Of a DNA stretch of 64,000 nucleotides, positions 1 to 64,000 are shown piece by piece. The DNA lies in the NCBI RefSeq assembly GCF_000336635.1, contig NZ_AOLY01000027.1, positions 1 through 64,000 on the forward strand. Reading direction: 5' to 3'. Position 1 is the first letter of the stretch. The number at the start of each line of letters is the position of its first letter. A program made the translations under genes and the position numbers. This stretch comes from Haloarcula japonica DSM 6131 (lineage in GTDB: Archaea > Halobacteriota > Halobacteria > Halobacteriales > Haloarculaceae). The notes beneath the pieces were generated by a model. The model made no database searches and was not told where the DNA came from. It saw nothing but the letters and a program-made list of their open reading frames with translations.

Positions 1-98
1 TATTGGGAACATATCGGGCACCGCTGGCGCGGTGCCCTTGCCCTCTTCGACTTTCAGCCGCAGCTCTCGCTATCAACAATCTCCTTCGCAAGAGCGTT
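1..98 (-). mobile_element. IS1595-family element, terminal fragment at window edge
   Basis: The reverse complement of this stretch matches the left end of the complete IS at 6281-7285. It carries a terminal inverted repeat (72-98), the GGGCACCGC hairpin (about 17-38), and then the transposase start codon at position 13 reading M-F-P-I off the window edge. The element lies on the minus strand and interrupts the membrane-protein gene at 73-582. The rest of it lies outside the window. Confidence 0.8.
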
Positions 99-582
99 CT
101 CCTATGTCAGAACTACTGTTACCTGATTCACCAACCATGATGCGATATAGAAAGGAGGCTCCCTCCCCTAAGCTCAAGATGGAATACAGTACTAAAAATA
201 TCAAGATAGAATCCAACAAAACGCTGATTAACTCTCTTTGCGCCTGAATAAGGTTCAAATTTGAATCCAAACTTAAAATATTCAACAAAAATGAATAGAT
301 AATACCAATGACGGCGCTGAAGAAAGGATACATGAAGACTTTCTTCATAATAGCCAGTAGCCCATTCTCCTCTGCTCTATCGACAACGCTATCATAGCCT
401 TGAAAAATGACAATAAACGTCAGAACACCAGCGATAACTACACCAAAGACGCCGAGTGCAAAGTTTCCAGTCAAACCGTCAGCACTGATTGTTCCCGCAA
501 TCATCAGAGCCGCGATTACAAGAGTCAGCCCTAATGCCCAGAATAAATCGCGGTGTCGTCTCAGTATAGAAATGTTCGACAT
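73..582 (-). CDS. Four-helix membrane protein, C-terminus cut by an IS
   Basis: This is a 169-residue hydrophobic protein of unknown function. By eye it has four membrane segments (about residues 15-33, 41-62, 83-105 and 120-140), with charged loops between the second and third. Its last seven or so residues (ending RSCEGDC) are encoded by the terminal repeat of the adjacent insertion sequence, so the native C-terminus is lost. It is divergent from the 624-1418 gene and shares a 41-bp promoter gap with it, so the two may have been a functional pair. No family is recognised. Confidence 0.6.
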   Translation of the reverse strand: MSNISILRRHRDLFWALGLTLVIAALMIAGTISADGLTGNFALGVFGVVIAGVLTFIVIFQGYDSVVDRAEENGLLAIMKKVFMYPFFSAVIGIIYSFLLNILSLDSNLNLIQAQRELISVLLDSILIFLVLYSILSLGEGASFLYRIMVGESGNSSSDIGERSCEGDC

Positions 583-593
583 GATAGTTAAAT

Positions 594-604
594 TTATACT
601 ATAA
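594..604. promoter_or_regulatory. Near-palindromic bidirectional TATA region
   Basis: TTATACTATAA is palindromic except for its central base and sits in the short gap between the divergent genes starting at 582 (minus) and 624 (plus). It lies 20-30 bp upstream of the plus-strand start, the expected distance for a haloarchaeal TATA box of a leaderless transcript. Confidence 0.5.
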
Positions 605-623
605 TCTAGTTACCACATATTCG

Positions 624-1418
624 ATGCCACGATTCACATTTAGGTTTGGTGAATTTGAGAGTGATGAACGGCTTCCACCACTTGCTTCTTTGGATGAGGT
701 AGCGGAGCGTGATGGTATTTTTGGCCCTACCGGTGATCAGCGCGGAGCGTATGATCATTTCATGGGGAATGATTTTCTTTATGTAGATTTTGTCAAAGAG
801 GTTTCCGAAGAAGTTACACAAATTGAGGAAGGGAGTTTTAAAGCAACAGAAATACCACACGCCCGACGCATGCAGTTTCTGCTGTTTGAAAATGGAACGT
901 ATGCATTCGAGTCAAGACGGGGAGTGTATGATAGCGATGTGTTTGAATATCTGCTAGAGGATTACGATTTCCAATATTCACTAAGTCGATATGAATCGCT
1001 TGGACTAGATGCGATGAGGCGGTTTTATAAAGGGAGTGACCGCGTAAAGAAACTCAAAGCTGATGAGATCGGACAACATGAACCAAATCCTCATGTAACC
1101 GATGAAGAAATCCGAGAACTGACCGAAGACTTTGGTCAGCATTCCCGGAGTATTATTGCTAGCGTGGGCCGGACCAAAGAAAATCTCAGAAATGCCAAAT
1201 TCATTAAAGATGGGGTGGCAAAATACTCGGGCCTATCGATGATAAAATCAGTAACCCCGGAAGGTGAAATACGAAAGTTGCGCGACAGCGGCAGATTCGA
1301 TTTTGGGGTTGATGCCGATAAGGATGAAGACGAGCAAGCACAATCCGTCCGAGACACTGTTTCAAATGTGATCAGGAATGTATTCGATGGAGCGAGCGTC
1401 GATGATGACGACGATTAG
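624..1418 (+). CDS. Acidic hypothetical protein (264 aa)
   Basis: A soluble protein with no recognised family. It begins MPRFTFRFGEFES and ends in a run of aspartates, typical of haloarchaeal acidity. There is no signal peptide or membrane segment. The first 130 residues look globular with aromatic-rich patches, and the C-terminal half is helical and charged. ATG 624 is supported by the TATA-like box 20-30 bp upstream. Base composition is more AT-rich than the GC-rich backbone elsewhere in the window, consistent with an acquired accessory gene. It is divergent from the membrane gene at 73-582, and the next gene downstream is a convergent methyltransferase remnant. Confidence 0.7.
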   Translation: MPRFTFRFGEFESDERLPPLASLDEVAERDGIFGPTGDQRGAYDHFMGNDFLYVDFVKEVSEEVTQIEEGSFKATEIPHARRMQFLLFENGTYAFESRRGVYDSDVFEYLLEDYDFQYSLSRYESLGLDAMRRFYKGSDRVKKLKADEIGQHEPNPHVTDEEIRELTEDFGQHSRSIIASVGRTKENLRNAKFIKDGVAKYSGLSMIKSVTPEGEIRKLRDSGRFDFGVDADKDEDEQAQSVRDTVSNVIRNVFDGASVDDDDD

Positions 1419-1459
1419 ACTTGGTCTTCATTTGTTCTAATTCTCATACACTGTTCTAG

Positions 1460-1774
1460 TTACTCCCCAACCGCTTCTTCCACAATCTCGATTTCCTGGT
1501 CGGTCAACCCATACAGCTCGTAGACGATCTTATCAATCAGCTCGTCAGTCCGCTCGATCTTCGCTTCCAATTCGTCGGCCCGCTCGACTGTCTCCATGTA
1601 ACTCGCCAGTCCATCGCGAACGTCGTCGATGGTTGGCAACGTCAGCGTCTGAAGGCGATCTACCAGCGAGTTCCTCTTCGTAACTGTCTCACGGAAGCCA
1701 GTGAAGCCACTGGCCTCGTCGGGAGAGACCGGCACAAACGCCGCAATCGGGTCAGTCACCCCCTCTAAACTCAT
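1460..1774 (-). pseudogene. Orphan C-terminal fragment of IIG-like methyltransferase
   Basis: The 104-residue product aligns with the last ~95 residues of the 1380-aa methyltransferase at 39679-43821. Both share FVPV, the G-F-x-G-F-R-E-T segment, a coiled-coil stretch and a Y-G-L-x-x-x-x-I tail. The catalytic, nuclease and main target-recognition regions are absent, so this is most likely the remnant of a second restriction-modification gene. The ATG at 1774 is probably internal to the original frame. A small free-standing specificity domain is a less likely alternative. Confidence 0.7.
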
Positions 1775-2139
1775 TTCGGGATGTGCGTTGGTTCAACCGT
1801 ATGACTGATTAGTTGACCAACCGACAACTCGGCACTCAGCGGGGAGACAGCCTCGCCATACAGCAGCAGAATCAGTCCACAGCAGTTCCACGCCACTACA
1901 CCGTCCAGCAGCCAACCCAATAGCTGCGTCAGTGCGTTGCGTGTGTCAAGACGCGGTAGCCATCATGCCGATACTGGAGTCTGACCAGCGCTGTTGTGCG
2001 CCCGCTCAGCGGATTTGGTGTTCCATTTACACTCCATTTATAAGTGGTATTCGGCCAGATTTCGGGGCCATATCACACTTCCTATACATACAAATCCGCC
2101 GCTATAGACCCTCTGAAGCCCCTTAACAGCGACTACCCC
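1775..2139. other. Intergenic, no gene seen
   Basis: No convincing coding region is visible. Short open frames here lack haloarchaeal codon bias. The methyltransferase remnant ends at its left side. Confidence 0.4.
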
Positions 2140-2300
2140 TCATTAACGCGCGAATAACGCGCGCGAATGGAAGGCCCCAACTACACCTTCCCACCCCCTT
2201 CGCCGAATCGCGCGCGACGCGCGATGCTTGGACTCGAAGGGGGGGTCGAAGGGGTCTGTCCCCTTCCTTCGCGCGCGTTTAAATCGCGCGCGAATTGGAG
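2140..2300. repeat. CGCG-rich alternating repeats and G/C hairpins
   Basis: Several copies of CGCGCGAA or its complement occur between 2147 and 2300 (for example CGCGCGAAT, TCGCGCGCGA, TTCGCGCGCG). They enclose a C-rich/G-rich inverted pair (CCCCCTTCG near 2195, CGAAGGGGG near 2237) and a GAAGGGG/CCCCTTC hairpin near 2247-2266. The stretch precedes the gene at 2422 and may be a regulatory or structural site. Confidence 0.55.
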
Positions 2301-2421
2301 AAACCCAGTACCAATTCCCATATATAAGAATATGAACTATTATAGTCGATTTGTGGTAGCACACCTAATACCCCGGTTTGCGCGGTTTAACAGTGCTATC
2401 CCTCGTTGTCTCAAGTGCGTC

Positions 2422-2838
2422 ATGTTCGCAACAACTACGAAACTCAGCGGCGGTAAGAAACACAGTCAGAATATCGGTCCAGTCCCGATCACCGACCACG
2501 CACATGAGCGCTGGGCCGAGCGTGCGGCCACCGCAGGGACGGATATCGAAACGGCGTGGCACCAGTCGATTCCTGTTGGCGCACCTGAGCGGGACGCAGA
2601 CATGGCTCGGCTGTACGCACCGTGTGACGTGCTGTTCGTCGTCCGTGGCGGGGCTGTGACCACCGTGTGCCCGGCTAACTACGGGAGTCTCAACACCGAC
2701 GGCCTCGGTGCGTGTACGGCGTGTGGCAACCTTGACTCGCTCCAGTACGGCGACACGGCCTGTCGGTGGTGCAACACCCAGCCACAGGAGATCACGCTGG
2801 ATAGTGGACTGACGGTCACCGCGACGGAGGAGGAGTAA
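2422..2838 (+). CDS. Zinc-ribbon protein of haloarchaeal plasmid type
   Basis: A 138-residue protein beginning MFATTTKLSGGKK. The N-terminal part contains H-A-H-E-R-W, and the C-terminal part has a four-cysteine zinc-ribbon-like module (CTACG about 30 residues before the end, then C-R-W-C), suggesting nucleic-acid or protein binding. The longer open frame from 2167 runs through the CGCG repeats and is unlikely to be translated, so the ATG at 2422 is chosen. The next gene starts one base after this stop codon, indicating an operon. Exact function unknown. Confidence 0.75.
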   Translation: MFATTTKLSGGKKHSQNIGPVPITDHAHERWAERAATAGTDIETAWHQSIPVGAPERDADMARLYAPCDVLFVVRGGAVTTVCPANYGSLNTDGLGACTACGNLDSLQYGDTACRWCNTQPQEITLDSGLTVTATEEE

Positions 2839-2839
2839 C

Positions 2840-3151
2840 ATGTCTGCTCAGTGGCCTGAAAAAGATCTGGCGGACGTGCACGGGGCGGACGAGTACATCG
2901 TCGTCAAAGCGTGGGTGAACCACATCGAAGATGTCGCGTCACATCGCCCACACCAGAAGGGCATCCTCGGTGACGAGTCCACCTGGGACGAGGATGCCCG
3001 CAAGTTCACCGTCTGGGACCCAGATCTGGACTTGGAGAAAGGCAACCTCTACCGGATTTTCGGCAAGGAGCGAACCTACGAGCCGCTCGGCGAGATTCAG
3101 ATCCAGATTAGCGATGCCGACCACGTCGACCTGCTCTGCGAAGGCGAGTAG
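2840..3151 (+). CDS. Small acidic hypothetical protein (103 aa)
   Basis: A 103-residue acidic protein rich in beta-type segments (EYIVVKAWV, FTVWDPDL, LGEIQIQI). The pattern is compatible with a small OB-like barrel but no family motif is certain. It starts immediately after the stop codon of the zinc-ribbon gene, so the two are almost certainly co-transcribed and probably work together. No membrane segment or metal-binding cluster is visible. Confidence 0.75.
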   Translation: MSAQWPEKDLADVHGADEYIVVKAWVNHIEDVASHRPHQKGILGDESTWDEDARKFTVWDPDLDLEKGNLYRIFGKERTYEPLGEIQIQISDADHVDLLCEGE

Positions 3152-3290
3152 GTAGGATCAAGGCAGCATTTTTTGCGGCGAGATCTACACCGCTACCGAT
3201 TGGTAGTCGCACGACCTGCGCCGTGGTCCAGTTCCAGCTAATACTCCGGGAGATGCTGTGAGTGACTGAGTACGGGGTGGAGTTGCGTAT

Positions 3291-3644
3291 TCACAGTACG
3301 AACACGACTCCGGCCACGGCCCACGAACTGTAGAGTTGTGCCAGCCCATAGTATTCTTCCCGCAGCGATGAACCACTCTCGTAGCTATAGATTGCAAGTG
3401 CGGCCATCACCAGTCCAAGGTTTGCATAGACCTCAAGCATGGTGTGTGGTCGCACAGCCTCGTAGACATGAGCGTTCACGGCTACTGCGTTCGCAAAGAT
3501 CGCCGGCCGGCTCACATACTGCTTCTCGACTAAGTATCCCAATACAATGAGCGACAGCGGGGTCAGGTGGCGCAAGACAATGTCCGGCAACCACGTAACC
3601 CATGTTTCGGTGAGCCACGACAGTTGTAGCAGAGCAGTACTCAC
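3291..3644 (-). CDS. Four-helix membrane protein (117 aa)
   Basis: A small hydrophobic protein with about four membrane segments (roughly residues 8-26, 27-45, 72-87 and 100-117) and short polar loops. No enzyme motif is seen. It is convergent with the 2422/2840 operon and well separated from it. Other frames over the same stretch lack hydrophobic periodicity. Function unknown. Confidence 0.6.
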   Translation of the reverse strand: MSTALLQLSWLTETWVTWLPDIVLRHLTPLSLIVLGYLVEKQYVSRPAIFANAVAVNAHVYEAVRPHTMLEVYANLGLVMAALAIYSYESGSSLREEYYGLAQLYSSWAVAGVVFVL

Positions 3645-3892
3645 ACTAGAACACCTCGCTTGCCGGGTCCGAATCGGGGCGAGCAGCCGTGATCTTGGTA
3701 TTGCTTTTGTTGATCGATCAGTAGCTTGAGACGCATTTCAAACTCTTGCATTATGGCTCAAAGTCAGATCTGGTTTCGACATAAGTCGACTAGACGTTTT
3801 AGCTGTAAACATCGGATAGAGACTTGTTTACAGGCGAAAATGCCGTTTTGAGCTTCAAAACGATGGACGGGTTAAAGTGCCAGCCAATATGA

Positions 3893-4195
3893 TTGAAAGG
3901 TATGCCGCCGACGATTAGCGCTCGTGTGGACGAAGAGAAAGTTGAAGAACTGAAGAATCTGACCGACGCCGATGCTGATTCCGAAGCCATCAGAGCGGCT
4001 GTTGATTACGCCGTCCGAGAACGGCGGCAGCATTCGGCATATCTGGGGATATTCATGACACTGCTATTCCTCACGTTTGAGGCATACGGTGAGATATCGG
4101 TTCCTAGAGAGTCTGGACCAGTTCTCTTGTTGGCACTCGTGGGTGTGTACTTGCTACCCAAGTTGATGCGGTTCTACCACAACTGGACGAATTAA
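3893..4195 (+). CDS. Ribbon-helix-helix protein with C-terminal membrane anchor
   Basis: The first ~45 residues resemble a ribbon-helix-helix DNA-binding domain: a short strand (TISARVDEEK), then helices through DADSEAIRAAVDYAV. Two hydrophobic segments follow (about residues 48-66 and 74-90) and a basic/aromatic tail. This gives a predicted membrane-tethered RHH protein, an unusual arrangement that could hold a DNA-bound regulator or plasmid segment at the membrane. The nuclease gene at 4268 follows 72 bp downstream on the same strand. Confidence 0.7.
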   Translation: MKGMPPTISARVDEEKVEELKNLTDADADSEAIRAAVDYAVRERRQHSAYLGIFMTLLFLTFEAYGEISVPRESGPVLLLALVGVYLLPKLMRFYHNWTN

Positions 4196-4267
4196 CGAAC
4201 TGTCTGGTTGCAGTAGACTCATTATCCGCATTTTTACTTCTTCTGTGCTTCTCGGAGGCCACATTAT

Positions 4268-5335
4268 ATGTCAGTAAGAATTGAACTACCCGGCATGAAC
4301 ATCGAGTCCGCAGTGAGCGAATTGACATCTGCAGAGAGTCAAATGCGGGATGATCCCCCAGACTCAATTGCAGACAAAGACGAGGCACTCGGTGAATACC
4401 AGTCACTGTTCCAGCCTGATGAAGTCGCTAATCTCCCGGAAGAGCGGTTGAAAGAATTCCTCCGGTACGAGAATAACAGGCACTGGACTGGTCTCCATCG
4501 ACAAGAAGGCAAACTAACAGAGGATATGGACCAACTCAGGACGGCTCTCCAGACGCTTGTTGATACAGACAAAGATTTAGCCTCCCGAGTAACCGAAGTA
4601 AAAGATACCATTCACGGGATGGGGAAAGCGACGCTCTCAGCCATTCTCCTGACTGCGTATCCGGAAGATTATGGCGTCTGGAATAACCGCTCAGAAGAAG
4701 CGCTCAAACAGCTTGATGTCTGGCCCGAATTCGAAACTGGAGCCGAGTTCGGCGAGCGATATACGGAGGTAAACGCCGTTCTGCGTGACCTCAGTGATGA
4801 ACTCGAAATCGACCACTGGGACCTTGATGCACTCCTTGGCTACGTCGTTGAGAATGATCTGGTACTCGAGGAACCCATCATCGAAGACGCGCCACAAAAG
4901 AGTGAGTTTGTCAAAGAAAAACACCTGCAACAGTATCTCGTCAACAACTGGGACCACATCCAACTCTCACAGGACTGGCAGATCTATAGCGATTCAGACG
5001 ACCCAGAGGCAGGCGTAGAATTTTCGACTGGGGTCGGACGCCCAGATATCCTCTTGACTCACAAAACCGACTCCAGAGTGTGTGTTGTCGAGTTGAAAAA
5101 GTCCAATAGCAGCGACAGAGCAGTTGGCCAACTGCTTAGATACGTCGGTTGGGTTGATGAGCACCTTGACGACTTAGAAAACGTCGCCGAAGACGCTGAT
5201 GTCGAAGGCCGGCTCATCGTCAGCGGAGCCACAGAGAAATTGGAATACGCGTTGTCAGCAGTTCAGGGCCTCACTCTTCACCAGTACGACGTCAATGTGG
5301 AGCTCAAGACTCCGGATTCAGTTTCTGACCGATGA
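4268..5335 (+). CDS. NucS/DUF91-like nuclease-domain protein
   Basis: A 355-residue protein. The C-terminal third carries a RecB/NucS-type PD-(D/E)xK core: GRPDIL (Asp260), then V-E-L-K-K (Glu275, Lys277), then a Q-L-L-R-Y helix near 288, as in the DUF91/NucS family. The N-terminal ~200 residues are helical and contain G-M-G-K-A-T, reminiscent of a helix-hairpin-helix-like DNA-binding element, and W-N-N-R. The protein is expected to bind and cut DNA, perhaps as a single-gene defence or repair nuclease. The substrate cannot be deduced. It lies near several other nuclease and transposon genes. Confidence 0.8.
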   Translation: MSVRIELPGMNIESAVSELTSAESQMRDDPPDSIADKDEALGEYQSLFQPDEVANLPEERLKEFLRYENNRHWTGLHRQEGKLTEDMDQLRTALQTLVDTDKDLASRVTEVKDTIHGMGKATLSAILLTAYPEDYGVWNNRSEEALKQLDVWPEFETGAEFGERYTEVNAVLRDLSDELEIDHWDLDALLGYVVENDLVLEEPIIEDAPQKSEFVKEKHLQQYLVNNWDHIQLSQDWQIYSDSDDPEAGVEFSTGVGRPDILLTHKTDSRVCVVELKKSNSSDRAVGQLLRYVGWVDEHLDDLENVAEDADVEGRLIVSGATEKLEYALSAVQGLTLHQYDVNVELKTPDSVSDR

Positions 5336-5490
5336 TCACACCTGATCGCTGGCCCGTAGGTTATCGTCACTGAGAGCACTCAAGACGACTTCGCAGACCG
5401 ACTCATGGAGACAGCCACTGATGCGACGATTCACCGCGCCCAGGTCGACCTCGAGTCGTTTGCAGCGGCACACCCCACGCCGACCCATGG

Positions 5491-5766
5491 ATGGGTTGGT
5501 TCCGAGCGAGCGACGGCCCGATCGATAGCGGCGCAGCCTATGGCGACATCGACAGCGAGCCCGATCTGGCGGAGTTCATCCACAGCAACGAGAACAGTCA
5601 GCTGGGCCTGACGAATCTAAAGTACGACGGGCGGCTCCTGAAGCTCGTTCTGTCGGAGAGTGGTTGGCTCGCTATCTACGATCCCAAAGATATGGACACG
5701 ATCGAGTTCACGCGGTTCATCCACGACGAGGTGCTGCCGCACACATCGCCGAAGCTGATGAGCTGA
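5491..5766 (+). CDS. Hypothetical protein (91 aa)
   Basis: Begins MGWFRASDGPIDSG and ends in TSPKLMS. It is a compact acidic protein with aromatic residues spaced as in a small alpha/beta fold. No family is recognised. Codon choice in this frame fits haloarchaea better than the overlapping alternatives. A short open frame from 5405 on a different frame may be the degraded end of another gene. Nothing else links this gene to its neighbours. Confidence 0.55.
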   Translation: MGWFRASDGPIDSGAAYGDIDSEPDLAEFIHSNENSQLGLTNLKYDGRLLKLVLSESGWLAIYDPKDMDTIEFTRFIHDEVLPHTSPKLMS

Positions 5767-5860
5767 ATAAAAGCTGGGCTCTGCTATACTCCCCGACGTC
5801 GATGCAAACGGTAGCTGCACCCCCAAGGTATTTTCTACAGGACTCTCGATACAGCACCTG

Positions 5861-6274
5861 ATGTTCTGGATGTGCACGCGGTGTGAGACGGTTCATACAC
5901 AGAATCCCGATGAATGCCGTGAGTGCACTGCAACCACCTTCGAACCTGTCGCTGAATCCGATCTCCAGTCCACTTCATCGACAGGCCCGGATGCACTGGA
6001 CGATACAGACACCCAAACCTACGGAACAACGCCTGATCCCGAGTTTGAGTCCAGTCCTGACGTGGCCGTCGATGGCTCAGTCGAGGCCAGCCAGCACGAT
6101 ACACTGCCGGCCCACAAGGAGGCGAGTGGATCTGGACTTACCGCAACGGCACGGCGTGTCTATCATACACTTCGGGCGACATTCCTTGCACCGGTGGCCC
6201 TGTTCCGTCAGTACCTGCTTCCGATTCTCGCTTTCGCGACCGTCGTAGTCGTTGTGCTCTGGCTATTGAGTTAA
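5861..6274 (+). CDS. Zinc-ribbon protein with C-terminal membrane anchor
   Basis: A 137-residue protein. The N-terminus has a four-cysteine zinc ribbon (C-T-R-C at 5-8, C-R-E-C near 19-22). A long acidic disordered linker (about 30-95) follows, then one hydrophobic segment near residues 117-136 that would anchor the C-terminus in the membrane. This layout is common among haloarchaeal proteins of unknown role. The stop codon lies 6 bp before the left end of the complete IS1595 element, so the IS inserted just past the gene without breaking it. Confidence 0.7.
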   Translation: MFWMCTRCETVHTQNPDECRECTATTFEPVAESDLQSTSSTGPDALDDTDTQTYGTTPDPEFESSPDVAVDGSVEASQHDTLPAHKEASGSGLTATARRVYHTLRATFLAPVALFRQYLLPILAFATVVVVVLWLLS

Positions 6275-6343
6275 TCACTGTACGCTCTTGCGTAGGAGAT
6301 TGTTGATACTGCTGAGCGGTCGCTGTGGATTCGAAGAGGACAA

Positions 6344-6365
6344 GGGCACCGCGTCAGCGGTGCCC
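6344..6365 (+). promoter_or_regulatory. Hairpin in front of IS1595 transposase start
   Basis: GGGCACCGC and GCGGTGCCC form a 9-bp perfect stem with a 4-base loop, ending 7 bases before the ATG at 6373. The same stem with a different loop is present in the partial copy at 17-38. It probably limits transposase translation or read-through from outside. Confidence 0.65.
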
Positions 6366-6372
6366 GACACGA

Positions 6373-7257
6373 ATGATCCCGCTAGATGTGTTTGGGTCGG
6401 AATCGGTCGCAGCGGACCTGCTGGAACAGGTTCGCTGGCGTGACGGTGTTACCTGTCCTCGCTGCCGTTCTGACCGAACGGTCAGAAACGGCAGCTACAG
6501 AGAGTTTCAGCGGTATCTCTGTAAGAATTGCGACCGCACGTTCAACGACAAGACTGGCACAATCTTCGCTCACTCGAAGATCGCGCTCCGTCGGTGGCTG
6601 TTCTCGATCTACGCATTTCTCCGGTTTAACACCAGTCTCCGCCAACTACAGTGCGAAATCGAGGTGACACACAAAACGATACATCGGCGCATCGAGCGCT
6701 TTGCCAGAGCGCTCGATGCGCCTTCGCTTGATCTCGTCGGCCCAGTCGAAATCGATGAAGTGTACGTCTCTGCCGGGAAGAAAGGCCGCGAGCGCGACCA
6801 GCCGTCGCGCTCGCGTGGCCTGTCCACACGCGGGCGAGGTTCGTATAGCGGGGACAAGCCACCGATTTTCATCATCGCCGACCGCGGCACCGGTCAGCGG
6901 TACGTGATCCCAGCGAAAGCCGCAGACGAATCGACGATTCGACTCCTGCTGGCCGACCGCCAGCAGGAGTCGATCACCGTCTATACCGACGGCTTTCGAG
7001 CGTACGAACCGCTCGAAGCGGACGACGCATTCGACCGCGAATACGTCGTCCACGGTGACGGCGAATACGCCGACGACGAGGTGCACGTCAACACCTGCGA
7101 GAGCCACGCGTCGCAGGTGCGACGGTGGCTCTCGCCCCACCGAGGAATCTCCAAAGACAAGTTGACACAGTATCTCAGAGCGTTCCAACTACGTCGGGAG
7201 CTGTTTCGGAAACCCGGTCGAGACGCTCTCAAACACGCTGTTCGAGCGACGCTGTGA
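6373..7257 (+). CDS. IS1595-family transposase
   Basis: A 294-residue DDE-type transposase that moves the surrounding element by cut-and-paste or copy. It has an N-terminal zinc ribbon (C-P-R-C near 30, C-K-N-C near 53) and a helix-turn-helix around residues 80-110. The catalytic domain shows V-E-I-D-E-V-Y-V (first Asp), V-Y-T-D-G-F (second) and an N-x-C-E-S-H motif matching the IS1595 N/E-type active site. ATG 6373 is preferred over GTG 6325: the partial copy at the window start has its ATG at the same place, and the upstream extension would cover the leader hairpin. The gene looks intact. Confidence 0.9.
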   Translation: MIPLDVFGSESVAADLLEQVRWRDGVTCPRCRSDRTVRNGSYREFQRYLCKNCDRTFNDKTGTIFAHSKIALRRWLFSIYAFLRFNTSLRQLQCEIEVTHKTIHRRIERFARALDAPSLDLVGPVEIDEVYVSAGKKGRERDQPSRSRGLSTRGRGSYSGDKPPIFIIADRGTGQRYVIPAKAADESTIRLLLADRQQESITVYTDGFRAYEPLEADDAFDREYVVHGDGEYADDEVHVNTCESHASQVRRWLSPHRGISKDKLTQYLRAFQLRRELFRKPGRDALKHAVRATL

Positions 7258-7495
7258 AATCAACAATGTGCTACGGATGAGCGTAGTCGAATGCTGAGAT
7301 ATATTACTAGCAGAGGCGACGGACACCAGTCAGCCCTATCAGGAGGCATGCATGCACCTTGCTTCACCAAACAACAGCATCCGCCTACACTGTTCTTGGA
7401 ATAGTTTGATAATAACTTGCGAGGTCAAGGACACCTGTTGCGAGACCACTTGTATTATATATTAAACAGAGATAGAACTAACAGAGTATATCGCT

Positions 7496-8383
7496 ATGCC
7501 CCCGGGACTACGGTCTGTCACTATTATGGACTCAGAGGGGGAGTCAGTTAATGCAGATAATGTGATAGGTATTGATGAGTCTGGGGATAGTGGGTCAGGA
7601 TACTACGTTACAGTTGCAACGCGTTGTAGCAGGGAAGCAGATATCGACTTAGTTAGAAACCTCATCGAAAACGAATTACAGCCATTCAAGCACAAATCCT
7701 CCTCCATCATCAGATACAGCTCGTTAACACCTGAGGGGCGAGCAGAGCGAGCATCAGCACTTCTAGAGGATCTACGCGATACAGAAATAACATGGGCAGC
7801 GATCGTGTCTCAATCGAATCCCTCTAAAGAAGAACAAGCCGCTGCGGCGGCAATGGCCATTAAAAAGAGTATCACGCACGGGCTTTCCACGGGGGCTGTT
7901 TCCCACGGTTGCGGCGAGACTGTTGCTGTACACGATGGCGTCAGAGACACATATAGTGACTATTCTAAAGATCTTCGAAAGCAACTGTCGGGGTGCTGTG
8001 ATAGCAGTTTCCAGAGAAGTATCTGCCCTGTGTATCTAACATATCTTCAGGAAGCAGATCTCACATATCCACAATCAACTGCAGCTGACTATATCGCAGG
8101 ATACATTCGAGAGAAGTATGCTGACAATGAAGCCGTAGCTCACGACTGGATATACGAGTTTGACCAATCTTGGATTGACCCGGGCCCCCAAGCAGATCCG
8201 GTCTACCGCCTCGAGGAATTCAGTCCTGTTCGGGAAGCGGAGGTACGTTCGCGTGTAATCGCGTGGTTGACTGGGCGAGGTATACCACGGGAGCCCCAAC
8301 CAACAGGCCGCGACCCATATCAGAATTTAATCGACGAAATCGAGAACGAAATCGTCTACGAGTATCTAATGAGCTTAGAGTAG
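7496..8383 (+). CDS. DUF3800-like protein (RNase H-like fold)
   Basis: A 295-residue protein. V-I-G-I-D-E-S-G-D (about 23-31) near the N-terminus and A-A-D-Y-I-A-G-Y (about 196-203) in the C-terminal half are the hallmarks of DUF3800, a family with an RNase H-like core often found beside mobile elements and defence genes. The conserved Asp residues fit metal binding, but activity for this protein is inferred. Translation may start at 7496 or at ATG 7526; an A/T-rich promoter-like stretch lies at 7450-7490. The gene follows the IS1595 copy and shares no operon with neighbours. Confidence 0.65.
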   Translation: MPPGLRSVTIMDSEGESVNADNVIGIDESGDSGSGYYVTVATRCSREADIDLVRNLIENELQPFKHKSSSIIRYSSLTPEGRAERASALLEDLRDTEITWAAIVSQSNPSKEEQAAAAAMAIKKSITHGLSTGAVSHGCGETVAVHDGVRDTYSDYSKDLRKQLSGCCDSSFQRSICPVYLTYLQEADLTYPQSTAADYIAGYIREKYADNEAVAHDWIYEFDQSWIDPGPQADPVYRLEEFSPVREAEVRSRVIAWLTGRGIPREPQPTGRDPYQNLIDEIENEIVYEYLMSLE

Positions 8384-8520
8384 GAAACCGGACGTCGATA
8401 GGCCGTGAGCCACTACCTCACTGCCCTAACCGGGCACGGTGGCGCCTTACGCTAACCACCATGCCCGCGTCCTCATATTCAAATTGGCCAGAAGTATGTA
8501 TAAAGCTTTATCCATGAGTG

Positions 8521-8632
8521 CCGGGATAGATGGAACCGGCTATCCTGGGATTGCCGGTCCCGCTCATCCCGGGAAGACTGGAACAGGGGATTCCGGGATA
8601 CTTGGTTATGAGAACAACATCTCATACCAGGG
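8521..8632 (+). repeat. CCGGGAT direct/inverted repeats and hairpin
   Basis: CCGGGATA occurs at 8521 and near 8593, and its complement ATCCCGGG at 8565-8572. A second hairpin, TATGAG with CTCATA, lies at about 8606-8626. The stretch sits between two genes, upstream of 8673, and may be an operator or leader. Confidence 0.45.
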
Positions 8633-8672
8633 ATGAGAATCTTCCTAACAATCAGAAGTAGGCTACAAAAAT

Positions 8673-8984
8673 ATGAGCTTAGAAATTAACGACAGAGATC
8701 TCGAACTTCGAATCAAAGGCCACCTGTACGAGATACGCGAAACAAATGGAGAAGTCATAGGAGGGGAACAGGGATATCCAATGGCAGAGCGTGGCTATCA
8801 ATCCACTCTCCAAAGTGTCGCGAGTTGTGCTAACGAAGAGGTATTGGATGCCGTTGCCGAGCACATAAAGGATAGAATGAGAAACACCGGAGAGCGGCCA
8901 GAGAATCGGAAAGTTCGTCGAACTGCTCGCAGATTAGTTTCTGAAGCGGGGTATCCTCCAAATCAGTATTTGAATAGAGCTTGA
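8673..8984 (+). CDS. Small hypothetical protein (103 aa)
   Basis: A charged 103-residue protein, MSLEINDRDLELRIKGHLYE at the start, with a helix-rich C-terminal half containing many Arg/Glu pairs (RRTARRLVSEAGYPPNQY). It has no membrane segment or metal cluster. A nucleic-acid-binding role is possible given the basic helices, but no family is recognised. It is preceded by the repeat region at 8521-8632. Confidence 0.6.
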   Translation: MSLEINDRDLELRIKGHLYEIRETNGEVIGGEQGYPMAERGYQSTLQSVASCANEEVLDAVAEHIKDRMRNTGERPENRKVRRTARRLVSEAGYPPNQYLNRA

Positions 8985-9190
8985 TGACCACTGTTGGCAG
9001 AAAATGTCCAAGTAGCGTATAACACAGTCTAAGCAGATGTCAATGTATCAGTAGCACTCAAAGGGGTTATCGACAACGTAGTTGACATCAATAACGACTT
9101 GTTATATTAGTCGCAACATATACCCCCGATTTTCATATGAAATACGGTGTGTGACACTAGCTGATACCCACTTTACTAGCGGATACCTGA

Positions 9191-9358
9191 CTAATCGTAA
9201 CTACGTACCTGAAAGAGCGCGTTGAGGCACAGCAGTCTCCAGCAGCCGGCGTCGTGGGCAACGTCAAGCGAGCACGCCACATCGCTCGCGAGTACCATGG
9301 CTGGGATCTACCAGACGAAAGCGAGCTCCGTCACCAAGCGATGGCGGGCGATGCGTGA
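9191..9358 (+). pseudogene. 5'-truncated gene fragment upstream of 9358 gene
   Basis: An open frame with haloarchaeal codon bias runs from about 9191 to the TGA at 9356-9358. It encodes a helical segment with V-K-R-A-R-H-I-A-R-E-Y-H-G-W-D and ends Q-A-M-A-G-D-A. No ATG or GTG exists near its beginning, so the 5' end appears lost. Its stop overlaps the next start (TGATG), as in an operon. Confidence 0.45.
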
Positions 9359-9537
9359 TGTCCAGTGACTCGTCCCAGTATATGACCTACAGAACCGACG
9401 AGTGCGACGCGCCGATCTTCGACGCCGAGCGCATCGCATCTGTCGACGGAGAGTACGGGCCCTGCATGGCTCTCGGGCGTCACGCCGGCGTCTGTTCCAG
9501 TGGTCATCTCTCTGTCTGGGACGTCGCTGAGGCCTGA
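9358..9537 (+). CDS. Small cysteine-containing hypothetical protein (59 aa)
   Basis: A 59-residue protein starting at the ATG that overlaps the upstream stop (TGATG). It contains Cys residues near 15, 37 and 47 and His residues near 43 and 50, possibly a small zinc site. Coupling to the truncated frame upstream suggests a former operon. Function unknown. The duplicated block of 9558-9767 begins just downstream. Confidence 0.5.
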   Translation: MSSDSSQYMTYRTDECDAPIFDAERIASVDGEYGPCMALGRHAGVCSSGHLSVWDVAEA

Positions 9538-9570
9538 GTTCTGTCGGTCGCGTACTCGTACTGGAAGCAA

Positions 9571-9608
9571 TTTTGTGTCCCCCCGATAGGGTGAGGAGTT
9601 TCCCGAAC
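9571..9608 (+). promoter_or_regulatory. Leader element, degenerate copy
   Basis: TTTTGTG box (9571-9577), then a C-rich arm, a GATAGGGTGA loop and a G-rich arm. The stem is imperfect here. It precedes the ATG at 9609. Confidence 0.6.
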
Positions 9609-9746
9609 ATGAGCACCGAACAGCAGTCCGTCGACGAGCACCCTTCAGGCACCGAAGCCGACGACCGACCAGATATTCGTGCCCAACACCGGCAGGCACA
9701 GACGAGTGGCGAGGTGTTTCAGGGGCGTCCACGGGGTGAGAGGTAG
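9609..9746 (+). CDS. 45-aa conserved small protein, copy 1
   Basis: A 45-residue hydrophilic protein starting MSTEQQSVDE and ending GRPRGER. It is paralogous to the protein at 10805-10942, with about three quarters of positions identical. The stop codon abuts the ATG of what was the zinc-finger partner gene, truncated here to seven codons (9747-9770). Differences between copies are mostly conservative, which supports real coding. It is glutamine- and charge-rich with no fold apparent. Confidence 0.65.
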   Translation: MSTEQQSVDEHPSGTEADDRPDIRAQHRQAQTSGEVFQGRPRGER

Positions 9747-9839
9747 ATGTGCTGCCCCGACTGCCAGTAGGCCCCACAAGAGAGACTCAACCTCGACAGT
9801 TGAGAAACGGTTAACGAGGAGCATGCAAAAGTCGGGCTT

Positions 9840-10238
9840 GTGACTGACGATCTCGCGTATCCCTCTGTCGAACTCATCCTTGAGCTCCACGACCAGGTCG
9901 TGACAGAAGGCGACATCACGGAACCGGGGGTCCGGTCAGAGGACGCGATTGCATCCGCACTACAGTACGTTTCGGAGGGGTTCTTCGGGGAAGTGCCTGA
10001 GACGATCCATCAAAAGGCGGTCCATCTGATGCGACTACTCGTTTCGGAGCATCCGTTCGTCGACGGAAACAAGCGAACGGCACTCCGAACAGTGGTCGTT
10101 TTCTATATGCTGAACGGATACACGTTTGAGTACGGTGATGAAATCCGAGCGCTCTTACACCGGTTTGCGACCGGCGAAACCACAGTCGACGTAGACACTG
10201 CAGTCATCTACTTCCGGGCATGTGCTCGCCGCAACTGA
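9840..10238 (+). CDS. Fic/Doc-family protein
   Basis: A 132-residue protein of the Doc (death-on-curing) branch of the Fic family. The signature H-P-F-V-D-G-N-K-R-T-A spans residues 71-81. Doc-type proteins modify elongation factor Tu by phosphorylation, and canonical Fic proteins transfer AMP; which applies here is not decided by sequence. A GTG at 9840 is the likely start. The antitoxin is not obvious: the small gene at 10273 just downstream is the candidate. Plasmid location fits an addiction module. Confidence 0.85.
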   Translation: MTDDLAYPSVELILELHDQVVTEGDITEPGVRSEDAIASALQYVSEGFFGEVPETIHQKAVHLMRLLVSEHPFVDGNKRTALRTVVVFYMLNGYTFEYGDEIRALLHRFATGETTVDVDTAVIYFRACARRN

Positions 10239-10272
10239 TAAACCGATACACTGGATAATGATAGATAGAGAA

Positions 10273-10443
10273 ATGGCGTCTAGCACCGATTCCTCGACGG
10301 CGATTGACGAGGAAGTCCGCCAGTTGTACGAGCGATATCAGGCGGCCGAAAGCGACGCCGAACGCCGCGAGATTGCGCTTGAAATGGGGAAGCTCGATGG
10401 ACGTCGCCACGCAGATATCTACGCAGCGCTCGAAAACGAGTGA
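10273..10443 (+). CDS. Small acidic protein, candidate Fic/Doc antitoxin
   Basis: A 56-residue helical, highly charged protein (E-E-V-R-Q-L-Y-E-R-Y-Q, then K-L-D-G-R-R-H). Alternative starts exist at 10222 and 10258. It lies 34 bp after the Fic/Doc gene on the same strand and is of antitoxin size, which is the only basis for the suggested role. No DNA-binding motif is evident. Confidence 0.5.
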   Translation: MASSTDSSTAIDEEVRQLYERYQAAESDAERREIALEMGKLDGRRHADIYAALENE

Positions 10444-10755
10444 GAAGCCCCACGTTCTGCGTTTTCGTGTCCAGCGTCGTTCGCGACTAGTGGCTGCTCG
10501 GTCGCCTTTTGTGAACGTCTTTGCCCTCTCGTAGAAGGATCAACCCATCTTGAACTCTCCACGCCGCTAGCGGTTGCTTCCAATACGACAGCACAGCACA
10601 ATCGTCGCGCACATCTGAGTTTCGTGGTCTATGCTCGTGTTGCGTCGGCGACGTGGTCGTGTTTGTCGAGGCTGCCGACAACTTGGGTTTCCGTGGCATA
10701 CACGACGCTGCTCCTGCGTGGGTCGAACCGCTGTAGTGATGCCGGTCTAACGGCG
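10444..10755. other. Intergenic, no gene seen
   Basis: About 300 bp with no supported coding region. A short segment near 10556-10600 resembles one at about 14318-14450: CCACGCCGCT, and CACAGCACAATCG against CAACACAGCAGTAATCG. Confidence 0.4.
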
Positions 10756-10768
10756 GTACTGGAAGCAA

Positions 10769-10804
10769 TTTTGTTCCCCCCGGTGGGTGAGGGGGTTCTC
10801 GAAT
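10769..10804 (+). promoter_or_regulatory. Leader element before 10805 gene
   Basis: TTTTGTT box, then stem CCCCC/GGGGG around the loop CGGTGGGTGA (10776-10795), then the ATG at 10805. Confidence 0.7.
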
Positions 10805-10942
10805 ATGAGCACCGAACAGCAGTCCGTCGACGAACAGTCTCCAGACACCGAAGCCGGCGACCGACCGGACATTCATACCCAGCACCGGCAGGCACAGGCC
10901 AGTGGCGAAGTGTTTCAGGGGCGTCCACAGGGTGAGAGATAG
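10805..10942 (+). CDS. 45-aa conserved small protein, copy 2
   Basis: Paralogue of the protein at 9609-9746: the same MSTEQQSVDE start and a GRPQGER end. Its TAG stop is followed directly by the ATG of the zinc-finger gene, so the two are translationally linked. Preservation of the reading frame between two diverged copies indicates a functional peptide. Role unknown. Confidence 0.65.
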   Translation: MSTEQQSVDEQSPDTEAGDRPDIHTQHRQAQASGEVFQGRPQGER

Positions 10943-11299
10943 ATGTGTTGTCCCGACTGCCGGCGGCCACGGTCAGCGTCGGCGTGTGTCGACAAGCGTT
11001 ACTACGTCAACGGGCAAGCCCATGACCCGATCCCGTGGGGCGAGGGGAGCCAGTATCTCACGTACAAGCTGCAAGTCCTCCAGACAAACGAACGGACCGT
11101 TACCGTCGACCTCGAACGGTGGCGCGACCAGTCGTGTCCTGCCTGTGGCGTCGAGCAAGGCGAGCTCCACCACCAGATGTGTGACTACGAGGAGTGCCCC
11201 GCGTGTGGCGAGCAGCTGCTACTGTGTTCGTGTCTTGTCGAGATCAACGCGACGTCCAGTATCACAGGCCGCTTCAAAAGGTTGCTTGGCCTCTTCTGA
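10943..11299 (+). CDS. Multi-zinc-finger protein (118 aa)
   Basis: A 118-residue protein with three CxxC-type clusters: C-C-P-D-C at the N-terminus, C-P-A-C-G near 71, and C-P-A-C-G followed by C-S-C near 90-100. These are likely zinc-binding modules for nucleic acid or protein contact. The C-terminus is basic. It begins directly after the stop of the 45-aa gene. The homologous gene of duplication copy 1 is truncated after seven codons, so this is the only complete version in the window. Confidence 0.7.
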   Translation: MCCPDCRRPRSASACVDKRYYVNGQAHDPIPWGEGSQYLTYKLQVLQTNERTVTVDLERWRDQSCPACGVEQGELHHQMCDYEECPACGEQLLLCSCLVEINATSSITGRFKRLLGLF

Positions 11300-11303
11300 C
11301 AAC

Positions 11304-12017
11304 TTAGCGTCTGTGGGTGCGGTTTGAGTTGCGGACTGAACTGACGAAAAGAAACGCTGCTATCCAGAATCCGAGCGTATACACAATATGTGATAAGACA
11401 AAGGTAGTCAACTCAACCTCAAACTGCAAATTGAAGATTTCTGCTCCAGTAATTAGGAAAATCCCACCAAACATTATTTGCGGAGGGAATCCACGCTGCA
11501 TAAACCAGAACCGTGTGGATAGCCCCAAGACACTGATGATAACCGTGGCGATCGTCCAGTACAGTCGGACAGTATCCTGTATTCCCAGGTCTAGATTGCC
11601 CCAGATTATGAAGTAAATGATGGTCCACAGTGCGATCAGTAACAGAAACAGTATCAACAGGTGAGCAATGATCTTTCGTCTGAATCCACCACTTGATGGG
11701 AGCGAGCCATTCGAAACGAAGTCATAGACTTTTCGATAGAAATTGACCGCGACTGCCCCCTGCATAAACAAACCGAGTAGGATGATCCCAACAACGACGG
11801 TGTCGAATGAGGCTGTCTTTCGTGCGCCCCAGATCGTGAAACCCGTTCCGATACCGAGTATGAGCGTCCCAAAAACACCCTTCGGAGCCTCGACAGCGAA
11901 GTCGCTCTTCGGATCAACGAACGGCAGGCCCCATGTGATAAGTACAGATCCAGTAGTTACCAGAACTATTGCCAACCACGGCGGAAAGTAATCCAAAATC
12001 CACGAAACGACCATCAT
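11304..12017 (-). CDS. Six-helix membrane protein (237 aa)
   Basis: An integral membrane protein with about six hydrophobic segments (near residues 12-30, 46-64, 70-90, 116-138, 146-165 and 196-226) and a basic C-terminus. No transporter or enzyme motif is recognised. Its start overlaps the stop of the upstream membrane gene by 4 bp (ATGA), so the two are translationally coupled and may form a complex. The composition is rather AT-rich, suggesting a mobile origin. Confidence 0.65.
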   Translation of the reverse strand: MMVVSWILDYFPPWLAIVLVTTGSVLITWGLPFVDPKSDFAVEAPKGVFGTLILGIGTGFTIWGARKTASFDTVVVGIILLGLFMQGAVAVNFYRKVYDFVSNGSLPSSGGFRRKIIAHLLILFLLLIALWTIIYFIIWGNLDLGIQDTVRLYWTIATVIISVLGLSTRFWFMQRGFPPQIMFGGIFLITGAEIFNLQFEVELTTFVLSHIVYTLGFWIAAFLFVSSVRNSNRTHRR

Positions 12018-12391
12018 GCAACCTCCCGAAAGCGGTCCTGTAACGATTGAACGAGGATGTACGTGACCAAAAGCATCAAGATTAGTGGGAGTCCGGCGAC
12101 GCTATCTGCAAATGAATACCCGAAGATAATCTCGCGTGTTATATCCATAGAATTTATTTGCCAGATGAGAACTGGCGGATAGACGACAGTCATCACGACC
12201 CAGAGTCCAGCAAAATTGGCCAGATCATCGGCGGCTATCAGATACGCACCCGTTGCTGCGAGATACGTTCCCAGCAACACAAGTGGTGGATAGATCTCAA
12301 ATATCGATTCAAGCGGCCCGATATTTCCACCGAGGATCAGAAGCCCAGTCAGTAGCTCTCTTGTTGGCATTCGTTGTATGCGTATCTGCAC
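12014..12391 (-). CDS. Four-helix membrane protein (125 aa)
   Basis: The first gene of a two-gene minus-strand operon. A 125-residue protein with about four membrane segments (near 12-26, 33-50, 60-76 and 96-115). The N-terminus is basic and the C-terminus charged, suggesting both ends are cytoplasmic. It overlaps the 237-aa membrane gene by 4 bp. No family is recognised. The A/T-rich stretch at 12380-12410 is the likely promoter. Confidence 0.65.
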   Translation of the reverse strand: MQIRIQRMPTRELLTGLLILGGNIGPLESIFEIYPPLVLLGTYLAATGAYLIAADDLANFAGLWVVMTVVYPPVLIWQINSMDITREIIFGYSFADSVAGLPLILMLLVTYILVQSLQDRFREVA

Positions 12392-12454
12392 TAATCAATA
12401 AGCGTTAATTGCTGGTTGAGATGACGCGCACGTCAGAGTCGCGCGCAGTTGGCG

Positions 12455-12553
12455 ACGAGAGGGACACGACTGCACTCGCGCTGGCAGTCGGTTCCTTGCA
12501 GCGTGGGACTGACGGCCGGGCAGAGACGGGTGGCCGGCTGGTGTATCGTTTGG
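12455..12553 (+). repeat. GC-rich non-coding repeat, left of MNT/HEPN pair
   Basis: CGAGAGGGACA, CGCTGGCAGTCGG, GCGTGGGACTGACGGCC and GGCTGGTGT occur here in order, and again at 13803-13982 with extra internal bases. The repeats bracket the toxin-antitoxin genes. Confidence 0.7.
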
Positions 12554-12560
12554 CCGTCGA

Positions 12561-13046
12561 TTAACAGAGACACTCGTGGCGCACTTGGCTCGCGTTGATC
12601 AAATCTTGATGAACATCGGTGGCAAGTTCGTGCATCGCCTTTGCTTGCGATTCAGTGGCAATTCCGAGCCGGTAGTAGGTTTTTGTTCGGTTCTGGTTCC
12701 ATAGTTCAGCTAATCGTTCCCCAAACGCGTCATCATAGAGTCCGATCTCTGCACCTCGCTGGTACAGTCGCCGATGACTACTGATGACTTCAGAAGCGTC
12801 CATTGCGCCGTCGTGGATGAGTCGGAACTGGATCGTCCGCTCTATCGCAACGAACGACGACTCGATGACAACTGTGTAGTAGCCACCATCAAGCAGGCGG
12901 GACGCAGCTGCCAGAAGCCGACATGCTCGGCGAAGTTGGACCAATTCGGCTTCGTCGACATCGAGCCCGTCCTCAACATTCTGTGGTGTCTGCTCGAAAC
13001 TACGCTCAGCGGCTGCCAGTGCGTTAAGCACTGATTCATTCTCCAT
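12561..13046 (-). CDS. HEPN-domain protein, putative toxin of MNT/HEPN pair
   Basis: A 161-residue all-helical protein of HEPN type. HEPN toxins are RNases with an R-x4-6-H motif; here the matching place reads N-R-T-K-T-Y-Y (Arg120, Tyr124/Tyr125), so the canonical His is replaced by Tyr. In characterised MNT/HEPN pairs a nearby Tyr is the residue AMPylated by the MNT antitoxin, but the missing His is odd. The gene overlaps the MNT gene by 11 bp in one operon. Identification rests on pairing, length and motif position. Confidence 0.75.
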   Translation of the reverse strand: MENESVLNALAAAERSFEQTPQNVEDGLDVDEAELVQLRRACRLLAAASRLLDGGYYTVVIESSFVAIERTIQFRLIHDGAMDASEVISSHRRLYQRGAEIGLYDDAFGERLAELWNQNRTKTYYRLGIATESQAKAMHELATDVHQDLINASQVRHECLC

Positions 13047-13704
13047 TCGCGTACACCTCCGCCCGGATATTGGATAACTGATCTGTCCCGACTAATATCA
13101 GTCCCTCATCGAACTGCTGTTGGAGCCGGTCACCAATCCGTTTCGCGCTTTCGGTCGATTCGACCAACGTTTCGAAGGTGTAGCGGTTCCCCTCAAATTT
13201 CGTCTCTTGGAGAGTGCTTACGATTGACTGAACAGTTCGGCGAGCCTGTGTCCTATCGTCTTCGACGAAGACAAGAAGATCGATATCACTTGCGCGGTCG
13301 GCTGTCCCCCGTGCCACGCTACCGAAAAGCAGGACGCCGACGAGATGGTCAATCTCTTCCTGAACAGTATCGACGAAGGCCCGGACAGGCTTGTGAAATT
13401 CCGACTGGGGGATCGACAGGACTGGATCAGATTTTGTGAGTCGGTCACGATGGATACGCACGTATTGCTTCCGGCCTTCTTTACGGGTCTGAACTGTGCC
13501 GAGTTCTTTGAGCAGTTTGACTGCCTTTGAGACCGTTGCCTGATTCCCGTCAATCATTTCCGCGAGTTGGCCGATGGTGAACTCTTCATATGGCTCCTCA
13601 ATCAAGCGAGCGAGCACATCCTGCATCGCCTGATATCGAAAGACCCGGTCCTGAGGGAACGGATACTCCAGAGCAATTGTGGTCGTTCCTTTCGTAGTAG
13701 GCAT
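13036..13704 (-). CDS. MNT nucleotidyltransferase with N-terminal winged HTH, putative antitoxin
   Basis: A 222-residue protein. Residues ~25-90 form a winged helix-turn-helix (F-T-I-G-Q-L-A-E-M followed by N-Q-A-T-V-S-K-A-V-K-L-L). Residues ~118-150 carry the minimal nucleotidyltransferase signature L-F-G-S-V-A-R-G (Gly128-Ser129), then D-I-D (Asp140, Asp142). MNT antitoxins neutralise partner HEPN RNases by AMPylating them. The fused HTH suggests it also binds the palindrome directly upstream of its own start codon. It overlaps the HEPN gene. Confidence 0.88.
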   Translation of the reverse strand: MPTTKGTTTIALEYPFPQDRVFRYQAMQDVLARLIEEPYEEFTIGQLAEMIDGNQATVSKAVKLLKELGTVQTRKEGRKQYVRIHRDRLTKSDPVLSIPQSEFHKPVRAFVDTVQEEIDHLVGVLLFGSVARGTADRASDIDLLVFVEDDRTQARRTVQSIVSTLQETKFEGNRYTFETLVESTESAKRIGDRLQQQFDEGLILVGTDQLSNIRAEVYANGE

Positions 13705-13707
13705 ACT

Positions 13708-13722
13708 ATTCCTATTAGGAAT
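13708..13722. promoter_or_regulatory. Palindromic operator of MNT/HEPN operon
   Basis: ATTCCTATTAGGAAT is a perfect palindrome around one central base. It lies 3 bp upstream of the MNT start codon (13704, minus strand), between it and the TATA box at 13730-13736, where a bound dimer would block transcription initiation. Confidence 0.75.
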
Positions 13723-13729
13723 GTATTGG

Positions 13730-13736
13730 TATAAAA
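13730..13736 (-). promoter_or_regulatory. TATA box of MNT/HEPN operon
   Basis: TATAAAA read on the plus strand, TTTTATA on the minus strand, 26-32 bp upstream of the MNT ATG. This spacing fits a leaderless transcript. Confidence 0.6.
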
Positions 13737-13802
13737 GCCAGCTTCAGCCTGGGCAACCAATTTGGAAACTATCGATGCCCATGTCGGGGGTGAGCGATTG
13801 AA

Positions 13803-13982
13803 GGCGAGAGGGACATGACTGGCACTGACGCTGGCAGTCGGCCCCTCGCAGCGTGGGGCAGACGGATACCTGGTGGATAGCAACGTGGGGCTGGCAGGCG
13901 GGCTGAGAGCGCGAGAGACGAGCGTGTATCGGCGTGGGACTGACGGCCGAGCAGATACAGGTGGTTGGCTGGTGTGTCGTCT
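13803..13982 (+). repeat. GC-rich non-coding repeat, right of MNT/HEPN pair
   Basis: Second copy of the 12455-12553 repeat, with the two halves (13803-13862 and 13931-13982) separated by about 70 extra bases. Confidence 0.7.
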
Positions 13983-14783
13983 GACCGCCGGGCAGCCGCC
14001 GCTGGGCGGCACGCTCGCTCTTGGCGGAGCCGGTACGTGAGCTGTGGGCCGGCGGAGAGGGTTCGGAGGGATAGCGTCTCGTGTGTGGCGGGCAGGAGGT
14101 TCTGGTATTACTGGGACTGGAGGCGAGTTGGGTGGCACTTGTGACGGTGTCGAGGGAGCCGACGGTTCGGCTGGCAGTACCCGTGAGACTGCTGGTGACG
14201 GGACTACTGACACTGACGTCGGCGGCACTACTGACTGCGACGGGACTGCTGGCTTCGACGGCGCTACTCCAAACGGTATCGCGACGACGGACTCGGTGTC
14301 GGACCAGCACACCTTGAAAGCCCCACGCCGCTGGCGGTCGCTCACCGACATATCCTCACTCCGTTCGGATAGGGGCCGCTGACGCGACCACGGCAAGCGC
14401 CAGCGGCGTGCCCCTTTCAGTCCCACCCGACTGCTACGGCACAACACAGCAGTAATCGAACGCACGCGTCGGAGTCGCGCGCGATCCAGGTGAGGAACCC
14501 TCGCGGCCGGCGCTCCCTCGCCGGAACGAGGACGGGCACTGCGTGCCCTGTGTTCCGGGCTGCTCACTTCGTTGCGCTGCCGGGCTTTCACCCATCCGGC
14601 ACTCGCTTGGCCGCGCGGGATGCTGGCTCACCGCCACCGCACACGATGGGACCGCCCACCGGGGTGTCAACCACCTACGTCCTTTATATACCATTTTCCC
14701 TCGAAACGCGAAACACAAGACGCCGCTTAGAAACCACTCAGACACCCGAATATTGCACTTGAAACAATCCAAATGGTCCGTTA

Positions 14784-14791
14784 TCTTTAAG
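14784..14791 (+). promoter_or_regulatory. Possible TATA box for the structured leader
   Basis: TCTTTAAG lies about 25 bp upstream of the first base of the three-way-junction structure at 14815, so a transcript started at the usual archaeal distance would begin at the foot of that structure. Confidence 0.4.
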
Positions 14792-14814
14792 TAGTCGGCA
14801 CCCATGCCTTTAGG

Positions 14815-14904
14815 TACGGAAAGACACGACGCACGCGGCGCTGGCAGGGCAGTTTCACGCCGCAGAAATCGGGTGTAGCAGCACCCGACAAGTGTCTTTC
14901 CGTA
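14815..14904 (+). ncRNA. Putative three-way-junction structured leader RNA
   Basis: The outer stem is a perfect 13-bp pair (TACGGAAAGACAC at 14815-14827, GTGTCTTTCCGTA at 14892-14904). Inside it are two more stems: GCGGCG/CGCCGC (14835-14840 with 14858-14863) and CGGGTG/CACCCG (14870-14875 with 14882-14887). The ATG of the OB-fold gene is 16 bases downstream. The layout resembles a riboswitch or autoregulatory mRNA leader; a DNA cruciform is also possible. No known family is recognised. Confidence 0.6.
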
Positions 14905-14920
14905 TGGGAACTGAAAGACA

Positions 14921-16069
14921 ATGTACGCTACCAATTCCAGCGGTAAGAAAGCATCGGCAAGCAACCAGACGGTTTCTCTTTCGGCCCACGTCGAGGGTGG
15001 CCCCGAACAGCTTCTAGAGGCGGTTGCAGAGACGGAGAACGGCGACGAACTCGATTTCAGGATGAATCGGGGTAGCGATAGCCGTGGCAACTTCTACGCC
15101 CGACAGGAGGAAGCATACGACTGGACCCGCTCGACCGAGGTTGGTCCGGACCGGCGGTTTGGCGAAACGCTGGAACAGCAGGAAGAACGCCACGGGCGCG
15201 AAGCCGAGCAAGCCCGACACTCCGAGGTCGCACGCGCCCACGTCGACGGTGCCGACCGCGAAGCCTCGGCTCGCCAGCTCACCGACGCGGAAACCGGACG
15301 GGCTGACGGGTTCCGTTCCCCGGCTGACCCCCGGCAGTGGATGGACCGCGACACGCTGGCGCGAGTCAACCAGCAGGCCGCGACGCTGGCAGACAAAACC
15401 AGCCTGTCACGAGCGGCAGCAGGCCGCCGACTCGCGGCCCTTGTGTCCGGGCAGATGGGCGACTGTAACAGCCTGTATGAGGCTTCCTTTACCGTCTTAG
15501 ACGAGGCCCAGAGCGAACTGGCAACTCCCACGCCTATCGCGGATGTCTCGCCCTACGGCTACGAGTGTACGGTTGAAGGCGAAGTAACGCACATCATCGC
15601 GGAGCCAGACGCGCGGAACCAGTACCAAGTCCTCTATATCGAGGACGACGAGGGCACGAGCGCGAAGGTCACGGTCTGGGGCAAATCCATGCACGGCGGC
15701 GAGATGGTGCGCACGCTTCACGAGGGCGACCGGGTGCGAATCTCCGGGGGCAAGCCAGACGACTACAACGGTATCAAGACGGTGGCGGTCACGAGCGACA
15801 CGCTCATGTGCATCATCGAGCGTGGCGACGGTCCCGCGCCTACCGGACACGGGGGCGGCTCGTTCGGTTCGTCCGGCGATAGTCGAACGGCGGCGTCATG
15901 GGAAGCAGAGTCAGACACCCATCAGTGGGCCAACGAGCGGGATTCTGACCGCGCGGTCGCCGTGACGCTCGGGAAGGCCCGCTGTCCCGAGTCCGGGTGT
16001 TCGGACCTGTTCGACACTGAGCATGGAGCCGCCACCCATCAGGGTCTCGTCCACTCCGAAGCAGACTAA
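14921..16069 (+). CDS. OB-fold nucleic-acid-binding protein with C2H2 zinc finger
   Basis: A 382-residue protein. The first ~190 residues are acidic and helical with a basic-charged middle. Residues ~205-290 form an OB fold of the tRNA-anti/RPA type (Y-E-C-T-V-E-G-E-V-T-H-I-I, then D-D-E-G-T-S-A-K-V-T-V-W-G, then L-H-E-G-D-R-V-R-I). A glycine/serine-rich linker follows, and the C-terminus has a C2H2 finger (C-P-E-S-G-C with H-Q-G-L-V-H). It probably binds single-stranded DNA, perhaps in plasmid replication or transfer. The upstream structured leader suggests post-transcriptional or self regulation. Confidence 0.82.
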   Translation: MYATNSSGKKASASNQTVSLSAHVEGGPEQLLEAVAETENGDELDFRMNRGSDSRGNFYARQEEAYDWTRSTEVGPDRRFGETLEQQEERHGREAEQARHSEVARAHVDGADREASARQLTDAETGRADGFRSPADPRQWMDRDTLARVNQQAATLADKTSLSRAAAGRRLAALVSGQMGDCNSLYEASFTVLDEAQSELATPTPIADVSPYGYECTVEGEVTHIIAEPDARNQYQVLYIEDDEGTSAKVTVWGKSMHGGEMVRTLHEGDRVRISGGKPDDYNGIKTVAVTSDTLMCIIERGDGPAPTGHGGGSFGSSGDSRTAASWEAESDTHQWANERDSDRAVAVTLGKARCPESGCSDLFDTEHGAATHQGLVHSEAD

Positions 16070-16619
16070 CGCCCGGTAGCGAGGGCGTTCCCCATCGAGC
16101 GGGGGCTTCCTCAGGCGGTGCGACGGTGCTCGCGCACGCGGCCTCGCCGCCGCCTCCGGCACAGCGGGCGGCGGCGAGACAACCGCGCGCACGGACTGGC
16201 ACGCCACCGCACCAGCGCGTCGACGTGGGTCAGTCTGGTGGGGGCTGTGAGAGAGCCGATGTCTTGGTGTGTGCGTGAGCGTGGGCCAGCCGGCCCGGGA
16301 GAAACCGGGCTGAGTGGCTGGTGGGTCGCGACAGCGCGCGACGCCACCGACAGACTCCCGCTGGTCGTCTGTCGAGCCCTCGTTCGCTGTCGCTCACGAG
16401 GACGACGGAACGCTCCGCTCGGCGCTATCGCGCGCCTCGCGGCGGTCCATCGTGCCTGCGGTAGCGGGCGCGATCCCGGCCTGCCGCCGGAAGGTGAACG
16501 GGAACCACTCTTCCCGATGGGCGGGAGCGCCTTCGTCTTAACCAACACAGTCGGCGCAGTCTGGGGAGCTGTTGGTTAGTTGCTTTCTGGGCCCGATGTC
16601 TCGGGCGGAAACACCTCGA
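16070..16619. other. GC-rich non-coding region with repeat
   Basis: No gene is supported across 550 bp. The stretch at about 16283-16490 is a diverged copy of 17320-17530: both contain GCGTGGG or GAGCGTGGG, CAGCGCGCGACGCCAC, CAGACTC and GGGCGCGATCCC in the same order. Confidence 0.5.
16283..16490 (+). repeat. GC-rich non-coding repeat (partner 17320-17530)
   Basis: Shares ordered blocks such as CAGCGCGCGACGCCAC, TCGTTC, CGGACGAC-type stretches and GGGCGCGATCCC with 17320-17530. The pair encloses the two small genes at 16679 and 16841. Confidence 0.65.
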
Positions 16620-16678
16620 TTTTGTGTGGCCGCAGGCGGGTGGCGGCCAGACAGGGCCGCCGGGAGGTGATTTCTCAA
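16620..16678 (+). promoter_or_regulatory. Leader element before 16679 gene
   Basis: TTTTGTG box (16620-16626), then a perfect 6-bp stem GGCCGC/GCGGCC (16628-16633, 16643-16648) around the loop AGGCGGGTG. A GGGAGGTGA segment follows at 16662-16670, a strong Shine-Dalgarno match 8 bases before the ATG. Confidence 0.75.
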
Positions 16679-16831
16679 ATGGGAGACGTCCAGTGTCCAC
16701 GCTGTGAGGAAGTCTTCAATACCCGGTACAACCCCGTGCGGTTTCGCGCCGGGTCCTTCTACGACCCAGAGCGCGATGAAGAGTACGAGCAGGTCTGTGA
16801 GGACTGCCATCGAGAACTGACAGACAAGTAA
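16679..16831 (+). CDS. Small zinc-ribbon protein (50 aa)
   Basis: Starts MGDVQCPRCEEVF. Two CxxC pairs (C-P-R-C at 6-9 and C-E-D-C near 42-45) make a four-cysteine zinc ribbon separated by about 33 residues. The ATG at 16679 is chosen over upstream in-frame starts because those would translate through the leader hairpin, and a GGAGGTGA Shine-Dalgarno lies just upstream. Likely a nucleic-acid-binding or adaptor protein. Its tail faces the minus-strand gene at 16841. Confidence 0.75.
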   Translation: MGDVQCPRCEEVFNTRYNPVRFRAGSFYDPERDEEYEQVCEDCHRELTDK

Positions 16832-16840
16832 ATCAGTCGT

Positions 16841-17206
16841 CTACTCCCCAATTTTTTCTCGTACTGGATCGGGTATCGTTCCGAGTTCCATCTTCAGGAG
16901 GCGTTCTGCTTCATCAGTGTGGGTATCCTCTTCGATCAGGAAGGCTTCGACGGTCTCCCGATCACTGTGATACTGGATTGCTGTCTCGTATCCATACCGG
17001 GTGTTTACGCCTGGTGCTGAGCCGTGCTTGACACGCACCAGAAACTCGCGATCCTCCCATGTTTTGATTTTCACTGACCGCGGTGCATCGAGTTCTTGCC
17101 GGGCGATGTCGATCACTTCGTCGACGACCGGCCCGATCGTTTCCATGCTCGGAATCTGACGCTGGTTGGATGGCTGTTGCTCTGGAGAAAAGTGTGGCTG
17201 TGACAT
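16841..17206 (-). CDS. Hypothetical protein (121 aa)
   Basis: A 121-residue acidic protein. The N-terminal ~20 residues are polar and probably disordered. The rest alternates strand and helix (S-V-K-I-K-T-W, E-F-L-V-R-V-K-H, Y-E-T-A-I-Q-Y). No motif is recognised. It is convergent with the small zinc-ribbon gene, only 9 bp apart, and enclosed by the non-coding repeat pair 16283-16490 / 17320-17530. Confidence 0.6.
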   Translation of the reverse strand: MSQPHFSPEQQPSNQRQIPSMETIGPVVDEVIDIARQELDAPRSVKIKTWEDREFLVRVKHGSAPGVNTRYGYETAIQYHSDRETVEAFLIEEDTHTDEAERLLKMELGTIPDPVREKIGE

Positions 17207-18324
17207 GAGAACGGTACGATTCAGACTTGTCCGTCATCGCTCAAAAAGCTCCGGGTTGGGCTGGCTCCCCCAGCTGGCACCTGGGGAAAGAACAGTCTCA
17301 CCAAGTGCCGGATGTATCGCAGGCGTGGGTCTGCCGGCCGGGGCGCAACTGGGCTGGATGGCTAGTGGACCGTCCCAGCGCGCGACGCCACTGACAGACT
17401 CGCGATGCTCGTCTGTCGTGTCCTCGTTCACTCTCGCTCACTCGGACGACGGGGCGCTGCGCTCGGCGCGGTCGCGCGCCTCACGCCGGTCCACTCGTGC
17501 CTGCAGTGGCGGGCGCGATCCCCGCCGGGAATCGGACAGTCCCCCGGCTGAATGCCACACTAAATTACGATAGTGAAAGAGTGTGAAAACAAGGCGTGTT
17601 GTACTTGTTGGGATTCAGATACAAAGCTCCGGACATGATGGTGTGGTCGCCGGCCGGTGGCTGTCGGGTTGTGCGCCACGAGAACCCGAAGCGAGCGAGG
17701 GTCGAGCGTGGGTCTGCCAGCACTGGCTCAACTCGAGTGTGGTCGTGATCGGCGTGGCCCTGGACGTCGGCGGCCGGCAACGTGCGTGGCACAGTGGACT
17801 CGCATGGCACTCGGTGGGGCTGGCCCGCCGTGTCGAAGTCACGATATGGCTCCGGGGAGTGAGGCGACTTCTATCTGAAACTCAATAGGTTTCCTTGCGG
17901 GGTGAGTGTGTCAGTCTTCGCTCTGGGTAGGTTCCGCGATCCACTGTCTCTTCCTTTGTTCTATCTCTTATGTTTTCCTTCTTATGTCTCTCGCGCCTCC
18001 GCCGGGATATGCACGACAAGGTAAAGAGTGTAGTTTGTATCCGATTCTGGGCGATTCATACCCATGCCGTCCTGCGATTTGCTGATGATTCGTCGCCGTG
18101 TTTGAGTGATTCACCGTGATTCAGATTAGCAAATTACCGACGCCTTCTTGCGATTTCGCATATAGAATAGTCCGAAGAAAGTAACTTCAACAACTCTGAT
18201 ATAAGTCGAGTGCTACAGTCTCGACAAGACCCGGTTACCAACTTGCAGAGAAGCACCACCACGTCACGGAAATAAGAAATATACAGAATATCTTATAGTT
18301 AGAACACGGGCAAATTGATGTAGG
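17207..18324. other. Non-coding region with repeats, then A/T-rich tail
   Basis: No gene is supported over about 1.1 kb. 17320-17530 carries a non-coding repeat. A short related block (GAGCGTGGGTCTGCCAGC) occurs near 17705. From about 17940 to 18310 the sequence is A/T-richer and lies beyond the end of the conjugation operon, so transcription termination may occur there. Confidence 0.45.
17320..17530 (+). repeat. GC-rich non-coding repeat (partner 16283-16490)
   Basis: Contains GCGTGGGTCTGCCGGCCGGG, CAGCGCGCGACGCCAC, and GGGCGCGATCCC in the same order as the partner copy. Confidence 0.65.
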
Positions 18325-20550
18325 TCACATGAACTCAGATGGCCTGCGTCGCTCTCCGCTTGCCTCAGTTTCGTCCCGTTCTTCACTCTTGTCAGTATCA
18401 GCCTCCGTGTCCGATTCAGCAGGCGATTCACTCTCCTCCTTCTCAGCAGAGTCCGTCTCGTCACTGCTGTGATCTGGGACCGTCTCAGGGGAGTGGTCGC
18501 CATCGTCATCGGACAGCTGTTGGTCCTGATCCGCGCCACCAGAGTTACCCTCTAAATCTGATATATCTGGGTGGTCTGTGTCCGGAGACGTGACGGCAGT
18601 GTTCGCTGTTGTCTGGTCGAGTGGGTCGCCCGACTCGTCGTCGCCCAACCCGTCTGTCGCGTCGACGGTCGGCTCGACTTCGGAGTCACGATCCGACCCA
18701 CTCTCTCCGGACTCATCATCGTCGTCCTCACCAAGTGACCCACGAAGCACATCGTCGAGCCGAGCCCGGGTGAACGAGAACCAACTGTCGCTCTCGATGT
18801 CGGTGTCATCGTCAGTGGGTTCCGGCTCCGAACTGCCCGGCGACTCCGCACCCTGTGCCGGGAGGCTATCGCGAACGTCGTCTAGTTCGTAGGACTGCCC
18901 GTGGACCCACGTCGTCCGAGAGACAGCAACGCACTCACCGGGCTGAAAGTCACGGAGCAGACCAGAGGTGACCGGCGTTTTGTCCTTCTCTTTGTACGTG
19001 TCCCGAGCCTGCGTCCGTGGGTTCTCGCCGCGCCCTTGATGGCTCATCGACACCATCTCGGACCGGTCATACTGCCGACTCTCGCCGAGTTCGTCGAGGA
19101 TAAAGTCCGTCGACTCGCTGTCACCCGGACCGAAGTAAACGCCTTGCGGGCAGTTGCCGACAATGCCAGAGATTGTACTGTACGTGTCCTTGAGTTGGCC
19201 GATTGTTTGCACGCCGACTAGTGCCCGAGCCTTGTGTTTCCGCCCTCGGGCGGTAAGGTTCGTCACCTGAGTAAGCGCCGGCAGCGCGTCAATCTCGTCG
19301 AGGATGTGGACCGTCGGATTCGAGGCGTTCATCGCGTAGCGGATCGACCAGTCCACGAGCAGCTGATACATCGGCCCGAGCGTTTCCAGTTCCGTCGGGT
19401 TCGAGTCGATGATGAGGACTCGGCCTTCCGGGTTCTCGATATATTCTTGCAGTGAGAACTCCCCGTAGTCTCCGAAGTCACCAGTGAAGACGGGGTCGAC
19501 GTTCTCTTTGATCGTTTGGTAGACGTTCTGTGCGCCTTTGCCTTTATCAGGGTCGATATGACCCGAATCCGGCCGGTCGAACTCGTCAAGCGCTTTCTTG
19601 AGCGCGATGTGGCCCTCGTTGAGCAGCGAGACGATATCGGCGTGACAGAGAGCATGGCGGCGACTGTTCTTTTTCGCGCTGAGATGCAGGTACATCAGCA
19701 TCTCCGCGAAGGTCTGTTTGGCGGGCCGATGGAATGGGTCGTGGCCGTCGGCTTCGCCGAAGATCGCGCCGGCGACCTCACGGAAGTCCGACTCTGAATC
19801 GGCGTCCTTGAACAGATTCCAGACTACGTCGCTATCTTCGTGGCGGATGCGCTGAACCTCAAAGCCCAGCTCCTCGTAGAATGCTTGAAAGTCCTCGCCG
19901 GTATCGTGAGCAATGACCGCCGTGTCACTGTAGTACGGGAACTGGTAAGCCAGTAGTTTCATCATCGACGTCTTCCCGCTTCCAGTCTCGCCCACGACGG
20001 CTGTGGAGACATCTTGATCGAGCGTGAACGGCATCTCTGTGTCGTTGTGTTCGTGAGAGACTTCTTCGAGCGGGACAACGGACTCCCCGTCGTCATGCTC
20101 CCACTGGTTCATCGCGAGCATTTCCGGCGAGGTCCGGCGGAGTAGTTCCCCAGAGAACACGATACCGATTGAGATGGCATACAGGATTACCGTGGTCGAG
20201 TACGAGAGCATCGGCAGCGATAGCCCCGGCACGGTGAAGTCAGCGAATAGTGTTCCGACTGAGATGGCAGCCAGAACGTGTGCGAACGGGAACAACAGCG
20301 CTGCGCTGGGTGTCTGGACAAGCACGTCGTAGAAGAACGCCGCGCTGATGAGTCCAAAGCCGAGGTAAATGTAGCGCCACGCCCAGAACCGCTTCGGAAG
20401 GACCTTGTCACTATCGACGATCATCGGTGGGAAAAGCAGCATGAACCCGGCCCAGACGAACCCGACGACGTTGTCGTACTTGAGGCTATTCGGGACTTCG
20501 CCAGAGCGTTGTCCCGGTGGTGCAGAGGAACTAGAACTCACTGCCACCAC
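18325..20550 (-). CDS. virD4: VirD4/TraD-like type IV coupling protein
   Basis: A 741-residue ATPase of the conjugative coupling-protein family, which docks the relaxase-DNA complex to the transfer channel. Four membrane segments lie in the first ~135 residues. Walker A is G-E-T-G-S-G-K-T-S (187-195) and Walker B is V-H-I-L-D-E-I-D (414-421), followed by T-A-R-G-R and a Q-T sensor-like segment. The last ~180 residues are an acidic Ser/Glu/Asp-rich tail typical of haloarchaea. The start overlaps the relaxase gene by 13 bp, and it is the last gene of the transfer operon. Confidence 0.9.
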   Translation of the reverse strand: MVAVSSSSSAPPGQRSGEVPNSLKYDNVVGFVWAGFMLLFPPMIVDSDKVLPKRFWAWRYIYLGFGLISAAFFYDVLVQTPSAALLFPFAHVLAAISVGTLFADFTVPGLSLPMLSYSTTVILYAISIGIVFSGELLRRTSPEMLAMNQWEHDDGESVVPLEEVSHEHNDTEMPFTLDQDVSTAVVGETGSGKTSMMKLLAYQFPYYSDTAVIAHDTGEDFQAFYEELGFEVQRIRHEDSDVVWNLFKDADSESDFREVAGAIFGEADGHDPFHRPAKQTFAEMLMYLHLSAKKNSRRHALCHADIVSLLNEGHIALKKALDEFDRPDSGHIDPDKGKGAQNVYQTIKENVDPVFTGDFGDYGEFSLQEYIENPEGRVLIIDSNPTELETLGPMYQLLVDWSIRYAMNASNPTVHILDEIDALPALTQVTNLTARGRKHKARALVGVQTIGQLKDTYSTISGIVGNCPQGVYFGPGDSESTDFILDELGESRQYDRSEMVSMSHQGRGENPRTQARDTYKEKDKTPVTSGLLRDFQPGECVAVSRTTWVHGQSYELDDVRDSLPAQGAESPGSSEPEPTDDDTDIESDSWFSFTRARLDDVLRGSLGEDDDDESGESGSDRDSEVEPTVDATDGLGDDESGDPLDQTTANTAVTSPDTDHPDISDLEGNSGGADQDQQLSDDDGDHSPETVPDHSSDETDSAEKEESESPAESDTEADTDKSEERDETEASGERRRPSEFM

Positions 20551-21293
20551 CCGACTTCGCGTTCGGGTTCCTGCTCGCGTTCAATATCAACTTCGGGTTC
20601 GCGTTCAGTTGCCGCCTGTTCTTCGGCTCTCTCCGCAGCACGTTCTGAGAGTGGTTCAGTTTGGCGCTCATCGTTCGCTTTCTCAGCCGTGGGCTGGCCG
20701 ACGTCTTTCTGCTGGCTCTTCTCAGTCGCCCGTTTGAGCGCTTTTTCTGCTTCGGGGTTCAGCGATAGTTCTTCCTCATGGTACTGCTCCCGTGCTTCTT
20801 CATCCACGACCCGACCGATGTCCTCCGGAGAATCACTGGCGGCAGCCGTTGGGTCACGCGTTCGAGCGGGTTCTTCAAACGCGGTTTCCGCCCGTTCACT
20901 GAGTTTCTGGATGTCTTCTAAATCCATTTCCAGCTCTGCCTGCTTCCCAGTAGCTGCGACATGTGCATGTGGAAAGTCTGTATCCCGGTGGACAGCATAC
21001 ACATAGTCGGTTGTCGGCTGGCGGGCAAACTCTTGGTTCATTACGTCCCGAGTGTTGGTCTGAACCTCTTGGGGAGAATACTGTCCAGTCGGATCTGGCG
21101 AAACGATCAGATGCCGCTGGAATCCGAACTCTTGACTCTTGTCGACAAATCGGTCTACTTCTGGGTCGGAGAGTTCTCGGCCGGCCGGGTTCCGTAGATC
21201 AACTGTCGCTCCGGCATCCTGGTCTCGGTCACGGCGAATATAATCGACGAGGTTCCCTGCTCCGCTCTGCTGATAGTCCGTTTCTACAATCAT
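20538..21293 (-). CDS. HUH-type conjugative relaxase (Mob)
   Basis: A 251-residue relaxase domain protein. The metal-binding HUH motif reads H-R-D-T-D-F-P-H-A-H-V (102-112), the motif III arrangement of MobP/MobQ-type relaxases. N-L-V-D-Y-I-R-R-D near the N-terminus supplies a candidate catalytic Tyr18, and H-L-I-V-S-P-D-P (61-68) matches the strand usual between motifs. The C-terminal ~130 residues are a charged tail, so there is no fused helicase or primase. It would nick the transfer origin and lead the strand to the coupling protein encoded next. Confidence 0.87.
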   Translation of the reverse strand: MIVETDYQQSGAGNLVDYIRRDRDQDAGATVDLRNPAGRELSDPEVDRFVDKSQEFGFQRHLIVSPDPTGQYSPQEVQTNTRDVMNQEFARQPTTDYVYAVHRDTDFPHAHVAATGKQAELEMDLEDIQKLSERAETAFEEPARTRDPTAAASDSPEDIGRVVDEEAREQYHEEELSLNPEAEKALKRATEKSQQKDVGQPTAEKANDERQTEPLSERAAERAEEQAATEREPEVDIEREQEPEREVGWWQ

Positions 21294-21763
21294 GCGCCAT
21301 CACCCGCTGCGCCGGCGGACCCCTGTCCGTCTTCGCTGCTACTGCCTTCCCCTGCAGGAATCGCTTCGGACTCAGTGTTGAGCTCCTGTCCAGTGAACCG
21401 TTCAGCAAACTTCATCGCAAGCTGTTGCTCGGCAGTAGAGTAGTCGTCTTTAATCAGCTTCCAGATTGAGATAAGATACGCTGTCCGCACTCTCTGGATG
21501 TGCCGTACTTCCTCGAGTGTTTCAGACTCAAATTGGTCCAGAGTCTCCCCCAGTTCCTCCTTAAGAGAGTCCAAAATGACTTCTATCTCAGTATCAGTTC
21601 CATACCGGCCGTACTGATGCTCCCCAGTTTCACGGTCAATGTGATCCTCAATCATCTCATGACCATACTCCGAGATTGACGTATCCTCTTCATCGGCTAG
21701 TTGTTCAAGCCACTCCCGATTTTCGTCAGTCGTATAGATCTGAATGACAGTTCTCTCACTCAT
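21290..21763 (-). CDS. Ribbon-helix-helix relaxosome accessory protein
   Basis: A 157-residue protein. The N-terminus is RHH-like (T-V-I-Q-I-Y-T-T-D-E-N-R-E-W-L, then S-I-S-E-Y-G-H-E-M-I), followed by an extended helical, acidic region and a Gly/Ser/Glu-rich tail. Position between another RHH gene and the relaxase, with 4-bp ATGA overlaps on both sides, points to a MobC-like role: binding the transfer origin and loading the relaxase. This is inferred from context. Confidence 0.75.
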   Translation of the reverse strand: MSERTVIQIYTTDENREWLEQLADEEDTSISEYGHEMIEDHIDRETGEHQYGRYGTDTEIEVILDSLKEELGETLDQFESETLEEVRHIQRVRTAYLISIWKLIKDDYSTAEQQLAMKFAERFTGQELNTESEAIPAGEGSSSEDGQGSAGAAGDGA

Positions 21764-22137
21764 TCTTGACCCTCCTTGTTACGGACGTTGTCTACCTCTT
21801 CCTGTAGCTTGTCTGTCGCTTCATCCATCGCAATAGCACGCTCCTCTGAGGAGTAGTCTGTCGAAATCAAGTCCCAGAGAGCTACTTCATAAGCCAACTC
21901 TTCAGTTGTCTCAATATCTGCTGCCTTGTTCACTTGCTCTGTCACACTCTCAGCGATCTGTTCCAGCTCTGGTTCCAGACCCAGTTCCTCCGCACGCTGA
22001 TCGTGCAGCTCACGGGCAATGCGTTGCTCCGTAGCTTTCAGGATATACTCCGATAGGTCTTCATCTACCTTCCGAGCCTGCCGTACTATCTGATCTCTCT
22101 CTTCTTCACTCATCCGTAGCGAGATTATGTCATTCAT
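21760..22137 (-). CDS. Ribbon-helix-helix (MobC-like) accessory protein
   Basis: A 125-residue protein opening with a clear RHH domain (I-I-S-L-R-M-S-E-E-E-R-D-Q-I, then D-L-S-E-Y-I-L-K-A-T). Helices follow with a D-Y-S-S-E-E-R-A-I-A-M motif that is echoed in the next protein (D-Y-S-T-A-E-Q-Q-L-A-M), so the two are diverged paralogues. They may act as a heterodimeric relaxosome factor. The gene overlaps its downstream neighbour by 4 bp and starts 5 bp after the VirB4 stop. Confidence 0.78.
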   Translation of the reverse strand: MNDIISLRMSEEERDQIVRQARKVDEDLSEYILKATEQRIARELHDQRAEELGLEPELEQIAESVTEQVNKAADIETTEELAYEVALWDLISTDYSSEERAIAMDEATDKLQEEVDNVRNKEGQE

Positions 22138-22142
22138 GTGAA

Positions 22143-25100
22143 TTACTCCGTAGTGTCAAGCTCCGCATCAGTCTCTGCCTCGATACCACCGTCAGCGACA
22201 ACTGCTTCTGGCTGTGTCTGGTCAAGCGCTACAGACACCACATCCACCAACTCGTCTTCGCTGAGTCCGTTGAGGACGTGTTCAGCCTTCTCCGGGGACA
22301 ATCCACGATTCGCTAGCTCTTGCTCGACTGCCTTCGAGCGCACGAACTCTTCGAAATCAGCAGCGCGGGAGTCAGCCTCGTGAGCAACAACGTCGAGCGC
22401 ATCTTCCGCGTCAGCGTCGAGGTCAATGATCTGCTTTTCCTCCCACGACGTCTTGATCGTCAGCGGGTAATCGCCATGTTCGTCGACGCGAACCAGTGCT
22501 TGCGAGTAGCCCTGTCCGTCGCCCAGCGACTCCTTGCCGGCTTCGGCGTGCTGGATGTAGGACTGCTGTTCGCTCGTTAGCCCAGCGCTCGTTGCGGTTT
22601 CGTCGCCCAGTTCCGGCTCGCGGTGATGCACCTTGATCGGGCACATTCCTGCGATTTCCTCAGCGGCTCCCTTGTCCTCGAACTCAGAGAGCGTCTGGGA
22701 CAGCATCACCAGTCGCAGTCCGGCGTGGCGCTGGTGCCGCGCAATCTGGTTCAGCGACTCCAGATTTGCGTCGTCGTTGAACAGGTAGTGAGCTTCGTCG
22801 ATGATGATCTCGACCTTCTGTTGCATATTCTTGGCCTGCTGGTACAGCGTCGACAACAGCAGTTGCATGATGAACGACTGCTTACCGAGGCCACTACCCG
22901 AGCCTTCGACCTGTTGGAGGTCCAGATAGACGGCCTTGCTGCTGTCGTCGATCAGCCGCAAGTCCGACTCTTTCGAGAGGTTGCCAAAGGTACTCCCCGG
23001 CCGGAACGGATGCAGTGCAATCGAGAGTTCGTTTGCGTACTGCTGGATTTTCTGCTGGGACGATTCCGTCGTCGCTCCCGGGAACATTTCTGGCTCTTCC
23101 TGGAGGCGGTCAACGACTTCGAGGAAGTCACTCAGGTCCGGCGAGTTTTCCGGCGTGTGCGTCGACGGGTCCGCTGGGTCGATATCGGACTCGGAGAATA
23201 TCGTGTCGATCAGGAACGTGATGAGGCCGCTGTGCATCTCCAGATCGACATCCCGCGATTGCAGGAAGTTCTCGATCACTCCGTACACTTCGTCTTTCTT
23301 CGCTGAGACGGGCTGCATATCGGGGGACTGTTCGAGCACATGCTGAGGCGTCGGATGCATCTCGCACGGGTTCAACGGCGTCTCGCCGCTGATTGTGATC
23401 GTCTTTGCATCCAGCATCTTCGCGCTGCCGTGCATATCCCCGACCGGGTCGATGTAGATCTGCTTGACGTCCGACCGCTTTTTCAGCATCCGCATCGCCC
23501 GAGCCTGCGTGCCGTGGGTCTTCCCGCCGCCGGGCATCCCAGTTACCAGCTCCGAGTGGCCGGTTTCCAGTTCCCACGGGTCGATCAGCAGCGAGGAGTC
23601 GTTGTGGCCGTGCAGTCCGTACTCGATGCCGTCCTCCATCCGCAGGTAGTTCGACGAGAACGGGAACAGCGACCCGAGCGCTTCCCCGGTCATCGAAGAA
23701 AGCCGATTCTGGCCCAGTTCGTTGGCCCCGATCGGCGAGACGGTCACCAGTCCTGCTTCCTGCCGGCGGGTCGTTCGCTTGACCCCACAGTTCGACGGCG
23801 AGTCGCGCAGCAGCGTTTCGAGCCGGTTCGTTTGCTTCCGGAGGTCTTCTTCGGTCTCCGCAGTGAGGCGGATGAACGCCCCAACACGGAACAGAGACGT
23901 GTGATTGCGCCGGACCATCTGCCGGATGTACTTTGCCTGGTTGACCTCCTGTTCGATATCCTCCGCTTCCAGCTCTCCTTTGTCGTTTTGCAGCATCTTC
24001 AGCGAGGAAATCCACTCCTTCATCACCGACACTGCTGTATCAGCGTCGTATGGGTCGATGTGGATTGAGACGTCGACGGCGAGGTCCGTATCCAGCAGCA
24101 GTTGCTCCAGCATCCCACTCGTCGGATGCTCGGGATACGTCTCGATCCAGAAGCACCGCGTGTACGTCTCTTGGTCGATGAGGGCGTGGTCGGCTTCCCA
24201 TTCGATATCCGTCGGCGCGACCAGTGATCGATGGTTCTCTCCCGGTCTATGCAACTGGGAGACGAAGTCAGTCTCGTCGACCTCGTAGTCGGTCCCACCA
24301 ACGTCGTCGGTGTCCATCCCCTCCGCAGCGTCGTGGGCTGTGGCACCCTCGCCGTGCTTGATGAGTTCCCGAGCGGAGTACGTCACCGGAGAGACGGAGG
24401 CCGCCTCTTCGTACTCGCGTTCCGACCGCGTTTCACAGGCCCAGTAGTCCTCAGTCAAGTGCGCCAGTTCGTGGGGGCTGACCGACCGGCTACGGCACCG
24501 AAACATATTGTTGACTGCTCTGTCGACGGTTTCGAGCCGGTCGTGGAGCTTCTTGGCTTTGAACTCTTCTCGCTCGGCGTCAGTGAGCGTGTCACTGTCG
24601 AATCGAGTGAACAGCCGCCCAATGACCGGTATCCCAGTCAGGTAATCCGCGATGGAGTCGCTGTTCATCTGGAGGTCGTGAATGTCGTCGTCAGTGACCC
24701 AGACGACGATGTAGTACTTGCGCTGGAGTTCAGTCTCAGTTTCAACGTTGCCGCTGTCGTCGATGTAGCGGTTGACGAACTCCATGAGGACGCCCCGGAA
24801 GATCGAATGGCTCTTCGCATCGGGGTCGTCGAGTCGGTCGATATGCGCTTGGATGTGGGACTCGTTGTCGACTTCGGCCGTCGTGACGTGGAGTTTCGCC
24901 CGCCCAGTCAGGGATTCAGACAGGCGTGTGAGTGACTTGACGGCTTTGTCCCATTTCTCGTCGTCCTGCAGCGACATATTGGCGGGCTCGACTTCGACCG
25001 CGCCGACGTACGCTCCGTCGACGCGCTCAATGCCGTGGGGCATAACCCGCTCTAATCGGGTGACCTGCCGAGTATCCTGATTCCCTTGGCCGTGAGTGTA

Positions 25101-25397
25101 CTGGCGCTTTTTGACGAGCCAGAACAGTTTGACCCGTAGCCACTCAGTCAGGCGATAGTGATCTGGCCGGACTTTGTGCAGGATGTAGAGGAACACTTCC
25201 ACGACCGCTGTGAGAGCCAACGTGGGGAAGAACAGCGCCGCTGGCACGAATGGCATCCCCATCGCGACGAGGAAGCCAAACGGCGGGATGAGGAACAGGA
25301 TGAGTTCCCCGAGTGTGTAGTCGCCCCAGAAGTTGGTCGAATCTCCGAGCGATTCGTGGATGATGTTCGTGTTGTACTCTTCTTCTGAGTCAGCCAT
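22143..25397 (-). CDS. virB4: VirB4-family conjugation ATPase with N-terminal membrane domain
   Basis: A 1084-residue protein. Residues ~25-80 hold two or three membrane segments resembling a VirB3/PrgI-type module, followed by a VirB4/CagE-like N-domain. The motor domain has Walker A G-M-P-G-G-G-K-T-H (620-628) and Walker B V-E-I-I-I-D-E-A-H (862-870), then H-Q-R-H-A-G-L-R. VirB4 powers pilus assembly and substrate transfer and is the signature ATPase of type IV secretion. Its ATG overlaps the upstream stop by one base (TAATG). Confidence 0.92.
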   Translation of the reverse strand: MADSEEEYNTNIIHESLGDSTNFWGDYTLGELILFLIPPFGFLVAMGMPFVPAALFFPTLALTAVVEVFLYILHKVRPDHYRLTEWLRVKLFWLVKKRQYTHGQGNQDTRQVTRLERVMPHGIERVDGAYVGAVEVEPANMSLQDDEKWDKAVKSLTRLSESLTGRAKLHVTTAEVDNESHIQAHIDRLDDPDAKSHSIFRGVLMEFVNRYIDDSGNVETETELQRKYYIVVWVTDDDIHDLQMNSDSIADYLTGIPVIGRLFTRFDSDTLTDAEREEFKAKKLHDRLETVDRAVNNMFRCRSRSVSPHELAHLTEDYWACETRSEREYEEAASVSPVTYSARELIKHGEGATAHDAAEGMDTDDVGGTDYEVDETDFVSQLHRPGENHRSLVAPTDIEWEADHALIDQETYTRCFWIETYPEHPTSGMLEQLLLDTDLAVDVSIHIDPYDADTAVSVMKEWISSLKMLQNDKGELEAEDIEQEVNQAKYIRQMVRRNHTSLFRVGAFIRLTAETEEDLRKQTNRLETLLRDSPSNCGVKRTTRRQEAGLVTVSPIGANELGQNRLSSMTGEALGSLFPFSSNYLRMEDGIEYGLHGHNDSSLLIDPWELETGHSELVTGMPGGGKTHGTQARAMRMLKKRSDVKQIYIDPVGDMHGSAKMLDAKTITISGETPLNPCEMHPTPQHVLEQSPDMQPVSAKKDEVYGVIENFLQSRDVDLEMHSGLITFLIDTIFSESDIDPADPSTHTPENSPDLSDFLEVVDRLQEEPEMFPGATTESSQQKIQQYANELSIALHPFRPGSTFGNLSKESDLRLIDDSSKAVYLDLQQVEGSGSGLGKQSFIMQLLLSTLYQQAKNMQQKVEIIIDEAHYLFNDDANLESLNQIARHQRHAGLRLVMLSQTLSEFEDKGAAEEIAGMCPIKVHHREPELGDETATSAGLTSEQQSYIQHAEAGKESLGDGQGYSQALVRVDEHGDYPLTIKTSWEEKQIIDLDADAEDALDVVAHEADSRAADFEEFVRSKAVEQELANRGLSPEKAEHVLNGLSEDELVDVVSVALDQTQPEAVVADGGIEAETDAELDTTE

Positions 25398-27082
25398 TAG
25401 TCGTCATCCTCCTTGTGAGGCAAGCCGTCGCGGTACACATCCGGCCCTAATATATCGTCATCAGTTGCAAACACATCCCTGAGCGAGTCGTACGACTCGG
25501 ACTCATCGGACTCCGTGGTCTCGGTATCGTTCTCGTCGAAGTCGTCGTCGGAGAACGGCGGGTCTGAGTCAGACTCGTAGACTCTGGTATCGCCAGAGTT
25601 GATCTGTGTTTGGCGCTCCATCTTGGTTTGGCGCTCCATCTTCGTCTGGCGTTCGCTAATCGGAGTGTCGTCACTCTCGGAGTCACCAGACGAGCCAGAC
25701 GAGCCGGACGAGCTGGACGAACCACCGTTGGTGAATCGGCTGTTGAGGGGACTTCCACTGGACCCGCTCCCGCCGCTGGAGGGCGGTGAGCCACCAGATC
25801 CACCAGACCCGCTACTGCCACTGCCGCCGCCAGAAGGCGGAGCGGAACCGCCTGAGCCACCGGAGCCACCGCCGCCGGAGCCACTGTTGCCGCCACCTCC
25901 GGAGCCGGTGGGACTACTGCCGCCACCGGAACCGCTAGAACCCCTCTTCATGCCAGCGGGGTTAGCTGCCATCTGGCGGTGGACCATCTGGGCTCCCGTG
26001 GCAGCACTGCCGACACGCCCTTTTGCAGCGCCTGAGGCAGCCCGAATCGTGCCACCCGTCGCCATTGCTGCGCCGGGGCCACCGACCGCGCCAGCGCCGG
26101 CTGTCGCCGCTGCGCCACCAGCCGCCGCACCGATCTTGAGTGGCTTTTTGCCGCCGGCGAGCGCCTGTTCGCTGACTTGGATTGCCACACGGCTACTGCG
26201 CTGGATGAGGACCTTCTGAGACTTCGCCGCCAAGTACAGCGTCACGAGGCTGATGAACAGGGACAGGTCAGAAGCCAGTCCCCAGTTTGTCGCTTCAAAG
26301 CTCATGCGGATCAGGATCGCAGGCGGGATGCCCGCAGCGAGGACTCCGGGATATGCGCCGGCGACCTGTTTTGCCAGTCCCGAGAAGCGGTTCAGCGGCC
26401 AGACTTCGACTGCCCAGAACGTCGCAACCAGTGGCATCGACAGCGTCAGCAGGAAGACCAGCAGCCACCGAGTGATGAAGATGAACGCCGCCTTGAGGTA
26501 AACGTACAGTCCAACAACCATGAGGACGAGGAATATCCCAAGGCTGAGATCCGCAATCTGCTGGACTGAGCCAATTAGTGCGGCGATCTCTTCTTTCGAC
26601 TGACCGGAGCGGTAAGTCGCCTCACCGATAGCGTCGAAGAATTGTGTCCCTAGTGAGGCCACTGGGAGCCAGAAGAACAGCGAAAGGAAGGCAACTCCGA
26701 GGCGACGTAGGAGTTTCTTCCGGATAACAGGGTTCATTGACCCGTACCTGAGCCCAATCATCGCCAGAACAGAAAGCTGGATGCCGAGCGCTAACCCAAC
26801 GATTCCATCGAAGTAGATGCCTGAGATTAGCGAGTTCCACGGAGCATTGCTCGCCGACTCAAATGCAATGTCGACAGGGGCTGCTGAATTCGGTCCTTCA
26901 GGGGCAGGTGTCCCAACCATTGGATCGATAAGTTTCTCTAGAAACCCGTCGAGATAATCAACGATGTCCGATTTGAGTTGATCAAGGAAGCCACTGATAC
27001 CAGATGTAATTGCCGACGAGAGTTCTGCAACCACCCTCTCGGCAATCTCCTTCACGATTTCCCCAGCAATTTCCGTCTGCAT
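25397..27082 (-). CDS. VirB6/TrbL-like polytopic membrane protein
   Basis: A 561-residue protein. It has an N-terminal amphipathic region (1-75), then about six membrane segments between residues ~90 and 300 (for example near 95-112, 128-150, 182-205 and 210-228), the topology of VirB6/TrbL channel proteins. The C-terminal ~230 residues are a Gly/Ser-rich low-complexity tail with an M-E-R-Q-T-K repeat and an acidic end. It lies directly upstream of VirB4, as in bacterial systems. Assigned by topology and context. Confidence 0.78.
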   Translation of the reverse strand: MQTEIAGEIVKEIAERVVAELSSAITSGISGFLDQLKSDIVDYLDGFLEKLIDPMVGTPAPEGPNSAAPVDIAFESASNAPWNSLISGIYFDGIVGLALGIQLSVLAMIGLRYGSMNPVIRKKLLRRLGVAFLSLFFWLPVASLGTQFFDAIGEATYRSGQSKEEIAALIGSVQQIADLSLGIFLVLMVVGLYVYLKAAFIFITRWLLVFLLTLSMPLVATFWAVEVWPLNRFSGLAKQVAGAYPGVLAAGIPPAILIRMSFEATNWGLASDLSLFISLVTLYLAAKSQKVLIQRSSRVAIQVSEQALAGGKKPLKIGAAAGGAAATAGAGAVGGPGAAMATGGTIRAASGAAKGRVGSAATGAQMVHRQMAANPAGMKRGSSGSGGGSSPTGSGGGGNSGSGGGGSGGSGGSAPPSGGGSGSSGSGGSGGSPPSSGGSGSSGSPLNSRFTNGGSSSSSGSSGSSGDSESDDTPISERQTKMERQTKMERQTQINSGDTRVYESDSDPPFSDDDFDENDTETTESDESESYDSLRDVFATDDDILGPDVYRDGLPHKEDDD

Positions 27083-27084
27083 TG

Positions 27085-27921
27085 CTATGTCTCTGTCTCC
27101 GCTGGGGTTGCAGTGATTTCTTCTGGCTCACCGGCCAGAGATCGTTTGCAGCCGCTTGTGTCGTCATATCTGATGGGCAGGCTGACTGTAACTGAGTCGC
27201 TCCAGAGAAAATTGACAGTCAGTGCTTGATCGATCTCAACTATTTCACCTCTCTCATCAACTCTCCTACAATTACCTCCATGGTCTTCAAGAAGGAAATC
27301 AAATTTAACCACAGCGGTTTCGCTGGGCTTCACTGGAACGAAGCGATTGCTTTTCTCCTCACCATTCAGTAGTGTCTGAGATGCTGCATCTGTGCGTTTC
27401 CCCACGTTCCGCACAACCATCGCCAAGCTACCATCGACGAAGTCTGGATGTTCAGCCCCAGGGATAACCTCCTCAAACTCAAACGTAGTGCCCAGTTCGA
27501 GTGGGAGTTTGGTTTCGACGTCGTCACCACGGAGATAGAGCGTGTGCTGTCCCCGAGGCAGCGGTTCGTACGAATCCTCTCCTTCTGTTAGCGAGAGGCG
27601 TGTCCGGGTCTCGCCAGGACTGAAGTAGTCACTGGAGAACTCCCGACCGGACTCTGTGATGATGCTAACCGATGAGGGCTCAATCTCATCGGTCACAGCC
27701 ACTTCCAGAGCCAATTGACGGCCGTTCTCGACAATCTCAATCGACGTCTCTTCGATGTAGTCGGACTGCTCTTCTGGCGGGCCGGCGCTTCCACCGTCTC
27801 CGCCGCTATCATCAAACAGCCCGCCACTGCAGCCTGCAAGCGCGGCAAGGCTCCCGCTAAGGAGTCCAAGCACTGTTCTGCGGTCGATACTGCTGTTTCG
27901 TGGTATATCTTGCTTTGTCAT
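27085..27921 (-). CDS. Tat-exported lipoprotein of transfer operon
   Basis: A 278-residue protein with a twin-arginine signal (D-R-R-T-V-L-G at 13-19) and a lipobox (L-A-A-L-A-G-C, Cys31), followed by a Gly/Asp-rich spacer. It should be exported folded and lipid-anchored outside the membrane. The mature part is beta-rich, with R-G-Q-H-T-L-Y-L and P-G-E-T-R-T-R patterns, plausibly an immunoglobulin-like fold. It starts inside the upstream surface-protein gene by a 4-bp overlap, so it is probably part of the mating apparatus. Confidence 0.8.
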   Translation of the reverse strand: MTKQDIPRNSSIDRRTVLGLLSGSLAALAGCSGGLFDDSGGDGGSAGPPEEQSDYIEETSIEIVENGRQLALEVAVTDEIEPSSVSIITESGREFSSDYFSPGETRTRLSLTEGEDSYEPLPRGQHTLYLRGDDVETKLPLELGTTFEFEEVIPGAEHPDFVDGSLAMVVRNVGKRTDAASQTLLNGEEKSNRFVPVKPSETAVVKFDFLLEDHGGNCRRVDERGEIVEIDQALTVNFLWSDSVTVSLPIRYDDTSGCKRSLAGEPEEITATPAETET

Positions 27922-29978
27922 GGATTATACCAACCAACAAATTTGCCTCTCGTCCAGACGTCGTAGCCATACAGCGCCAGCACAGCCGGCAACACTGTCA
28001 GGAGCGTCACCACAGCGAGGTCGATGAACTCCGCAAGGTCTGGGAGATCGAGTTCATACGCGACCCGCTCTTGGGTGTCTCGCACTGGGACAGCACGCCC
28101 TTGCTCCCACCAGATCTGAGCCGGGCGATACGTGACTATCGCCGAGGAGACTTCGCCTTGGTCGACGGTGACCGTAATCTCATCATCGCCAGACAGTGAC
28201 CGTTCGACCCGGGACTGACCCGTTGCGACGGTAACGTTCCCTGCCGCAATCGGGAAGCCAGCCGTCGGTTCGACACGGACCAGCAGGTCCGTCGAGTTGT
28301 CGGTCGAGTTGACGACCTCGGAGGTGATATTGACCTCGCGGATTAGCGTCGGGTTCGTCGAGTCCGCTGGCTGTTCGATGCTGTTCCCGCGAACCAGTCC
28401 GTTGATCTCGAAGTTCTCTGTCCGGAGTTGTTCCGCACTCCGAATGGTAAACCGATCTGCCGTCGTGAACGTCTCCGAACGGTTGATCCGAATCTCCGGC
28501 GGGAGCGTCGTCCTGTTGGTTGCGTTCGCCGTCGTGTTCGCAGTCGCATTTGCCGGATACGTCGCTTCGAGCGATGGGACGAACCGCCAGCCGTCGGCAC
28601 TCTCGTTTTGGACGCGGTTGACCGTGACCTCTGGGCCTTCCGTCGTCCGGACAGCGTGGGTTTCGAGAGGTCGTACTGGCGTGGTCGTGTTCTCCGACCA
28701 GTTTTCCCAGCCCGGCGGTGAGCGAGTATAGAACCGCCACTTGCTCTGGACTTCGTATCCGCCATCGAACTGGACGCTCTGCCAGCTGCCGGGGATTACA
28801 GTCCCGATGCGATAGTCGTCGGTCGTGGCCCCTCTGCCGTTCGGCACGACGCCGGGCTCGACGACCATGGCCCGCTCGGAGAGATTTTCCACCTGGACTG
28901 TCCGTGAGTCCGTGACCGTCAGTTCGTACTCGTCAATCTCGTCATCGCCAATCTCCGAGATATTCGTCGAGATCGTCGTGACCAACTGGAGTTCAGTGGT
29001 TCCGTTGATCTCCGTGTAGTTGAGGGTGGGCTGGGCGGCAGTGCTGTTGTCCATCGCAGTGCCGTTGGCGTACAGCGTCGTGTTCGTCGACGTGTTCAGG
29101 ACGCGGAAGTCGTCCTCGAAGAACTCCGAGATGTACACCCGGTAGTCGTGGATGGCACGAACGGTCCCGTTCGGACGGACCAGCCGTTCCGTGCCTCCCT
29201 GTTGATGGACGACCGTCGATGGCTCGATGCTGAAGAACGCGACGTAGGCGTCACGAATCCAGAGTCCAGAGCGAGTGTCCGTGACGTTCACTGGGTGCGA
29301 GGCGTTCTCGATGCCAGTCCGGAACGAGTCGTGTTCGGGCCGGTTCCACAGCGTCGTGTTCGAGGGCTCGCGAGAAACCATATCTCCCGTGCATGAGGGC
29401 AGGACGGCCAGCGTGCCGTTCTCAGCCTCGGCCCGGTCAGCCCGTGTGAGGTTCGGATGATCGGGATCGCCAGACCACAGCGCACGGAAGAAGGTGTGGT
29501 TGTGGTTGTAGGACCGGTTCGGGGGCAGGACACCCGGCGTCGCGTTGTCCCCGACAGAGGCATTGGCCGGCGGGTTCGAGGCGTTCTCGTAGCACGAGAC
29601 TTTCGCGCTGAGGTTCTGCCTTGCTCCAACTTCGACGGACCTGTTTGCTTCTGTCTGGTTCGCCGCTGGCCCTCGATCAACGGACTCGTTGCCCTCGGTT
29701 CCGTTGGCTGTTGTCCTGTTGCCTGCTGGGTCTTGGACGCTAGATTCGTTGTTTTCGGTGCGATTCGTCTGTGTTCCCTTGCGGTTGGAGCCATTCGGTG
29801 CGGTGGCGTTTTGCTGGAGTACCCCCACGCCACCGTGACTCGTGTCGGGAAGGGAGTGTGCCGTCCCCCGCTCAATTTGGGCTGGGTTGCCACCAGCGGA
29901 CGCCGGCCCCGCAGCTGCGGCTGTCGAGAGCAGCGAGCAAAGGGCCGCGATCATCAGCAGTGAGCGGAGTGATGGCAT
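27918..29978 (-). CDS. Large secreted surface protein of transfer operon
   Basis: A 686-residue protein with a Sec-type signal peptide (MPSLRSLLMIAALCSLL, cleavage near A-A-A-G) and one C-terminal membrane segment (about 650-672) with a short charged cytoplasmic tail. The extracellular part is rich in Asn and Thr with dozens of N-x-S/T sites, consistent with heavy N-glycosylation. It could serve as an adhesin or mating-pair factor. No domain is recognised. It is the second gene of the operon, just after the pilin-like gene. Confidence 0.75.
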   Translation of the reverse strand: MPSLRSLLMIAALCSLLSTAAAAGPASAGGNPAQIERGTAHSLPDTSHGGVGVLQQNATAPNGSNRKGTQTNRTENNESSVQDPAGNRTTANGTEGNESVDRGPAANQTEANRSVEVGARQNLSAKVSCYENASNPPANASVGDNATPGVLPPNRSYNHNHTFFRALWSGDPDHPNLTRADRAEAENGTLAVLPSCTGDMVSREPSNTTLWNRPEHDSFRTGIENASHPVNVTDTRSGLWIRDAYVAFFSIEPSTVVHQQGGTERLVRPNGTVRAIHDYRVYISEFFEDDFRVLNTSTNTTLYANGTAMDNSTAAQPTLNYTEINGTTELQLVTTISTNISEIGDDEIDEYELTVTDSRTVQVENLSERAMVVEPGVVPNGRGATTDDYRIGTVIPGSWQSVQFDGGYEVQSKWRFYTRSPPGWENWSENTTTPVRPLETHAVRTTEGPEVTVNRVQNESADGWRFVPSLEATYPANATANTTANATNRTTLPPEIRINRSETFTTADRFTIRSAEQLRTENFEINGLVRGNSIEQPADSTNPTLIREVNITSEVVNSTDNSTDLLVRVEPTAGFPIAAGNVTVATGQSRVERSLSGDDEITVTVDQGEVSSAIVTYRPAQIWWEQGRAVPVRDTQERVAYELDLPDLAEFIDLAVVTLLTVLPAVLALYGYDVWTRGKFVGWYNP

Positions 29979-29985
29979 CGTATCT

Positions 29986-30486
29986 TCAGAATGGCGTCAC
30001 GCAGTCGGAAAAGCCGAAGCCGACGTTGTCCCCGAACTTTGTGATGAGCTCTGGAGCTACGATTGCCAGCACGACGACGCCGAGGCCAACCAGCGAGAGG
30101 ATGAGGTCCCGGCGGGCCTCGTTTTGCTGGTTCGGGTTGCCAGAGGCCCGCATATACGACAGGCCACTGCGACCGACGAACACCATCGTTGCTGGCAGGC
30201 CAAGACCAGCCAGCGCGCCAAAGACGACGTTGACGCCATCCTCGACAGCAGTGTTACAGTAGATGTTCCCGACGTCGGTCTGGCCCATCGCCGAGCCAGC
30301 AAACAGCGTGAGGATCAGCAGTAACTGCGTTGTCTGTCGCACGCCGGGCGTGAGCCACGCGTCAGCAAACCGCCGCTTCGCGTGCGTGTAGAGTGTTGGT
30401 TGTGCGGTCGATGCGTTCGATGCTGTGGTTTGTGTTGACATAGATATCTCTGTTTTTGCGGTCTTGCTTGCCCGCCGATTCCCCAC
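29986..30486 (-). CDS. VirB2-like pilin subunit
   Basis: A 166-residue protein. A long N-terminal leader with basic residues is followed by a hydrophobic segment (about 72-90, ending A-M-G-Q) that looks like a signal sequence. The short mature part has two membrane helices (about 106-125 and 144-160) around a small loop with R-A-S-G-N-P. That is the architecture of VirB2/TrbC pilins. GTG 30486 and ATG 30441 are both possible starts. TATAAG at 30519-30524 (minus strand) supports a promoter here, making this the first gene of the transfer operon. Confidence 0.75.
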   Translation of the reverse strand: MGNRRASKTAKTEISMSTQTTASNASTAQPTLYTHAKRRFADAWLTPGVRQTTQLLLILTLFAGSAMGQTDVGNIYCNTAVEDGVNVVFGALAGLGLPATMVFVGRSGLSYMRASGNPNQQNEARRDLILSLVGLGVVVLAIVAPELITKFGDNVGFGFSDCVTPF

Positions 30487-31026
30487 CGGTAATCCGCTGG
30501 TAGCGTTATGTTGGTTTTCTTATACAGTTGGTGAATTCTGTCTTGAATCCACCAGCATGTTATGACAGTGGGATGAACAAATAACTTGTGAACAGAATAT
30601 AACATTCTAGATTTTGACAGGCAGTATTTTACGTGAATGACGTAGTTTTACGCACCCATGTATACTCAGGCTGTGAAAAATATGTTTGGAAAGTATAATT
30701 AACTCAGTCACATGAAAATCCTGATACTGAAAGAATATTTAGAATATAGGCTATATATGTCATTATAGTTTCGGCTATACTGTCGGCAAAGTGAAAGGAA
30801 AAAATACATATAACCTGACTAGATATTGTCACATACAAGTGCAACGACTCAACAGGGGACCAGCGAGACGGGACCGCTCCCCGTCGACAGCTGGAGAGTC
30901 AATCGCAGATCGCTGGTCCACTCAAGACAGTCAACTAACTCTTGTCTGACGCGCGGCAGACAAACTAGCCGCGGTGTTTAAGACAGGAGCGGCCAAACCA
31001 AATCAACATCAAGCATACGAAAAACA
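30487..31026. other. A/T-rich intergenic region, candidate oriT/promoter
   Basis: About 540 bp between the divergent transfer operon and the 951-aa gene, strongly A/T-rich at 30520-30850. No gene is seen. Short inverted blocks (CTATATATG...CATTATAG near 30750-30770) occur. Position beside the transfer operon makes this a candidate region for the transfer origin. Confidence 0.4.
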
Positions 31027-31111
31027 CTCACCGCTAATCGGTGAGAGGCAGGACGCCGGGGTCGTTGGCGCGACCCCGGCTGAAAAGGTGAGCCTACTAT
31101 CGTTCTCACCT
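31027..31111. other. Triple-hairpin region with interchangeable arms
   Basis: Three consecutive perfect hairpins: CTCACCG/CGGTGAG (31027-31033, 31039-31045), a 10-bp stem GCCGGGGTCG/CGACCCCGGC (31055-31064, 31071-31080), and AGGTGAG/CTCACCT (31086-31092, 31105-31111). The arms of the first and third share the GGTGAG/CTCACC core, so they can re-pair around the central hairpin. A structured leader RNA or a DNA transfer/replication site are both possible. Confidence 0.6.
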
Positions 31112-31228
31112 ACTGCTTCTTGCCGTGATGAAATAAGCGTTGCGCCCGAACAGAGAGAGCCATCTCTGCGCTGTGTTTGGGCCTAGTCGCGTCGGCAGAT
31201 AGCTGTGAGACTGTCGTAATCGCCGGAC

Positions 31229-34084
31229 ATGACGAGCTTCGACGTTCGCCCCGAGGGGTCGATAGACCCTACCGCACGACTATCACTCGGCCCAGAGGCC
31301 ATAACGAGTCCTACGGCTCTCAATCGCGCCCTCTGGGAGCCCGACACGCAACTCTCGGATGCACTCTTGACAGCGCTACGCCAACTGGTCGCGGATGTGC
31401 CTCGCGACAAGTGGCGGGCGACACTGATCGAAGAGTGCGGTGTCACGGCACTTACTGACGAGATTCCCGGCACGGGAGACGAGTACCACTACGCGACGCT
31501 GGCCGCCCAAGCAGCCGACTCTCAGTTGCAGTGGTTCCGGCTGCTGGAAGTGTCTCGCCAGCTCGGTGGAGCAACATCTATCGGGACCCATTCATCGCTT
31601 GCTGATGTGCTTGAGGGGCCGATCACGATGCTTGAGGCCGCCGACGTCCAGCCAACGCTTGCCGTCGACGTGCGTGAGTTGTGGGACCTCTCTCGAACAC
31701 AACGCACGGCGCTGATCAAGTTTCTCGTCGAACTGAGTGTTGGTATCGAGATCGTCCTGACGAACGCGACGCCACGAGTCCAGCGACATCTCCTCTCCGA
31801 GTTTGATAAGGTGCTGCCGGCCAGCGTTATTCAGTCTCTGGAATCGTGCCTGCACGGGTCCGACGCCGTGACAACGCGAACAGAACAGCGCCGCCAGCAC
31901 GTCCGAAATCTCTTGGCCGACCGAGGGGCAAACCATGAGGACTGGAAGCGCCTCTACGCCGTCGCAGATGCCACAAAAGAGGAACTGACCTACGATGCTC
32001 TCCAAAGTCACACGCTCTTGGAGTGGTCCTCTCGCGAAGCGATACGCGCGTGGGTGAAGCGGATGGCTGACGCCGATCTGGTGAAATCCTATGGTACACA
32101 CGAACGGACTGTTCGCCTGCTGCCAGCGGGCTATGCGTTGCTGGATGAACACCCAGACTCCTCTCTCGAAACCTCGTCTGTCCCCTCTGATGGCGGTACG
32201 GGGCGTATTGACGAGAGCACGCAAGGAGTGGGTACCAGCCAGCGGGCCGATTCACCCGGCGTTACTGACCCCCCAAAATCTCCGCACAGTTCCGTGTACA
32301 CCCCAACCGCCAAAGGAGAGGAGGGGGACCGGCCCGACAGCGAGGCCGCGACCGCCACCCGCGGCGGCTCCAGCACCACGCCGTCCGTCTCGTTCCTTGA
32401 CGGTCACATCCACGACGCAGCGGTCTCAGCGGCCGCTCCCGGCGAAATCGCGCTCTCGTCCCGCACGGTCGACTCGACTGGGGACTCTCGTGGGGTCGGT
32501 TACTCATTCCTAGAGGAGCGCGACGAGGTCGTTGTTGAGGTTGAAGCAGCCGGCTACCAGGCCCACACACTGGTCCGTCTTTGTGCGGCGTTACTCTCGG
32601 AACCGGCGTTTCAGCAGGTCTTAACGCAGAACAGACTCGCTGGCGGGCCAGACCGGTCTGGTCTTGATGGACTCCCAGTGACTGACCCGTATCTACTCCG
32701 GGACGGCGGCTGTCTGGGCTACCTACGAAACCAAGACGCCGACGCGAAGGGGCTTCAATCCCGGCTTCGACAGGCTCGCGACGGCCTACTATCGATGAGT
32801 GTTGACGTCGACGTTGAGGACGACAGCAACGACGAGAACAACGGCCTGTCAATGTTGGCCCGGACCGCACACGGCCTGCTCGGCACTGTCTCTCGAATCT
32901 ATGATATGCTGGGGGTCGACATCACCCGTGTCCTCAAGATTCCTGAGTGGGCTGTCTCGGATGGCTGCCGCCGGGATCACCTCGCGAAGATGATCGCAAC
33001 CCAGACAGCCGTGTCCAGTCGCTACGGGCTCTATTCCGCGTATCGTGTCCTCTACGAGGACCGCACAGACAAGCGGTCCCAACTTCTCGCGACGCCTGAC
33101 GTCGATGCAACTGACCCAACCGGCGACACGACTGGCAGCTGGGTCTTGGCCGGGCCGACCGTCGATTCGATGCGCTCGCACCTCGAAAATCTTGACGAGT
33201 ATCTCGATCTTCAGGACGAGGCTGACGGGTTCTCAGCGTTCATACTGAATGTCGATATCGTCAACGGTGATCGTCGCGACGCCGTCGCCACTGCGCTGTC
33301 CCGGCAACTCAGCCTCAAATCGCTGAAACCGACCCGAGAGACGGTTTCGATCCTCCATGCACTGACGAGCGATGCCTTCGCTGCGGCACGGGCCGTCTCC
33401 TATCTCGGTGCCGAGACGGACCGGCCACGGAACCTCACGACCGAAGACATTCGGTATGCGCTGTCGATGCTCGATGCCGCCGAACTCTTGCCCGATATCG
33501 GCCCCCAGTCTGTCTCGGAAACCGTCGCGATACTGCTGGATGTCGATGAACCCCTGGCGACGGGTGACCTTGCCGACCTTCTGGACGTCTCGACACAGAC
33601 GCTTCGGAACAATGAGACGTACTTTGCCGACCTCGAGGCTGCCGGCGTCATCCAACGCGAGGATCTTGGGCCGGGTCGAGCGACGGAATGGCGGATTTGT
33701 CTCCCGTTCGGCGGCGAGGACAGCAGTTCGCGAGTTGCAACTCCTACCCCTGAGGTGGACACAAATGCCTACGGACCGCAGTTCGCCGACGAGATGGCTG
33801 TTATCGCCGAAGTTCTCTACGAACTAGGACACCGGGAGATCGACTACGGCGGTGAACTGACGCTGGCTGTGACAGGACGCGGTGATCGGTTCGACGAGTG
33901 GCTGGAGTTGCATCCAGATGTCAGGCCGGTGCTGTCGCCGGTCGCTCACCTGCAGGGGACGACGCTCGAAAAACTGACTGAGACGGGTGACACAGTCCGT
34001 TACCAACCCCCCAAATCGGTCGTGCTGGGGCTTGATCCCGATCCAACGACAACGCAGACTTCGCTCGTCAATTCTGCAAACTAG
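31229..34084 (+). CDS. Large winged-helix haloarchaeal plasmid protein (951 aa)
   Basis: A 951-residue soluble acidic protein without a recognised catalytic motif. One winged HTH-like region lies near residues 235-310 (L-T-Y-D-A-L-Q, then S-S-R-E-A-I-R-A-W-V-K-R-M), a low-complexity Ser/Thr/Pro/Glu linker near 310-390, and a second HTH near 775-810 (A-T-G-D-L-A-D-L-L-D-V-S-T-Q-T-L-R). Two DNA-binding modules suggest a regulator or DNA-architecture protein. It is divergent from the transfer operon and downstream of the triple-hairpin region, so control of transfer is an attractive but unproven role. Confidence 0.75.
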   Translation: MTSFDVRPEGSIDPTARLSLGPEAITSPTALNRALWEPDTQLSDALLTALRQLVADVPRDKWRATLIEECGVTALTDEIPGTGDEYHYATLAAQAADSQLQWFRLLEVSRQLGGATSIGTHSSLADVLEGPITMLEAADVQPTLAVDVRELWDLSRTQRTALIKFLVELSVGIEIVLTNATPRVQRHLLSEFDKVLPASVIQSLESCLHGSDAVTTRTEQRRQHVRNLLADRGANHEDWKRLYAVADATKEELTYDALQSHTLLEWSSREAIRAWVKRMADADLVKSYGTHERTVRLLPAGYALLDEHPDSSLETSSVPSDGGTGRIDESTQGVGTSQRADSPGVTDPPKSPHSSVYTPTAKGEEGDRPDSEAATATRGGSSTTPSVSFLDGHIHDAAVSAAAPGEIALSSRTVDSTGDSRGVGYSFLEERDEVVVEVEAAGYQAHTLVRLCAALLSEPAFQQVLTQNRLAGGPDRSGLDGLPVTDPYLLRDGGCLGYLRNQDADAKGLQSRLRQARDGLLSMSVDVDVEDDSNDENNGLSMLARTAHGLLGTVSRIYDMLGVDITRVLKIPEWAVSDGCRRDHLAKMIATQTAVSSRYGLYSAYRVLYEDRTDKRSQLLATPDVDATDPTGDTTGSWVLAGPTVDSMRSHLENLDEYLDLQDEADGFSAFILNVDIVNGDRRDAVATALSRQLSLKSLKPTRETVSILHALTSDAFAAARAVSYLGAETDRPRNLTTEDIRYALSMLDAAELLPDIGPQSVSETVAILLDVDEPLATGDLADLLDVSTQTLRNNETYFADLEAAGVIQREDLGPGRATEWRICLPFGGEDSSSRVATPTPEVDTNAYGPQFADEMAVIAEVLYELGHREIDYGGELTLAVTGRGDRFDEWLELHPDVRPVLSPVAHLQGTTLEKLTETGDTVRYQPPKSVVLGLDPDPTTTQTSLVNSAN

Positions 34085-34340
34085 AGAGCAATCCGCCGAT
34101 CTGGATGATTCCCTCTACGCGGTTGTGATTAGCGCGATAAGCACGACCAACAGTACTCAATCTGACTACCTGATTCAAATCCGATCCTCATTAGCTGTCC
34201 GCAACTAGGCGTCTCTGCTGCGGGAGATAGTTGTTGTGTGTGTGCAGTCTGAATTTTTTCGTGAGCCCTCCTTGGACGAATACGATTGATTTGTGCCCGG
34301 ATGATTCGCCAGAGAATAGATGTCCATCTGGAATCAGACA

Positions 34341-34347
34341 TATATAA
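34341..34347 (+). promoter_or_regulatory. TATA box for 34371 nuclease gene
   Basis: TATATAA lies 24-30 bp upstream of the ATG at 34371, the standard spacing for a haloarchaeal leaderless promoter. Confidence 0.65.
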
Positions 34348-34370
34348 TCGCCCTGTGAACCGACGTTCAG

Positions 34371-35525
34371 ATGGTCGAACTCACTCTGGATCGGATTGTT
34401 AGCCTTGCTGGCGATTGGAATGACGATTCTCGCGCTAGTGAGCAATTTCGGGAAATAATTGAGAACGAACAGACGACAACCGAGGAGATTGAGGCGTATC
34501 TGCGTGAGGCAATGGAAGGAACTGAGCAGTACCACAACCGTGCTTTACAGGATATTGTCAATAACATTGGACGACGTCTTGGGTTTGAGGTAGAGTACGG
34601 TATCTATCAGGGCAGAAGTGATATAATCGGGTACGACGGCCACTGGAAATCGACTCCGACAGAGGATGAAACCCATCTCGTTGTGGAAACGAAGAAAACG
34701 ACCGCCTACTCCATCGATCCGGGACAGGCTGGCGATTATATGGCTGAACTCACGAACAGAGACGACATTGAGCGGTCGCAGATCTATGGTCTATACGTAA
34801 TTGGTGAGGGCGATGTCGAGACGGTTGCACAGACCGTGTTTGGCTCACAGTACCGCGACCGGATGCGAGTGATAACTGCACAACGCTTGCTCGACCTGCT
34901 TAAGATTCAGGAAGATTCAGGACTCCGGCATGACCAGGTGGTTGATGTTCTTCTTCCGATCAACGCTGTTGATGTTGGGCAACTTGTCGGCCTGATTCAG
35001 GACGTGATTGAGTTTCGAGAGGACAATAGTACGGGTGCCGAATCGACTGGAGCCGGAACTACCGGAACTAGCTGGGACGGTCCACAGACGGGTGGAGATG
35101 CCGTCCAAGGAACAATTTCTCGGGACGAACTAGGTGGTCCAAATGATGCGACAGTCGCTGTGTTCCCGTCGCAAACGTCGGGTGTGGAGTTCCTCAAAGA
35201 GAATAATGCATGGGGATTCGTCCATATCAATCAACAACCCGAGTACGTAGCGATGTACATATCTGATGATGTCCAGCAGATACACTACGTAGCTCGTGTG
35301 CAACAAATAGTCCCGGCTGCTGATGCCACTCTTGCCCGAACGCTGGAGTCATATATTGGCGACCAAGCGGAGTTCGATGAAGGCAAGAAAGTGGTTGTCT
35401 TCGAACCTGATTCGCTATACGAGTTAGAAGATCCAATAGAGTACGAAAGCCGAGTTCCGTACTCTCTACGCTACACAGAGCTGAGTCGATTTAAGCAAGC
35501 AGAGACAACCGACGATATTCTGTGA
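34371..35525 (+). CDS. PD-(D/E)xK nuclease-like protein, defence-associated
   Basis: A 384-residue protein. Residues ~50-130 have a restriction-endonuclease-type core: a helix with Arg68-Arg69, G-F-E-V-E-Y-G, then R-S-D-I-I-G-Y-D (Asp84), then V-V-E-T-K-K (Glu106, Lys108). A Gly/Thr-rich linker (about 220-250) separates a C-terminal domain (255-375) of unknown type. It is transcribed from its own TATA promoter toward the end of the helicase/TBP operon. It may be the effector nuclease of that locus or an independent defence gene. Confidence 0.72.
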   Translation: MVELTLDRIVSLAGDWNDDSRASEQFREIIENEQTTTEEIEAYLREAMEGTEQYHNRALQDIVNNIGRRLGFEVEYGIYQGRSDIIGYDGHWKSTPTEDETHLVVETKKTTAYSIDPGQAGDYMAELTNRDDIERSQIYGLYVIGEGDVETVAQTVFGSQYRDRMRVITAQRLLDLLKIQEDSGLRHDQVVDVLLPINAVDVGQLVGLIQDVIEFREDNSTGAESTGAGTTGTSWDGPQTGGDAVQGTISRDELGGPNDATVAVFPSQTSGVEFLKENNAWGFVHINQQPEYVAMYISDDVQQIHYVARVQQIVPAADATLARTLESYIGDQAEFDEGKKVVVFEPDSLYELEDPIEYESRVPYSLRYTELSRFKQAETTDDIL

Positions 35526-35578
35526 GTTATCTGAATCTGATGTCTATTTCGGGGATAATCACGACCAGATAGCTTGGA

Positions 35579-36127
35579 TTATTCTTCGAGGTAGGTCATT
35601 ACCTGTTCCTGTAGATGCTTGAACGCATCCTCGGCAGTGGCCACGTCAGAACCACCTGTGATGACTATCTTTCCATTGGCAAAGACCAAGAGAACAGCTG
35701 GATGGTCAGCGGGCCGATAGATGAGTCCGGGGAACTGTTCTGGCTCATATTCCACGGATTCCAAACCCAACGCGACAGAGAGCGTATTCAAATCGACTGG
35801 GTCATCCAGCTGTGCCGTACAAACGACGTTCTGTACTTTGAATCTGGTTTCAGTCTCTGCGTTTACGATGTCCAGCTCGGATAGTGCCGTGAGGAACGCG
35901 CCGTTTGTCTCGTACAGCTGTTCCAACGTCGAGCATCCACTGATAATGTATTTTCCACTCCGATAAACCGTGATGAGCGGACCATCCGCAACAAGTCGAA
36001 GGTAGAGACCATGATAGTTTGAAGGGTTGTATTCGGTGTACGGCAAATCTAAATCGGACTTGACCTCGGCGACATCAAGTTCCACACCCAAATCTCTCGA
36101 CCCGACAGCGTTCGCAATAGAGATCAT
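35579..36127 (-). CDS. tbp: TATA-binding protein paralogue B (degenerate first repeat)
   Basis: A 182-residue protein with the two-repeat TBP saddle fold. The second repeat keeps E-P-E-Q-F-P-G-L-I-Y-R and V-F-A-N-G-K (Phe132, Phe149), the DNA-intercalating positions of archaeal TBP. In the first repeat the same places read N-Y-H-G-L and V-Y-R-S-G-K (Tyr38, Tyr55). TBP recognises the TATA box and recruits TFB. The gene overlaps the helicase stop by 4 bp (ATGA), so it is made from the defence operon mRNA. It may be a promoter-selective TBP or a repurposed DNA-bending subunit. Confidence 0.88.
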   Translation of the reverse strand: MISIANAVGSRDLGVELDVAEVKSDLDLPYTEYNPSNYHGLYLRLVADGPLITVYRSGKYIISGCSTLEQLYETNGAFLTALSELDIVNAETETRFKVQNVVCTAQLDDPVDLNTLSVALGLESVEYEPEQFPGLIYRPADHPAVLLVFANGKIVITGGSDVATAEDAFKHLQEQVMTYLEE

Positions 36128-39093
36128 TCTTCCTTTGTCTCTGTAGAAGAGACGACATACGCCGCTGTTACTAATTCCGGTTCTTGGGGAGTAACATGCT
36201 TCTCTTCCTCAAGCCTGGATAGCTCCTCTTCACGTTCTCGTCGTAGACTCTCGAGCTTCTGCTTCGCGTTCCCAATCGGCGCGGACATATCCGCACCCTG
36301 CTCAGCACGGTGTTGGTACTGCTCTAACCGCTCTTCCCATTCTTCGATTTGCTCTTCGAAGTATCGCTCAGCGTGCTCACGTTTGATTTCGATCTCCCGT
36401 TCTCGTTCGGTTCGGGCCTCCTCGGCGAACGACTCAACGTGCGTCCATGCTTTCATCTCTGCAGCCTCGTAGAGATCCTCCGCCATACTCGAGAGCCGAT
36501 CAACCTCATGAGACGATGAGATATCGCTAAGAGCCGTCGTCTTCGAGAGCTCAGGAACATCAGTTGTCACACTACCATCTGGGCGAACAAAGAGACGAAC
36601 CAGCTTCTCGGTCACCACATCCCCAGCACCGGAGACGTAGCCAAGGCGGTAATTGAACAAGATTCCAGGGGTTTGAGACGCCGTCGCAGCGACCTTCGTC
36701 ACAATTTCACCCTGGATACGGTCGCCGTCCAGGCAGAATTCGATGAGCGACTCGACGAGAGGATGGTCCAGCGAAATGAACTCGACATCATCCTCCTCCA
36801 TCGCGATATCCTTGGTGAACGTGGCGCGTGGGTACTGTCGTGCTACCTGATTTCCACTCAGGACCTCAGGGACATCCAACTGGAACACGTCCCCTTCCAT
36901 CCGGGCCGGTCCGGGTCGAACACCCTTAATAGAGCCGCCGAATTCGCCGAAGAACACACGCACGAGCGTCTCGATATCGTCCTCAGACACCTCACCGTGT
37001 TGACTGCGTTCGATCACGTCGAGAATCTCATCGTCTTCGCCGGAGAGATCGAAGCGGTCGCGAATTAGGAACTCGTTTTCGACGGTCTGAATCGCCTCAC
37101 GTTTCTCCTCGATGGTCGCCTCGATATCGGCGACGACACGTTCAGTCGGCTCCCCTTCAGCAATGGCCGCCATAATCGTCTCGTCCAAGTCGACGTCCTC
37201 GAGGACGCGACCGAGGACATCAGAGCGCATCCCGAGGTCCGACTCGATCTGGTTCGTCTTCTCGATGAGCAGGTTGAGGATCTCGCTCTCGCGGGTATCG
37301 GCGAAGAAGAGATTCCGAATCTCGACCGTGTGCTCTTGGCCGTAGCGGTGGAGCCGCCCCATCCGCTGGTCGATCCGGATGGGATTCCATGGGAGGTCGT
37401 AGTTCACCATGATGTGGGCGAACTGTAGGTTGAGCCCCTCCTGGGCGGCGTCAGTCGCAAGCATCAGGTTGGCTTCCTCCTCGAATTTGCTCATCTCTTC
37501 CCGTCGACGGGACTGCTCGAGGTCGCCGTACACCTGGGCGACGTCGTGGTCAGCGAAGACCTCGTCACGTAGATACTCCAGCGTGTCCGTGTATTCGGTG
37601 AAGATTAGGATTTTCTCGTCGGGATCCTCTGAGAGAATGCGGTCGACGAACTGCCGGAGCAATCGGGCCTTCGAGTCCGTCTCGATGTTCTTGGCCTGCT
37701 GCCAGAGCTGTTTCACGCGGTCCAGTTCCTGCTGGACTTGCGACTGATTGAGCGTAATCGTGACTGTCTCAAGCGCCTCCTCGACCCGAGCGCGTTCCGC
37801 GTCAGTGAGCGTCTCGGGTTCGGTACTATACCGCGGAATGAGGTCCTGAACCTCATCTGGGAGGTCTTCGGCGACGGCGTCGTTCTGAATCGCCCGCATC
37901 CGGTTTTCAAGAGACTTCCGGATCGCGTAGATACTCGAGACTAGCCGCTTCTGGTAGATCACCATCGTGAACCCCGCCGCCTGGTTCTCCTCCTGCTGGG
38001 CGAGATTGTAGTACTCGCGGATGTACTCGGTGACGTCGTCGTACAGCTTCCGTTCCTCACGGGTCATCTCGACCGGCAGCGCCTCGATGTTCTTCTCGGG
38101 GAACATTCGGGTCCCGTCGGTCTCATACATATCGTCCTTCAGCCGCCGGATCATCAGATCCTCAAGCGCCTCGGGACTGATCTGTGACTCGTGGCTGAAG
38201 CGATACGGGTCGAGCAGGCTCACGAGGAAGTAGAACTGGTCCGACTTCCCCTTGTGGGGGGTCCCGGTGAGGAGGAGCAGTGAATCGGAGTTGTTGGCGA
38301 CCGCATCGCCGACTTTGTACCGCTCTGTCCGTTCGATTGAGTCGTCGCTCGACCGGCGGGCCGTGAGGTGATGGGCTTCGTCGAAGACCGCAACATCCCA
38401 CTCCTCGTCGAGGTTTTGGAGGGCATCGAGGACAGAGACGCGGTCCGACTCGGGGTCGTCGACGGTCTGCTTCGCGAAGTCGATGGAGGTGATAATGAGG
38501 TCCTCTTGCTTCCAGACGTTCTGGTTGGGGTGGGACTTCCGGTGTGTACGGACCGTCTCGCGGTCGTAGATGACGAAGTTGCGGTCGAACTTCTCGCGCA
38601 TCTCTTCTTGCCACTGGACGGTCAGCGGCGCCGGCGCAACGATGAGCACCCGGTCGGCCCGGTCACGGGCGATGAGCTCTTCGATGACGATGCCGGCTTC
38701 GATGGTCTTCCCGAGGCCGACCTCGTCGCCGATGAGGTAGCGGTGGTCGTAGGAGTTGAGGATTTCGTAGGCGGCCTGTACCTGGTACGGTTCGATCTCG
38801 ATGCGGTTGCTGGTCAGCGAGAGGAATCGATCGTACTTGTAGGCGAGATCCAGCCGGATCGCCCGCTCTCGAAGGTCGTAGTGGAGTGGGGCGTCGGACT
38901 GGCCTGCTGCGAGGCGATCGACGAGCGAGTCGAGTTTCTCGATGTGAGGGAGGCCGCTGGGGAGTTTGCGGAGCTGGCCCTCCGAGGTGTAGACGTGGAG
39001 GAGATGCCCACCGTTGGGCCGTTGCTCGATTTTCGTGATTTCTCCACGCCCGCCGGCGAACTTGACTTGATCGCCGACCTCGAAGTTAGTCAT
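36124..39093 (-). CDS. SNF2-family helicase of R-M/DISARM-like locus
   Basis: A 989-residue SF2 ATPase of the SNF2 type. Motif I is D-E-V-G-L-G-K-T (123-130) and motif II D-E-A-H (238-241); then L-L-T-G-T-P-H-K-G, and in the second RecA lobe A-A-Q-E-G-L-N-L-Q and D-Q-R-M-G-R-L-H-R-Y-G-Q. A helical acidic C-terminus follows. It resembles DrmD-type helicases, which translocate on DNA in class 1 DISARM, but drmA, drmB and drmC are not in this window. It is sandwiched between two TBP genes with 4-bp overlaps on both sides. Confidence 0.9.
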   Translation of the reverse strand: MTNFEVGDQVKFAGGRGEITKIEQRPNGGHLLHVYTSEGQLRKLPSGLPHIEKLDSLVDRLAAGQSDAPLHYDLRERAIRLDLAYKYDRFLSLTSNRIEIEPYQVQAAYEILNSYDHRYLIGDEVGLGKTIEAGIVIEELIARDRADRVLIVAPAPLTVQWQEEMREKFDRNFVIYDRETVRTHRKSHPNQNVWKQEDLIITSIDFAKQTVDDPESDRVSVLDALQNLDEEWDVAVFDEAHHLTARRSSDDSIERTERYKVGDAVANNSDSLLLLTGTPHKGKSDQFYFLVSLLDPYRFSHESQISPEALEDLMIRRLKDDMYETDGTRMFPEKNIEALPVEMTREERKLYDDVTEYIREYYNLAQQEENQAAGFTMVIYQKRLVSSIYAIRKSLENRMRAIQNDAVAEDLPDEVQDLIPRYSTEPETLTDAERARVEEALETVTITLNQSQVQQELDRVKQLWQQAKNIETDSKARLLRQFVDRILSEDPDEKILIFTEYTDTLEYLRDEVFADHDVAQVYGDLEQSRRREEMSKFEEEANLMLATDAAQEGLNLQFAHIMVNYDLPWNPIRIDQRMGRLHRYGQEHTVEIRNLFFADTRESEILNLLIEKTNQIESDLGMRSDVLGRVLEDVDLDETIMAAIAEGEPTERVVADIEATIEEKREAIQTVENEFLIRDRFDLSGEDDEILDVIERSQHGEVSEDDIETLVRVFFGEFGGSIKGVRPGPARMEGDVFQLDVPEVLSGNQVARQYPRATFTKDIAMEEDDVEFISLDHPLVESLIEFCLDGDRIQGEIVTKVAATASQTPGILFNYRLGYVSGAGDVVTEKLVRLFVRPDGSVTTDVPELSKTTALSDISSSHEVDRLSSMAEDLYEAAEMKAWTHVESFAEEARTEREREIEIKREHAERYFEEQIEEWEERLEQYQHRAEQGADMSAPIGNAKQKLESLRREREEELSRLEEEKHVTPQEPELVTAAYVVSSTETKEE

Positions 39094-39647
39094 TGAGAAT
39101 CTCTATCGGAAAATAGCCGCTCAATACGATCTTTGAAATTATTGAAAGCAGCTTCAGCTTCCCCGAGTGTCCTAACACCTGTTATGATACACTGCCCGTT
39201 GGTGGGTATTGTTATTAAGCAATCTGCGTTTTCTGGCCAATAATATACGAACGGTGATTGTTCAGGCTCATACTCAACATTCTCAAGTCCCAACGCAATA
39301 ACGAGGGTATCTAAATCAATTTCGCGACCAAGCTCATCCTTACAAATGAGATTCTGAACTTCGGGACGTCCTTCTTCAGAATCATAGCTGATCCCCAGCT
39401 CTCCCAAGGTTTCATTCAGACGATCATAGAGGTGTTGAACTTGCTCATTTGTCTTCACACCAACTATCGTATATGCACCCGATGAGAATAGAATAATGAC
39501 TGGCCCCCCCTGAGCAAACCTGATCTGAAGCCCAGGGAATTGCTCCGGCTCATATTGGATATTTTCAATATTGAGGTCATTATAAAGCGTATTAAGATCT
39601 AATTCCACTCCGAGGTTGCCTGAGGCAACAATATTCACAATTTCCAT
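39090..39647 (-). CDS. tbp: TATA-binding protein paralogue A (degenerate second repeat)
   Basis: A 185-residue TBP homologue with opening I-V-N-I-V-A-S-G-N-L-G-V-E-L-D, as in archaeal TBPs. The first repeat keeps E-P-E-Q-F-P-G-L (Phe37) and I-L-F-S-S-G (Phe54). In the second repeat the matching places are E-P-E-Q-S-P-F and I-T-I-P-T-N-G, so the intercalating phenylalanines are lost. This is the mirror image of paralogue B. Its stop overlaps the helicase start by 4 bp, and it follows the methyltransferase gene by 31 bp. Unusually A/T-rich for this plasmid. Confidence 0.88.
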   Translation of the reverse strand: MEIVNIVASGNLGVELDLNTLYNDLNIENIQYEPEQFPGLQIRFAQGGPVIILFSSGAYTIVGVKTNEQVQHLYDRLNETLGELGISYDSEEGRPEVQNLICKDELGREIDLDTLVIALGLENVEYEPEQSPFVYYWPENADCLITIPTNGQCIITGVRTLGEAEAAFNNFKDRIERLFSDRDSQ

Positions 39648-39678
39648 TTTCAGAGATCTATATCCTTGTTTAGGCTAT

Positions 39679-42600
39679 TCACCGGTCGTCAACGGATGCT
39701 TCAATCAGGTCGATTTGTTTCTCGGAAAGGCCATACATGTCGTAGACCTGTTCGTCGATCTCCGTTTCCAGTTCTTCGATCTCCTGCTCCAGTTCCTCTG
39801 CTTTAGAATGAATCTTAATGTAGCGTTCCATTCCCCCCTCTACATCGCTCACTTTTGGCAGCTGAAGATCACTCAGACGGTCGATTAACGACTTAGTTTT
39901 CGTGGCTGTTTCCCGGAAACCTGCGAATCCTCCTGCTTCTTCAACAGCGACCGGCACGAAGTCAAGCAGTAATCGCTCCATCATACGATCAACTCCAACG
40001 AACTGCATCGCAAGGATAGGCTCAGTTTCTGTATAGCCCCATTGATCTGTTTCGTAATCTTCGCGGTCAACAGGTTTGTAGCGAGCGGTAGCGTACAAAT
40101 TTACGGTTCCATTTTCTTGTTTGACGCTTACCTCACCTAATCTAAGGTTCTCTTTTTTGTCAGACGTGTCGGTGAGAATAGTTTCATTGAGATTGCTTGC
40201 CGGCATATACAACTCGCCAAGACTTTGTCCTTCGGTGTAATCTCCGAGGTAATCTTTCAGATTCAGATTTAGCGAATCTAATTCTGCTGTACGCTCACAG
40301 ACTCTCTTGACGAGCTCTTCTAGCTCATCACCAACAGGTGCAGGAATGGGGAGCTGATCTAGGTAACTACAAGAGTAACTGTAGTACCCTCCTCGTTTGA
40401 TCCGGGAGATAGAGTGAAGATAGAACTCGGCAACTTTGGAATTAAGCACTCCAAGAAGTGCTTCAGCTGAGAGTTCTCTTGGAACTACTGAAAAGACTCG
40501 TGCGTTACTATACCCTCTTCCACCTTCATCAATACAAAATTGGTTCTGTTTAGATTCGCCGGAGGTAACGATCTTACGAGAATTGAACACCGGAATTCGC
40601 CCCGGTCGTGTGAGCTTATACCAGTCATCGCCTTCGATATTCTCTCTTGAATCCTGACGCTCAGCGAGCTCTTCCTTATGTGAAACTAAGTAGTCGTATG
40701 CGTTAGGGTACTTGTTCTGTAATGTAGTAACTGAGAGTAACTGAGTTTCTCCATCAACCTCTTCGTATGGGTAGATTGATTTTTTGCTCGCTTGTGGGAG
40801 ATGCCAGCGTTCAGGATCTCCACCACGAATTACGTCAAGAAAAATTTCGTCTTCTATATCGGATTTTTCTGCTTCTTCGGGGTCAAAAAGGAGAATCTCA
40901 TCCCTGCCTGTGAACATTCCAGTACATGATTCCGCGAATTCAGTCAGTCGTGGATTCTCTTCTAATTCATCAATTAAAGCTTCCTCTGACTTGCTAGTGA
41001 ACGTCCATTCCTCATCTGCTGGGAGAGCTGTCTGATACTGGTCAATAGCATCAGATTCAGCCTCATTACGTAAGACATCAACTAATTCATCAGATAGCGA
41101 GTTGACCTTAGTGTAGTCAACGGTAGTTTCCGTGGGTTCGTCAGGTTTCCAGACGATGATACCGGCATACGTTGTCGCGTCTTCAAAGACAGGTAGATCA
41201 CCGAAATCCACTATTTTCTCCACATTTCGATTAGCTAAGAACTCACGCAGCTTCTCCCCATAAGTCGAGTTCCGAAACTGTAACGAGGAGATATACGATG
41301 CTGTTCCACTAGATTTACACAGTTCTGTTGCTAGTTCGAAAAACATTAACGAAACATCTATTCGACGATACGCGACCTGATATTGTTGTTTTAGATAATC
41401 AATCAAATCATGATCTAGATTCTGAACTCGGACGTAAGGCGGGTTTCCGATGACCGCATCAAACCCTGGATCACCTATCTTCTCACCCTCTTGATTATAG
41501 AAGACCTCTGGGAATTCTAAACTCCAATGGAAATATTGGCTCTCTTCAGACCATTTTTGTGCCGTCTGGAACCAGGAAGTATTTCTAATACCTTCCCAGC
41601 TACTGTCATCTTCTAACGATGAAGCCATGCGTTTGTACGCATCTGAAGGTATACTGTCACAACCAAACCGTTCGGCAGTATGGACATTTGCCATTGCCTC
41701 CAGACGTTGCCGGAGCTTGTTTCGTTCAAATTCGTCATACTTGGACTCCATCTGCTTTACGTCAGCTAACTCTTGGTTTTCGATTGCGATGAAGTCCTGA
41801 TATATCCGCATAAGCTGCTCAATAGTTCCCTTACGCGCGACACCGAAGTCAGCTAAAGTAGCATTCTGACCATTCCCACCGGAATCGGATTCCAATTCTT
41901 CGATCTCCTCGATATCGCTGCCGACTAGAGAGTTCCCGGTCTTCAGGTGGTGATCAAGAAACGCAAGTGGTTGTTCAGCGGCGAGCGTCCTAAGCCACAT
42001 CGAAACCTTTGCCAACTCGACTGCGAGCGGATTCAGGTCTACACCGTATATACATCGCTGAGCGACTTGTCGTCGTGCCCAGTTGATATCGTGTCCCTCA
42101 TCGACGGTCTCAATACCCTGTTGAGCGGCTTGTCGCTCCTGTGCATCGATAATTTCACGAGCCAGATAATCGATAGCACTCGTGAGGAAATGTCCACTTC
42201 CCATTGCGGGATCAAGAATTTTGAGATCGAATATCTCTTGGGCGAACTCCTCGGCGAATCCGCCCTCATCGAACGCGCTTTGGCCAGCAAGATCTATCCG
42301 GATATTTTCAACCAACGGTCCGAGTGTGTTTTCAACAATATATTCGACAACGTATTCTGGCGTATAATACGATCCCGTTGTCTTCCGCTCACCAGAACCA
42401 GTGGTGAGATATATTTCACCACTCTCAACGACGATTTGGTCGTTTTCATCAGCACTCACATATTCCCCATCGGAAAGGGATAATGGCTCATCAGCGACGT
42501 GGAGTTTGTACTCAAGAAGCCCTTCGTAAATGCTCCCGAGGTGGCGGACGTCCAGCGACGAGTAGTCGACGAAGATCTTCCCGCTGCCGTTGCCGTTCTG

Positions 42601-43821
42601 ACTCCGGGTGAGCAGTTCGATAACCTCAGCGAGATAGGCGTCCCCGACCTGGTGGTTCGCGAGGAACCGGGCTTCGACGCTATCGTCCTCGTCCGGATCA
42701 GTTCTGAACAGCCCACCGTTGTATGCCGGGATGTAGAGGTCCTCCTCAGGGATACCGCGCGACTGACTGCCCTGGTCGATAAGTTTGAACAGTTCGTCCA
42801 GTCGGTCCCAGAGGTTGTCCTGCCAGTCGCGATACTTCGGATTCGGGCTGTCGAGTTCTTCAGCGACATCCTGCTTGAGCGTATTCAGACTGTAGGATTT
42901 CTCGTAGATCTCGTTGTTCGTATCGAGCAGGTCACGACCCTCACTTTCTGCGTAGAGCACGAAGATGAGCCGGTAGAGGTAGATGAGCGAACTGTCGTGA
43001 ATGAGGTCGAGATCGTCCTCGGAGAGGTCGTTGTCCGGGTACTGCATGAATCCCTCCGAGAGCACCTTGATCGCCTCGTAGATGTTGTCCTGGAGGTCCT
43101 CTCCCAACTCCTGAGCGAAGACGTTGGACTCGTCGTAGACTTCATCGAGGAAGCACTCGCCGCTGGAGTCCTCGAGGAACGCGCCGTGCCTGAAGAAGAG
43201 GTAGAAGTATTTGAAATCCTCAAGATCTCCCTTTTCGAGGACGGTCGGCAGGTCGATCTCGTAGTAGGAGTCGAGGCGATGGCTCGTCGGGCCGTAGTAG
43301 AGCCGCCACTTCTTCCCGTCAGTGAGGACGGCCCACCGCGCCGGCGTCTCCTGTAGGTAGACGTGAATCTGGTAGCTCGGGTTCTCGAAGTCCCGTTCGT
43401 GTTCCCCACTCCCACGGGTGTCGAGTGGCCGACCCCAGCGCTTGGCGTCCGCGACGGCGACGGCGTCCTTGTAGAAATCGCCTCCTTCCTCGCGGCGCTC
43501 GAACGCACCGCGTGCGGCGTCCTCGGATTCGAAGAAGCCGTAGTCGGGCCGCCGTTGGGTCCGGCTGGTGCTCTCCTCAACCTCAAAGGGGATGCCCAGC
43601 TTCCGAAACATCGGCCGGATGAACTTCTCCTCAAGTTGGGACTCATTGCGCTTGGGCGCAGTTTCTTTCTCTCGCTCCCATAGGTCGATAATGTCCGCTT
43701 TCGCTTCGCGGAGTTCGTCGTCGCTAACCTCGTCCCACGCCTCGGTCTCAGGGAGGTGCTCGTCTAGATAGTAGTTCGAAAACAAGTCGCGATTCGTCCG
43801 GTAAGTGAGTGCCGTTTGCAT
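39679..43821 (-). CDS. Eco57I-like (type IIG) adenine methyltransferase/nuclease
   Basis: A 1380-residue protein. An N-terminal nuclease-type motif, R-P-D-Y-G-F-F (Asp93) then A-V-A-D-A-K-R-W-G (Asp125, Lys127), fits the PD-(D/E)xK domain of IIG enzymes with Asp in place of the usual Glu. The methyltransferase core has motif I D-P-A-M-G-S-G-H-F-L (537-546) and motif IV N-P-P-Y (793-796), the gamma-class N6-adenine signature. Target-recognition and coiled-coil regions follow. The 5' third is GC-rich and the remainder markedly A/T-rich, suggesting exchange of the modification/recognition part. It is followed by TBP-A and the SNF2 helicase. Confidence 0.9.
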   Translation of the reverse strand: MQTALTYRTNRDLFSNYYLDEHLPETEAWDEVSDDELREAKADIIDLWEREKETAPKRNESQLEEKFIRPMFRKLGIPFEVEESTSRTQRRPDYGFFESEDAARGAFERREEGGDFYKDAVAVADAKRWGRPLDTRGSGEHERDFENPSYQIHVYLQETPARWAVLTDGKKWRLYYGPTSHRLDSYYEIDLPTVLEKGDLEDFKYFYLFFRHGAFLEDSSGECFLDEVYDESNVFAQELGEDLQDNIYEAIKVLSEGFMQYPDNDLSEDDLDLIHDSSLIYLYRLIFVLYAESEGRDLLDTNNEIYEKSYSLNTLKQDVAEELDSPNPKYRDWQDNLWDRLDELFKLIDQGSQSRGIPEEDLYIPAYNGGLFRTDPDEDDSVEARFLANHQVGDAYLAEVIELLTRSQNGNGSGKIFVDYSSLDVRHLGSIYEGLLEYKLHVADEPLSLSDGEYVSADENDQIVVESGEIYLTTGSGERKTTGSYYTPEYVVEYIVENTLGPLVENIRIDLAGQSAFDEGGFAEEFAQEIFDLKILDPAMGSGHFLTSAIDYLAREIIDAQERQAAQQGIETVDEGHDINWARRQVAQRCIYGVDLNPLAVELAKVSMWLRTLAAEQPLAFLDHHLKTGNSLVGSDIEEIEELESDSGGNGQNATLADFGVARKGTIEQLMRIYQDFIAIENQELADVKQMESKYDEFERNKLRQRLEAMANVHTAERFGCDSIPSDAYKRMASSLEDDSSWEGIRNTSWFQTAQKWSEESQYFHWSLEFPEVFYNQEGEKIGDPGFDAVIGNPPYVRVQNLDHDLIDYLKQQYQVAYRRIDVSLMFFELATELCKSSGTASYISSLQFRNSTYGEKLREFLANRNVEKIVDFGDLPVFEDATTYAGIIVWKPDEPTETTVDYTKVNSLSDELVDVLRNEAESDAIDQYQTALPADEEWTFTSKSEEALIDELEENPRLTEFAESCTGMFTGRDEILLFDPEEAEKSDIEDEIFLDVIRGGDPERWHLPQASKKSIYPYEEVDGETQLLSVTTLQNKYPNAYDYLVSHKEELAERQDSRENIEGDDWYKLTRPGRIPVFNSRKIVTSGESKQNQFCIDEGGRGYSNARVFSVVPRELSAEALLGVLNSKVAEFYLHSISRIKRGGYYSYSCSYLDQLPIPAPVGDELEELVKRVCERTAELDSLNLNLKDYLGDYTEGQSLGELYMPASNLNETILTDTSDKKENLRLGEVSVKQENGTVNLYATARYKPVDREDYETDQWGYTETEPILAMQFVGVDRMMERLLLDFVPVAVEEAGGFAGFRETATKTKSLIDRLSDLQLPKVSDVEGGMERYIKIHSKAEELEQEIEELETEIDEQVYDMYGLSEKQIDLIEASVDDR

Positions 43822-43824
43822 ACG

Positions 43825-44016
43825 TTATAGTGGAGTGACGATGAGGAACTGATCCGTGTCCTTGCTGTCGATGATAGCGTGAGCGACTTCTTTTGCATCG
43901 GCAACGTCGACATCGACGTCGTCGCCAATCTCAGCCTCAAGTTTTGCGAGTTCAGAGCCTGAGATGTTCACCCGGCCGGAGTTACCTGAGTTCCGGGCGA
44001 TGCTCTTTCGCGTCAT
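43825..44016 (-). CDS. Small AbrB/SpoVT-like protein, first gene of defence operon
   Basis: A 63-residue protein with a short basic N-terminus and then N-S-G-R-V-N-I-S-G-S-E-L-A-K-L, followed by alternating acidic strands (D-V-D-V-D-V-A-D-A), like a swapped-hairpin AbrB-type DNA-binding domain. It ends 3 bp before the methyltransferase ATG, so it leads the operon and may repress it through the inverted repeat at 44050-44067. R-M loci often carry such a controller. The assignment is moderate because the domain is short. Confidence 0.6.
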   Translation of the reverse strand: MTRKSIARNSGNSGRVNISGSELAKLEAEIGDDVDVDVADAKEVAHAIIDSKDTDQFLIVTPL

Positions 44017-44049
44017 TCGAGATGCTCGGATTGAGCGGCGTATACTACT

Positions 44050-44067
44050 TAGTCTTTACTTAGACTA
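44050..44067. promoter_or_regulatory. Inverted repeat upstream of defence operon
   Basis: TAGTCT and AGACTA are separated by six bases, 34-51 bp upstream of the first operon ATG (44016, minus strand). A TATA-like GTATAC lies at 44040-44045. The repeat covers the position of the TFB recognition element and could be the operator of the AbrB-like protein. Confidence 0.55.
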
Positions 44068-44601
44068 TTTCACTCAGATAATACGAAAAGAACGGTAGAG
44101 AACGTCCACATTACGGATGACTACTCGTAATCTGGTACTTACAGAAAGGTAGTGCTTTGTACAGACCCGCGAGAAGGCGGATCAGTTATTTACTCAGAAG
44201 CCACCGTACAAAGGGTTCCTGACCAACACTGATGCCCGTGTGTCAGCAACAGACTGTGACTCATGACGACAGCACCGAACTCTAGGAGTTTGGTGAAAGC
44301 ACGATAGGGGAGTACGGAGAGTGGAACGCAGGTGGAGGGGAAACGGGGCACGTTGGAGGGCAGCGGGTCGAGCACTTAGCGCTCGCCAACACTGGGGGTC
44401 AGTTGGGGAGTGATGGGGCAAGCGTGTCGGATACTTTTCGGGGACCGCCTCCGACCGGCGGCTACCTACACATACTGGCCAGTGGATAATCAAGCCCCAC
44501 AGAGTGTTTCTGACTCTGAAACACTCCTTCTGGGTCGGCTCTTACCAAGCACAGCGAAACAGCCGAATTCCTCTCTGTATTGACCGTGAGCCAGTCCAAA
44601 A
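44068..44601. other. Intergenic region, no gene seen
   Basis: About 530 bp without a supported gene, between the divergent defence operon and the 44629 gene. It holds a 9-bp perfect hairpin at 44502-44526. Confidence 0.45.
44502..44526. promoter_or_regulatory. 9-bp perfect hairpin
   Basis: GAGTGTTTC (44502-44510) pairs with GAAACACTC (44518-44526) around a 7-base loop. It lies 100 bp upstream of the 44629 gene and may be an operator or processing site. Confidence 0.45.
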
Positions 44602-44628
44602 TTTTGTGTTCCTCTGTCGGGTGAGAGG
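44602..44628 (+). promoter_or_regulatory. Leader element before 44629 gene
   Basis: TTTTGTG (44602-44608), stem CCTCT/AGAGG (44611-44615, 44624-44628), loop GTCGGGTG. The ATG follows the stem directly. Confidence 0.8.
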
Positions 44629-45666
44629 ATGACTGACCTTTCACTCGGTACGTTCGAAGACGGAGACAGCGCCGACAACGACCTCGATCCCGATGCTGCA
44701 AGCATCGCCCGATGCGCGACGACGTGTCGCGCTCCTGACCGTGACGACAGCAGTTGGGCCTCCCCGGACGAGGACTGGGGGCTGACAACACAGCGGCCGG
44801 CGTCGTCGATCAACACGTCGGCTGGTCGAGCAACCAAACAGCAAACCCGGTGGGTCGTCGATGGGGACGTCGGAGACTACGTTGAGCAGTACGCAACTGG
44901 TGACCTCCTGCAAATCCCAAACACGTACGGCGACTTCAGTTCAGTCGACACTCGAGTCACATTCGTCGACGGGCTCGCTGACAGCTACGGGTACGGCATT
45001 GACACACAGGCTCTTGAAAAGGCATTCCGAGTCCTCACTGGCGGTGGCCGATACACTGCGTCGCAATATACTGCCATCCCGTGCGGGAAGCAGCCATGGA
45101 TTCTGACGGGTCCAGAAGGGACGCTCTTGTGCAGCTGTATGCCCGTCGAACGGCCGGAGAATCCATACACGAAGGACCTGCGGACGCCAGAGACAACCCT
45201 GCAGATCGAGGAACAGAACCAAACAGTCCGCACGGGAGCCGCTGAGTTTGCTCACTTGCTGTCCGACGCTCTCGGTGTCGATATCGAGGGTGTAGAGTAC
45301 GCAACAGTACGCGGGCAAACCCAGCACTCGTTCATCGGCGAGGAGGACAAGTTTTCGATCAAGGCTAGTGACTTAGCACAGTTGCACGGGTTAACATCCG
45401 ACCCATCCATCATCCAGGCGGGGATAGGCCATGGAGTCCAGCCCCCCAGCGGTGGCGACCCAATCTCGGTTGAGTGGGACGGGCCGGAGCATCCGGTTGG
45501 ATATCTCGACGAGGGAGACGTGATCGCCGGCTACGAGTTTACGTGGGAACAACCTGAAGAGTCGCTGGAAGACGTTGCAGTCGTTCGCGAGTACCGGATC
45601 ACACGGAACTACTCGCGATGGACGGTTGACTACTATACCCACCGCCTTGCGTCAGTCGTCCCCTGA
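44629..45666 (+). CDS. Haloarchaeal plasmid hypothetical protein (345 aa)
   Basis: A 345-residue acidic protein of unknown function. A segment around residues 125-185 (L-E-K-A-F-R-V-L-T-G-G-G-R-Y, then Y-T-A, then L-T-G-P-E-G-T) matches the C-terminal segment of the 226-aa protein at 55185, so both share an undescribed small domain. The remainder is strand-rich with no metal motif or membrane segment. ATG 44629 is fixed by the leader hairpin ending immediately before it. A second leader element and the PCNA gene follow 20 bp after the stop. Confidence 0.7.
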   Translation: MTDLSLGTFEDGDSADNDLDPDAASIARCATTCRAPDRDDSSWASPDEDWGLTTQRPASSINTSAGRATKQQTRWVVDGDVGDYVEQYATGDLLQIPNTYGDFSSVDTRVTFVDGLADSYGYGIDTQALEKAFRVLTGGGRYTASQYTAIPCGKQPWILTGPEGTLLCSCMPVERPENPYTKDLRTPETTLQIEEQNQTVRTGAAEFAHLLSDALGVDIEGVEYATVRGQTQHSFIGEEDKFSIKASDLAQLHGLTSDPSIIQAGIGHGVQPPSGGDPISVEWDGPEHPVGYLDEGDVIAGYEFTWEQPEESLEDVAVVREYRITRNYSRWTVDYYTHRLASVVP

Positions 45667-45686
45667 CCGACGCCGCCAACGGCATA

Positions 45687-45714
45687 TTTTGTGTGCCCTC
45701 CGGCAAGTGGAGGG
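45687..45714 (+). promoter_or_regulatory. Leader element before PCNA-like gene
   Basis: TTTTGTG (45687-45693), stem CCCTC/GAGGG (45696-45700, 45710-45714), variant loop CGGCAAGTG. The ATG is at 45723. Confidence 0.75.
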
Positions 45715-45722
45715 AAATCGAA

Positions 45723-46595
45723 ATGTCACAGTCTACAGCGGCCAGTAGCACCGAAGCAGCAACCACCGACGCCGAAACGAGCGTGCCAGAGACGCCGGCG
45801 GACGGTGACGCAGAACTCGACACTGCGGACCTCCTGTCGCTCAATGCCCCGCAGCATCTTCGGATCAGCGGCGAGGTCCAGTTGTTTGAGCGGATCTTCG
45901 CGGCGGCTGGCACGGTCACAGACAAGACGCGACTCGGGATTGCAGAGTCGGGAATCGCCATCCGGGCGGCCGACCAGCAGGGGCACGCGATGGTTGACCT
46001 GCGTGTCTCTGCAAGTTCGTTCAGCTCCTTCGATGCAGGGAGGGGGACACTGGGAGTGGATGTCGGACGAGTTCGCGATGCACTCTCGATCGGCGACGCA
46101 GGCGACCTTGCACAGTTCGCACTCGATGCAGCGAATAGCACACTAGAAATCAACATCGACGGGATAACGCGCACTATTTATCTTGAGGCGGTTGAATCGC
46201 TCCGCTACCCTGTCGAGATGCCAGAGATAGACATCCCGGCAACCGTCCATCTGAGTCCAAATGACATCTCGCTCGGTCTTGAGGCAGCGGATATGCTTGC
46301 CGACCGGTTTGACCTCTCTGTTGACTCCGATACCGGAGAAATGCAGTTCGCCGCAGACGGTGACACTGACAGCATGACCTACCGGTGGGACGACACGGAT
46401 CTCATCGCCTTCGAGCCTGCGGATGTCGAAGTGAAACTTGACTCGTCGCTGGTCAAATCGGCGAATGCTGGCCTGCCAGACGGCACTAATCGGGTTCTCC
46501 ATATCGGAGACTCAGTCCCGCTTGTGCTGAAATCGGAGTTCCCCGACGCCGATGGAGCGATGCAATTCGTGATCGCGCCGAAGCTCCCGAACTGA
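45723..46595 (+). CDS. Plasmid-borne PCNA-like sliding clamp
   Basis: A 290-residue protein. After an acidic ~40-residue N-terminal extension it matches haloarchaeal PCNA along its length: G-I-A-I-R-A-A-D with A-M-V-D-L, L-G-V-D-V-G-R-V-R-D-A-L, the D-G-I-T-R-T-I-Y interdomain region, and F-V-I-A-P-K at the end. PCNA encircles DNA and tethers polymerase and other enzymes. The N-terminal extension and divergent residues suggest a specialised clamp for the plasmid. The start is set at the ATG after the leader hairpin rather than at 45693, which lies inside the leader. Confidence 0.85.
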   Translation: MSQSTAASSTEAATTDAETSVPETPADGDAELDTADLLSLNAPQHLRISGEVQLFERIFAAAGTVTDKTRLGIAESGIAIRAADQQGHAMVDLRVSASSFSSFDAGRGTLGVDVGRVRDALSIGDAGDLAQFALDAANSTLEINIDGITRTIYLEAVESLRYPVEMPEIDIPATVHLSPNDISLGLEAADMLADRFDLSVDSDTGEMQFAADGDTDSMTYRWDDTDLIAFEPADVEVKLDSSLVKSANAGLPDGTNRVLHIGDSVPLVLKSEFPDADGAMQFVIAPKLPN

Positions 46596-46680
46596 CTCGG
46601 CTCCCCGTGGTTTTGCGGAAACGGTGGTGTGTCTTAACCAACAGCGACCGCCATACTTCTCGACTGTTGGTTAGCGCTAA

Positions 46681-46708
46681 TTTTGTGTCTCCCCGGTCGG
46701 GTGAGGGA
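46681..46708 (+). promoter_or_regulatory. Leader element before 46718 gene
   Basis: TTTTGTG (46681-46687), stem TCCC/GGGA (46690-46693, 46705-46708), loop CGGTCGGGTGA, ATG at 46718. Confidence 0.72.
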
Positions 46709-46717
46709 TTTTCCTCT

Positions 46718-46981
46718 ATGGACCCGACCGAAACAGTGCCAGACTACGAGCGCTTCGAGCGCGAACAGATCGCACAGGACCGTGACCGGCAGCGTCCCAA
46801 TACCGTCGAGATTGACGAGCCACGAGGCCGTGAGGTGGTCACCAGTCTGCTTGACGAGGGGCTGGTTGAACCGATTCCGGAACAAAACGTCTTGCAGCAC
46901 GTTCCGTCCGGGCAGTGCTTTGACTCCGACATGGCGCTGGTGTACTTCCACAAAGGCTGGGAGGCCAGAGGCGAGGAGTAG
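46718..46981 (+). CDS. Small acidic hypothetical protein (87 aa)
   Basis: Starts MDPTETVPDYERFEREQ. A charged helix-rich protein with a central V-V-T-S-L-L-D-E-G-L-V-E-P-I segment that looks like the third part of a winged helix, and a C-terminal F-H-K-G-W. No family is recognised. Earlier in-frame codons (from 46607) would translate the leader, so the ATG at 46718 is chosen. A short 150-bp gap without a gene follows. Confidence 0.65.
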   Translation: MDPTETVPDYERFEREQIAQDRDRQRPNTVEIDEPRGREVVTSLLDEGLVEPIPEQNVLQHVPSGQCFDSDMALVYFHKGWEARGEE

Positions 46982-47130
46982 CGGATTCGCGTTTGTTAGA
47001 CTCTTAAGCCAACAGAACGAGCTACAAGACTATCTATTTGCGTTAACTACTCTCGGAAAGAATCAATTGTCACAAACACACATATAGCACAGGTAAAGGA
47101 CTTGTCTGCAGAGATATATATCAGATAGCA

Positions 47131-47328
47131 ATGAGTGAAACCACTAGCAATCAATTCTTTCGGAGCCGATTCGGGCTAGGAGCTGAGTGCGTAGTTATTG
47201 GGATCCTAGAGTTTCTCTGCGTCACGGTCGTCCTCTTAGTAGACGAGAGCTCATTGCAGTTCAGCCTTCTTGCAGGTACTGCATTGGGAATATTCACTAC
47301 TGTTTTACGCTATTTAGTCCAGCGCTGA
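47131..47328 (+). CDS. Small two-helix membrane protein (65 aa)
   Basis: A 65-residue protein with two hydrophobic segments (about 18-36 and 42-60) joined by a short D-E-S-S loop and a basic C-terminal end (R-Y-L-V-Q-R). Plus-strand A/T-rich promoter-like sequence precedes it. It lies alone between two leader-controlled genes and lacks the leader element. Function unknown; small two-helix proteins on plasmids are sometimes toxins or immunity factors, but nothing specific supports that here. Confidence 0.5.
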   Translation: MSETTSNQFFRSRFGLGAECVVIGILEFLCVTVVLLVDESSLQFSLLAGTALGIFTTVLRYLVQR

Positions 47329-47460
47329 AGGAGTTAGCCACCCACTCACTCGGATTGGGGTGGTCTACTCAGCTGCTGTGAGCGCCACCTGAACTGAACA
47401 ACTCGAAGCATCGTAGACTGGGGAGACACGATATCAATGTGTCTTAAATTAAACAGCGAA

Positions 47461-47489
47461 TTTTCTGACCCCCAGTGGAGGTGCGGGGG
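47461..47489 (+). promoter_or_regulatory. Leader element before ArdC-like gene
   Basis: TTTTCTG (47461-47467), stem CCCCC/GGGGG (47469-47473, 47485-47489), loop AGTGGAGGTGC. An extended CGTGCCC...GCGTCCC tail precedes the ATG at 47522, as in the long-leader subtype at 60-63 kb. Confidence 0.7.
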
Positions 47490-47521
47490 CGTGCCCGAGA
47501 GCGCGTCCCAGAGACAGATTA

Positions 47522-48484
47522 ATGTCAACGATACAGTCAGAGACACCAGAGCAGTCGTCCAGCCAGCAGACCACTTGCACCTTCGACGATTCGGACTCCC
47601 GGGACGAGGAGATGCGCGACCAACTCGATGCGTGGGTCGAGGATCTTGCCGACCTCACCGACGAAGCGCAGGCCAGCGAGCAGTTCCAGCAGTGGCTCGA
47701 CGTCCAATCGAAGTTCCATGATTACTCGGCTCGGAACACGCTACTCATCAAGCTCCAGTGTCCCGAAGCAACCCGAGTTGCGGGGTACAATACGTGGCAA
47801 GACGAGTTCGACCGGTACGTCCAGCAAGGCGAGGACGCGATCTGGATCTGGGCTCCCATTATCACGAAGAAGTGCCCCGAATGCGGCAATTCGCCGTCGT
47901 ATCACGAGAACACGGACTGTGAGTACGACGAGACAGAGCCCGAACAATGGCGGCGGGGACTGGTCGGGTTCCGGCCAACGTCGGTGTTCGATATCTCTCA
48001 GACCGAGGGCGAACCGCTTCCCGAACTGGAGACAGAAGCACACGGCGACCCGGATGGACTTGTCGAGGACCTGTTGGACGCGACCGACGAGATCGGCGTC
48101 GACGCAAGAATCGTCACTCCGGAAGAGTGGGAGCATGGGTCTGCACGGGGCGTTTGCGAGCGTCGGAACGTCATGACCACGAATCCGATGGTCGAAGCGG
48201 TCGACCGAGACAATCGGGCCGCCCTCGCGAGTACACTCATCCACGAGTTCGCCCATGCAGAGCTTCACTTCGATGTCGAGGATGAGGCGGAGCGGTCGAA
48301 ACGCGAAGTCGAAGCCGAGGCAGTCGCCTACGTGGTCAGTCGTCACTTCGGGCTGGACCCCGACAACTCGGCGTTCTACTTGGCGGCGTGGGACGGCGAC
48401 GCACCAGAGACGCTTCGGGACCGGTTGGACCGTATCTCGTCGACTGCGGCGGATCTGATCGACGCCGTCGAAGGTGCCAGCTGA
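47522..48484 (+). CDS. ardC: ArdC-like antirestriction protein with zinc insertion
   Basis: A 320-residue protein. The N-terminal ArdC/DUF1738 ssDNA-binding region includes Y-S-A-R-N-T-L-L-I (68-76) and G-Y-N-T-W (88-92). The C-terminal zincin domain has H-E-F-A-H (241-245) with E-A-E-A-V-A-Y downstream. A C-P-E-C plus H/C cluster (118-133) forms an inserted zinc site not usual in bacterial ArdC. ArdC-type proteins protect incoming single-stranded plasmid DNA from host restriction during conjugation, which fits the transfer operon in this element. Confidence 0.85.
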   Translation: MSTIQSETPEQSSSQQTTCTFDDSDSRDEEMRDQLDAWVEDLADLTDEAQASEQFQQWLDVQSKFHDYSARNTLLIKLQCPEATRVAGYNTWQDEFDRYVQQGEDAIWIWAPIITKKCPECGNSPSYHENTDCEYDETEPEQWRRGLVGFRPTSVFDISQTEGEPLPELETEAHGDPDGLVEDLLDATDEIGVDARIVTPEEWEHGSARGVCERRNVMTTNPMVEAVDRDNRAALASTLIHEFAHAELHFDVEDEAERSKREVEAEAVAYVVSRHFGLDPDNSAFYLAAWDGDAPETLRDRLDRISSTAADLIDAVEGAS

Positions 48485-48523
48485 GAGGGAGCGGTATCTT
48501 TCCAGACGTGCTTGAGAGGAGTG

Positions 48524-48554
48524 TTTTGTGACTCCCCTGGTGGGCGAGGGAGTC
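48524..48554 (+). promoter_or_regulatory. Leader element before GIY-YIG-like gene
   Basis: TTTTGTG (48524-48530), a 7-bp stem GACTCCC/GGGAGTC (48530-48536, 48548-48554), loop CTGGTGGGCGA, ATG at 48559. The longest perfect stem in the family. Confidence 0.8.
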
Positions 48555-48558
48555 GAAT

Positions 48559-49311
48559 ATGCGTTCACAAGCAGCGTCGGGTAGCAGTCCTGTCGGACAG
48601 TTTCTGAGTGTCTTAGCTGACGTGCGTGACCAGATCGGAGGGCCGTACTACCTCGGAGATGCCAACGGGCGGTTGGAGTGGCCCGACCGAGGAGTGTACT
48701 TTTTCTTCTCGCCAGCAAGCGACCTCAGACAGATGCCCTCCACAAAGTGGCGACTCTCACGGATCGGTACCGTCGGCGTCAGTACCGGTTCGTCGAACAC
48801 GCTCTGGAACCGACTCAGGCAACATCGTGGGAATGTTCGCGGGAAGTACGCCGGCGGTGGCAACCATCGTGGTTCGATTTTTCGCTTGCACGTTGGACGG
48901 GCGCTGATCGAGAAACACGGCTGGCACGACGAGTATCCCCACTGGGGCGAGCAGAATCCCGACGCCGAGACGACTGCTGTTCGCGAGCAGGAACACGAAC
49001 TTGAACAGCGCGTGTCGGAGTACATCCGGGATTTGCCGTTTCTGTGGGTTGACGTTCCGGGCGACCCCGGACCCGAGTGTGACAGAGCCGAGATTGAGTC
49101 AAATACCATCGCAATGGTGTCGAGGTATCGTCGATCCGCAGGGCCATCGGACCTCGATTGGCTTGGATACCACTCGCCGAAGTCTGAGGTGTATCAGTCT
49201 GGACTGTGGAACGTGCGACACGTCTCCGACTCGTTCGATCCGTCGGTCGTGGACCAGTTATCAGAGTATATTTCGTCAACGGAAGCGCTGGACCATCAAT
49301 CGCGGATCTGA
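48559..49311 (+). CDS. GIY-YIG-like nuclease-domain protein
   Basis: A 250-residue protein. Residues ~42-120 carry a GIY-YIG-like pattern: R-G-V-Y-F-F-F (44-50), I-G-T-V-G-V-S (about 68-74), L-W-N-R-L-R-Q-H, and then G-S-I-F-R-L-H-V-G. The family cuts DNA with a single metal and one Glu; the catalytic Glu is not obvious here. The rest is charged, with W-V-D-V and a conserved-looking W-L-G-Y-H. The final 36 bp overlap the tail of the minus-strand gene at 49276. Confidence 0.68.
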   Translation: MRSQAASGSSPVGQFLSVLADVRDQIGGPYYLGDANGRLEWPDRGVYFFFSPASDLRQMPSTKWRLSRIGTVGVSTGSSNTLWNRLRQHRGNVRGKYAGGGNHRGSIFRLHVGRALIEKHGWHDEYPHWGEQNPDAETTAVREQEHELEQRVSEYIRDLPFLWVDVPGDPGPECDRAEIESNTIAMVSRYRRSAGPSDLDWLGYHSPKSEVYQSGLWNVRHVSDSFDPSVVDQLSEYISSTEALDHQSRI

Positions 49312-50172
49312 TGGCAGGTTCCGCAGCGAGAACTCAGTACGCTCGGTTACGACCCCGTAGGCAACCCCAGTCAGTGGCGCAACCACGGGAATCCACGCCA
49401 GTACTGAGATGAACGGCTCCACCGAGGAGGCCTGCCAGATTCCAGCGTACATCAAAATCATGTAAACGGATGCAGCAGCTGTCGACAGTCGCCATCGGAC
49501 TCCCGCCACGAGCCCGGCCAGTGGGAGGCCATAGAACGCTACATCACCCGCAAGCGAGGGCAAGGGAATGGCGACAGCAATCGCACAGAGATATGTCAGG
49601 AACATCGCTGTGCCTCCTATGGACGCGACGAATAGCCGTCGCCATCCAGCACGCTCGTCGGTGTCGTCCTGGACGGACTGCTCGTCGCTTTCCTCGGTCG
49701 TCGTGGTGACTGCAAGAGGACTCTTCGACTGTGTCTGAATGTGGCTGGGCTTCGAACGCGGGGCATTGCGAGACTGCCCGTTGGCCTCAGTTTCGCCCTC
49801 GACTTCCTCGGTGATCGGGACTTCGCTCTGCAACGCAAGGACCCTGTGAGTGTCCTCTTCTGGACTGCTTGCTGGCTCTTGTTTCGCTGACTCTGGCAGG
49901 TTCAGGCGTCCCGTCTGTGTGATGTCTTCTTCGCAGAACGAGCACACTGTCAGGAGGTTCGTGGTTTTATTTGTCCCGCCGTTCTCGGCGGGGATTCGTC
50001 GCACGACTTCCAAATCCTCCGCAGGGAACCGCGTCCCGCAGTTGATGCAAGTGTTGTTGTCCAACTGCTTCCGGAAGACGATCCGGTACGCCCAGTCTGG
50101 TGGGTAGTCGCCCCGGTAGTTGTCAGGGTCGTCGTACTGCGATTCGATACCTTCCTTCATTCTGCTCGACAC
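49276..50172 (-). CDS. HNH-like zinc protein with membrane tail
   Basis: A 298-residue protein. The N-terminal ~85 residues match the HNH zinc-knuckle layout (C-I-N-C at 42-45, E-N-G-G-T-N-K-T-T-N-L-L-T, C-S-F-C at 77-80), but the catalytic His positions read V-R-R and C-E-E, so it is probably inactive as a nuclease and binds DNA or zinc only. After an acidic linker come four membrane segments (about 180-200, 205-222, 228-248 and 256-275). A DNA-binding module tethered to the membrane, as at 3893 and 5861. It overlaps the GIY-YIG-like gene tail-to-tail. Confidence 0.7.
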   Translation of the reverse strand: MSSRMKEGIESQYDDPDNYRGDYPPDWAYRIVFRKQLDNNTCINCGTRFPAEDLEVVRRIPAENGGTNKTTNLLTVCSFCEEDITQTGRLNLPESAKQEPASSPEEDTHRVLALQSEVPITEEVEGETEANGQSRNAPRSKPSHIQTQSKSPLAVTTTTEESDEQSVQDDTDERAGWRRLFVASIGGTAMFLTYLCAIAVAIPLPSLAGDVAFYGLPLAGLVAGVRWRLSTAAASVYMILMYAGIWQASSVEPFISVLAWIPVVAPLTGVAYGVVTERTEFSLRNLPSDPRLMVQRFR

Positions 50173-50206
50173 TTCTTCCCGTCTCCGTATTTAAGCCGCG
50201 GGGTCG

Positions 50207-50234
50207 TTTTGTGCCGCGCCTGCCAGCTGGGCGC
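50207..50234 (+). promoter_or_regulatory. Divergent leader-like element before 50261 gene
   Basis: TTTTGTG (50207-50213) then a stem GCGCC/GGCGC (50216-50220, 50230-50234) around TGCCAGCTG. It has the same layout as the others but lacks the GGGTGA loop, so membership is tentative. Confidence 0.5.
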
Positions 50235-50260
50235 GCCGGTCGGTGCGCTCGGTGTTGTTC

Positions 50261-51202
50261 ATGTCTTCTGAGGCTCGACACTCTTGGTCAGCGGCGGCTG
50301 TCGGCGATGCACAGCAGGCTGAGTACATCGGGTTCCTTCACCGGGAACCGTTCGTAATCGATGCTTACCGGCTTGGATTCGCCGTCGGCGTTCGCGAGGA
50401 CTACACCTACCAGTCCTCGCTGCGGAACGTCGACGTCCCGATTGAGATTCTAGACAACGACTTCCGGAATCCAGACTTGGACCGGTACATTGAGCGCTTC
50501 GAGCGATGCGAGCCGTCGGTCGGGATGCTCGGCGATGCATACGACCAGCAGGAAGCGCGACGGTACAACCAAGCCGCACGGGAGCTGAAACGAAAGTTTC
50601 CGGAGACAGAGGTCATTATCGTCCCGAAGTGCCGCGACGCAATCGACGTGATCGACGAGGACATTGTCTTGGGCTATCCGATGGGCTACTCCGACCAGAC
50701 CGCCGACGAGTACACGGATATTGTGGACTGGCGGGGACGGCGAGTGCATCTGTTGGGAGCAAGTCCCACGAAACAGTATCCGGTGATCGAGGAGCTAACA
50801 CAGCCGCGGGTGACTGGGCAGGAGCCAGCCGATATCGTTGGCGTCGACTGGAACGGGATTCATCTGGCGGCGCTTCACGGCGAGTATTTCTCACCACACG
50901 GCTACGGGAGTGCGGACCAGCTCTCGATACGGGAGACGGTTCAACAGAGCCTGCGACACATCCGGTCATACTGGAAATCGCGGGGTGTGTGGCCGACCGT
51001 GAAGAAAGACCGGACCCCGCTAACAGCGGAACCGATGGACCCTGTCTGGGCTGCTGACGGTTCAACAGCGACTGTGAGTGGCCTTGAGGATGCGATTGTC
51101 GTTGAGTATGAGAACGGACAGACGCTCGCGTACCGGAGCCAACACGAGCGAGACAGGGTGGAATACCGGGCAGGTCTCACTCCCAGTGAAGTTCACGGCT
51201 AG
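50261..51202 (+). CDS. DUF6610-like haloarchaeal protein, possible TGT-like TIM barrel
   Basis: A 313-residue protein. It contains S-V-G-M-L-G-D-A-Y-D (about 85-94), E-V-I-I-V-P-K, a G-Y-P-M-G-Y segment, R-V-H-L-L-G-A-S-P (about 165-173) and D-I-V-G-V-D-W-N. The repeated strand-Gly-Asp pattern with V-H-L-L-G resembles the TIM barrel of tRNA-guanine transglycosylase/DpdA-type enzymes, but the match is by eye only. If right, it could insert a modified base into DNA or RNA. The start is placed at the ATG after the leader-like element rather than at 50243. Confidence 0.55.
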   Translation: MSSEARHSWSAAAVGDAQQAEYIGFLHREPFVIDAYRLGFAVGVREDYTYQSSLRNVDVPIEILDNDFRNPDLDRYIERFERCEPSVGMLGDAYDQQEARRYNQAARELKRKFPETEVIIVPKCRDAIDVIDEDIVLGYPMGYSDQTADEYTDIVDWRGRRVHLLGASPTKQYPVIEELTQPRVTGQEPADIVGVDWNGIHLAALHGEYFSPHGYGSADQLSIRETVQQSLRHIRSYWKSRGVWPTVKKDRTPLTAEPMDPVWAADGSTATVSGLEDAIVVEYENGQTLAYRSQHERDRVEYRAGLTPSEVHG

Positions 51203-51313
51203 AACAGCTACTGCCACTGAGGCTCTTACCGAACTCAGTGAAACAGTATTGTCTGAGTTATGTCATAACCACTGATGATGAATACAGGGCGCGAATACAG
51301 CAGTGCAACGTCG

Positions 51314-51814
51314 TCAGTCTAACATCCTTTTCATCTCTTCGACCGGCACTTCGGTTCCATCGTCGTATTCGAGTGTTTGCTCTGTCACCGTTTTATAGCC
51401 GCATTTTTTATAGAACGGCACTGCATTGAGCGAGGCCCAGAGGCCGAGCGAATCGACCGAGGCTTCTCGCGCGAACCGTTCTAGCTTGTCAAGCAGCCGT
51501 GTTCCAATCCCTTTCCCCGCGGCGCTGGGATGAACATACATACCGGTGATTTCCCCGTGGACATCGACTGTGAAGTACTCGTCGGCCTCGGGTTTCATCC
51601 AGCCGAATCCGATGACGTGTTCGTCTGTTTCAGCAACGAGGAAGTGCGTTTCGGCATCCCCAATGGGATACAGCGAAGCATCAACCCCGCTTTTCCACGC
51701 TGAAATCTGTCGCTCGTTATACTGCTCATTCCCGACTGCTTCGATAGCGGCCCTGTTGACCTCACACAGTCGATCTACGTCCGCTTGTGTCGCGTCACGA
51801 AACCGTACATCCAT
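51314..51814 (-). CDS. GNAT-family N-acetyltransferase
   Basis: A 166-residue acetyltransferase starting MDVRFRDATQAD. The GNAT acetyl-CoA motif is V-H-P-S-A-A-G-K-G-I-G-T-R-L-L (about 96-110, Q/R-x-x-G-x-G/A form). The preceding strand is E-I-T-G-M-Y, and the C-terminal motif is N-A-V-P-F-Y-K-K-C-G-Y. It transfers an acetyl group from acetyl-CoA to an amine; the acceptor is unknown. The upstream in-frame ATG (51856) adds 14 unconserved-looking residues and is less likely. Confidence 0.88.
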   Translation of the reverse strand: MDVRFRDATQADVDRLCEVNRAAIEAVGNEQYNERQISAWKSGVDASLYPIGDAETHFLVAETDEHVIGFGWMKPEADEYFTVDVHGEITGMYVHPSAAGKGIGTRLLDKLERFAREASVDSLGLWASLNAVPFYKKCGYKTVTEQTLEYDDGTEVPVEEMKRMLD

Positions 51815-51985
51815 ACGGCTCTCTAACAAAACAGAACTGTATAATTTTGCTCCCATGATCTCGAATACTGTATCCAGCCTCTATATCTTGCTGCCAATTC
51901 GCACCAATGTCAGTTCCTCTATGATTATTTCACCAGATTAGGCAAGAGTCACCACTGAACAGCCGTGTATCCCGTAGAGCCGCAA

Positions 51986-52011
51986 TTTTTTGTCTCCCCC
52001 ACGGGTGGGGA
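51986..52011 (+). promoter_or_regulatory. Leader element before 52022 gene
   Basis: A T-rich box (TTTTTTGTC), stem TCCCC/GGGGA (51995-51999, 52007-52011), loop CACGGGT, ATG at 52022. Confidence 0.7.
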
Positions 52012-52021
52012 AGTTCCAGAT

Positions 52022-52339
52022 ATGAGCGCGAAACTGTCTCAGGAGACTGCACCACAGTACAGTTGCCCGAATTGCGGTTGCACGAAGGCACGAGACTACG
52101 GAAACGACGGTACAAGAGAGTGTTCGGGATGCGGACGCGACGCGACACCAGACCGGAAGAACTACGGTGCAATTTTGGATCCAAGCAAAATCACACCTGA
52201 GTCAGTTGATGCACCTGCTAACCACCCAGAAGCACATCTGCCCGGAAGCGTTGCCAGACGGCCACAACTACTGATTCTAGCACCTGATTTTGTGACTCCC
52301 GGTGGGGCGAGGGAGACAGATGACCACCACACAGACTGA
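52022..52339 (+). CDS. Zinc-ribbon protein (105 aa)
   Basis: Starts MSAKLSQETAPQYSCPNCGC. A CxxC...CxxC zinc ribbon (C-P-N-C near 15-18, C-S-G-C near 34-37) occupies the first 40 residues, like TFB or transposase zinc ribbons. The rest is polar. The last 20 bp overlap the next gene, and the leader element of that gene (52288-52315) lies inside this coding region, so its final residues are constrained by the hairpin. Confidence 0.68.
   Translation: MSAKLSQETAPQYSCPNCGCTKARDYGNDGTRECSGCGRDATPDRKNYGAILDPSKITPESVDAPANHPEAHLPGSVARRPQLLILAPDFVTPGGARETDDHHTD
52288..52315 (+). promoter_or_regulatory. Leader element embedded in the upstream gene, before 52320
   Basis: TTTTGTG (52288-52294), stem CTCCC/GGGAG (52296-52300, 52311-52315), loop GGTGGGGCGA, ATG at 52320. 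The element is coding in another frame for the 52022 gene. Confidence 0.78.
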
Positions 52340-53165
52340 GCGGACCCGTGGCCGCTTCGTACTCATCGGATGCGGCGATGCGAAAACCGACCAGCCAGTT
52401 GCAGTTCGCGATCTCTATACATCCTCGTACTTCTCGGTCAAACGATCGTATGCCGAGGCAGCTGTCCAGTGGGCTCGAACTGCTGACCGACGAGCGAACA
52501 CCTGGGCGGTTCTCTCTGCAGAACACGGGATCTTGATGCCCCGGCAGACGGTCGCCCCGTACGATACGACCATCGAGGACCTGCGCGACGACCCCATCGA
52601 GGGAGAAGCCAATTATTGGCTGCCGTCAGGGGAACAGGTCGAAACCCGCCTTGACCGCTGGGCGCTCCGTGTCCACTCGTCTCTCGGTGATTGGCTCCGG
52701 CGGCCTTATGCTGCCGATCAGCAGGAGTCCCCCTGCCGGGAGTTGGTCGTTCTGGCTGGCAGCGACTACGTCGACGCGCTGCGTGAGCGCGACATCTTCG
52801 ACGGCCGACCAACTGCGATTCGGGCTGGGCGAGAGACGTACACTTCCCTTCCGCCGAAAGCGACAGTCCGCTTCCCCTTCCAGGAGCGTGACTTCGACGG
52901 GATGTTCGACCAGATGGACTGGCTTTCAGACCGCGTCGAAGAACTCTCGTCGGCAGCGGCTCCAGCCCGACGATCAGAACTCTCGGCCTTTGACGGGGGC
53001 TTCGAGCGCGACTCTGCTACGTGGCAAACAGGCCACAGTGGCGTCGACGTTGAGGGGACTGAGCAGGCAGGGCTGGATGCATTCGAGAACGTCCCTGAGC
53101 GGTTCCTTGCCACGAGACAAACGAGTCTTGCGACCGACGGCGGGGAGAGAGAACAGGATGGATAG
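52320..53165 (+). CDS. DUF6884/YaaA-like domain protein
   Basis: A 281-residue protein. Residues ~12-75 match the DUF6884 pattern: F-V-L-I-G-C-G-D-A-K, then V-R-D-L-Y-T-S-S-Y-F, then W-A-V-L-S-A-E-H-G-I-L. Such domains occur in phage and plasmid genes and are linked to YaaA-like DNA-binding folds and to nucleoside-modification loci. The C-terminal ~90 residues are a flexible acidic tail. It lies directly upstream of the replication origin, but nothing in the sequence shows a replication role. Confidence 0.7.
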   Translation: MTTTQTERTRGRFVLIGCGDAKTDQPVAVRDLYTSSYFSVKRSYAEAAVQWARTADRRANTWAVLSAEHGILMPRQTVAPYDTTIEDLRDDPIEGEANYWLPSGEQVETRLDRWALRVHSSLGDWLRRPYAADQQESPCRELVVLAGSDYVDALRERDIFDGRPTAIRAGRETYTSLPPKATVRFPFQERDFDGMFDQMDWLSDRVEELSSAAAPARRSELSAFDGGFERDSATWQTGHSGVDVEGTEQAGLDAFENVPERFLATRQTSLATDGGEREQDG

Positions 53166-53201
53166 CGTGCAAACCCGCGATATTGAACGTACAGCGGATA
53201 T

Positions 53202-53745
53202 CCAAGTTTGGAGTCTAGACCTGGGAGGAAATCACGAGCAGACCCCTAATGGGGGATTTCACACACACACCAGATTTGGAGTCGAGATATCTTAATATGA
53301 GTGTGCTTGAGTCCCGCGCTTACGGAAGCTGTACTTACTGTGCTGTCTCATCTTTCTCTTCCTTTCACATTCTAGTTAGACTAGACTAGAAGGAGACACC
53401 AGATTTGGAGTCCAGACACATCCGTAAACATGCTTCGAGAGTTTGTCCCCAGCCTCTCGCGCTTCTGGACTCCAAATCCGGTGTGTGTGTTGACCGCTTC
53501 TTACCCAACTCCTAGAATAGATTTCAGATATAGACACCCAGTATCGACTCCTATCCAATCTTCCACAGAGATGTCTCATCAACAGCAGAATCTGAGGACC
53601 TTTTGACTGCGTTTTGATGGCATATGATACAACCACCCAGTACACTCCAAATCCAGTGTGTTCCGATAGATTTGGAGTCAATTGAATATCCAATAGAATT
53701 AGTGATGAGGAGCTAAAACTACTATCTTCACTCCAAACTAGGTCC
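53202..53745. other. Replication origin with repeated ORB-like boxes
   Basis: Seven copies of a box with consensus CAGATTTGGAGTC or its complement occur beside the Orc1/Cdc6 gene. Forward copies: near 53202-53221 (diverged), 53269-53292, 53397-53416, 53662-53684. Reverse copies: 53464-53490, 53643-53660, 53727-53745 (partial). The box pairs 53395/53464 and 53643/53662 are inverted, as in archaeal origins where Orc1/Cdc6 binds. A/T-rich stretches at 53285-53395 and 53685-53725 could be unwinding elements. Confidence 0.8.
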
Positions 53746-53771
53746 ATAGGTTTTTGTGCCATCAATAAGAT

Positions 53772-55001
53772 ATGCGAGATATGCCAGATGCAGGGGACCA
53801 AGGGGGCGACCCCCTTTTCGACGCTCCTGTCGTGGAGCATCGGAACGAGATTTTCAAGAACCGAGACCTCGTCGACACGGATCACGTCCCTGACGCCGAC
53901 CGCATTATAGGCCGTGACGAACAAATTGAACAGGTAGCTCACGAGATTGGGGCTCTTGTTGTTGGTGAACCGGCCAGCTCGGTGCTGATCTTCGGAAAAA
54001 CGGGAACAGGAAAGTCGCTTGTCGCTAAACATGTAATGGGCAGGGTCGAAGCAGAGGCTGACCGTCGTGGTGTCAGTGTTGGAACTGCCTATATAAACTG
54101 TTCACAAACTGACGGTCCTGCCCGAGTCCCGCGCAATATTGGCCGTCGCATCAACCCTCCTGAAAGCGGCGTCAAATTCCCGTCCCGCGGTATTTCGACT
54201 GATGAATACTATGAGCGGCTATGGTCGATCCTTAACCAGCACTACGATGGTGTTGCCATTACGCTCGATGAAGTCGACAGACTTCGCGATGATTCCCCAC
54301 TGATGATTCTTTCTCGGGCTCGAGAAAATGGTTCAATAGATATACCCATTAGTATCGTGGCAATCTCGAACAAGATCGACTACCGGAATCAGATGAACGA
54401 GCGGACAAAAAGTTCGTTCGGCCATCGAGAGTACGTGTTTGACCCATACGATGCCAACCAATTACGGGAGATTCTTAGGAACCGATCAGACGCCTTCCAC
54501 GAAGGGGTGATTGAGGAGGGAGTCATCCCCCGGGTGGCAGCTCTCGCTGCGAAAGAACATGGCGACGCCCGAAAGGGCATTGAACTGTTGTTTTCACTCG
54601 GCAAATACGCCATACGAAACGGTTATGATACTATCTCAGAAGAAGATGTTCCAAAAGTACGCGAGATGGCTGAAGCCGAACGGCTTCGCGACCTTATTAC
54701 GGGCTTGCCAGCCCATTCCCAGCATGTCATCGGAGCACTTGCAGCGCTTACAATTAGTAATTCTGATGAAGGGTGGTTCCGGACCTCGAAGGTATTAGAT
54801 GCATATAAAAAACTCTGCAATGAGCACGCTGTCGATCCAGTCACCCATGAGCGTGTGAGACAACTTTTGGAGGAACTGTCATTTCTTGAAATCACCGAGT
54901 CACGGAACCAACACCAAGGGAGCAAAGGACAATTTAACGAGCACACGCTCAATAAACCCCCAGAGATTATCAAGCAAATCTATAGAGAGACAGCACCGTG
55001 A
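53772..55001 (+). CDS. orc1/cdc6: Orc1/Cdc6 replication initiator
   Basis: A 409-residue AAA+ initiator. Walker A is G-K-T-G-T-G-K-S (about 73-80), Walker B I-T-L-D-E-V-D-R (about 161-168), sensor-1 I-S-N-K-I-D, and sensor-2-like G-D-A-R-K-G-I. The C-terminal ~90 residues form a winged helix (F-R-T-S-K-V-L, then V-R-Q-L-L-E-E-L-S-F-L-E). It binds the ORB-like boxes at 53202-53745 and loads the MCM helicase. Its location directly beside the boxes is the standard archaeal origin layout. TTTTGTG occurs 14-20 bp upstream but without a hairpin. Confidence 0.95.
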   Translation: MRDMPDAGDQGGDPLFDAPVVEHRNEIFKNRDLVDTDHVPDADRIIGRDEQIEQVAHEIGALVVGEPASSVLIFGKTGTGKSLVAKHVMGRVEAEADRRGVSVGTAYINCSQTDGPARVPRNIGRRINPPESGVKFPSRGISTDEYYERLWSILNQHYDGVAITLDEVDRLRDDSPLMILSRARENGSIDIPISIVAISNKIDYRNQMNERTKSSFGHREYVFDPYDANQLREILRNRSDAFHEGVIEEGVIPRVAALAAKEHGDARKGIELLFSLGKYAIRNGYDTISEEDVPKVREMAEAERLRDLITGLPAHSQHVIGALAALTISNSDEGWFRTSKVLDAYKKLCNEHAVDPVTHERVRQLLEELSFLEITESRNQHQGSKGQFNEHTLNKPPEIIKQIYRETAP

Positions 55002-55157
55002 GCGACTGTGGCTGAACCTCTTGGGTCTCCTCAATAAGCACGCTCACTGACCGGTTGTTTCAGCCAGCTGGATGAATAAAGAAGCCGTATTCACAACGCT
55101 TAATCAACACCCCCTTAGTATCATCGGGTCTGTTGCTTAAATCCTTGAGCTGAGTGA

Positions 55158-55184
55158 TTTTCTGTTCCTCTGGCGGGTGAGAGG
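55158..55184 (+). promoter_or_regulatory. Leader element before 55185 gene
   Basis: TTTTCTG (55158-55164), stem CCTCT/AGAGG (55167-55171, 55180-55184), loop GGCGGGTG, ATG directly after the stem. Confidence 0.82.
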
Positions 55185-55865
55185 ATGACGGAAACTGATC
55201 CGACTCAGACGCAGGACGGACAGCCAGACCAGCAAGCCGGCTTCGACTTCAGCAAGCCCAGTCAAGAGCACGAGATCGAAGTGTCGTATTCGTGGGGGTA
55301 TGTCGACACCATCTACATGGACGACGACGGTGAACTCGTCCGCGCACAGGATACTGACGGTTACTACCGCAACGACGAATCGTTCGAGTGCACCTGTGGA
55401 GAGACATTCGGTTGCGAGAGCAAAGCAAAATCTCACATCCGAAGCGAGGGCTTCCGAGGCCCACCAGTGCCGGTCGCCGGCCATCCAGAAGCATTGCGTT
55501 GGGACAACGAGACAATGACCGACTTCGGGGGGAATGTGGAATTCATTCCAGACGTAACGAACACCGCCGCGAAAGTTGTCGACGGGGCTGACTACCTGAT
55601 CGCAACGGCCCGGACAACACTGACGCCACCAGCGGACCACGAGTTCGACAGCTGGGAGCCACTGCAATCCGGCCGCCTGTCGAATCACAATGGCGACTCA
55701 TTGTTCTCGGCGCGGATCTTGTCGAAGGCTATCGCGACGCTTTCGACCGGACATCAGTACGTTCCAGACCGCTACACCATCTACTTTCGTGGGCACACAG
55801 CACTGTACTTGGAGGGGCCGAGGGGCGGCATCATCATCGCTGAACGACTCCCCGGCCTCGACTGA
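55185..55865 (+). CDS. Hypothetical protein sharing a C-terminal module with the 44629 protein (226 aa)
   Basis: A 226-residue acidic protein. A C-T-C-G-E-T-F-G-C...H finger-like segment lies near residues 67-85. The final ~50 residues (L-S-K-A-I-A-T-L-S-T-G-H-Q-Y, then Y-T-I-Y-F-R-G, then L-E-G-P-R-G-G) correspond to residues ~125-185 of the 345-aa protein at 44629. Both genes carry the same leader. Function unknown; a zinc-containing plasmid-specific protein is the most that can be said. Confidence 0.68.
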   Translation: MTETDPTQTQDGQPDQQAGFDFSKPSQEHEIEVSYSWGYVDTIYMDDDGELVRAQDTDGYYRNDESFECTCGETFGCESKAKSHIRSEGFRGPPVPVAGHPEALRWDNETMTDFGGNVEFIPDVTNTAAKVVDGADYLIATARTTLTPPADHEFDSWEPLQSGRLSNHNGDSLFSARILSKAIATLSTGHQYVPDRYTIYFRGHTALYLEGPRGGIIIAERLPGLD

Positions 55866-55873
55866 GACGGCGG

Positions 55874-55900
55874 TTTTCTGTTCCTCTGGCGGGTGCGAGG
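55874..55900 (+). promoter_or_regulatory. Leader element before 55901 gene
   Basis: TTTTCTG (55874-55880), stem CCTC/GAGG (55883-55886, 55897-55900), loop TGGCGGGTGC, ATG directly after the stem. Confidence 0.8.
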
Positions 55901-56668
55901 ATGTCCACACACTCAGCGTCGACGCGAGCACAGTCGTTTCAGCATCGCCCGCCAGCAGACACAGGGGAATGTTCCTGTCCGATTCACGCCAACGGCGACC
56001 CGTTTACCGCACCTCTCGGGATTCGATTTGCCGATCATGTCGCCGTGGAGCCAATCGACAGAGAGACCGCAGCCGCCGTGTACGAGGCGCATCACTCATA
56101 CATGGAGTCGCTGCCGTCGGTCAACCTCGCTCACCATGGGATGTACTTTCAGGACTCGCTAGTCGGGGCTATCACGTACCGCTACCCGCTCATCTCAAAG
56201 AAGCGAATCCGGTACGGCGTCGACGGCCAGCTCTGTCCCGAGCCCGTCGAGATCGACAGTCTTCCAGCAGAGATTCGAGCGACCGCCCGGCGGGTGCTTC
56301 CATCGACGAACACGGCAGTCGTTGACAGCGAAGTGGTATCCGGCGACTCACTCGTCGAGGCTGCGCGGATTTGCATGGGCGTTCGGATGCCAAACCTCGC
56401 GTCGGCAGCGCTAGCCCGCTCACAGGAGCGATTCTTGCAGGCTGACGACCGTGACACTCGCTTCTTGTTGACGTGGGTACGCTCGGACTATGATGGCGCG
56501 ATGGTTCGGGCGCTGCAAGACAAGGGCTGGACCTGTACGGGCTACCGTGAACCGGGACAGGCAAGCAACCGCGAGAACAAGCCGATTCGTGAGCGATACA
56601 AGTGGCGCTTTCTCTGTCCCGTGGACACTGCTCGCGAACAATCAACACTTGCACGGTGGTCTCAGTGA
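55901..56668 (+). CDS. Unrecognised protein (255 aa), perhaps acyltransferase-like
   Basis: A 255-residue protein. A cysteine/histidine-rich N-terminus (C-S-C-P-I-H near 24-29) precedes an alpha/beta domain. V-Y-E-A-H-H-S-Y, G-M-Y-F-Q-D-S-L-V-G-A-I-T-Y-R and A-A-R-I-C-M-G-V-R recall the core of GNAT-like DNA-modifying proteins of the Mom type, but this is a weak visual likeness. The last residues overlap the following GTG start by 4 bp (GTGA), so the two genes are coupled. Confidence 0.55.
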   Translation: MSTHSASTRAQSFQHRPPADTGECSCPIHANGDPFTAPLGIRFADHVAVEPIDRETAAAVYEAHHSYMESLPSVNLAHHGMYFQDSLVGAITYRYPLISKKRIRYGVDGQLCPEPVEIDSLPAEIRATARRVLPSTNTAVVDSEVVSGDSLVEAARICMGVRMPNLASAALARSQERFLQADDRDTRFLLTWVRSDYDGAMVRALQDKGWTCTGYREPGQASNRENKPIRERYKWRFLCPVDTAREQSTLARWSQ

Positions 56669-57192
56669 CCGACGTCCAGCCCGAGGCAACGGCTGAGTGC
56701 TGTCGGTTCTGCGGAGAGAGGGCCGATATCTCCGGCAAGGCGTACACGTATGTCCGGTGGCCCGACGAGGTTGACCGAGAAGACGGCGTGTTCCGATTTA
56801 CGATTTGCCGGGAGTGTGCGCTTCAGGACCGCGACAACGTCGAGCAGGCCGCTCTGCTTTTCCACGAGGCAGATCGAGACTATCTGCTTACCTGCGATGT
56901 CTGTGGAGCTGTTGGCTGCCGGTCTGCAAGCACCCGCCGTCCAGCAGCGGAGACGTATCGGCTTGCAAGCATCATCTCTTGGTCGGTGACGATCAACGGC
57001 TTCGACGGGGCGACAACCTCCTGCAGTGAGTGCAGCCCCATCGTGCCGGTCGACTGTGTGAAACGTCCCGACCGAACATACGACGATGAAGTGCCGCGTC
57101 TCGTCGAGCCCCCGTTTGACTCAGCTGCGAGGACAGCGGACGATGCTCCGGCAGACAGTACACAGGTCGAGATCGGCGGGTGGACTGGGTAG
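56665..57192 (+). CDS. Multi-cysteine zinc-binding protein (175 aa)
   Basis: A 175-residue protein started at a GTG that overlaps the upstream TGA (GTGA). Two pairs of zinc clusters are visible: C-R-F-C with C-R-E-C in the first third, and C-D-V-C-G-A-V-G-C with C-S-E-C in the second. It lacks membrane segments. Translational coupling to the 55901 gene suggests they act together. Nucleic-acid binding is likely, but the role is unknown. Confidence 0.65.
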   Translation: MTDVQPEATAECCRFCGERADISGKAYTYVRWPDEVDREDGVFRFTICRECALQDRDNVEQAALLFHEADRDYLLTCDVCGAVGCRSASTRRPAAETYRLASIISWSVTINGFDGATTSCSECSPIVPVDCVKRPDRTYDDEVPRLVEPPFDSAARTADDAPADSTQVEIGGWTG

Positions 57193-57365
57193 CCAGCGGT
57201 AGTTCCACGAAACCGGTGGGCCTAATCAGTTAATGAGCAGTACAGATTATAGCCGTAGCAGTGAATTCTCATCTGATAGAGAGAGTTAAATACACCTCTC
57301 AGTTATAAGACTCAGTGACCGTGTGGTGGTAAGATCGCCACCCCTACGTGTTACGCAGTCCGATT

Positions 57366-57587
57366 ATGACCTCTCGATCAAATGCTAATCCCACAGATGC
57401 GCCAACAGATAATTTCGAATCAGCCCTCAAAACAGTCATTTTGGAGTCGTTCGCAGAGGGGGTCGCTATCGAGGGCATGTGGGAGGTAACTCCTCCATCA
57501 TCGGTCGTACCCAACTGGCGAATTACCATCGAGAAGACCGACAACGCAGACACCCCCAAAGACGAGTCTACGTTCCTTGATGAATAG
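57366..57587 (+). CDS. Small haloarchaeal protein resembling HalX-type peptides (73 aa)
   Basis: Starts MTSRSNANPTDAPTDNFES. It contains V-I-L-E-S-F-A-E-G-V-A-I-E-G-M-W-E-V and P-N-W-R-I-T-I-E-K, patterns common among small conserved haloarchaeal proteins of unknown role. The ATG at 57366 is preferred over 57348 because the upstream codons are poorly biased. It stands alone with flanking A/T-rich gaps. Function unknown. Confidence 0.6.
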   Translation: MTSRSNANPTDAPTDNFESALKTVILESFAEGVAIEGMWEVTPPSSVVPNWRITIEKTDNADTPKDESTFLDE

Positions 57588-57793
57588 GCAGATCCCCGTA
57601 GCGATCTGTCTCAGTAGACCCTGATACGTATCTGTAGAGGAATCAGCTCCACCGACCATCCCTCCAGTATGTAAATAGAGCTACCAATACCGAGTATTTA
57701 TATACTGACCGACTGAATTTTAAGAATACACCGCTGAAGTAGGCCAATACCGACAGGAAGCGGGTGATGGGTAGGCGAGGTATGCAGATAACG

Positions 57794-58147
57794 ATGACAA
57801 AGACACAACACACTGCCAACGAAGGAAGTACTGACTCCGATCTATCTGTAACGACTATCTTCGAATTACTCACGAGCGAGCGCCGTCGACGTGCGTTGCA
57901 GTATCTGACACAGGCAGTCGGTGCTGTCCCGATTAGCGACCTCGCCGACCAACTTACACTCTGGGAGGGCGAACACACCCGCGAGCAGTACGAACGGGTC
58001 TGTACCAGCCTCTTCCACGTTCACCTTCCGAAGATGGCCGACGCTGGAGTCGTGCAGTACGACCCAGCATGCGAGACAGTCCACCCACAAGAGGCTATTG
58101 AGCAGATCACGCCCTACCTCGAATTGGCCGGACTCTCGGACCGTTAG
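57794..58147 (+). CDS. Winged-helix transcription regulator (DUF7344-like)
   Basis: A 117-residue protein. Residues ~14-85 form a winged helix common in haloarchaeal regulators: T-T-I-F-E-L-L-T-S-E-R-R-R-R-A-L-Q-Y-L, then I-S-D-L-A-D-Q, and then Y-E-R-V-C-T-S-L-F-H-V-H-L-P-K-M-A-D. It probably controls a nearby gene. ATG 57794 is chosen; 57764 and 57782 are also in frame. It faces the response-regulator gene across a 119-bp gap. Confidence 0.75.
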   Translation: MTKTQHTANEGSTDSDLSVTTIFELLTSERRRRALQYLTQAVGAVPISDLADQLTLWEGEHTREQYERVCTSLFHVHLPKMADAGVVQYDPACETVHPQEAIEQITPYLELAGLSDR

Positions 58148-58266
58148 TAGAAATATACTTCTTCTGTTCGGTACGCACGCTTACTGAGGGGCGTATTCGC
58201 TCTATGACGACTGAAATGAATGTACGTCTGTAGTACCGACTTGTCCGATAAGTCGCGGTTTGGTCA

Positions 58267-58656
58267 CTACATCGTACTGCGGATCTGTTCGGCTAGAAAT
58301 TCGTACTGTTCAGCAGTCGCCTCCTTTTTTACATAGCCTGTGGGGCCGACGGCGATGGTACTACCAATAATCGTCTCACGGTCCTGCGAAGTGAAGAAAA
58401 CAACCGGGAGTTGTGGATACTTTATCCGAATCATCCGTAGAAATTCAAGTCCATCTACTCTGGGCATATCGAAGTCTGAAATGACACAGTCCGGCTTGTC
58501 GTTGTCGATTATTTCTAGAGCTTCGGTGGCACCAGAGGATACGGCGACACTGAACTGCTCGTCTTCGCGTTCAAGAAACCCCTCAGTGAGGTCCTGAAAG
58601 TCCGGTTCATCATCAACATGGAGGACTTGGATCGCCTCTTGAACACTACTCGACAT
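58267..58656 (-). CDS. Response regulator receiver protein
   Basis: A 129-residue stand-alone receiver domain. The acidic pair D15-D16, the phosphoacceptor Asp61 (I-S-D-F-D-M-P), Thr89 (F-F-T-S) and Lys110 (Y-V-K-K) are all present. There is no output domain, as in many haloarchaeal regulators that act through protein contacts. A histidine kinase gene, now interrupted by an IS6 element, lies 2.5 kb downstream on the other strand and may have been its partner. Confidence 0.88.
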   Translation of the reverse strand: MSSSVQEAIQVLHVDDEPDFQDLTEGFLEREDEQFSVAVSSGATEALEIIDNDKPDCVISDFDMPRVDGLEFLRMIRIKYPQLPVVFFTSQDRETIIGSTIAVGPTGYVKKEATAEQYEFLAEQIRSTM

Positions 58657-58906
58657 ATTTAGCTATTTTATCACATTTGCAAAAACGACATGGGTGTGAT
58701 TATTATATTTGATAGCTGGGGCGGATTTTGCGCCGTGCGCGGCCCGCGGATGTCACTGCCAGTAAGGCGTCACAGAACAGTTCGCAAGGTAATTATTTTC
58801 AGAACTGTCAAAAAGAATCGCCTGTTCAGTACGTAGTTTTATTGAGCAGGTATTTCAGCCAACGCAGTAAGTAGAAAACTTCACCCACAGCAACAGCGAG
58901 CCCCAA

Positions 58907-58933
58907 TTTTGTGTTCCTCTGGCGGGTGAGAGG
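58907..58933 (+). promoter_or_regulatory. Leader element before the 58934 operon
   Basis: TTTTGTG (58907-58913), stem CCTCT/AGAGG (58916-58920, 58929-58933), loop GGCGGGTG, ATG directly after the stem. Confidence 0.82.
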
Positions 58934-59236
58934 ATGTCTCGAAATATGTCCTGCCGTCGTTCGGAAGACCTGTCACAGCCAACCACCTCGCAGTTCGTCG
59001 AGTCCATCACGGCGACTGTTCGAGGGCAGTCCGGCAGCGCCGATGTTCAAGCAGTTGTCCTCCGTGCGGTGGCCCGGCGCTCAGACAGTATCGACCTCCC
59101 GGATGTACTCGAACTTCGCTCGCTCCTGGACGTCGACGGCGAGCAGGTAGACACGCTGGAGGAACAGGTTACAACCATCATCAGCGCCATCGAAGCCGAA
59201 CTCGCCGGTTGGGACCGCCGGGAGGTCGCTGCATGA
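58934..59236 (+). CDS. Small helical protein, first gene of four-gene operon (100 aa)
   Basis: A 100-residue acidic protein starting MSRNMSCRRSEDL, the first of four small genes chained by ATGA overlaps (58934-59980). It is mostly helical (Q-F-V-E-S-I-T-A-T-V, then S-L-L-D-V-D-G-E-Q-V-D-T-L-E-E-Q-V). No motif is recognised. The leader hairpin sits directly upstream and probably controls the whole operon. Confidence 0.65.
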   Translation: MSRNMSCRRSEDLSQPTTSQFVESITATVRGQSGSADVQAVVLRAVARRSDSIDLPDVLELRSLLDVDGEQVDTLEEQVTTIISAIEAELAGWDRREVAA

Positions 59237-59547
59237 ACGCAGCAGACGTGGCCACGTTGGGCGATTTCGGTGCTGGTGGCCCATGCTCGGATGTGCTGAT
59301 TGACACACAGAGCGCGGCACAGGAGGCTGCCGTCGGTGAGTGGGAATTTCTCGCCGCTGGCAACGACACGATCGGCTGGCATATCCCCGACACCGGAGCG
59401 ACAGTCCTGCTTAAACACAGTGACGCTGGCTGGACGCTCGAACGGGCGACCAAACTGGTCGGGACACGAAGCACACTCGACGCCGGGCTGGAGCTTGCCA
59501 GCTCGTACATGGCGGATCGACCGGAGGGAGCGTCGGCATGGCGATGA
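59233..59547 (+). CDS. Small hypothetical protein, second operon gene (104 aa)
   Basis: Starts MNAADVATLGDFG; its ATG overlaps the preceding TGA (ATGA), so it is translationally coupled. The 104 residues are acidic with an alpha/beta appearance (E-W-E-F-L-A-A-G-N-D-T-I-G-W-H-I-P, then A-T-V-L-L-K-H-S-D-A-G-W). No family is recognised, and no metal or membrane motif is present. Confidence 0.62.
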   Translation: MNAADVATLGDFGAGGPCSDVLIDTQSAAQEAAVGEWEFLAAGNDTIGWHIPDTGATVLLKHSDAGWTLERATKLVGTRSTLDAGLELASSYMADRPEGASAWR

Positions 59548-59744
59548 TCGAGCGCGAGCAGTGGCGTCGTGAGGAACGCCATCGGGTTCCGGCCGCGCTG
59601 GCACGGGCCCGGTTCTGGCAGTCGGTTGCGCCGCACAAGGTCGGCTTCTGGGACGCCGTCGACGAGACGCTTCTGGCTCACTACCCGGGCTGTCGGTACA
59701 AACGCAGGACGACGCTCGACGACTTCCGAGAGGAGGATTCATGA
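59544..59744 (+). CDS. Small basic/aromatic protein, third operon gene (66 aa)
   Basis: The ATG at 59544 overlaps the preceding TGA (ATGA), a reason to prefer it over 59538. The 66-residue product is arginine- and tryptophan-rich (E-Q-W-R-R-E-E-R-H-R, then F-W-Q-S-V-A-P-H-K) with a C-terminal R-R-T-T-L-D-D-F-R-E-E-D. It could be nucleic-acid binding. Coupled to both neighbours. Confidence 0.6.
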   Translation: MIEREQWRREERHRVPAALARARFWQSVAPHKVGFWDAVDETLLAHYPGCRYKRRTTLDDFREEDS

Positions 59745-59980
59745 GCGACACTCCTGACTCAATTCTCGACAAACTCCCTCCAGAGCGGTTGCTGGACGCC
59801 GACCATCTCCAGCCAATCGTCGCCGGCATCAACTGCATGCACTCAATGGAGACGGTCAAGCGGTATCTCGCATACGAGAACAAGCACCAGAACCGGACGC
59901 CGATCCAGTCTCGCCTTCGAGAGCGGGCACGGGAAATCCGTCGCGATGAATTGGATGCCGAGGAGCAAGCCATCGTGTGA
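59741..59980 (+). CDS. Small helical protein, fourth operon gene (79 aa)
   Basis: Starts MSDTPDSILDKLPPERLL with a 4-bp overlap to the previous gene. The 79 residues are helical, with a charged C-terminus (R-L-R-E-R-A-R-E-I-R-R-D-E-L). The last ~40 bp of the gene are repeated 600 bp downstream at 60541 as the start of a direct duplication. The stop is directly followed by the next leader. Confidence 0.6.
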   Translation: MSDTPDSILDKLPPERLLDADHLQPIVAGINCMHSMETVKRYLAYENKHQNRTPIQSRLRERAREIRRDELDAEEQAIV

Positions 59981-60110
59981 TTTCTGTGCCCCAACGGAGT
60001 GAGGGGCGTCCCACAGAGGACGTGCCGCCAAACCGACTATGACCGAGAATAAGACAGATGAGACGGCTGTACAGCAGTGCGACGACCTCGATATCGACCC
60101 TGATGCCGTG
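59941..60110 (+). repeat. Direct duplication, copy 1 (partner 60541-60710)
   Basis: Copy 1 covers the end of the 59741 gene, the leader and the first ~24 codons of the 60039 gene. The equivalent bases occur exactly 600 bp downstream at 60541-60710, with differences throughout. Confidence 0.8.
59981..60007 (+). promoter_or_regulatory. Leader element before 60039 gene (long subtype)
   Basis: TTTCTG (59981-59986), stem GCCCC/GGGGC (59988-59992, 60003-60007), loop AACGGAGTGA. A further conserved stretch, GTCCCACAGAGG, precedes the ATG at 60039. Confidence 0.8.
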
Positions 60111-60404
60111 GATATCGGTGATGGACTGAAAACGACCGAGGGCACGTCTGCACTCGCCGTCGTCGGTGTTGACGCTGAAAAGGAGCGGGTGAAGGTGTAC
60201 TCCCCGTCCGGCGAGCTGACGGTCAATCGCTGGGTGAGCATGGACCTGTTCAGCGTCCACTCCCCGAACGAGGACATCCAGACCGACGCCGACCGCGAAG
60301 CGTGGCTGAACGAGACGCTGCCGAAGAAGGCTACGCATATCGACGGGAACGTGTACCCACTCAGGTATGCCATCGACGAGGACGGGAACGTGATCGCGGA
60401 ATAA
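60039..60404 (+). CDS. Acidic hypothetical protein (121 aa)
   Basis: Starts MTENKTDETAVQQ. A 121-residue acidic alpha/beta protein (A-L-A-V-V-G-V-D-A-E-K-E-R-V-K-V-Y, then H-I-D-G-N-V-Y-P-L-R-Y). Its first ~20 residues are paralogous to the N-terminus of the 60638 protein (MSENKTDKTAAQQ), a product of the local duplication, but the rest differs. No family is recognised. Confidence 0.65.
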   Translation: MTENKTDETAVQQCDDLDIDPDAVDIGDGLKTTEGTSALAVVGVDAEKERVKVYSPSGELTVNRWVSMDLFSVHSPNEDIQTDADREAWLNETLPKKATHIDGNVYPLRYAIDEDGNVIAE

Positions 60405-60453
60405 TCGAGGAGCCGTACCACTCTCTCTTTCGCTCACTCTCACGCTCACGGTT

Positions 60454-60473
60454 CCCGAGCGCAAGCGCTCGGG
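60454..60473. terminator. Strong GC hairpin after 60039 gene
   Basis: CCCGAGCGC/GCGCTCGGG form a 9-bp stem with a 2-base loop, 50 bp after the stop. Archaeal terminators are usually T-rich rather than hairpins, so the terminator role is tentative. Confidence 0.4.
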
Positions 60474-60540
60474 GGACACGCTCCACCTTGGACCGGCAGG
60501 CCGGTCCGGCGGTCCCGCTTCAGGAGGTAGGTGAGGCTCA

Positions 60541-60710
60541 TCGCGATGAATCGGATGGCAGGGAACGAGCCGCCGTGTATTTTCTGCGCCCCAACGGGCT
60601 GAGGGGCGTCCCACAGAGGGCGTGCCGCCGACCAATTATGAGTGAGAACAAGACAGACAAGACGGCTGCACAGCAGTACGACAACTACCCCGATCCCGAC
60701 GCCATCGTTC
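60541..60710 (+). repeat. Direct duplication, copy 2 (partner 59941-60110)
   Basis: Copy 2 includes the remnant 3' end of the 59741-type gene, the leader, and the N-terminal codons of the 60638 gene. Confidence 0.8.
60580..60607 (+). promoter_or_regulatory. Leader element before 60638 gene (long subtype)
   Basis: TTTTCTG (60580-60586), stem GCCCC/GGGGC (60588-60592, 60603-60607), loop AACGGGCTGA, then GTCCCACAGAGG and the ATG at 60638. Confidence 0.8.
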
Positions 60711-60841
60711 ACTTTGGCGATGTCTCGGAGGAACTGGTCGAGTTGGTCGAGGAAACGCTGGAAACCTCCGAGTTCCTGTCGACCTCTCGCGACGACCTGC
60801 CCGAAACGACGCTGCTCGTCGAGGCGGTCAACAATGAGTGA
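60638..60841 (+). CDS. Small acidic protein (67 aa), duplicated N-terminus
   Basis: Starts MSENKTDKTAAQQYDN. A 67-residue, strongly acidic helical protein (D-V-S-E-E-L-V-E-L-V-E-E-T-L-E). The N-terminal stretch is shared with the 60039 protein. The stop TGA lies inside the next gene: that gene begins at 60834, an 8-bp overlap. Upstream in-frame codons reach into the leader and are not used. Function unknown. Confidence 0.62.
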   Translation: MSENKTDKTAAQQYDNYPDPDAIVHFGDVSEELVELVEETLETSEFLSTSRDDLPETTLLVEAVNNE

Positions 60842-61049
60842 CGACCAGCTGTTCATCGTCGTTGAGGGCGTCGGGCCAGCAGATTTTCCTGAGAACGAGG
60901 TGAGTTCCAACACGCAAGACGAGGCCGTTGCTCTCGCGAACGACATACACGACTTGATCCGGGAGGAGTACGGCAAGGAGGAGGTCGAGGGCGTCATCCC
61001 GGTGGTCAATCCCGACGCCCACGAGCAGATGCAGGCAACGGAACTCTGA
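60834..61049 (+). CDS. Small alpha/beta protein (71 aa)
   Basis: Starts MSDDQLFIVVEGVGPAD and overlaps the previous gene by 8 bp. It alternates a strand (L-F-I-V-V-E-G-V), a helix (D-E-A-V-A-L-A-N-D-I-H-D-L-I) and a strand (G-V-I-P-V-V), a compact ferredoxin-like or similar small fold. No motif is recognised. It ends a two-gene operon controlled by the 60580 leader. Confidence 0.6.
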   Translation: MSDDQLFIVVEGVGPADFPENEVSSNTQDEAVALANDIHDLIREEYGKEEVEGVIPVVNPDAHEQMQATEL

Positions 61050-62509
61050 CAGGCGGCGAAAAGGCAGTTTCTTTAGCCATGGTGCTGGCTGCAACGCCTG
61101 CTCAGTATGTATGCGTATCTTGCACATTATATATAACCCTCAGCGACAAAGTACAGGTGGAAACCTTGGCCGATGTGTGGTTCACAAAGCGATGGGGGCT
61201 CGAATCCGGAACTCCATCAAAGAATTGTTGAGCAGTCTACGGATGTTGCTACTATCTTTGCTGCCGACGGGACAATCACGTATGTGAGTCCGTCGGTTCG
61301 TCGTATCCTTGGCTACGACCCTGCTGACTTAATTGGTAATCAGGGGTATGAGTACGTCCACCCGGATGACCGGGAGGCCAATGCGAATGCGGTCGAACGA
61401 GCGCTGGACGGGGATGGATCGGCCGTTGCTGAAGTTCGGTTCAAGCGGGCTGACGGGACGTGGTGCTGGATCGAGTCGACACTTCGTGACCACCGTGACG
61501 ACCCGGTAATCGACGGGATCCTCGGGATGAGTCGTGATATTTCTGACCGGAAAGCCAAAGAGCAGGAATATCGCCAACTCGCAACGGAGTACGAAACGTT
61601 CCTCGAAAACGTTGCAGACGCAATATTTTTGCTCAGCGTGCGCCCAACCGAAACAGGGTATTCATTCGAGTTCGAGCGTCTGAGCCCATCATACGAGGAA
61701 CAAACCGGCCTTCGTACGGAACAGGTCAAGGGGAAAACCCCTGAAGAGGTATTTGACGACGAGCGTGGGGCTGAACTCGCAGCGAACTACCATCGATGTG
61801 TTCGAGTGGGTGAGCCGATCTCATATCAGGAAGAACTCCCTGTGAGTGAAGACGCACGGTTTTGGGATACGGTTCTAGCGCCAGTTTTCACCGATGGAAC
61901 AGTAACCCGAGTGATCGGTATTACGCGAAATGTGACAGAGCGTGTTCGGCGGGAACGGCAACTCAAAAGTCAGAACGAGCAGTTGGACGAGTTTGCAAGT
62001 ATTATCTCTCACGACCTGCGGAACCCGCTTACTGTCGCCATGGGACGTATAGAACACCTATCTGAGGAACACGACAACAAGCACATCGATGCAACTGCGC
62101 GGGCACTTGAGCGTATGCATGAAATCACCCAAGATACGCTCACGCTTGCTAGACAAGGGAAGGTTGTCTCAGAGATGGACGAAATTGACTTTAGCGGGCT
62201 GATTGGTCGATGCTGGCAAACAGTCCCGACGGATGAAGCTACGCTTGATGTCGCAGATGGGTTGCGGATTCGAGGTGATCAGAGCCGCTTGCAACACCTC
62301 TTTGAGAACCTCTTCCGTAATGCCATTGAACACGGTGGGGCGGATGTGACCGTCCGTGTCGGCGAATGTGATTCACACGGCATCTACGTTGAAGATACTG
62401 GACAGGGCATTCCCGAAGAACAACGGGACAGAGTGCTTGAACCGGGGCACTCATCAGCGAGTGACGGGACAGGATTTGGTCTCACTATCGTCAAACGGAT
62501 TGCAGAAGC

Positions 62510-62517
62510 ACATGGAT
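62510..62517 (+). other. IS6 target-site duplication, left copy
   Basis: ACATGGAT, repeated exactly at 63263-63270 on the other side of the element. Confidence 0.95.
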
Positions 62518-63262
62518 GGCACTGTCTAGTTCTGGATTACCTCAGCTGGCGTTCGTCCGTCGAGTGCTTGGTTCGGTCGTTCGTGGTTGTAGTGGTGTCT
62601 GAAGCGTCGTAACCACTGTTTCGCGCTGGATTGACTGCCCCTCCAGAAAGAATGGAAGCGGTCGATTCGCATGGTGACAGTCTGGAACCACTTTTCGAGG
62701 TGGTTCCGGATTCGATAGTCGAGCCGACCGCTCAAGTCGTGACGTGAGAGGGCAGTCAAATAGCCGCCAGCATCAACGAGAAACACTGTCTCGGCAACAT
62801 CGTGTTTCTGAGTGAGCCGGTGCAGGAACGCCGCCGCGGGGTCAGTCCCGCGGCGGCTGAACACGTCAACTTCGAGAAGCAGCTTTGATTCGGTATCGAC
62901 AGCGGCGTACAACCACTTCTTTTCGCCGTCAATCTCGATTTGTTTCTCATCGACCGCGACCCGCGACGGCTCCGCCGTCGGCGGGTCACTCTGTGCTTCA
63001 GACAGTGTATGCACCCAATTCCAGACAGCACCGTGAGAGCGATCGACACCCAGCAGGTCTAAGACAGCAACCGTCTCCCTAATCGACAGCCCCGCAGTAT
63101 GGAGACGCACCCCAAACCGCCGGACGGGTGTCGGTGTGCGTTCATTCTCCCAAACGTCTTGGCTGTCCTCATCCAACGTTTCTCTGAGGAGGTCTGCGAG
63201 TTGCATAGGCACTTCTCGCTTCGACCTCCTCGCTTCTCAAACCCGCTCAACTAGACAGTGCC
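62518..63262 (-). mobile_element. IS6-family insertion sequence (745 bp)
   Basis: Perfect 14-bp terminal inverted repeats, GGCACTGTCTAGTT (62518-62531) and AACTAGACAGTGCC (63249-63262). The flanking 8-bp duplication ACATGGAT is intact, so the insertion is recent. It is of the ISH14/15-like haloarchaeal kind by transposase similarity. Confidence 0.93.
62526..63212 (-). CDS. IS6-family transposase
   Basis: A 228-residue transposase with an N-terminal HTH-like region (about 28-70, including R-R-F-G-V-R-L-H-T-A-G-L-S-I-R-E-T) and a DDE domain: V-D-E-K-Q-I-E (Asp88), F-L-V-D-A-G-G-Y (Asp147), and a C-terminal H-Y-N-H-E-R-P-N-Q-A-L segment. The start is the ATG at 63212, 37 bp inside the right inverted repeat. 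Intact, so the element is probably still mobile. Confidence 0.92.
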   Translation of the reverse strand: MPMQLADLLRETLDEDSQDVWENERTPTPVRRFGVRLHTAGLSIRETVAVLDLLGVDRSHGAVWNWVHTLSEAQSDPPTAEPSRVAVDEKQIEIDGEKKWLYAAVDTESKLLLEVDVFSRRGTDPAAAFLHRLTQKHDVAETVFLVDAGGYLTALSRHDLSGRLDYRIRNHLEKWFQTVTMRIDRFHSFWRGSQSSAKQWLRRFRHHYNHERPNQALDGRTPAEVIQN

Positions 63263-63270
63263 ACATGGAT
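63263..63270 (+). other. IS6 target-site duplication, right copy
   Basis: ACATGGAT, identical to 62510-62517. Confidence 0.95.
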
Positions 63271-63547
63271 GGAGGCTTCAAATTCAGGAGAGTTCTGAGG
63301 GAGGAGCCCGGTTTGAATTCCGAGATGTGGATATAATCCATGCGTGATGAGACACAGTAATTGCTGAAAGGTGCTAAAGGCTGTTAGTTAGCACTCGCGC
63401 TAACCGGACTGTACCGAACCTCAGTATCTTGCACGGGTTGACTGACAAAATCTCAATAGCTCCGATTTCCCGCCCATAGGTGAGTCTCCTGCGCTGACCG
63501 CTTCTATCTGAAATAGAGTTGCGCCTTCACGAACTCTAGTCACCGAA

Positions 63548-63575
63548 TTTTCTGTGCCCCAGCGGGGTGAGGGGC
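63548..63575 (+). promoter_or_regulatory. Leader element before SWIM-domain gene (long subtype)
   Basis: TTTTCTG (63548-63554), stem GCCCC/GGGGC (63556-63560, 63571-63575), loop AGCGGGGTGA, then the GTCCCAGAGAGG extension and the ATG at 63606. Confidence 0.8.
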
Positions 63576-63605
63576 GTCCCAGAGAGGGCGTGCCGCCTGT
63601 TACAC

Positions 63606-64000
63606 ATGGCTACCACAGAATCCCATAGCGACGCCGGCAGCATCGACGAGAGCGAACTGGAGGAGGCTGACCCGAACAACCGGACCGTTCGGGCGCTGAC
63701 CGAAGTGATGACCGTGTTAGACTCGATTGGTCGGGCACGAAACGCCGACAACCTCTTCTTGGTCAACTCTGGCTCCGGCTCAGAGTATCTTGTCGACACT
63801 CGAACAGGGAGTTGTGAGTGCAAGTGGAAACAGTTCAACCCCGGCGAGGAGTGCAAGCACCAGAAGCGAGTCGCCTTCGCCACCGGCGAGCGACCTATCC
63901 CGCAGTGGGTGGACGACGACGCTCTGGACGACCAGTTCGGGTTGCACGTCGACGGCGAACCACGGAAAGCAGTCGCTGACGGCGGAGTCATGGAGGTCCG
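63606..64000 (+). CDS. SWIM-type zinc-finger protein (runs off the window)
   Basis: An open frame starting MATTESHSDAGSIDESELEE, preceded by the long-subtype leader. About 70 residues in is a SWIM motif: C-E-C, then C-K-H with G-E-E-C-K-H-Q-K-R-V-A-F, a zinc-binding module that contacts DNA or proteins and is found in plasmid and transposon proteins. At least 131 residues are visible and the frame is open to the window end. A matching minus-strand frame lacks the motif. Confidence 0.78.
   Translation, partial: MATTESHSDAGSIDESELEEADPNNRTVRALTEVMTVLDSIGRARNADNLFLVNSGSGSEYLVDTRTGSCECKWKQFNPGEECKHQKRVAFATGERPIPQWVDDDALDDQFGLHVDGEPRKAVADGGVMEV

Follow-up and report, generated by a model that had tools for sequence, protein, structure and literature searches.

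The locus and its gene neighbourhood

The window, i.e., the whole stretch of 64,000 nucleotides that was analysed (Haloarcula japonica DSM 6131, contig NZ_AOLY01000027.1, positions 1 to 64,000), is a Haloarcula plasmid contig. It carries an ORF of 382 aa preceded by a folded leader. The features considered are the following:

14784-14791, plus strand: TATA-like element TCTTTAAG of the sense promoter, recognised from the sequence
14815-14827, plus strand: 5' arm of the outer stem P1, a helix of the sense RNA
14892-14904, plus strand: 3' arm of P1; within it, 14893-14900 has a second complement in the pre-AUG repeat
14835-14863, plus strand: inner hairpin P2 (arms 14835-14840 and 14858-14863; 6 bp)
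14869-14888, plus strand: inner hairpin P3 (stem 14869-14875/14882-14888; 7 bp)
14876-14881, plus strand: P3 loop TAGCAG, 6 nt, hypervariable
14901-14912, plus strand: linker CGTATGGGAACT, hypervariable, its first bases being part of P1
14913-14920, plus strand: pre-AUG repeat GAAAGACA, 8 nt, complementary to 14893-14900
14921-16069, plus strand: putatively controlled ORF, 382 aa, SOSS complex subunit B family (OB-fold-like) by annotation elsewhere
14943-14957, minus strand: antisense BRE/TATA-like motif CGATGCTTTCTTAC, inside ORF codons 8-13
14862-14921, minus strand: predicted antisense RNA of about 60 nt with two stem-loops, deduced from its fold, the strand asymmetry and the phiH1 start

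An earlier note on this DNA had described a three-way junction, and its geometry is found again with one correction. The outer stem of 13 bp (14815-14827 with 14892-14904) is 100% complementary. Of the two inner stems, both given as 6 bp, the first has this length while the second has 7 bp and encloses the 6-nt loop. The TATA-like box, placed about 25 bp upstream of the stem, lies 23 nt before P1, and the ATG at 14921 follows the stem end at 14904 by the 16 bases that were reported. Folding energy, a check proposed at that time, gives z values of −3.4 for 14800-14930 and −4.1 for 14813-14935 (0 of 200 shuffles as good). Three features had been overlooked: (i) the pre-AUG repeat; (ii) the hypervariable loop and linker; (iii) the antisense promoter-like motif within the ORF. 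Part of the P1 5' arm recurs as GAAAGACA, whose complement lies in the P1 3' arm.

The sense transcript is predicted to start at about 14813-14815, i.e., at the first base of P1. P3 should be able to form on both strands and is predicted to be the terminator-like second stem-loop of the antisense RNA. The linker beyond P1 is modelled as single-stranded in the sense leader and as the apical loop of antisense stem-loop 1.

The OB-fold/zinc-finger label first given to the ORF product is weakly supported: the match to Pfam REPA_OB_2 reaches 17.6 bits for a cut-off of 27, and the C-terminal Cys/His motif is absent from several homologues. The predicted structure (pLDDT 43.6) was excluded from the argument. 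A role of the ORF as replication initiator was considered and rejected, a sister plasmid carrying its own orc1/cdc6.

The gene is near relaxase and coupling-protein genes. A conjugation/mobilisation set, i.e., a Type IV coupling protein, a MobA/VirD2-like relaxase and a NikA-like gene, occupies 18325-22137 (minus strand) of the window; sister plasmids are typed non-mobilizable in PLSDB despite this set. On the other side, an HTH-nucleotidyltransferase gene and a small ORF at 12561-13704 (minus strand) resemble a MNT/HEPN toxin-antitoxin pair, and MNT/HEPN-like cassettes are also beside the locus in sister plasmids, at varying positions. The ORF at 9840-10238 (plus strand) has a HPFVDGNKRTAL motif and its counterpart is annotated as Doc/Fic-type in locus L006; judging from its sequence, it is likely a death-on-curing toxin of this type.

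Conservation of the leader and hypervariability of its loop and linker

Loci homologous to that of the window were found in Haloarcula plasmids such as pHH126, pNG500, pNYT1 and pHsi139. They were gathered via protein homology, not by RNA search, and 36 distinct leaders were aligned. Standard pairs represent 95.9% of the cells and double changes are found in 5 pairs. P1, P2 and P3 are paired in 98%, 88% and 100% of cells, respectively, and pairing collapses to 30-50% when the register is slid. P3 is Watson-Crick in 252 of 252 cells, with no G-U and with double changes in 3 pairs. The spacing between the TATA-like box and P1 is conserved in the homologues as well, and the BRE/TATA motif keeps the same spacing throughout the wider class described below. 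The earlier note had named homologous leaders lacking the paired arms as the case speaking against it. The arms are kept in the 36 leaders, and the comparison with related plasmids that it proposed yields preserved stems with compensatory changes in P1, P2 and P3. The structured leader is confirmed as real.

In L044, which comes from another genus and precedes a distant homologue of the OB protein, a hairpin loop GTAGTAG faces TTACTAC directly 5' of the ATG. On this sequence, a direct pairing between the hairpin loop and the start region would be possible.

The divergence of the leader was compared in 52 leader pairs with a fourfold-site divergence of 0.08-0.15 (mean 0.125). Differing sites amount to 63% in the P3 loop and 64% in the linker vs. 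1.3% in the remaining leader. The combinations of loop and linker are distinct in 36 of 36 leaders. Most P3 loops read CTNNNA or, in reverse complement, TNNNAG, and three loops are found in both orientations (e.g., L004/L055, L012/L006 and L018/L060). The presence of both orientations in otherwise near-identical leaders suggests small inversions between the hairpin arms. That the two variable segments, loop and linker, pair with each other was also considered; this is ruled out since they change independently by recombination (e.g., L025/L027 and L033/L056).

Loops found as their own reverse complement are what is expected of inversion between arms in a DNA-level element, i.e., a cruciform, a hairpin of a replication or transfer origin, or a recombinase site with variable spacer, and the arms of P3 form a perfect inverted repeat around a variable centre of 6 bp. 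Such an element is nevertheless very unlikely. The leaders are placed between the promoter and the start codon of diverse genes, and P1 and the second helix described below have opposite strand-specific wobble, which is unexpected for DNA hairpins.

A typical sign of specific RNA recognition in bacterial antisense systems is a set of hypervariable contact sites carried by conserved stems. The leaders of related plasmids here combine conserved stems with variable loops, as incompatibility determinants do. In the case of ColE1, diversified loops alone can yield compatible plasmids (PMC9458437). We infer that the hypervariability reflects selection for plasmid-specific recognition, of the incompatibility or immunity-like kind. 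Co-resident plasmids with the same loop represent 1 of 18 pairs vs. 3.8% expected, so that co-residence is uninformative on incompatibility. It must be noticed that Haloarcula sp. CBA1115 has a co-resident plasmid pair with identical loop and different linker.

Strands of the two helices, antisense promoter signature and breadth of the class

The P1 3' arm has a second complementary partner, the pre-AUG repeat. This second helix is paired in 98.3% of the cells, with double changes in 2 pairs. Across the class, its complementarity is 17.0 vs. 13.1 +/- 0.43 in permuted pairings (0 of 500).

A G-U pair is tolerated in an RNA helix, and the same change reads A-C in the complement. The departures were counted in 38 nonredundant elements, GU and AC being treated alike in the scoring. 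They are GU 43/AC 13 in P1 and AC 23/GU 3 in the second helix (Fisher p = 2.5e-8), with P1 inside the covariance model, which may partly favour GU, and the second helix outside it. The excess of G-U in P1 is also found in the protein-collected Haloarcula set (40 G-U pairs). The departures in P1 are mainly GU, thus P1 is a helix of the sense RNA. Those of the second helix are AC and rarely GU, thus it is a hairpin of the RNA of the opposite strand. Both structures and their strands are established in this way, at the level of sequence comparison.

The second helix could also be understood within the sense RNA alone, as a switch responding to a ligand or a protein: the P1 3' arm would pair with the 5' arm in the ON state and with the pre-AUG repeat in the OFF state. 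The alternative helix is indeed kept with compensatory changes, and two sister pairs, L009/L010 and L035/L040, show joint changes of the pre-AUG repeat and the 3' arm with an unchanged 5' arm. This switch is nevertheless improbable: the excess of A-C over G-U in the second helix is that of a helix of the complementary RNA, and both the promoter-like motif of the ORF and the hypervariable loops are left unexplained.

The antisense promoter signature lies inside the ORF. In the Haloarcula gene, synonymous identity is 0.97 in the first 12 codons vs. about 0.65 elsewhere. Among 40 nonredundant ORF starts (<70% identity, unrelated N-termini), positions +26..+37 have the consensus A[AT][AG]A[AG]N[GC]TNYCG, with a conservation of 78% for C36, 95% for G37 and 90% for A29. 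This motif lies beyond the models by which the elements were collected, whose 3' limit is about 9 nt past the ATG. A promoter matrix trained exclusively on sense upstream sequences was then run on the minus strand of the ORFs, where it gives a single peak at +26..+39 (1.88 vs. a mean of −14.7, sd 3.6). With the antisense promoter score, the elements stand apart from 168 control ORFs taken from the same plasmids (p = 3.9e-19). In the window, the motif scores 12.1 at ORF +23..+36, i.e., in the top 0.002% of window positions. The antisense TATA is weaker than the sense TATA. From the spacing of the sense promoter, the antisense start is predicted at about ORF +1.

Early codons are often A-rich, and the motif falls in codons 8-13, as a translation-enhancing or codon-ramp signal might. 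We consider such a signal very unlikely, for the following reasons: (i) the motif is found in 1.8% of the 168 control ORFs vs. 100% of the elements; (ii) the CG at +36/+37 is near-invariant and the sense matrix is matched only on the minus strand; (iii) the mapped antisense start of phiH1 is at the expected distance from the motif.

The antisense promoter would drive a short RNA. Across the class, the minus strand has a T-tract 3' of P3 (73, 70, 77 and 57% of T at positions 4-7), thus P3 would be terminator-like for an RNA of about 60 nt. The fold of the predicted RNA has −23.2 kcal/mol and z −4.5 (0 of 200 shuffles as good). A trans-encoded partner was also searched for: the stems do not recur elsewhere in the window, and the only minus-strand match of the covariance model R2 is P3 itself.

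The breadth of the class was evaluated by means of covariance models. The first one, built on the 36 aligned leaders, recovered this layout in further families, ahead of other genes. The second one, R2, was built from 20 sequences. R2 matches are present in 175 of 391 Halobacteria genomes and 62 of 86 genera, with up to 9 per genome, at a threshold of E <= 0.005 per genome for which about 2 false genomes are expected, the E-values being rough. In all, 94 loci were read. The downstream ORFs code for small SWIM zinc-finger proteins, a family of about 102 aa, small Cys-rich proteins and others; the SWIM relatives are also found on plasmids. Viral contigs, searched by protein and by DNA pattern, gave no related locus.

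A riboswitch, or autoregulation by the encoded OB/zinc-finger protein, had been proposed in the earlier note. The conserved, structured and promoter-proximal regulatory leader remains from this proposal, and the protein is of a nucleic-acid-binding type. On the contrary, the riboswitch and the self-binding are not retained and have become hardly credible. The same leader is found ahead of the many unrelated proteins listed above, thus it is not tied to one protein. Instead of being conserved, the linker and the most exposed loop are hypervariable, and Rfam gave chance matches only, both at the gathering threshold and at E up to 10. None of the catalogued RNA families matches the module.

Some particular elements are worth describing. 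The host genome (G000) has two further ones, on contigs C35 (131710-131818) and C33 (33867-33953), the former preceding a SWIM zinc-finger gene. At G007:C61:9433-9510, a partial second copy adjoins a complete element, either by tandem duplication or as an assembly artefact. In many SWIM-type elements (L092, L119, L131, L136, L111 and others), palindromes like TAACCACGTAGTTA and GACTTCGAGGTTA flank the sense TATA box, about 45-15 nt upstream of P1, and are operator-like in appearance.

The proposed module and its comparison with known systems

The locus is probably an overlapping sense/antisense RNA module in which an antisense RNA controls the gene. We infer that this RNA is made in the window plasmid and represses the gene. 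The module could operate as follows. The sense BRE/TATA promoter would start the mRNA at the first base of P1, and the leader of about 106 nt would fold into the three-way junction P1, P2 and P3, followed by a short single-stranded linker and the pre-AUG repeat. A second BRE/TATA promoter, on the opposite strand of codons 8-13, would start a short RNA facing the AUG. In this RNA, the complements of the P1 3' arm and the pre-AUG repeat would pair to form stem-loop 1, whose loop would be the linker; P3 and its 6-nt loop would make up stem-loop 2, which is terminator-like with the U-tract that follows. Pairing would be initiated by loop-loop and loop-linker contacts; full pairing would then cover the AUG and open P1. 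The outcome would most likely be translation shut-off and/or exposure of the mRNA to a double-strand RNase, as has been reported of phiH T1/Tant. Each plasmid's RNA would mainly recognise its own mRNA, because the contact sites evolve far faster than their surroundings. The module might serve incompatibility, immunity against a further element or the control of transfer.

RNA-based self/non-self recognition between plasmids is a textbook topic for bacteria. To our knowledge, archaea offer next to nothing comparable. The present family, found in nearly half of the Halobacteria genomes sampled and with loops that evolve much faster than neutral sites, provides an archaeal system that is defined and testable. 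It is rather likely that the class is a large archaeal sense/antisense family with face-to-face promoters and hypervariable recognition loops, acting as private RNA locks on key genes of mobile elements in incompatibility or superinfection immunity; phiH Tant would then be its sole member studied so far, and the isolated observation of 1993 on phiH would gain a general family. For haloarchaeal genetics, the module could become a source of orthogonal RNA switches and of compatible plasmid markers.

Most mRNAs of haloarchaea have no leader, and structured leaders were considered untypical (PMC4983044). Cis-antisense RNAs are frequent in this group: 1244 antisense starts are documented in H. volcanii (PMC4983044), and in H. 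salinarum 145 asRNAs overlap the 5' end of a gene (PMC6523106). Tant of phiH had been described as well. The literature search, to which most subscription papers were out of reach, found no report of the module class or of its hypervariable loops.

The closest system is that of the transcripts T1 and T(ant) of halovirus phiH (Stolt and Zillig 1993, PMID 7683366). In phiH1 (MK002701), the mapped starts are 38582 for T1 and 38732 (minus strand) for T(ant), the ORF beginning at 38733; the 5' arm of the leader stem begins at the T1 start. The two systems have in common, the starts being mapped in phiH1 and predicted in the window plasmid: (i) a haloarchaeal host and a sense transcript starting from the first base of a strongly folded leader; (ii) an antisense RNA whose start faces the initiation codon of the first ORF; (iii) a short repeat of the 5' arm directly before the AUG. 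In the window, the antisense promoter motif is within the first 13 codons, and the sense transcript would begin at a long-range stem, according to the structure and the TATA spacing. The antisense matrix, trained without phiH1, has its best match at ORF +24..+37 in phiH1 (score 3.07, top 0.35% of positions) and likewise at ORF +24..+37 in phiCh1 (score 7.75). The R2 model gives no match in phiH1 at E up to 5. The kinship thus rests on geometry and promoter motif: the same way of working is meant, common descent not being claimed as proven. The binding of Tant reportedly turns T1 into a substrate of a host RNase, which removes the ribosome-binding region (PMC4284463). However, the phiH leader has about 150 nt and is devoid of a P3 with 6-nt loop, the hairpin before the 3' arm having a 4-nt loop; the length given for Tant is >151 nt vs. 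about 60 nt predicted here; the controlled phiH gene is PadR-like, and a hypervariable family had not been reported.

FinP/traJ of F-type plasmids is likewise a plasmid cis-antisense system in which the RNA has two stem-loops (PMC8136791). The second stem-loop is terminator-like with a U tail, the start region is covered, and the gene is beside conjugation genes. For the window, too, an RNA of two stem-loops is predicted, with a U-tract after the second one and complementarity to the start region. The window module differs in that it is archaeal, unrelated in sequence and found before many gene types, with a promoter inside the ORF and a three-way junction as target.

With ColE1 RNAI/RNAII and CopA/CopT, the module shares variable loops on conserved stems, the likely determinant of specificity between related plasmids. 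Those systems control replication, whereas the gene here is not known to serve replication and a sister plasmid has its own orc1/cdc6. By sequence and analogy, the best reading is thus a widespread and uncatalogued archaeal counterpart of FinP/traJ, which would work like phiH T1/Tant.

Follow-up and report, generated by a model that had tools for sequence, protein, structure and literature searches.

A repeated hairpin element in Haloarcula, probably a core promoter dedicated to a plasmid-borne TFB

Alternative TFB paralogues of haloarchaea choose their own promoter sets, and a short stem-loop is part of the promoter used by the virion RNA polymerase of phage N4, which relies on its own phage polymerase. 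Repeated hairpin-forming promoters (Frpo/ssi) preceding establishment and anti-defence genes on one strand are described for enterobacterial conjugative plasmids in sections of PMC11541004. For plasmids of the pLS20 family, sections of PMC8708921 describe one regulatory sequence (EGeRS1 or EGeRS2) for many scattered establishment operons, including ardC, and inverted repeats within EGeRS1.

An element of ~32 nt, consisting of a TTTT[G/C]TG box and an inverted repeat, was analysed in a 64,000-nt stretch of DNA from Haloarcula japonica DSM 6131 (contig NZ_AOLY01000027.1, positions 1 to 64,000; hereafter the window). Likened to Frpo/ssi by description and not by sequence, the element differs from it in being archaeal, ~32 nt long and tied to a plasmid TFB, and in having its box outside the hairpin. 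Whereas EGeRS1 extends over 400-600 bp and EGeRS2 works through a ribbon-helix-helix repressor (sections of PMC8708921), the element is short and its arms covary. In contrast to the alternative haloarchaeal TFB paralogues, the factor concerned here is plasmid-borne, and a conserved hairpin lies between the putative TATA box and the predicted start; in contrast to N4, host-type factors would be expected. Among the titles listed for open PMC papers, none described the element or archaeal single-strand promoters. The element is probably a TFB-dedicated hairpin core promoter driving an establishment regulon, rather than an RNA leader.

Copies of the element and the genes behind them

According to the first-pass annotation, a hairpin element was repeated ahead of 17 genes of the window, and the box and inverted repeat were indeed present at all 17 sites, all on the + strand (as are the copies located below). 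A covariance model (R1) was built from eight of the 17 copies and recovered 16 of them. The seed copies abut the ATG at 44629 (44599..44630, CCTCT/AGAGG, E 4.3e-9), 55185 (55155..55186) and 58934 (58904..58935) and the Mom-like gene at 55901 (55871..55902), and precede the DUF6884 gene at 52320 (52285..52316, E 1.5e-7; Pfam DUF6884) and the genes at 60039 (59977..60008), 60638 (60577..60608) and 63606 (63545..63576, E 1.4e-9). The eight non-seed copies, whose E-values are rough, precede the ATG at 9609 (9568..9600, box TTTTGTG at 9571, E 0.024) and 10805 (10766..10796, box TTTTGTT, CCCCC/GGGGG, E 4.3e-5), and the genes at 16679 (16617..16648, TGGCCGC/GCGGCCA, E 0.011), 45723 (PCNA-like; 45687..45714, CCCTCC/GGAGGG, E 0.24, also found by a box-plus-stem description), 46718 (46678..46710, E 6e-5), 47522 (ArdC; 47458..47490, CCCCC/GGGGG, E 2.3e-5), 48559 (48521..48553, GACTCCC/GGGAGTC, E 1.2e-4) and 52022 (51983..52014, E 0.013). 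The copy ahead of the DUF6610 gene at 50261 (50207..50235, CGCGCC/GGCGCG) is weak; R1 missed it, and it was picked up by the box-plus-stem description alone. Stems or boxes are imperfect in the copies before 9609 and 52022.

TTTT[CG]TG followed by a stem of 5 bp or more was matched 12 times on the + strand and never on the - strand; 200 dinucleotide shuffles averaged 0.08 matches, with no more than 1 in any of them. Beyond the window, the contig holds four further copies (C27:64307, E 0.08; 66158; 66909; 67769). An Rfam search of the window returned two matches, both below the gathering score and neither at the element, and exact-pattern scans of virus contigs returned 0 element matches.

The downstream genes include those for ArdC (47522; Pfam ArdcN, 24.7 bits, cut-off 22.6), an N6-methylase, and PCNA-like (45723; Pfam PCNA_N, E 5e-4, 20.1 bits against a cut-off of 20.3), Mom-like (55901; Pfam Mom, E 1.8e-4, below the Mom cut-off) and SWIM-like proteins (63606 family; Pfam SWIM, slightly short of the cut-off, on L034:10470-11156, a family member in another genome), and they look like establishment and anti-defence genes. 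The - strand encodes a type IV coupling protein of the TrwB/TraD type, belonging to a transfer module (18325..20550; Pfam PF10412, E 7e-30), a MobA/VirD2-like relaxase (20538..21293; Pfam PF03432, 27.9 bits, cut-off 24.6) and, likewise on the strand opposite to the elements, a VirB4-like ATPase (22143..25397; Pfam PF03135, E 4e-4, 20.8 bits, cut-off 21).

Distribution, strand rule and the plasmid-borne TFB

A wider search gave matches at E <= 0.01 in 51 of the 146 genomes of the family; the element is confirmed as real and as much more widespread than the window alone could reveal. Within the genus Haloarcula, at least seven copies were found in 20 of 32 genomes, and a TFB of at least 290 bits (a cut-off placed at a gap in the table) was present in 18 of these 20 and in 0 of the 12 others. 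Contigs of G017 (19 copies) and G037 (16 copies) were without a close TFB.

In all 27 contigs or blocks that list both, the copies and the close plasmid TFB were on the same strand; of the 29 with a TFB of at least 290 bits, two were uncounted, G009:C3 for want of a listed element and G007:C12 for its mixed strands (two + matches and one - match). Copies were opposite to VirB4 in 23 of 23 contigs or blocks listing both, six of the 29 contigs with a close-family VirB4 (bits > 940) having no listed element and being uncounted; distant VirB4-like matches (25-33% identity), of which one, on G035:C5, lay on the element strand, were unused. For the observation of one strand per contig or block, L040 was left out as a repeat of L042, but L034 and L039 were both kept despite their partial overlap in content.

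Outside the genus, a TFB gene stood behind the element at 10 of the 22 loci kept, and elements also precede TFB genes, including in other families. The last helix differs between host TFBs and plasmid TFBs. In G065 the element and the nearest listed TFB were on opposite strands, and in G273 the contigs with the best matches list no TFB. The TFB linkage and the strand rules are partly accounted for by shared ancestry. Some of the copies that precede TFB genes are located on contigs of chromosome size and may belong to integrated elements.

Covarying arms and the position of the box

When each of 42 gene families was represented by a single copy, Watson-Crick pairing was 90.5% for own arms against 61.4% for swapped arms, with 0 of 2000 swaps as high; the test covered 33 of the 40 features listed for the pHH126 stretch (seven cas genes being left out) and 23 of the 49 of the CBA1115 stretch. 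The earlier description of stems that differ yet stay complementary was thus borne out. A statistical test of covariation, also suggested there, gave a score of 0.463 for alignment A3 against 0.175 for shuffled alignments (reached by 0 of 500 shuffles), beyond what base composition gives, though two of five covariation measures were not above the shuffles. In homologous genes there were 21 cases with differences on both sides of the stem and 210 with a difference on a single side (9%, compared with 2-6% for three slides), which is modest compensation.

A total of 172 distinct canonical copies were collected and 161 were analysed for ATG and conservation, the remaining 11 being left out because they were in the strand minority or tied in their stretch. 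Two of these 11, from the + block of L054, are probably real. An ATG with 25 open codons was found within ~60 nt downstream of 158 of the 161 copies (three were without ATG), compared with 35% of random positions; it lay 0 to 32 nt past the second arm and abutted it in 49 copies. In the ATG-abutting copies, whose start site is predicted, the box occupies positions -27 to -21 relative to the ATG. The TATA box is usually centred near -26. Given starts at or just past the second arm, TTTT[G/C]TG would sit about where a haloarchaeal TATA box belongs; with the start so placed, the TTTT core fits well and the box as a whole lies ~2 nt close. In sections of PMC4983044 the haloarchaeal TATA box is given as TTWT and 72% of Haloferax transcripts as leaderless. 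In some relatives the box reads TTTATT, TTTATG or TTTTATC.

Proposed mechanism and alternative readings

In the proposed mechanism the box would act as the TATA box, with transcription starting at, or just past, the second arm. A plasmid-borne TFIIB-type factor (TFB), itself encoded behind the element and altered in its last helix, would most likely select the element promoters and would switch on a regulon confined to one strand and made up of putative establishment and anti-defence genes (those for ArdC, the Mom-like protein, the N6-methylase, the PCNA-like and SWIM-like proteins, and others), and the hairpin may ease promoter opening when extruded under supercoiling or in single-stranded DNA. 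The element would then provide a sequence tag for the apparent establishment regulon of archaeal conjugative plasmids, many genes of which are unnamed and may be anti-defence genes, and would link a general transcription factor encoded on the plasmid with a promoter class of its own. Questions are raised as to how archaeal RNA polymerase is affected by a hairpin that separates the TATA box from the start site, and as to whether the hairpin lets transcription begin on single-stranded DNA.

An affirmative answer to the latter, in which the hairpin is active on incoming single-stranded DNA and expression of establishment genes precedes synthesis of the second strand, as with Frpo of plasmid F, is possible but rather unlikely. 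It is consistent with the presence of conjugation genes including the relaxase, with the restriction of the element to one strand per contig or block (one known exception), with the ArdC, Mom-like and N6-methylase genes behind it, with stem pairing that lacks a G·U preference, and with a slightly better folding of the stem by the template strand (0.52 vs 0.40). The anti-defence families common in bacterial leading regions are located on the transferred strand, some with Frpo promoters (sections of PMC11541004). For pLS20 the non-template strand is reported as the transferred strand (sections of PMC8708921). However, the single-strand fold leaves the box Ts mostly unpaired (0.2-0.4 paired; other box positions 0.4-0.6), whereas the Frpo fold renders the -35 and -10 boxes double-stranded; TFB and VirB4 share one strand in a sister plasmid family (judged by eye); the copies on chromosome-sized contigs also speak against it; and the named relatives are predicted to be non-mobilizable by PLSDB, despite the MPF_T label on pHH126 and the CBA1115 plasmid. 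A larger fold pairing the box in single strands was not seen in folding. In its fullest form, a tentative proposal, this reading would describe an archaeal counterpart of the single-strand hairpin promoters: haloarchaeal conjugative plasmids would bring along their own TFB together with tens of hairpin promoters which fire on the incoming single strand, turning on an anti-defence and establishment regulon before the DNA is double-stranded.

The first-pass annotation had taken the hairpin for RNA structure, at the mRNA 5' end, where it could control translation or stability. Strong covariation and the position ahead of the ATG agree with such a leader, but the reading is improbable. Identity upstream of the box was ~0.3, near random, and rose only near the box (329 homologous pairs, 13 families), while in the same pairs it was 0.88-1.0 in the arms, which had played no part in picking the copies; a TATA-like stretch where a leader transcript would require one was not enriched (19% vs 19%, 83 upstreams); and stem 1 had 10 G·U and 15 A·C in 680 cells, that is, no G·U excess. 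With the upstream unconserved and no TATA enriched there, the box lying, for the predicted start, about where a TATA box would be expected (and being TATA-like in some relatives), and G·U not in excess, a location of the hairpin within promoter DNA is most likely. A weak, unexplained rise in AT and identity is seen ahead of the box, at -24 to -29. Pairing of the loop GGTGA with the 16S rRNA tail, also suggested, agrees poorly with the geometry: GGGTGA keeps one distance to the box in canonical copies (a set chosen for that geometry), whereas its distance to the ATG varies, which is at odds with a Shine-Dalgarno role. The variable spacing to the ATG also counts against the leader reading. What stands of that interpretation is the gene-linked repeated hairpin with complementary arms. 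That the repeat is a double-stranded operator bound by a dimeric repressor is very improbable, for although it has the usual operator size and lies near the predicted start site, the arms differ between copies (TCCTC, GCCCC, CTCTC, TTCTC, CTCCC, ACCCC and others) while remaining complementary, so that one recognition sequence is a poor account of them.

In one class of copies a second possible hairpin lies downstream, as at 16617..16648 (where a GGAGGTGAT stretch also follows), 59977..60008, 60577..60608 and 63545..63576; an example of a probable 5' leader containing it is 63575..63605 (+ strand; CGTCC..GGGCG type, G·U tolerant). This hairpin 2, past the predicted start, had 37 G·U and 1 A·C in 100 cells and may well be RNA, a point in favour of the leader reading. 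Because RNAalifold gave no consensus structure for leaders with the second hairpin, a fixed pattern was used, and it was found in 50 of 57 leaders compared with 8.4% of shuffled leaders; three of the pairs are set by the pattern itself, and the T·G seen in 36 of 50 at one of the free positions may represent a single inherited state.

Element copies and stem covariation

The element was present at all 17 window sites claimed in the first-pass annotation, each consisting of a box (TTTTGTG, TTTTCTG or a near form) followed after 0-3 nt by a C-rich arm, a loop of approximately 7-11 nt around GGCGGGTGA, and a complementary arm. A covariance model seeded with eight of these copies (R1) recovered 16 of the 17 sites. 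Twelve sites with TTTT[CG]TG and a stem of at least 5 bp were counted in the window against a mean of 0.08 in shuffled windows, and the - strand of the window, which carries the transfer module, gave no R1 match better than E 0.86. For the host genome (4.28 Mb), 150 of the 898 candidates from the first look were scored, and all matches at E < 0.01 were located on the + strand of the window contig C27 (83.7 kb) and a further contig, C46 (74.6 kb).

Stem covariation was analyzed on an alignment of the best 150 of 253 matches (A3; 99 distinct rows), which was selected and fitted by R1 itself. Standard pairs occupied 99.6% of cells, and the commonest pair was replaced on both sides in 100 of 495 cells and on one side only in 1, the double changes being carried by three of the five pairs. 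The covariation score of 0.46 was reached by none of 500 shuffles, with slid partners giving 0.02-0.15, and two measures were not raised in A3: pairs with both-side change (3 vs. 2.1 shuffled; 123 of 500) and further pair types (6 vs. 7.0 shuffled; 490 of 500). Because the model had both selected and fitted A3, the test was rerun on ungapped copies picked by box and loop, with each gene family represented once; own arms were complementary at 90.5% compared with 61.4% for swapped arms, and none of 2000 swaps scored as high. The arms thus remain complementary although stem sequences differ, as first proposed, and the statistical test suggested at that stage went beyond shuffles in score and arm swaps. 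Between homologous genes the stems were mostly unchanged, and compensatory change was only moderately enriched (9% vs. 2-6%).

Promoter DNA versus RNA leader

The first-pass annotation took compensatory change as a sign of RNA structure. This reading was not supported, on account of a TATA-like box, no TATA enrichment upstream of it and no G·U preference in the first stem; judged from sequence, the hairpin is most likely promoter DNA rather than RNA. AT-rich 7-mers were as frequent at -36 to -18 as further upstream (19% and 19%; 83 distinct upstreams), a slight rise in AT and identity persisted at -24 to -29 upstream of the box, and the box was the sole TATA-like sequence at a fixed place. In homologous genes, identity upstream of the box was approximately 0.3, climbing to 0.6 over the four bases next to the box and to nearly 1 within it, and was 0.88-1.0 in the arms; low upstream identity had been a criterion for picking the pairs, as had an exact box and a loop match for the copies, so that only the sharp edge and the arm conservation are informative.

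The TATA element usually lies at approximately -26. In copies whose ATG abuts the arm, the box was placed at -27 to -21, so that its TTTT core is near this position. In PMC4983044, TTWT is given as the haloarchaeal TATA sequence, and 72% of Haloferax transcripts are described as leaderless. The box in front of this type of hairpin read TTTATTG, TTTATCG, TTTATG or TTTTATC in a sister plasmid family and at some loci from other genera; further loci of other genera keep TTTTGTG or TTTTTTG.

The first stem contained 10 G·U, 15 A·C and 25 other mismatches in 680 cells, with no preference for G·U over A·C. The second arm was separated from the ATG by 0-12 nt in 92 of 158 copies and by 29-32 nt in 62. 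In the latter class, a second hairpin starts at the predicted transcription start, and its two free pairs contained 37 G·U (36 at one position) and 1 A·C. The copy at 16616-16679 could form two hairpins that overlap (GGCCGC/GCGGCC and GGCGGCC/GGCCGCC), with GGAGGTGAT between them and the ATG; this arrangement could act as an RNA switch in addition to the promoter.

As to the role of the hairpin, we infer that the loop, at approximately -14 to -5 from the predicted start, would occupy the zone needing melting, and that the hairpin could be extruded by negative supercoiling or arise in single-stranded DNA. Folding slightly favoured the template strand (0.52 vs. 0.40). A Frpo-type mechanism in its exact form was not supported, because the Ts of the box stay largely unpaired in the fold.

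Distribution, strand and plasmid TFB

The covariance-model search of relatives, proposed in the earlier annotation, found the element far outside the window: among the family's 146 genomes, 51 had R1 matches at E <= 0.01. In Haloarcula, 22 of 32 genomes had such matches, 20 of them with 7 to at least 49 (at most 49 candidates were scored per genome, so that high numbers may be lower bounds, and repeated contig ends, G030:C5 and C9, make some copies count twice). In an order-wide sample, matches at E <= 0.003 occurred in at least 52 of 293 genomes (at most 24 candidates scored each). The named relatives carrying the element were Haloarcula plasmids, e.g., pHH126 of H. hispanica N601 (NC_023011.1); PLSDB types the matching records as non-mobilizable and gives pHH126 and the CBA1115 plasmid the further label MPF_T.

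By eye, 283 R1 matches in 42 stretches occupied a single strand per contig, except for G013:C1 with one + and one - block; one more mixed contig (G007:C12) was found among matches listed in the family and order searches. A close VirB4 was opposite in strand to the element on 23 of 23 contigs having both, and the TFB clade was co-stranded with it on 27 of 27 contigs or blocks having both. Among the operon-heading genes examined in pHH126, the element preceded 15 of 21 that are co-oriented with it and none of 5 opposite ones, and 9 of 14 and 0 of 4, respectively, in NZ_CP010533.1 (Haloarcula sp. CBA1115); pooled, Fisher p was 2.4e-4 with shared ancestry ignored. Relaxing the description to an exact box with a stem >= 5 gave 8 matches on the other strand, which look like chance.

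Just past the window, C27:64338-65249 encodes a full-length TFB of 303 aa, which also has the element in front of it. Its nearest solved relatives were the TFB structures 1d3u and 1ais, and a homologue at L047:5526-6425 contained TFIIB repeats and a zinc ribbon by Pfam. A TFB of >= 290 bits was present in 18 of 20 genomes with >= 7 copies and in 0 of 12 others, the cut-off having been placed at the gap from 293 to 268 bits after the table was seen. The last helix of canonical TFB reads the BRE. This helix was ISEVTIRNRYHEL in two TFBs and VTPVTLRGTYTEL in a third on the host's other contigs, TxRxWxQ(R/Q) in six plasmid TFBs, and of neither type in two sister-family TFBs. In contrast to the CGAAA-type BRE named in PMC4983044, the DNA just upstream of the box is G+C-rich (AT 0.21-0.28 at -6 to -3).

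Twenty-two loci were retained from outside the genus, with proteins named by motif reading (L031 and L033 by eye in another frame). The element preceded a TFB gene in ten (L027, L028, L030-L033, L100, L101, L103 and L104; L031 and L032 confirmed in a separate check), a small RAQYE-motif protein in six (L095-L099 and L106), a SWIM-family-like protein in two (L018 and L022), a MGHRALVAYER protein in two (L024 and L107), and an ArdC-like gene in one (L102); no open frame was found behind it at L105. In G352, of another family, contigs C3, C4 and C5 each had elements and a co-stranded TFB gene, C4 also having a further TFB on the opposite strand. Against TFB linkage, the element of G065 and the nearest TFB among those listed differed in strand, and no TFB was among the matches listed for those G273 contigs where the best element matches lie. 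Five sister-plasmid stretches (L077, L078, L079, L082 and L084) have a conserved GCCCG/CGGGC inverted repeat and an AT-rich box on the strand opposite the TFB gene; this is probably something else, because the flank is conserved too.

Genes behind the element and plasmid cargo

Ten window proteins encoded behind the element were scanned with Pfam: ArdC, DUF6610 and DUF6884 were over the cut-off, PCNA-like, Mom-like and zinc ribbon matches under it, and four proteins had no match. In related loci, an N6-methylase and TFB were over the cut-off and a SWIM-like protein, also annotated as SWIM zinc finger, just under it. The transfer module (coupling protein, relaxase and VirB4-like ATPase) is on the strand opposite to the elements. 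By analogy with bacterial plasmids, for which such regulons are known (PMC11541004 and PMC8708921), the element-headed genes would fit a regulon for establishment and anti-defence.

Repeated ACACCAGATTTGGAGTC-like motifs in both orientations at 53200-53770, just upstream of an Orc1/Cdc6 gene at 53772, are probably origin iterons. At 36124-43821 (- strand), a SNF2-type helicase adjoins an Eco57I/MmeI-type methylase, and the two may form a defence system next to the transfer genes. Two adjacent membrane proteins at L001:5541-8037, which we take to resemble cytochrome bd oxidase subunits, are apparently metabolic cargo of the plasmid. An IS6-type transposase, named in matching records, is located at 62518-63263 within the element-rich region.
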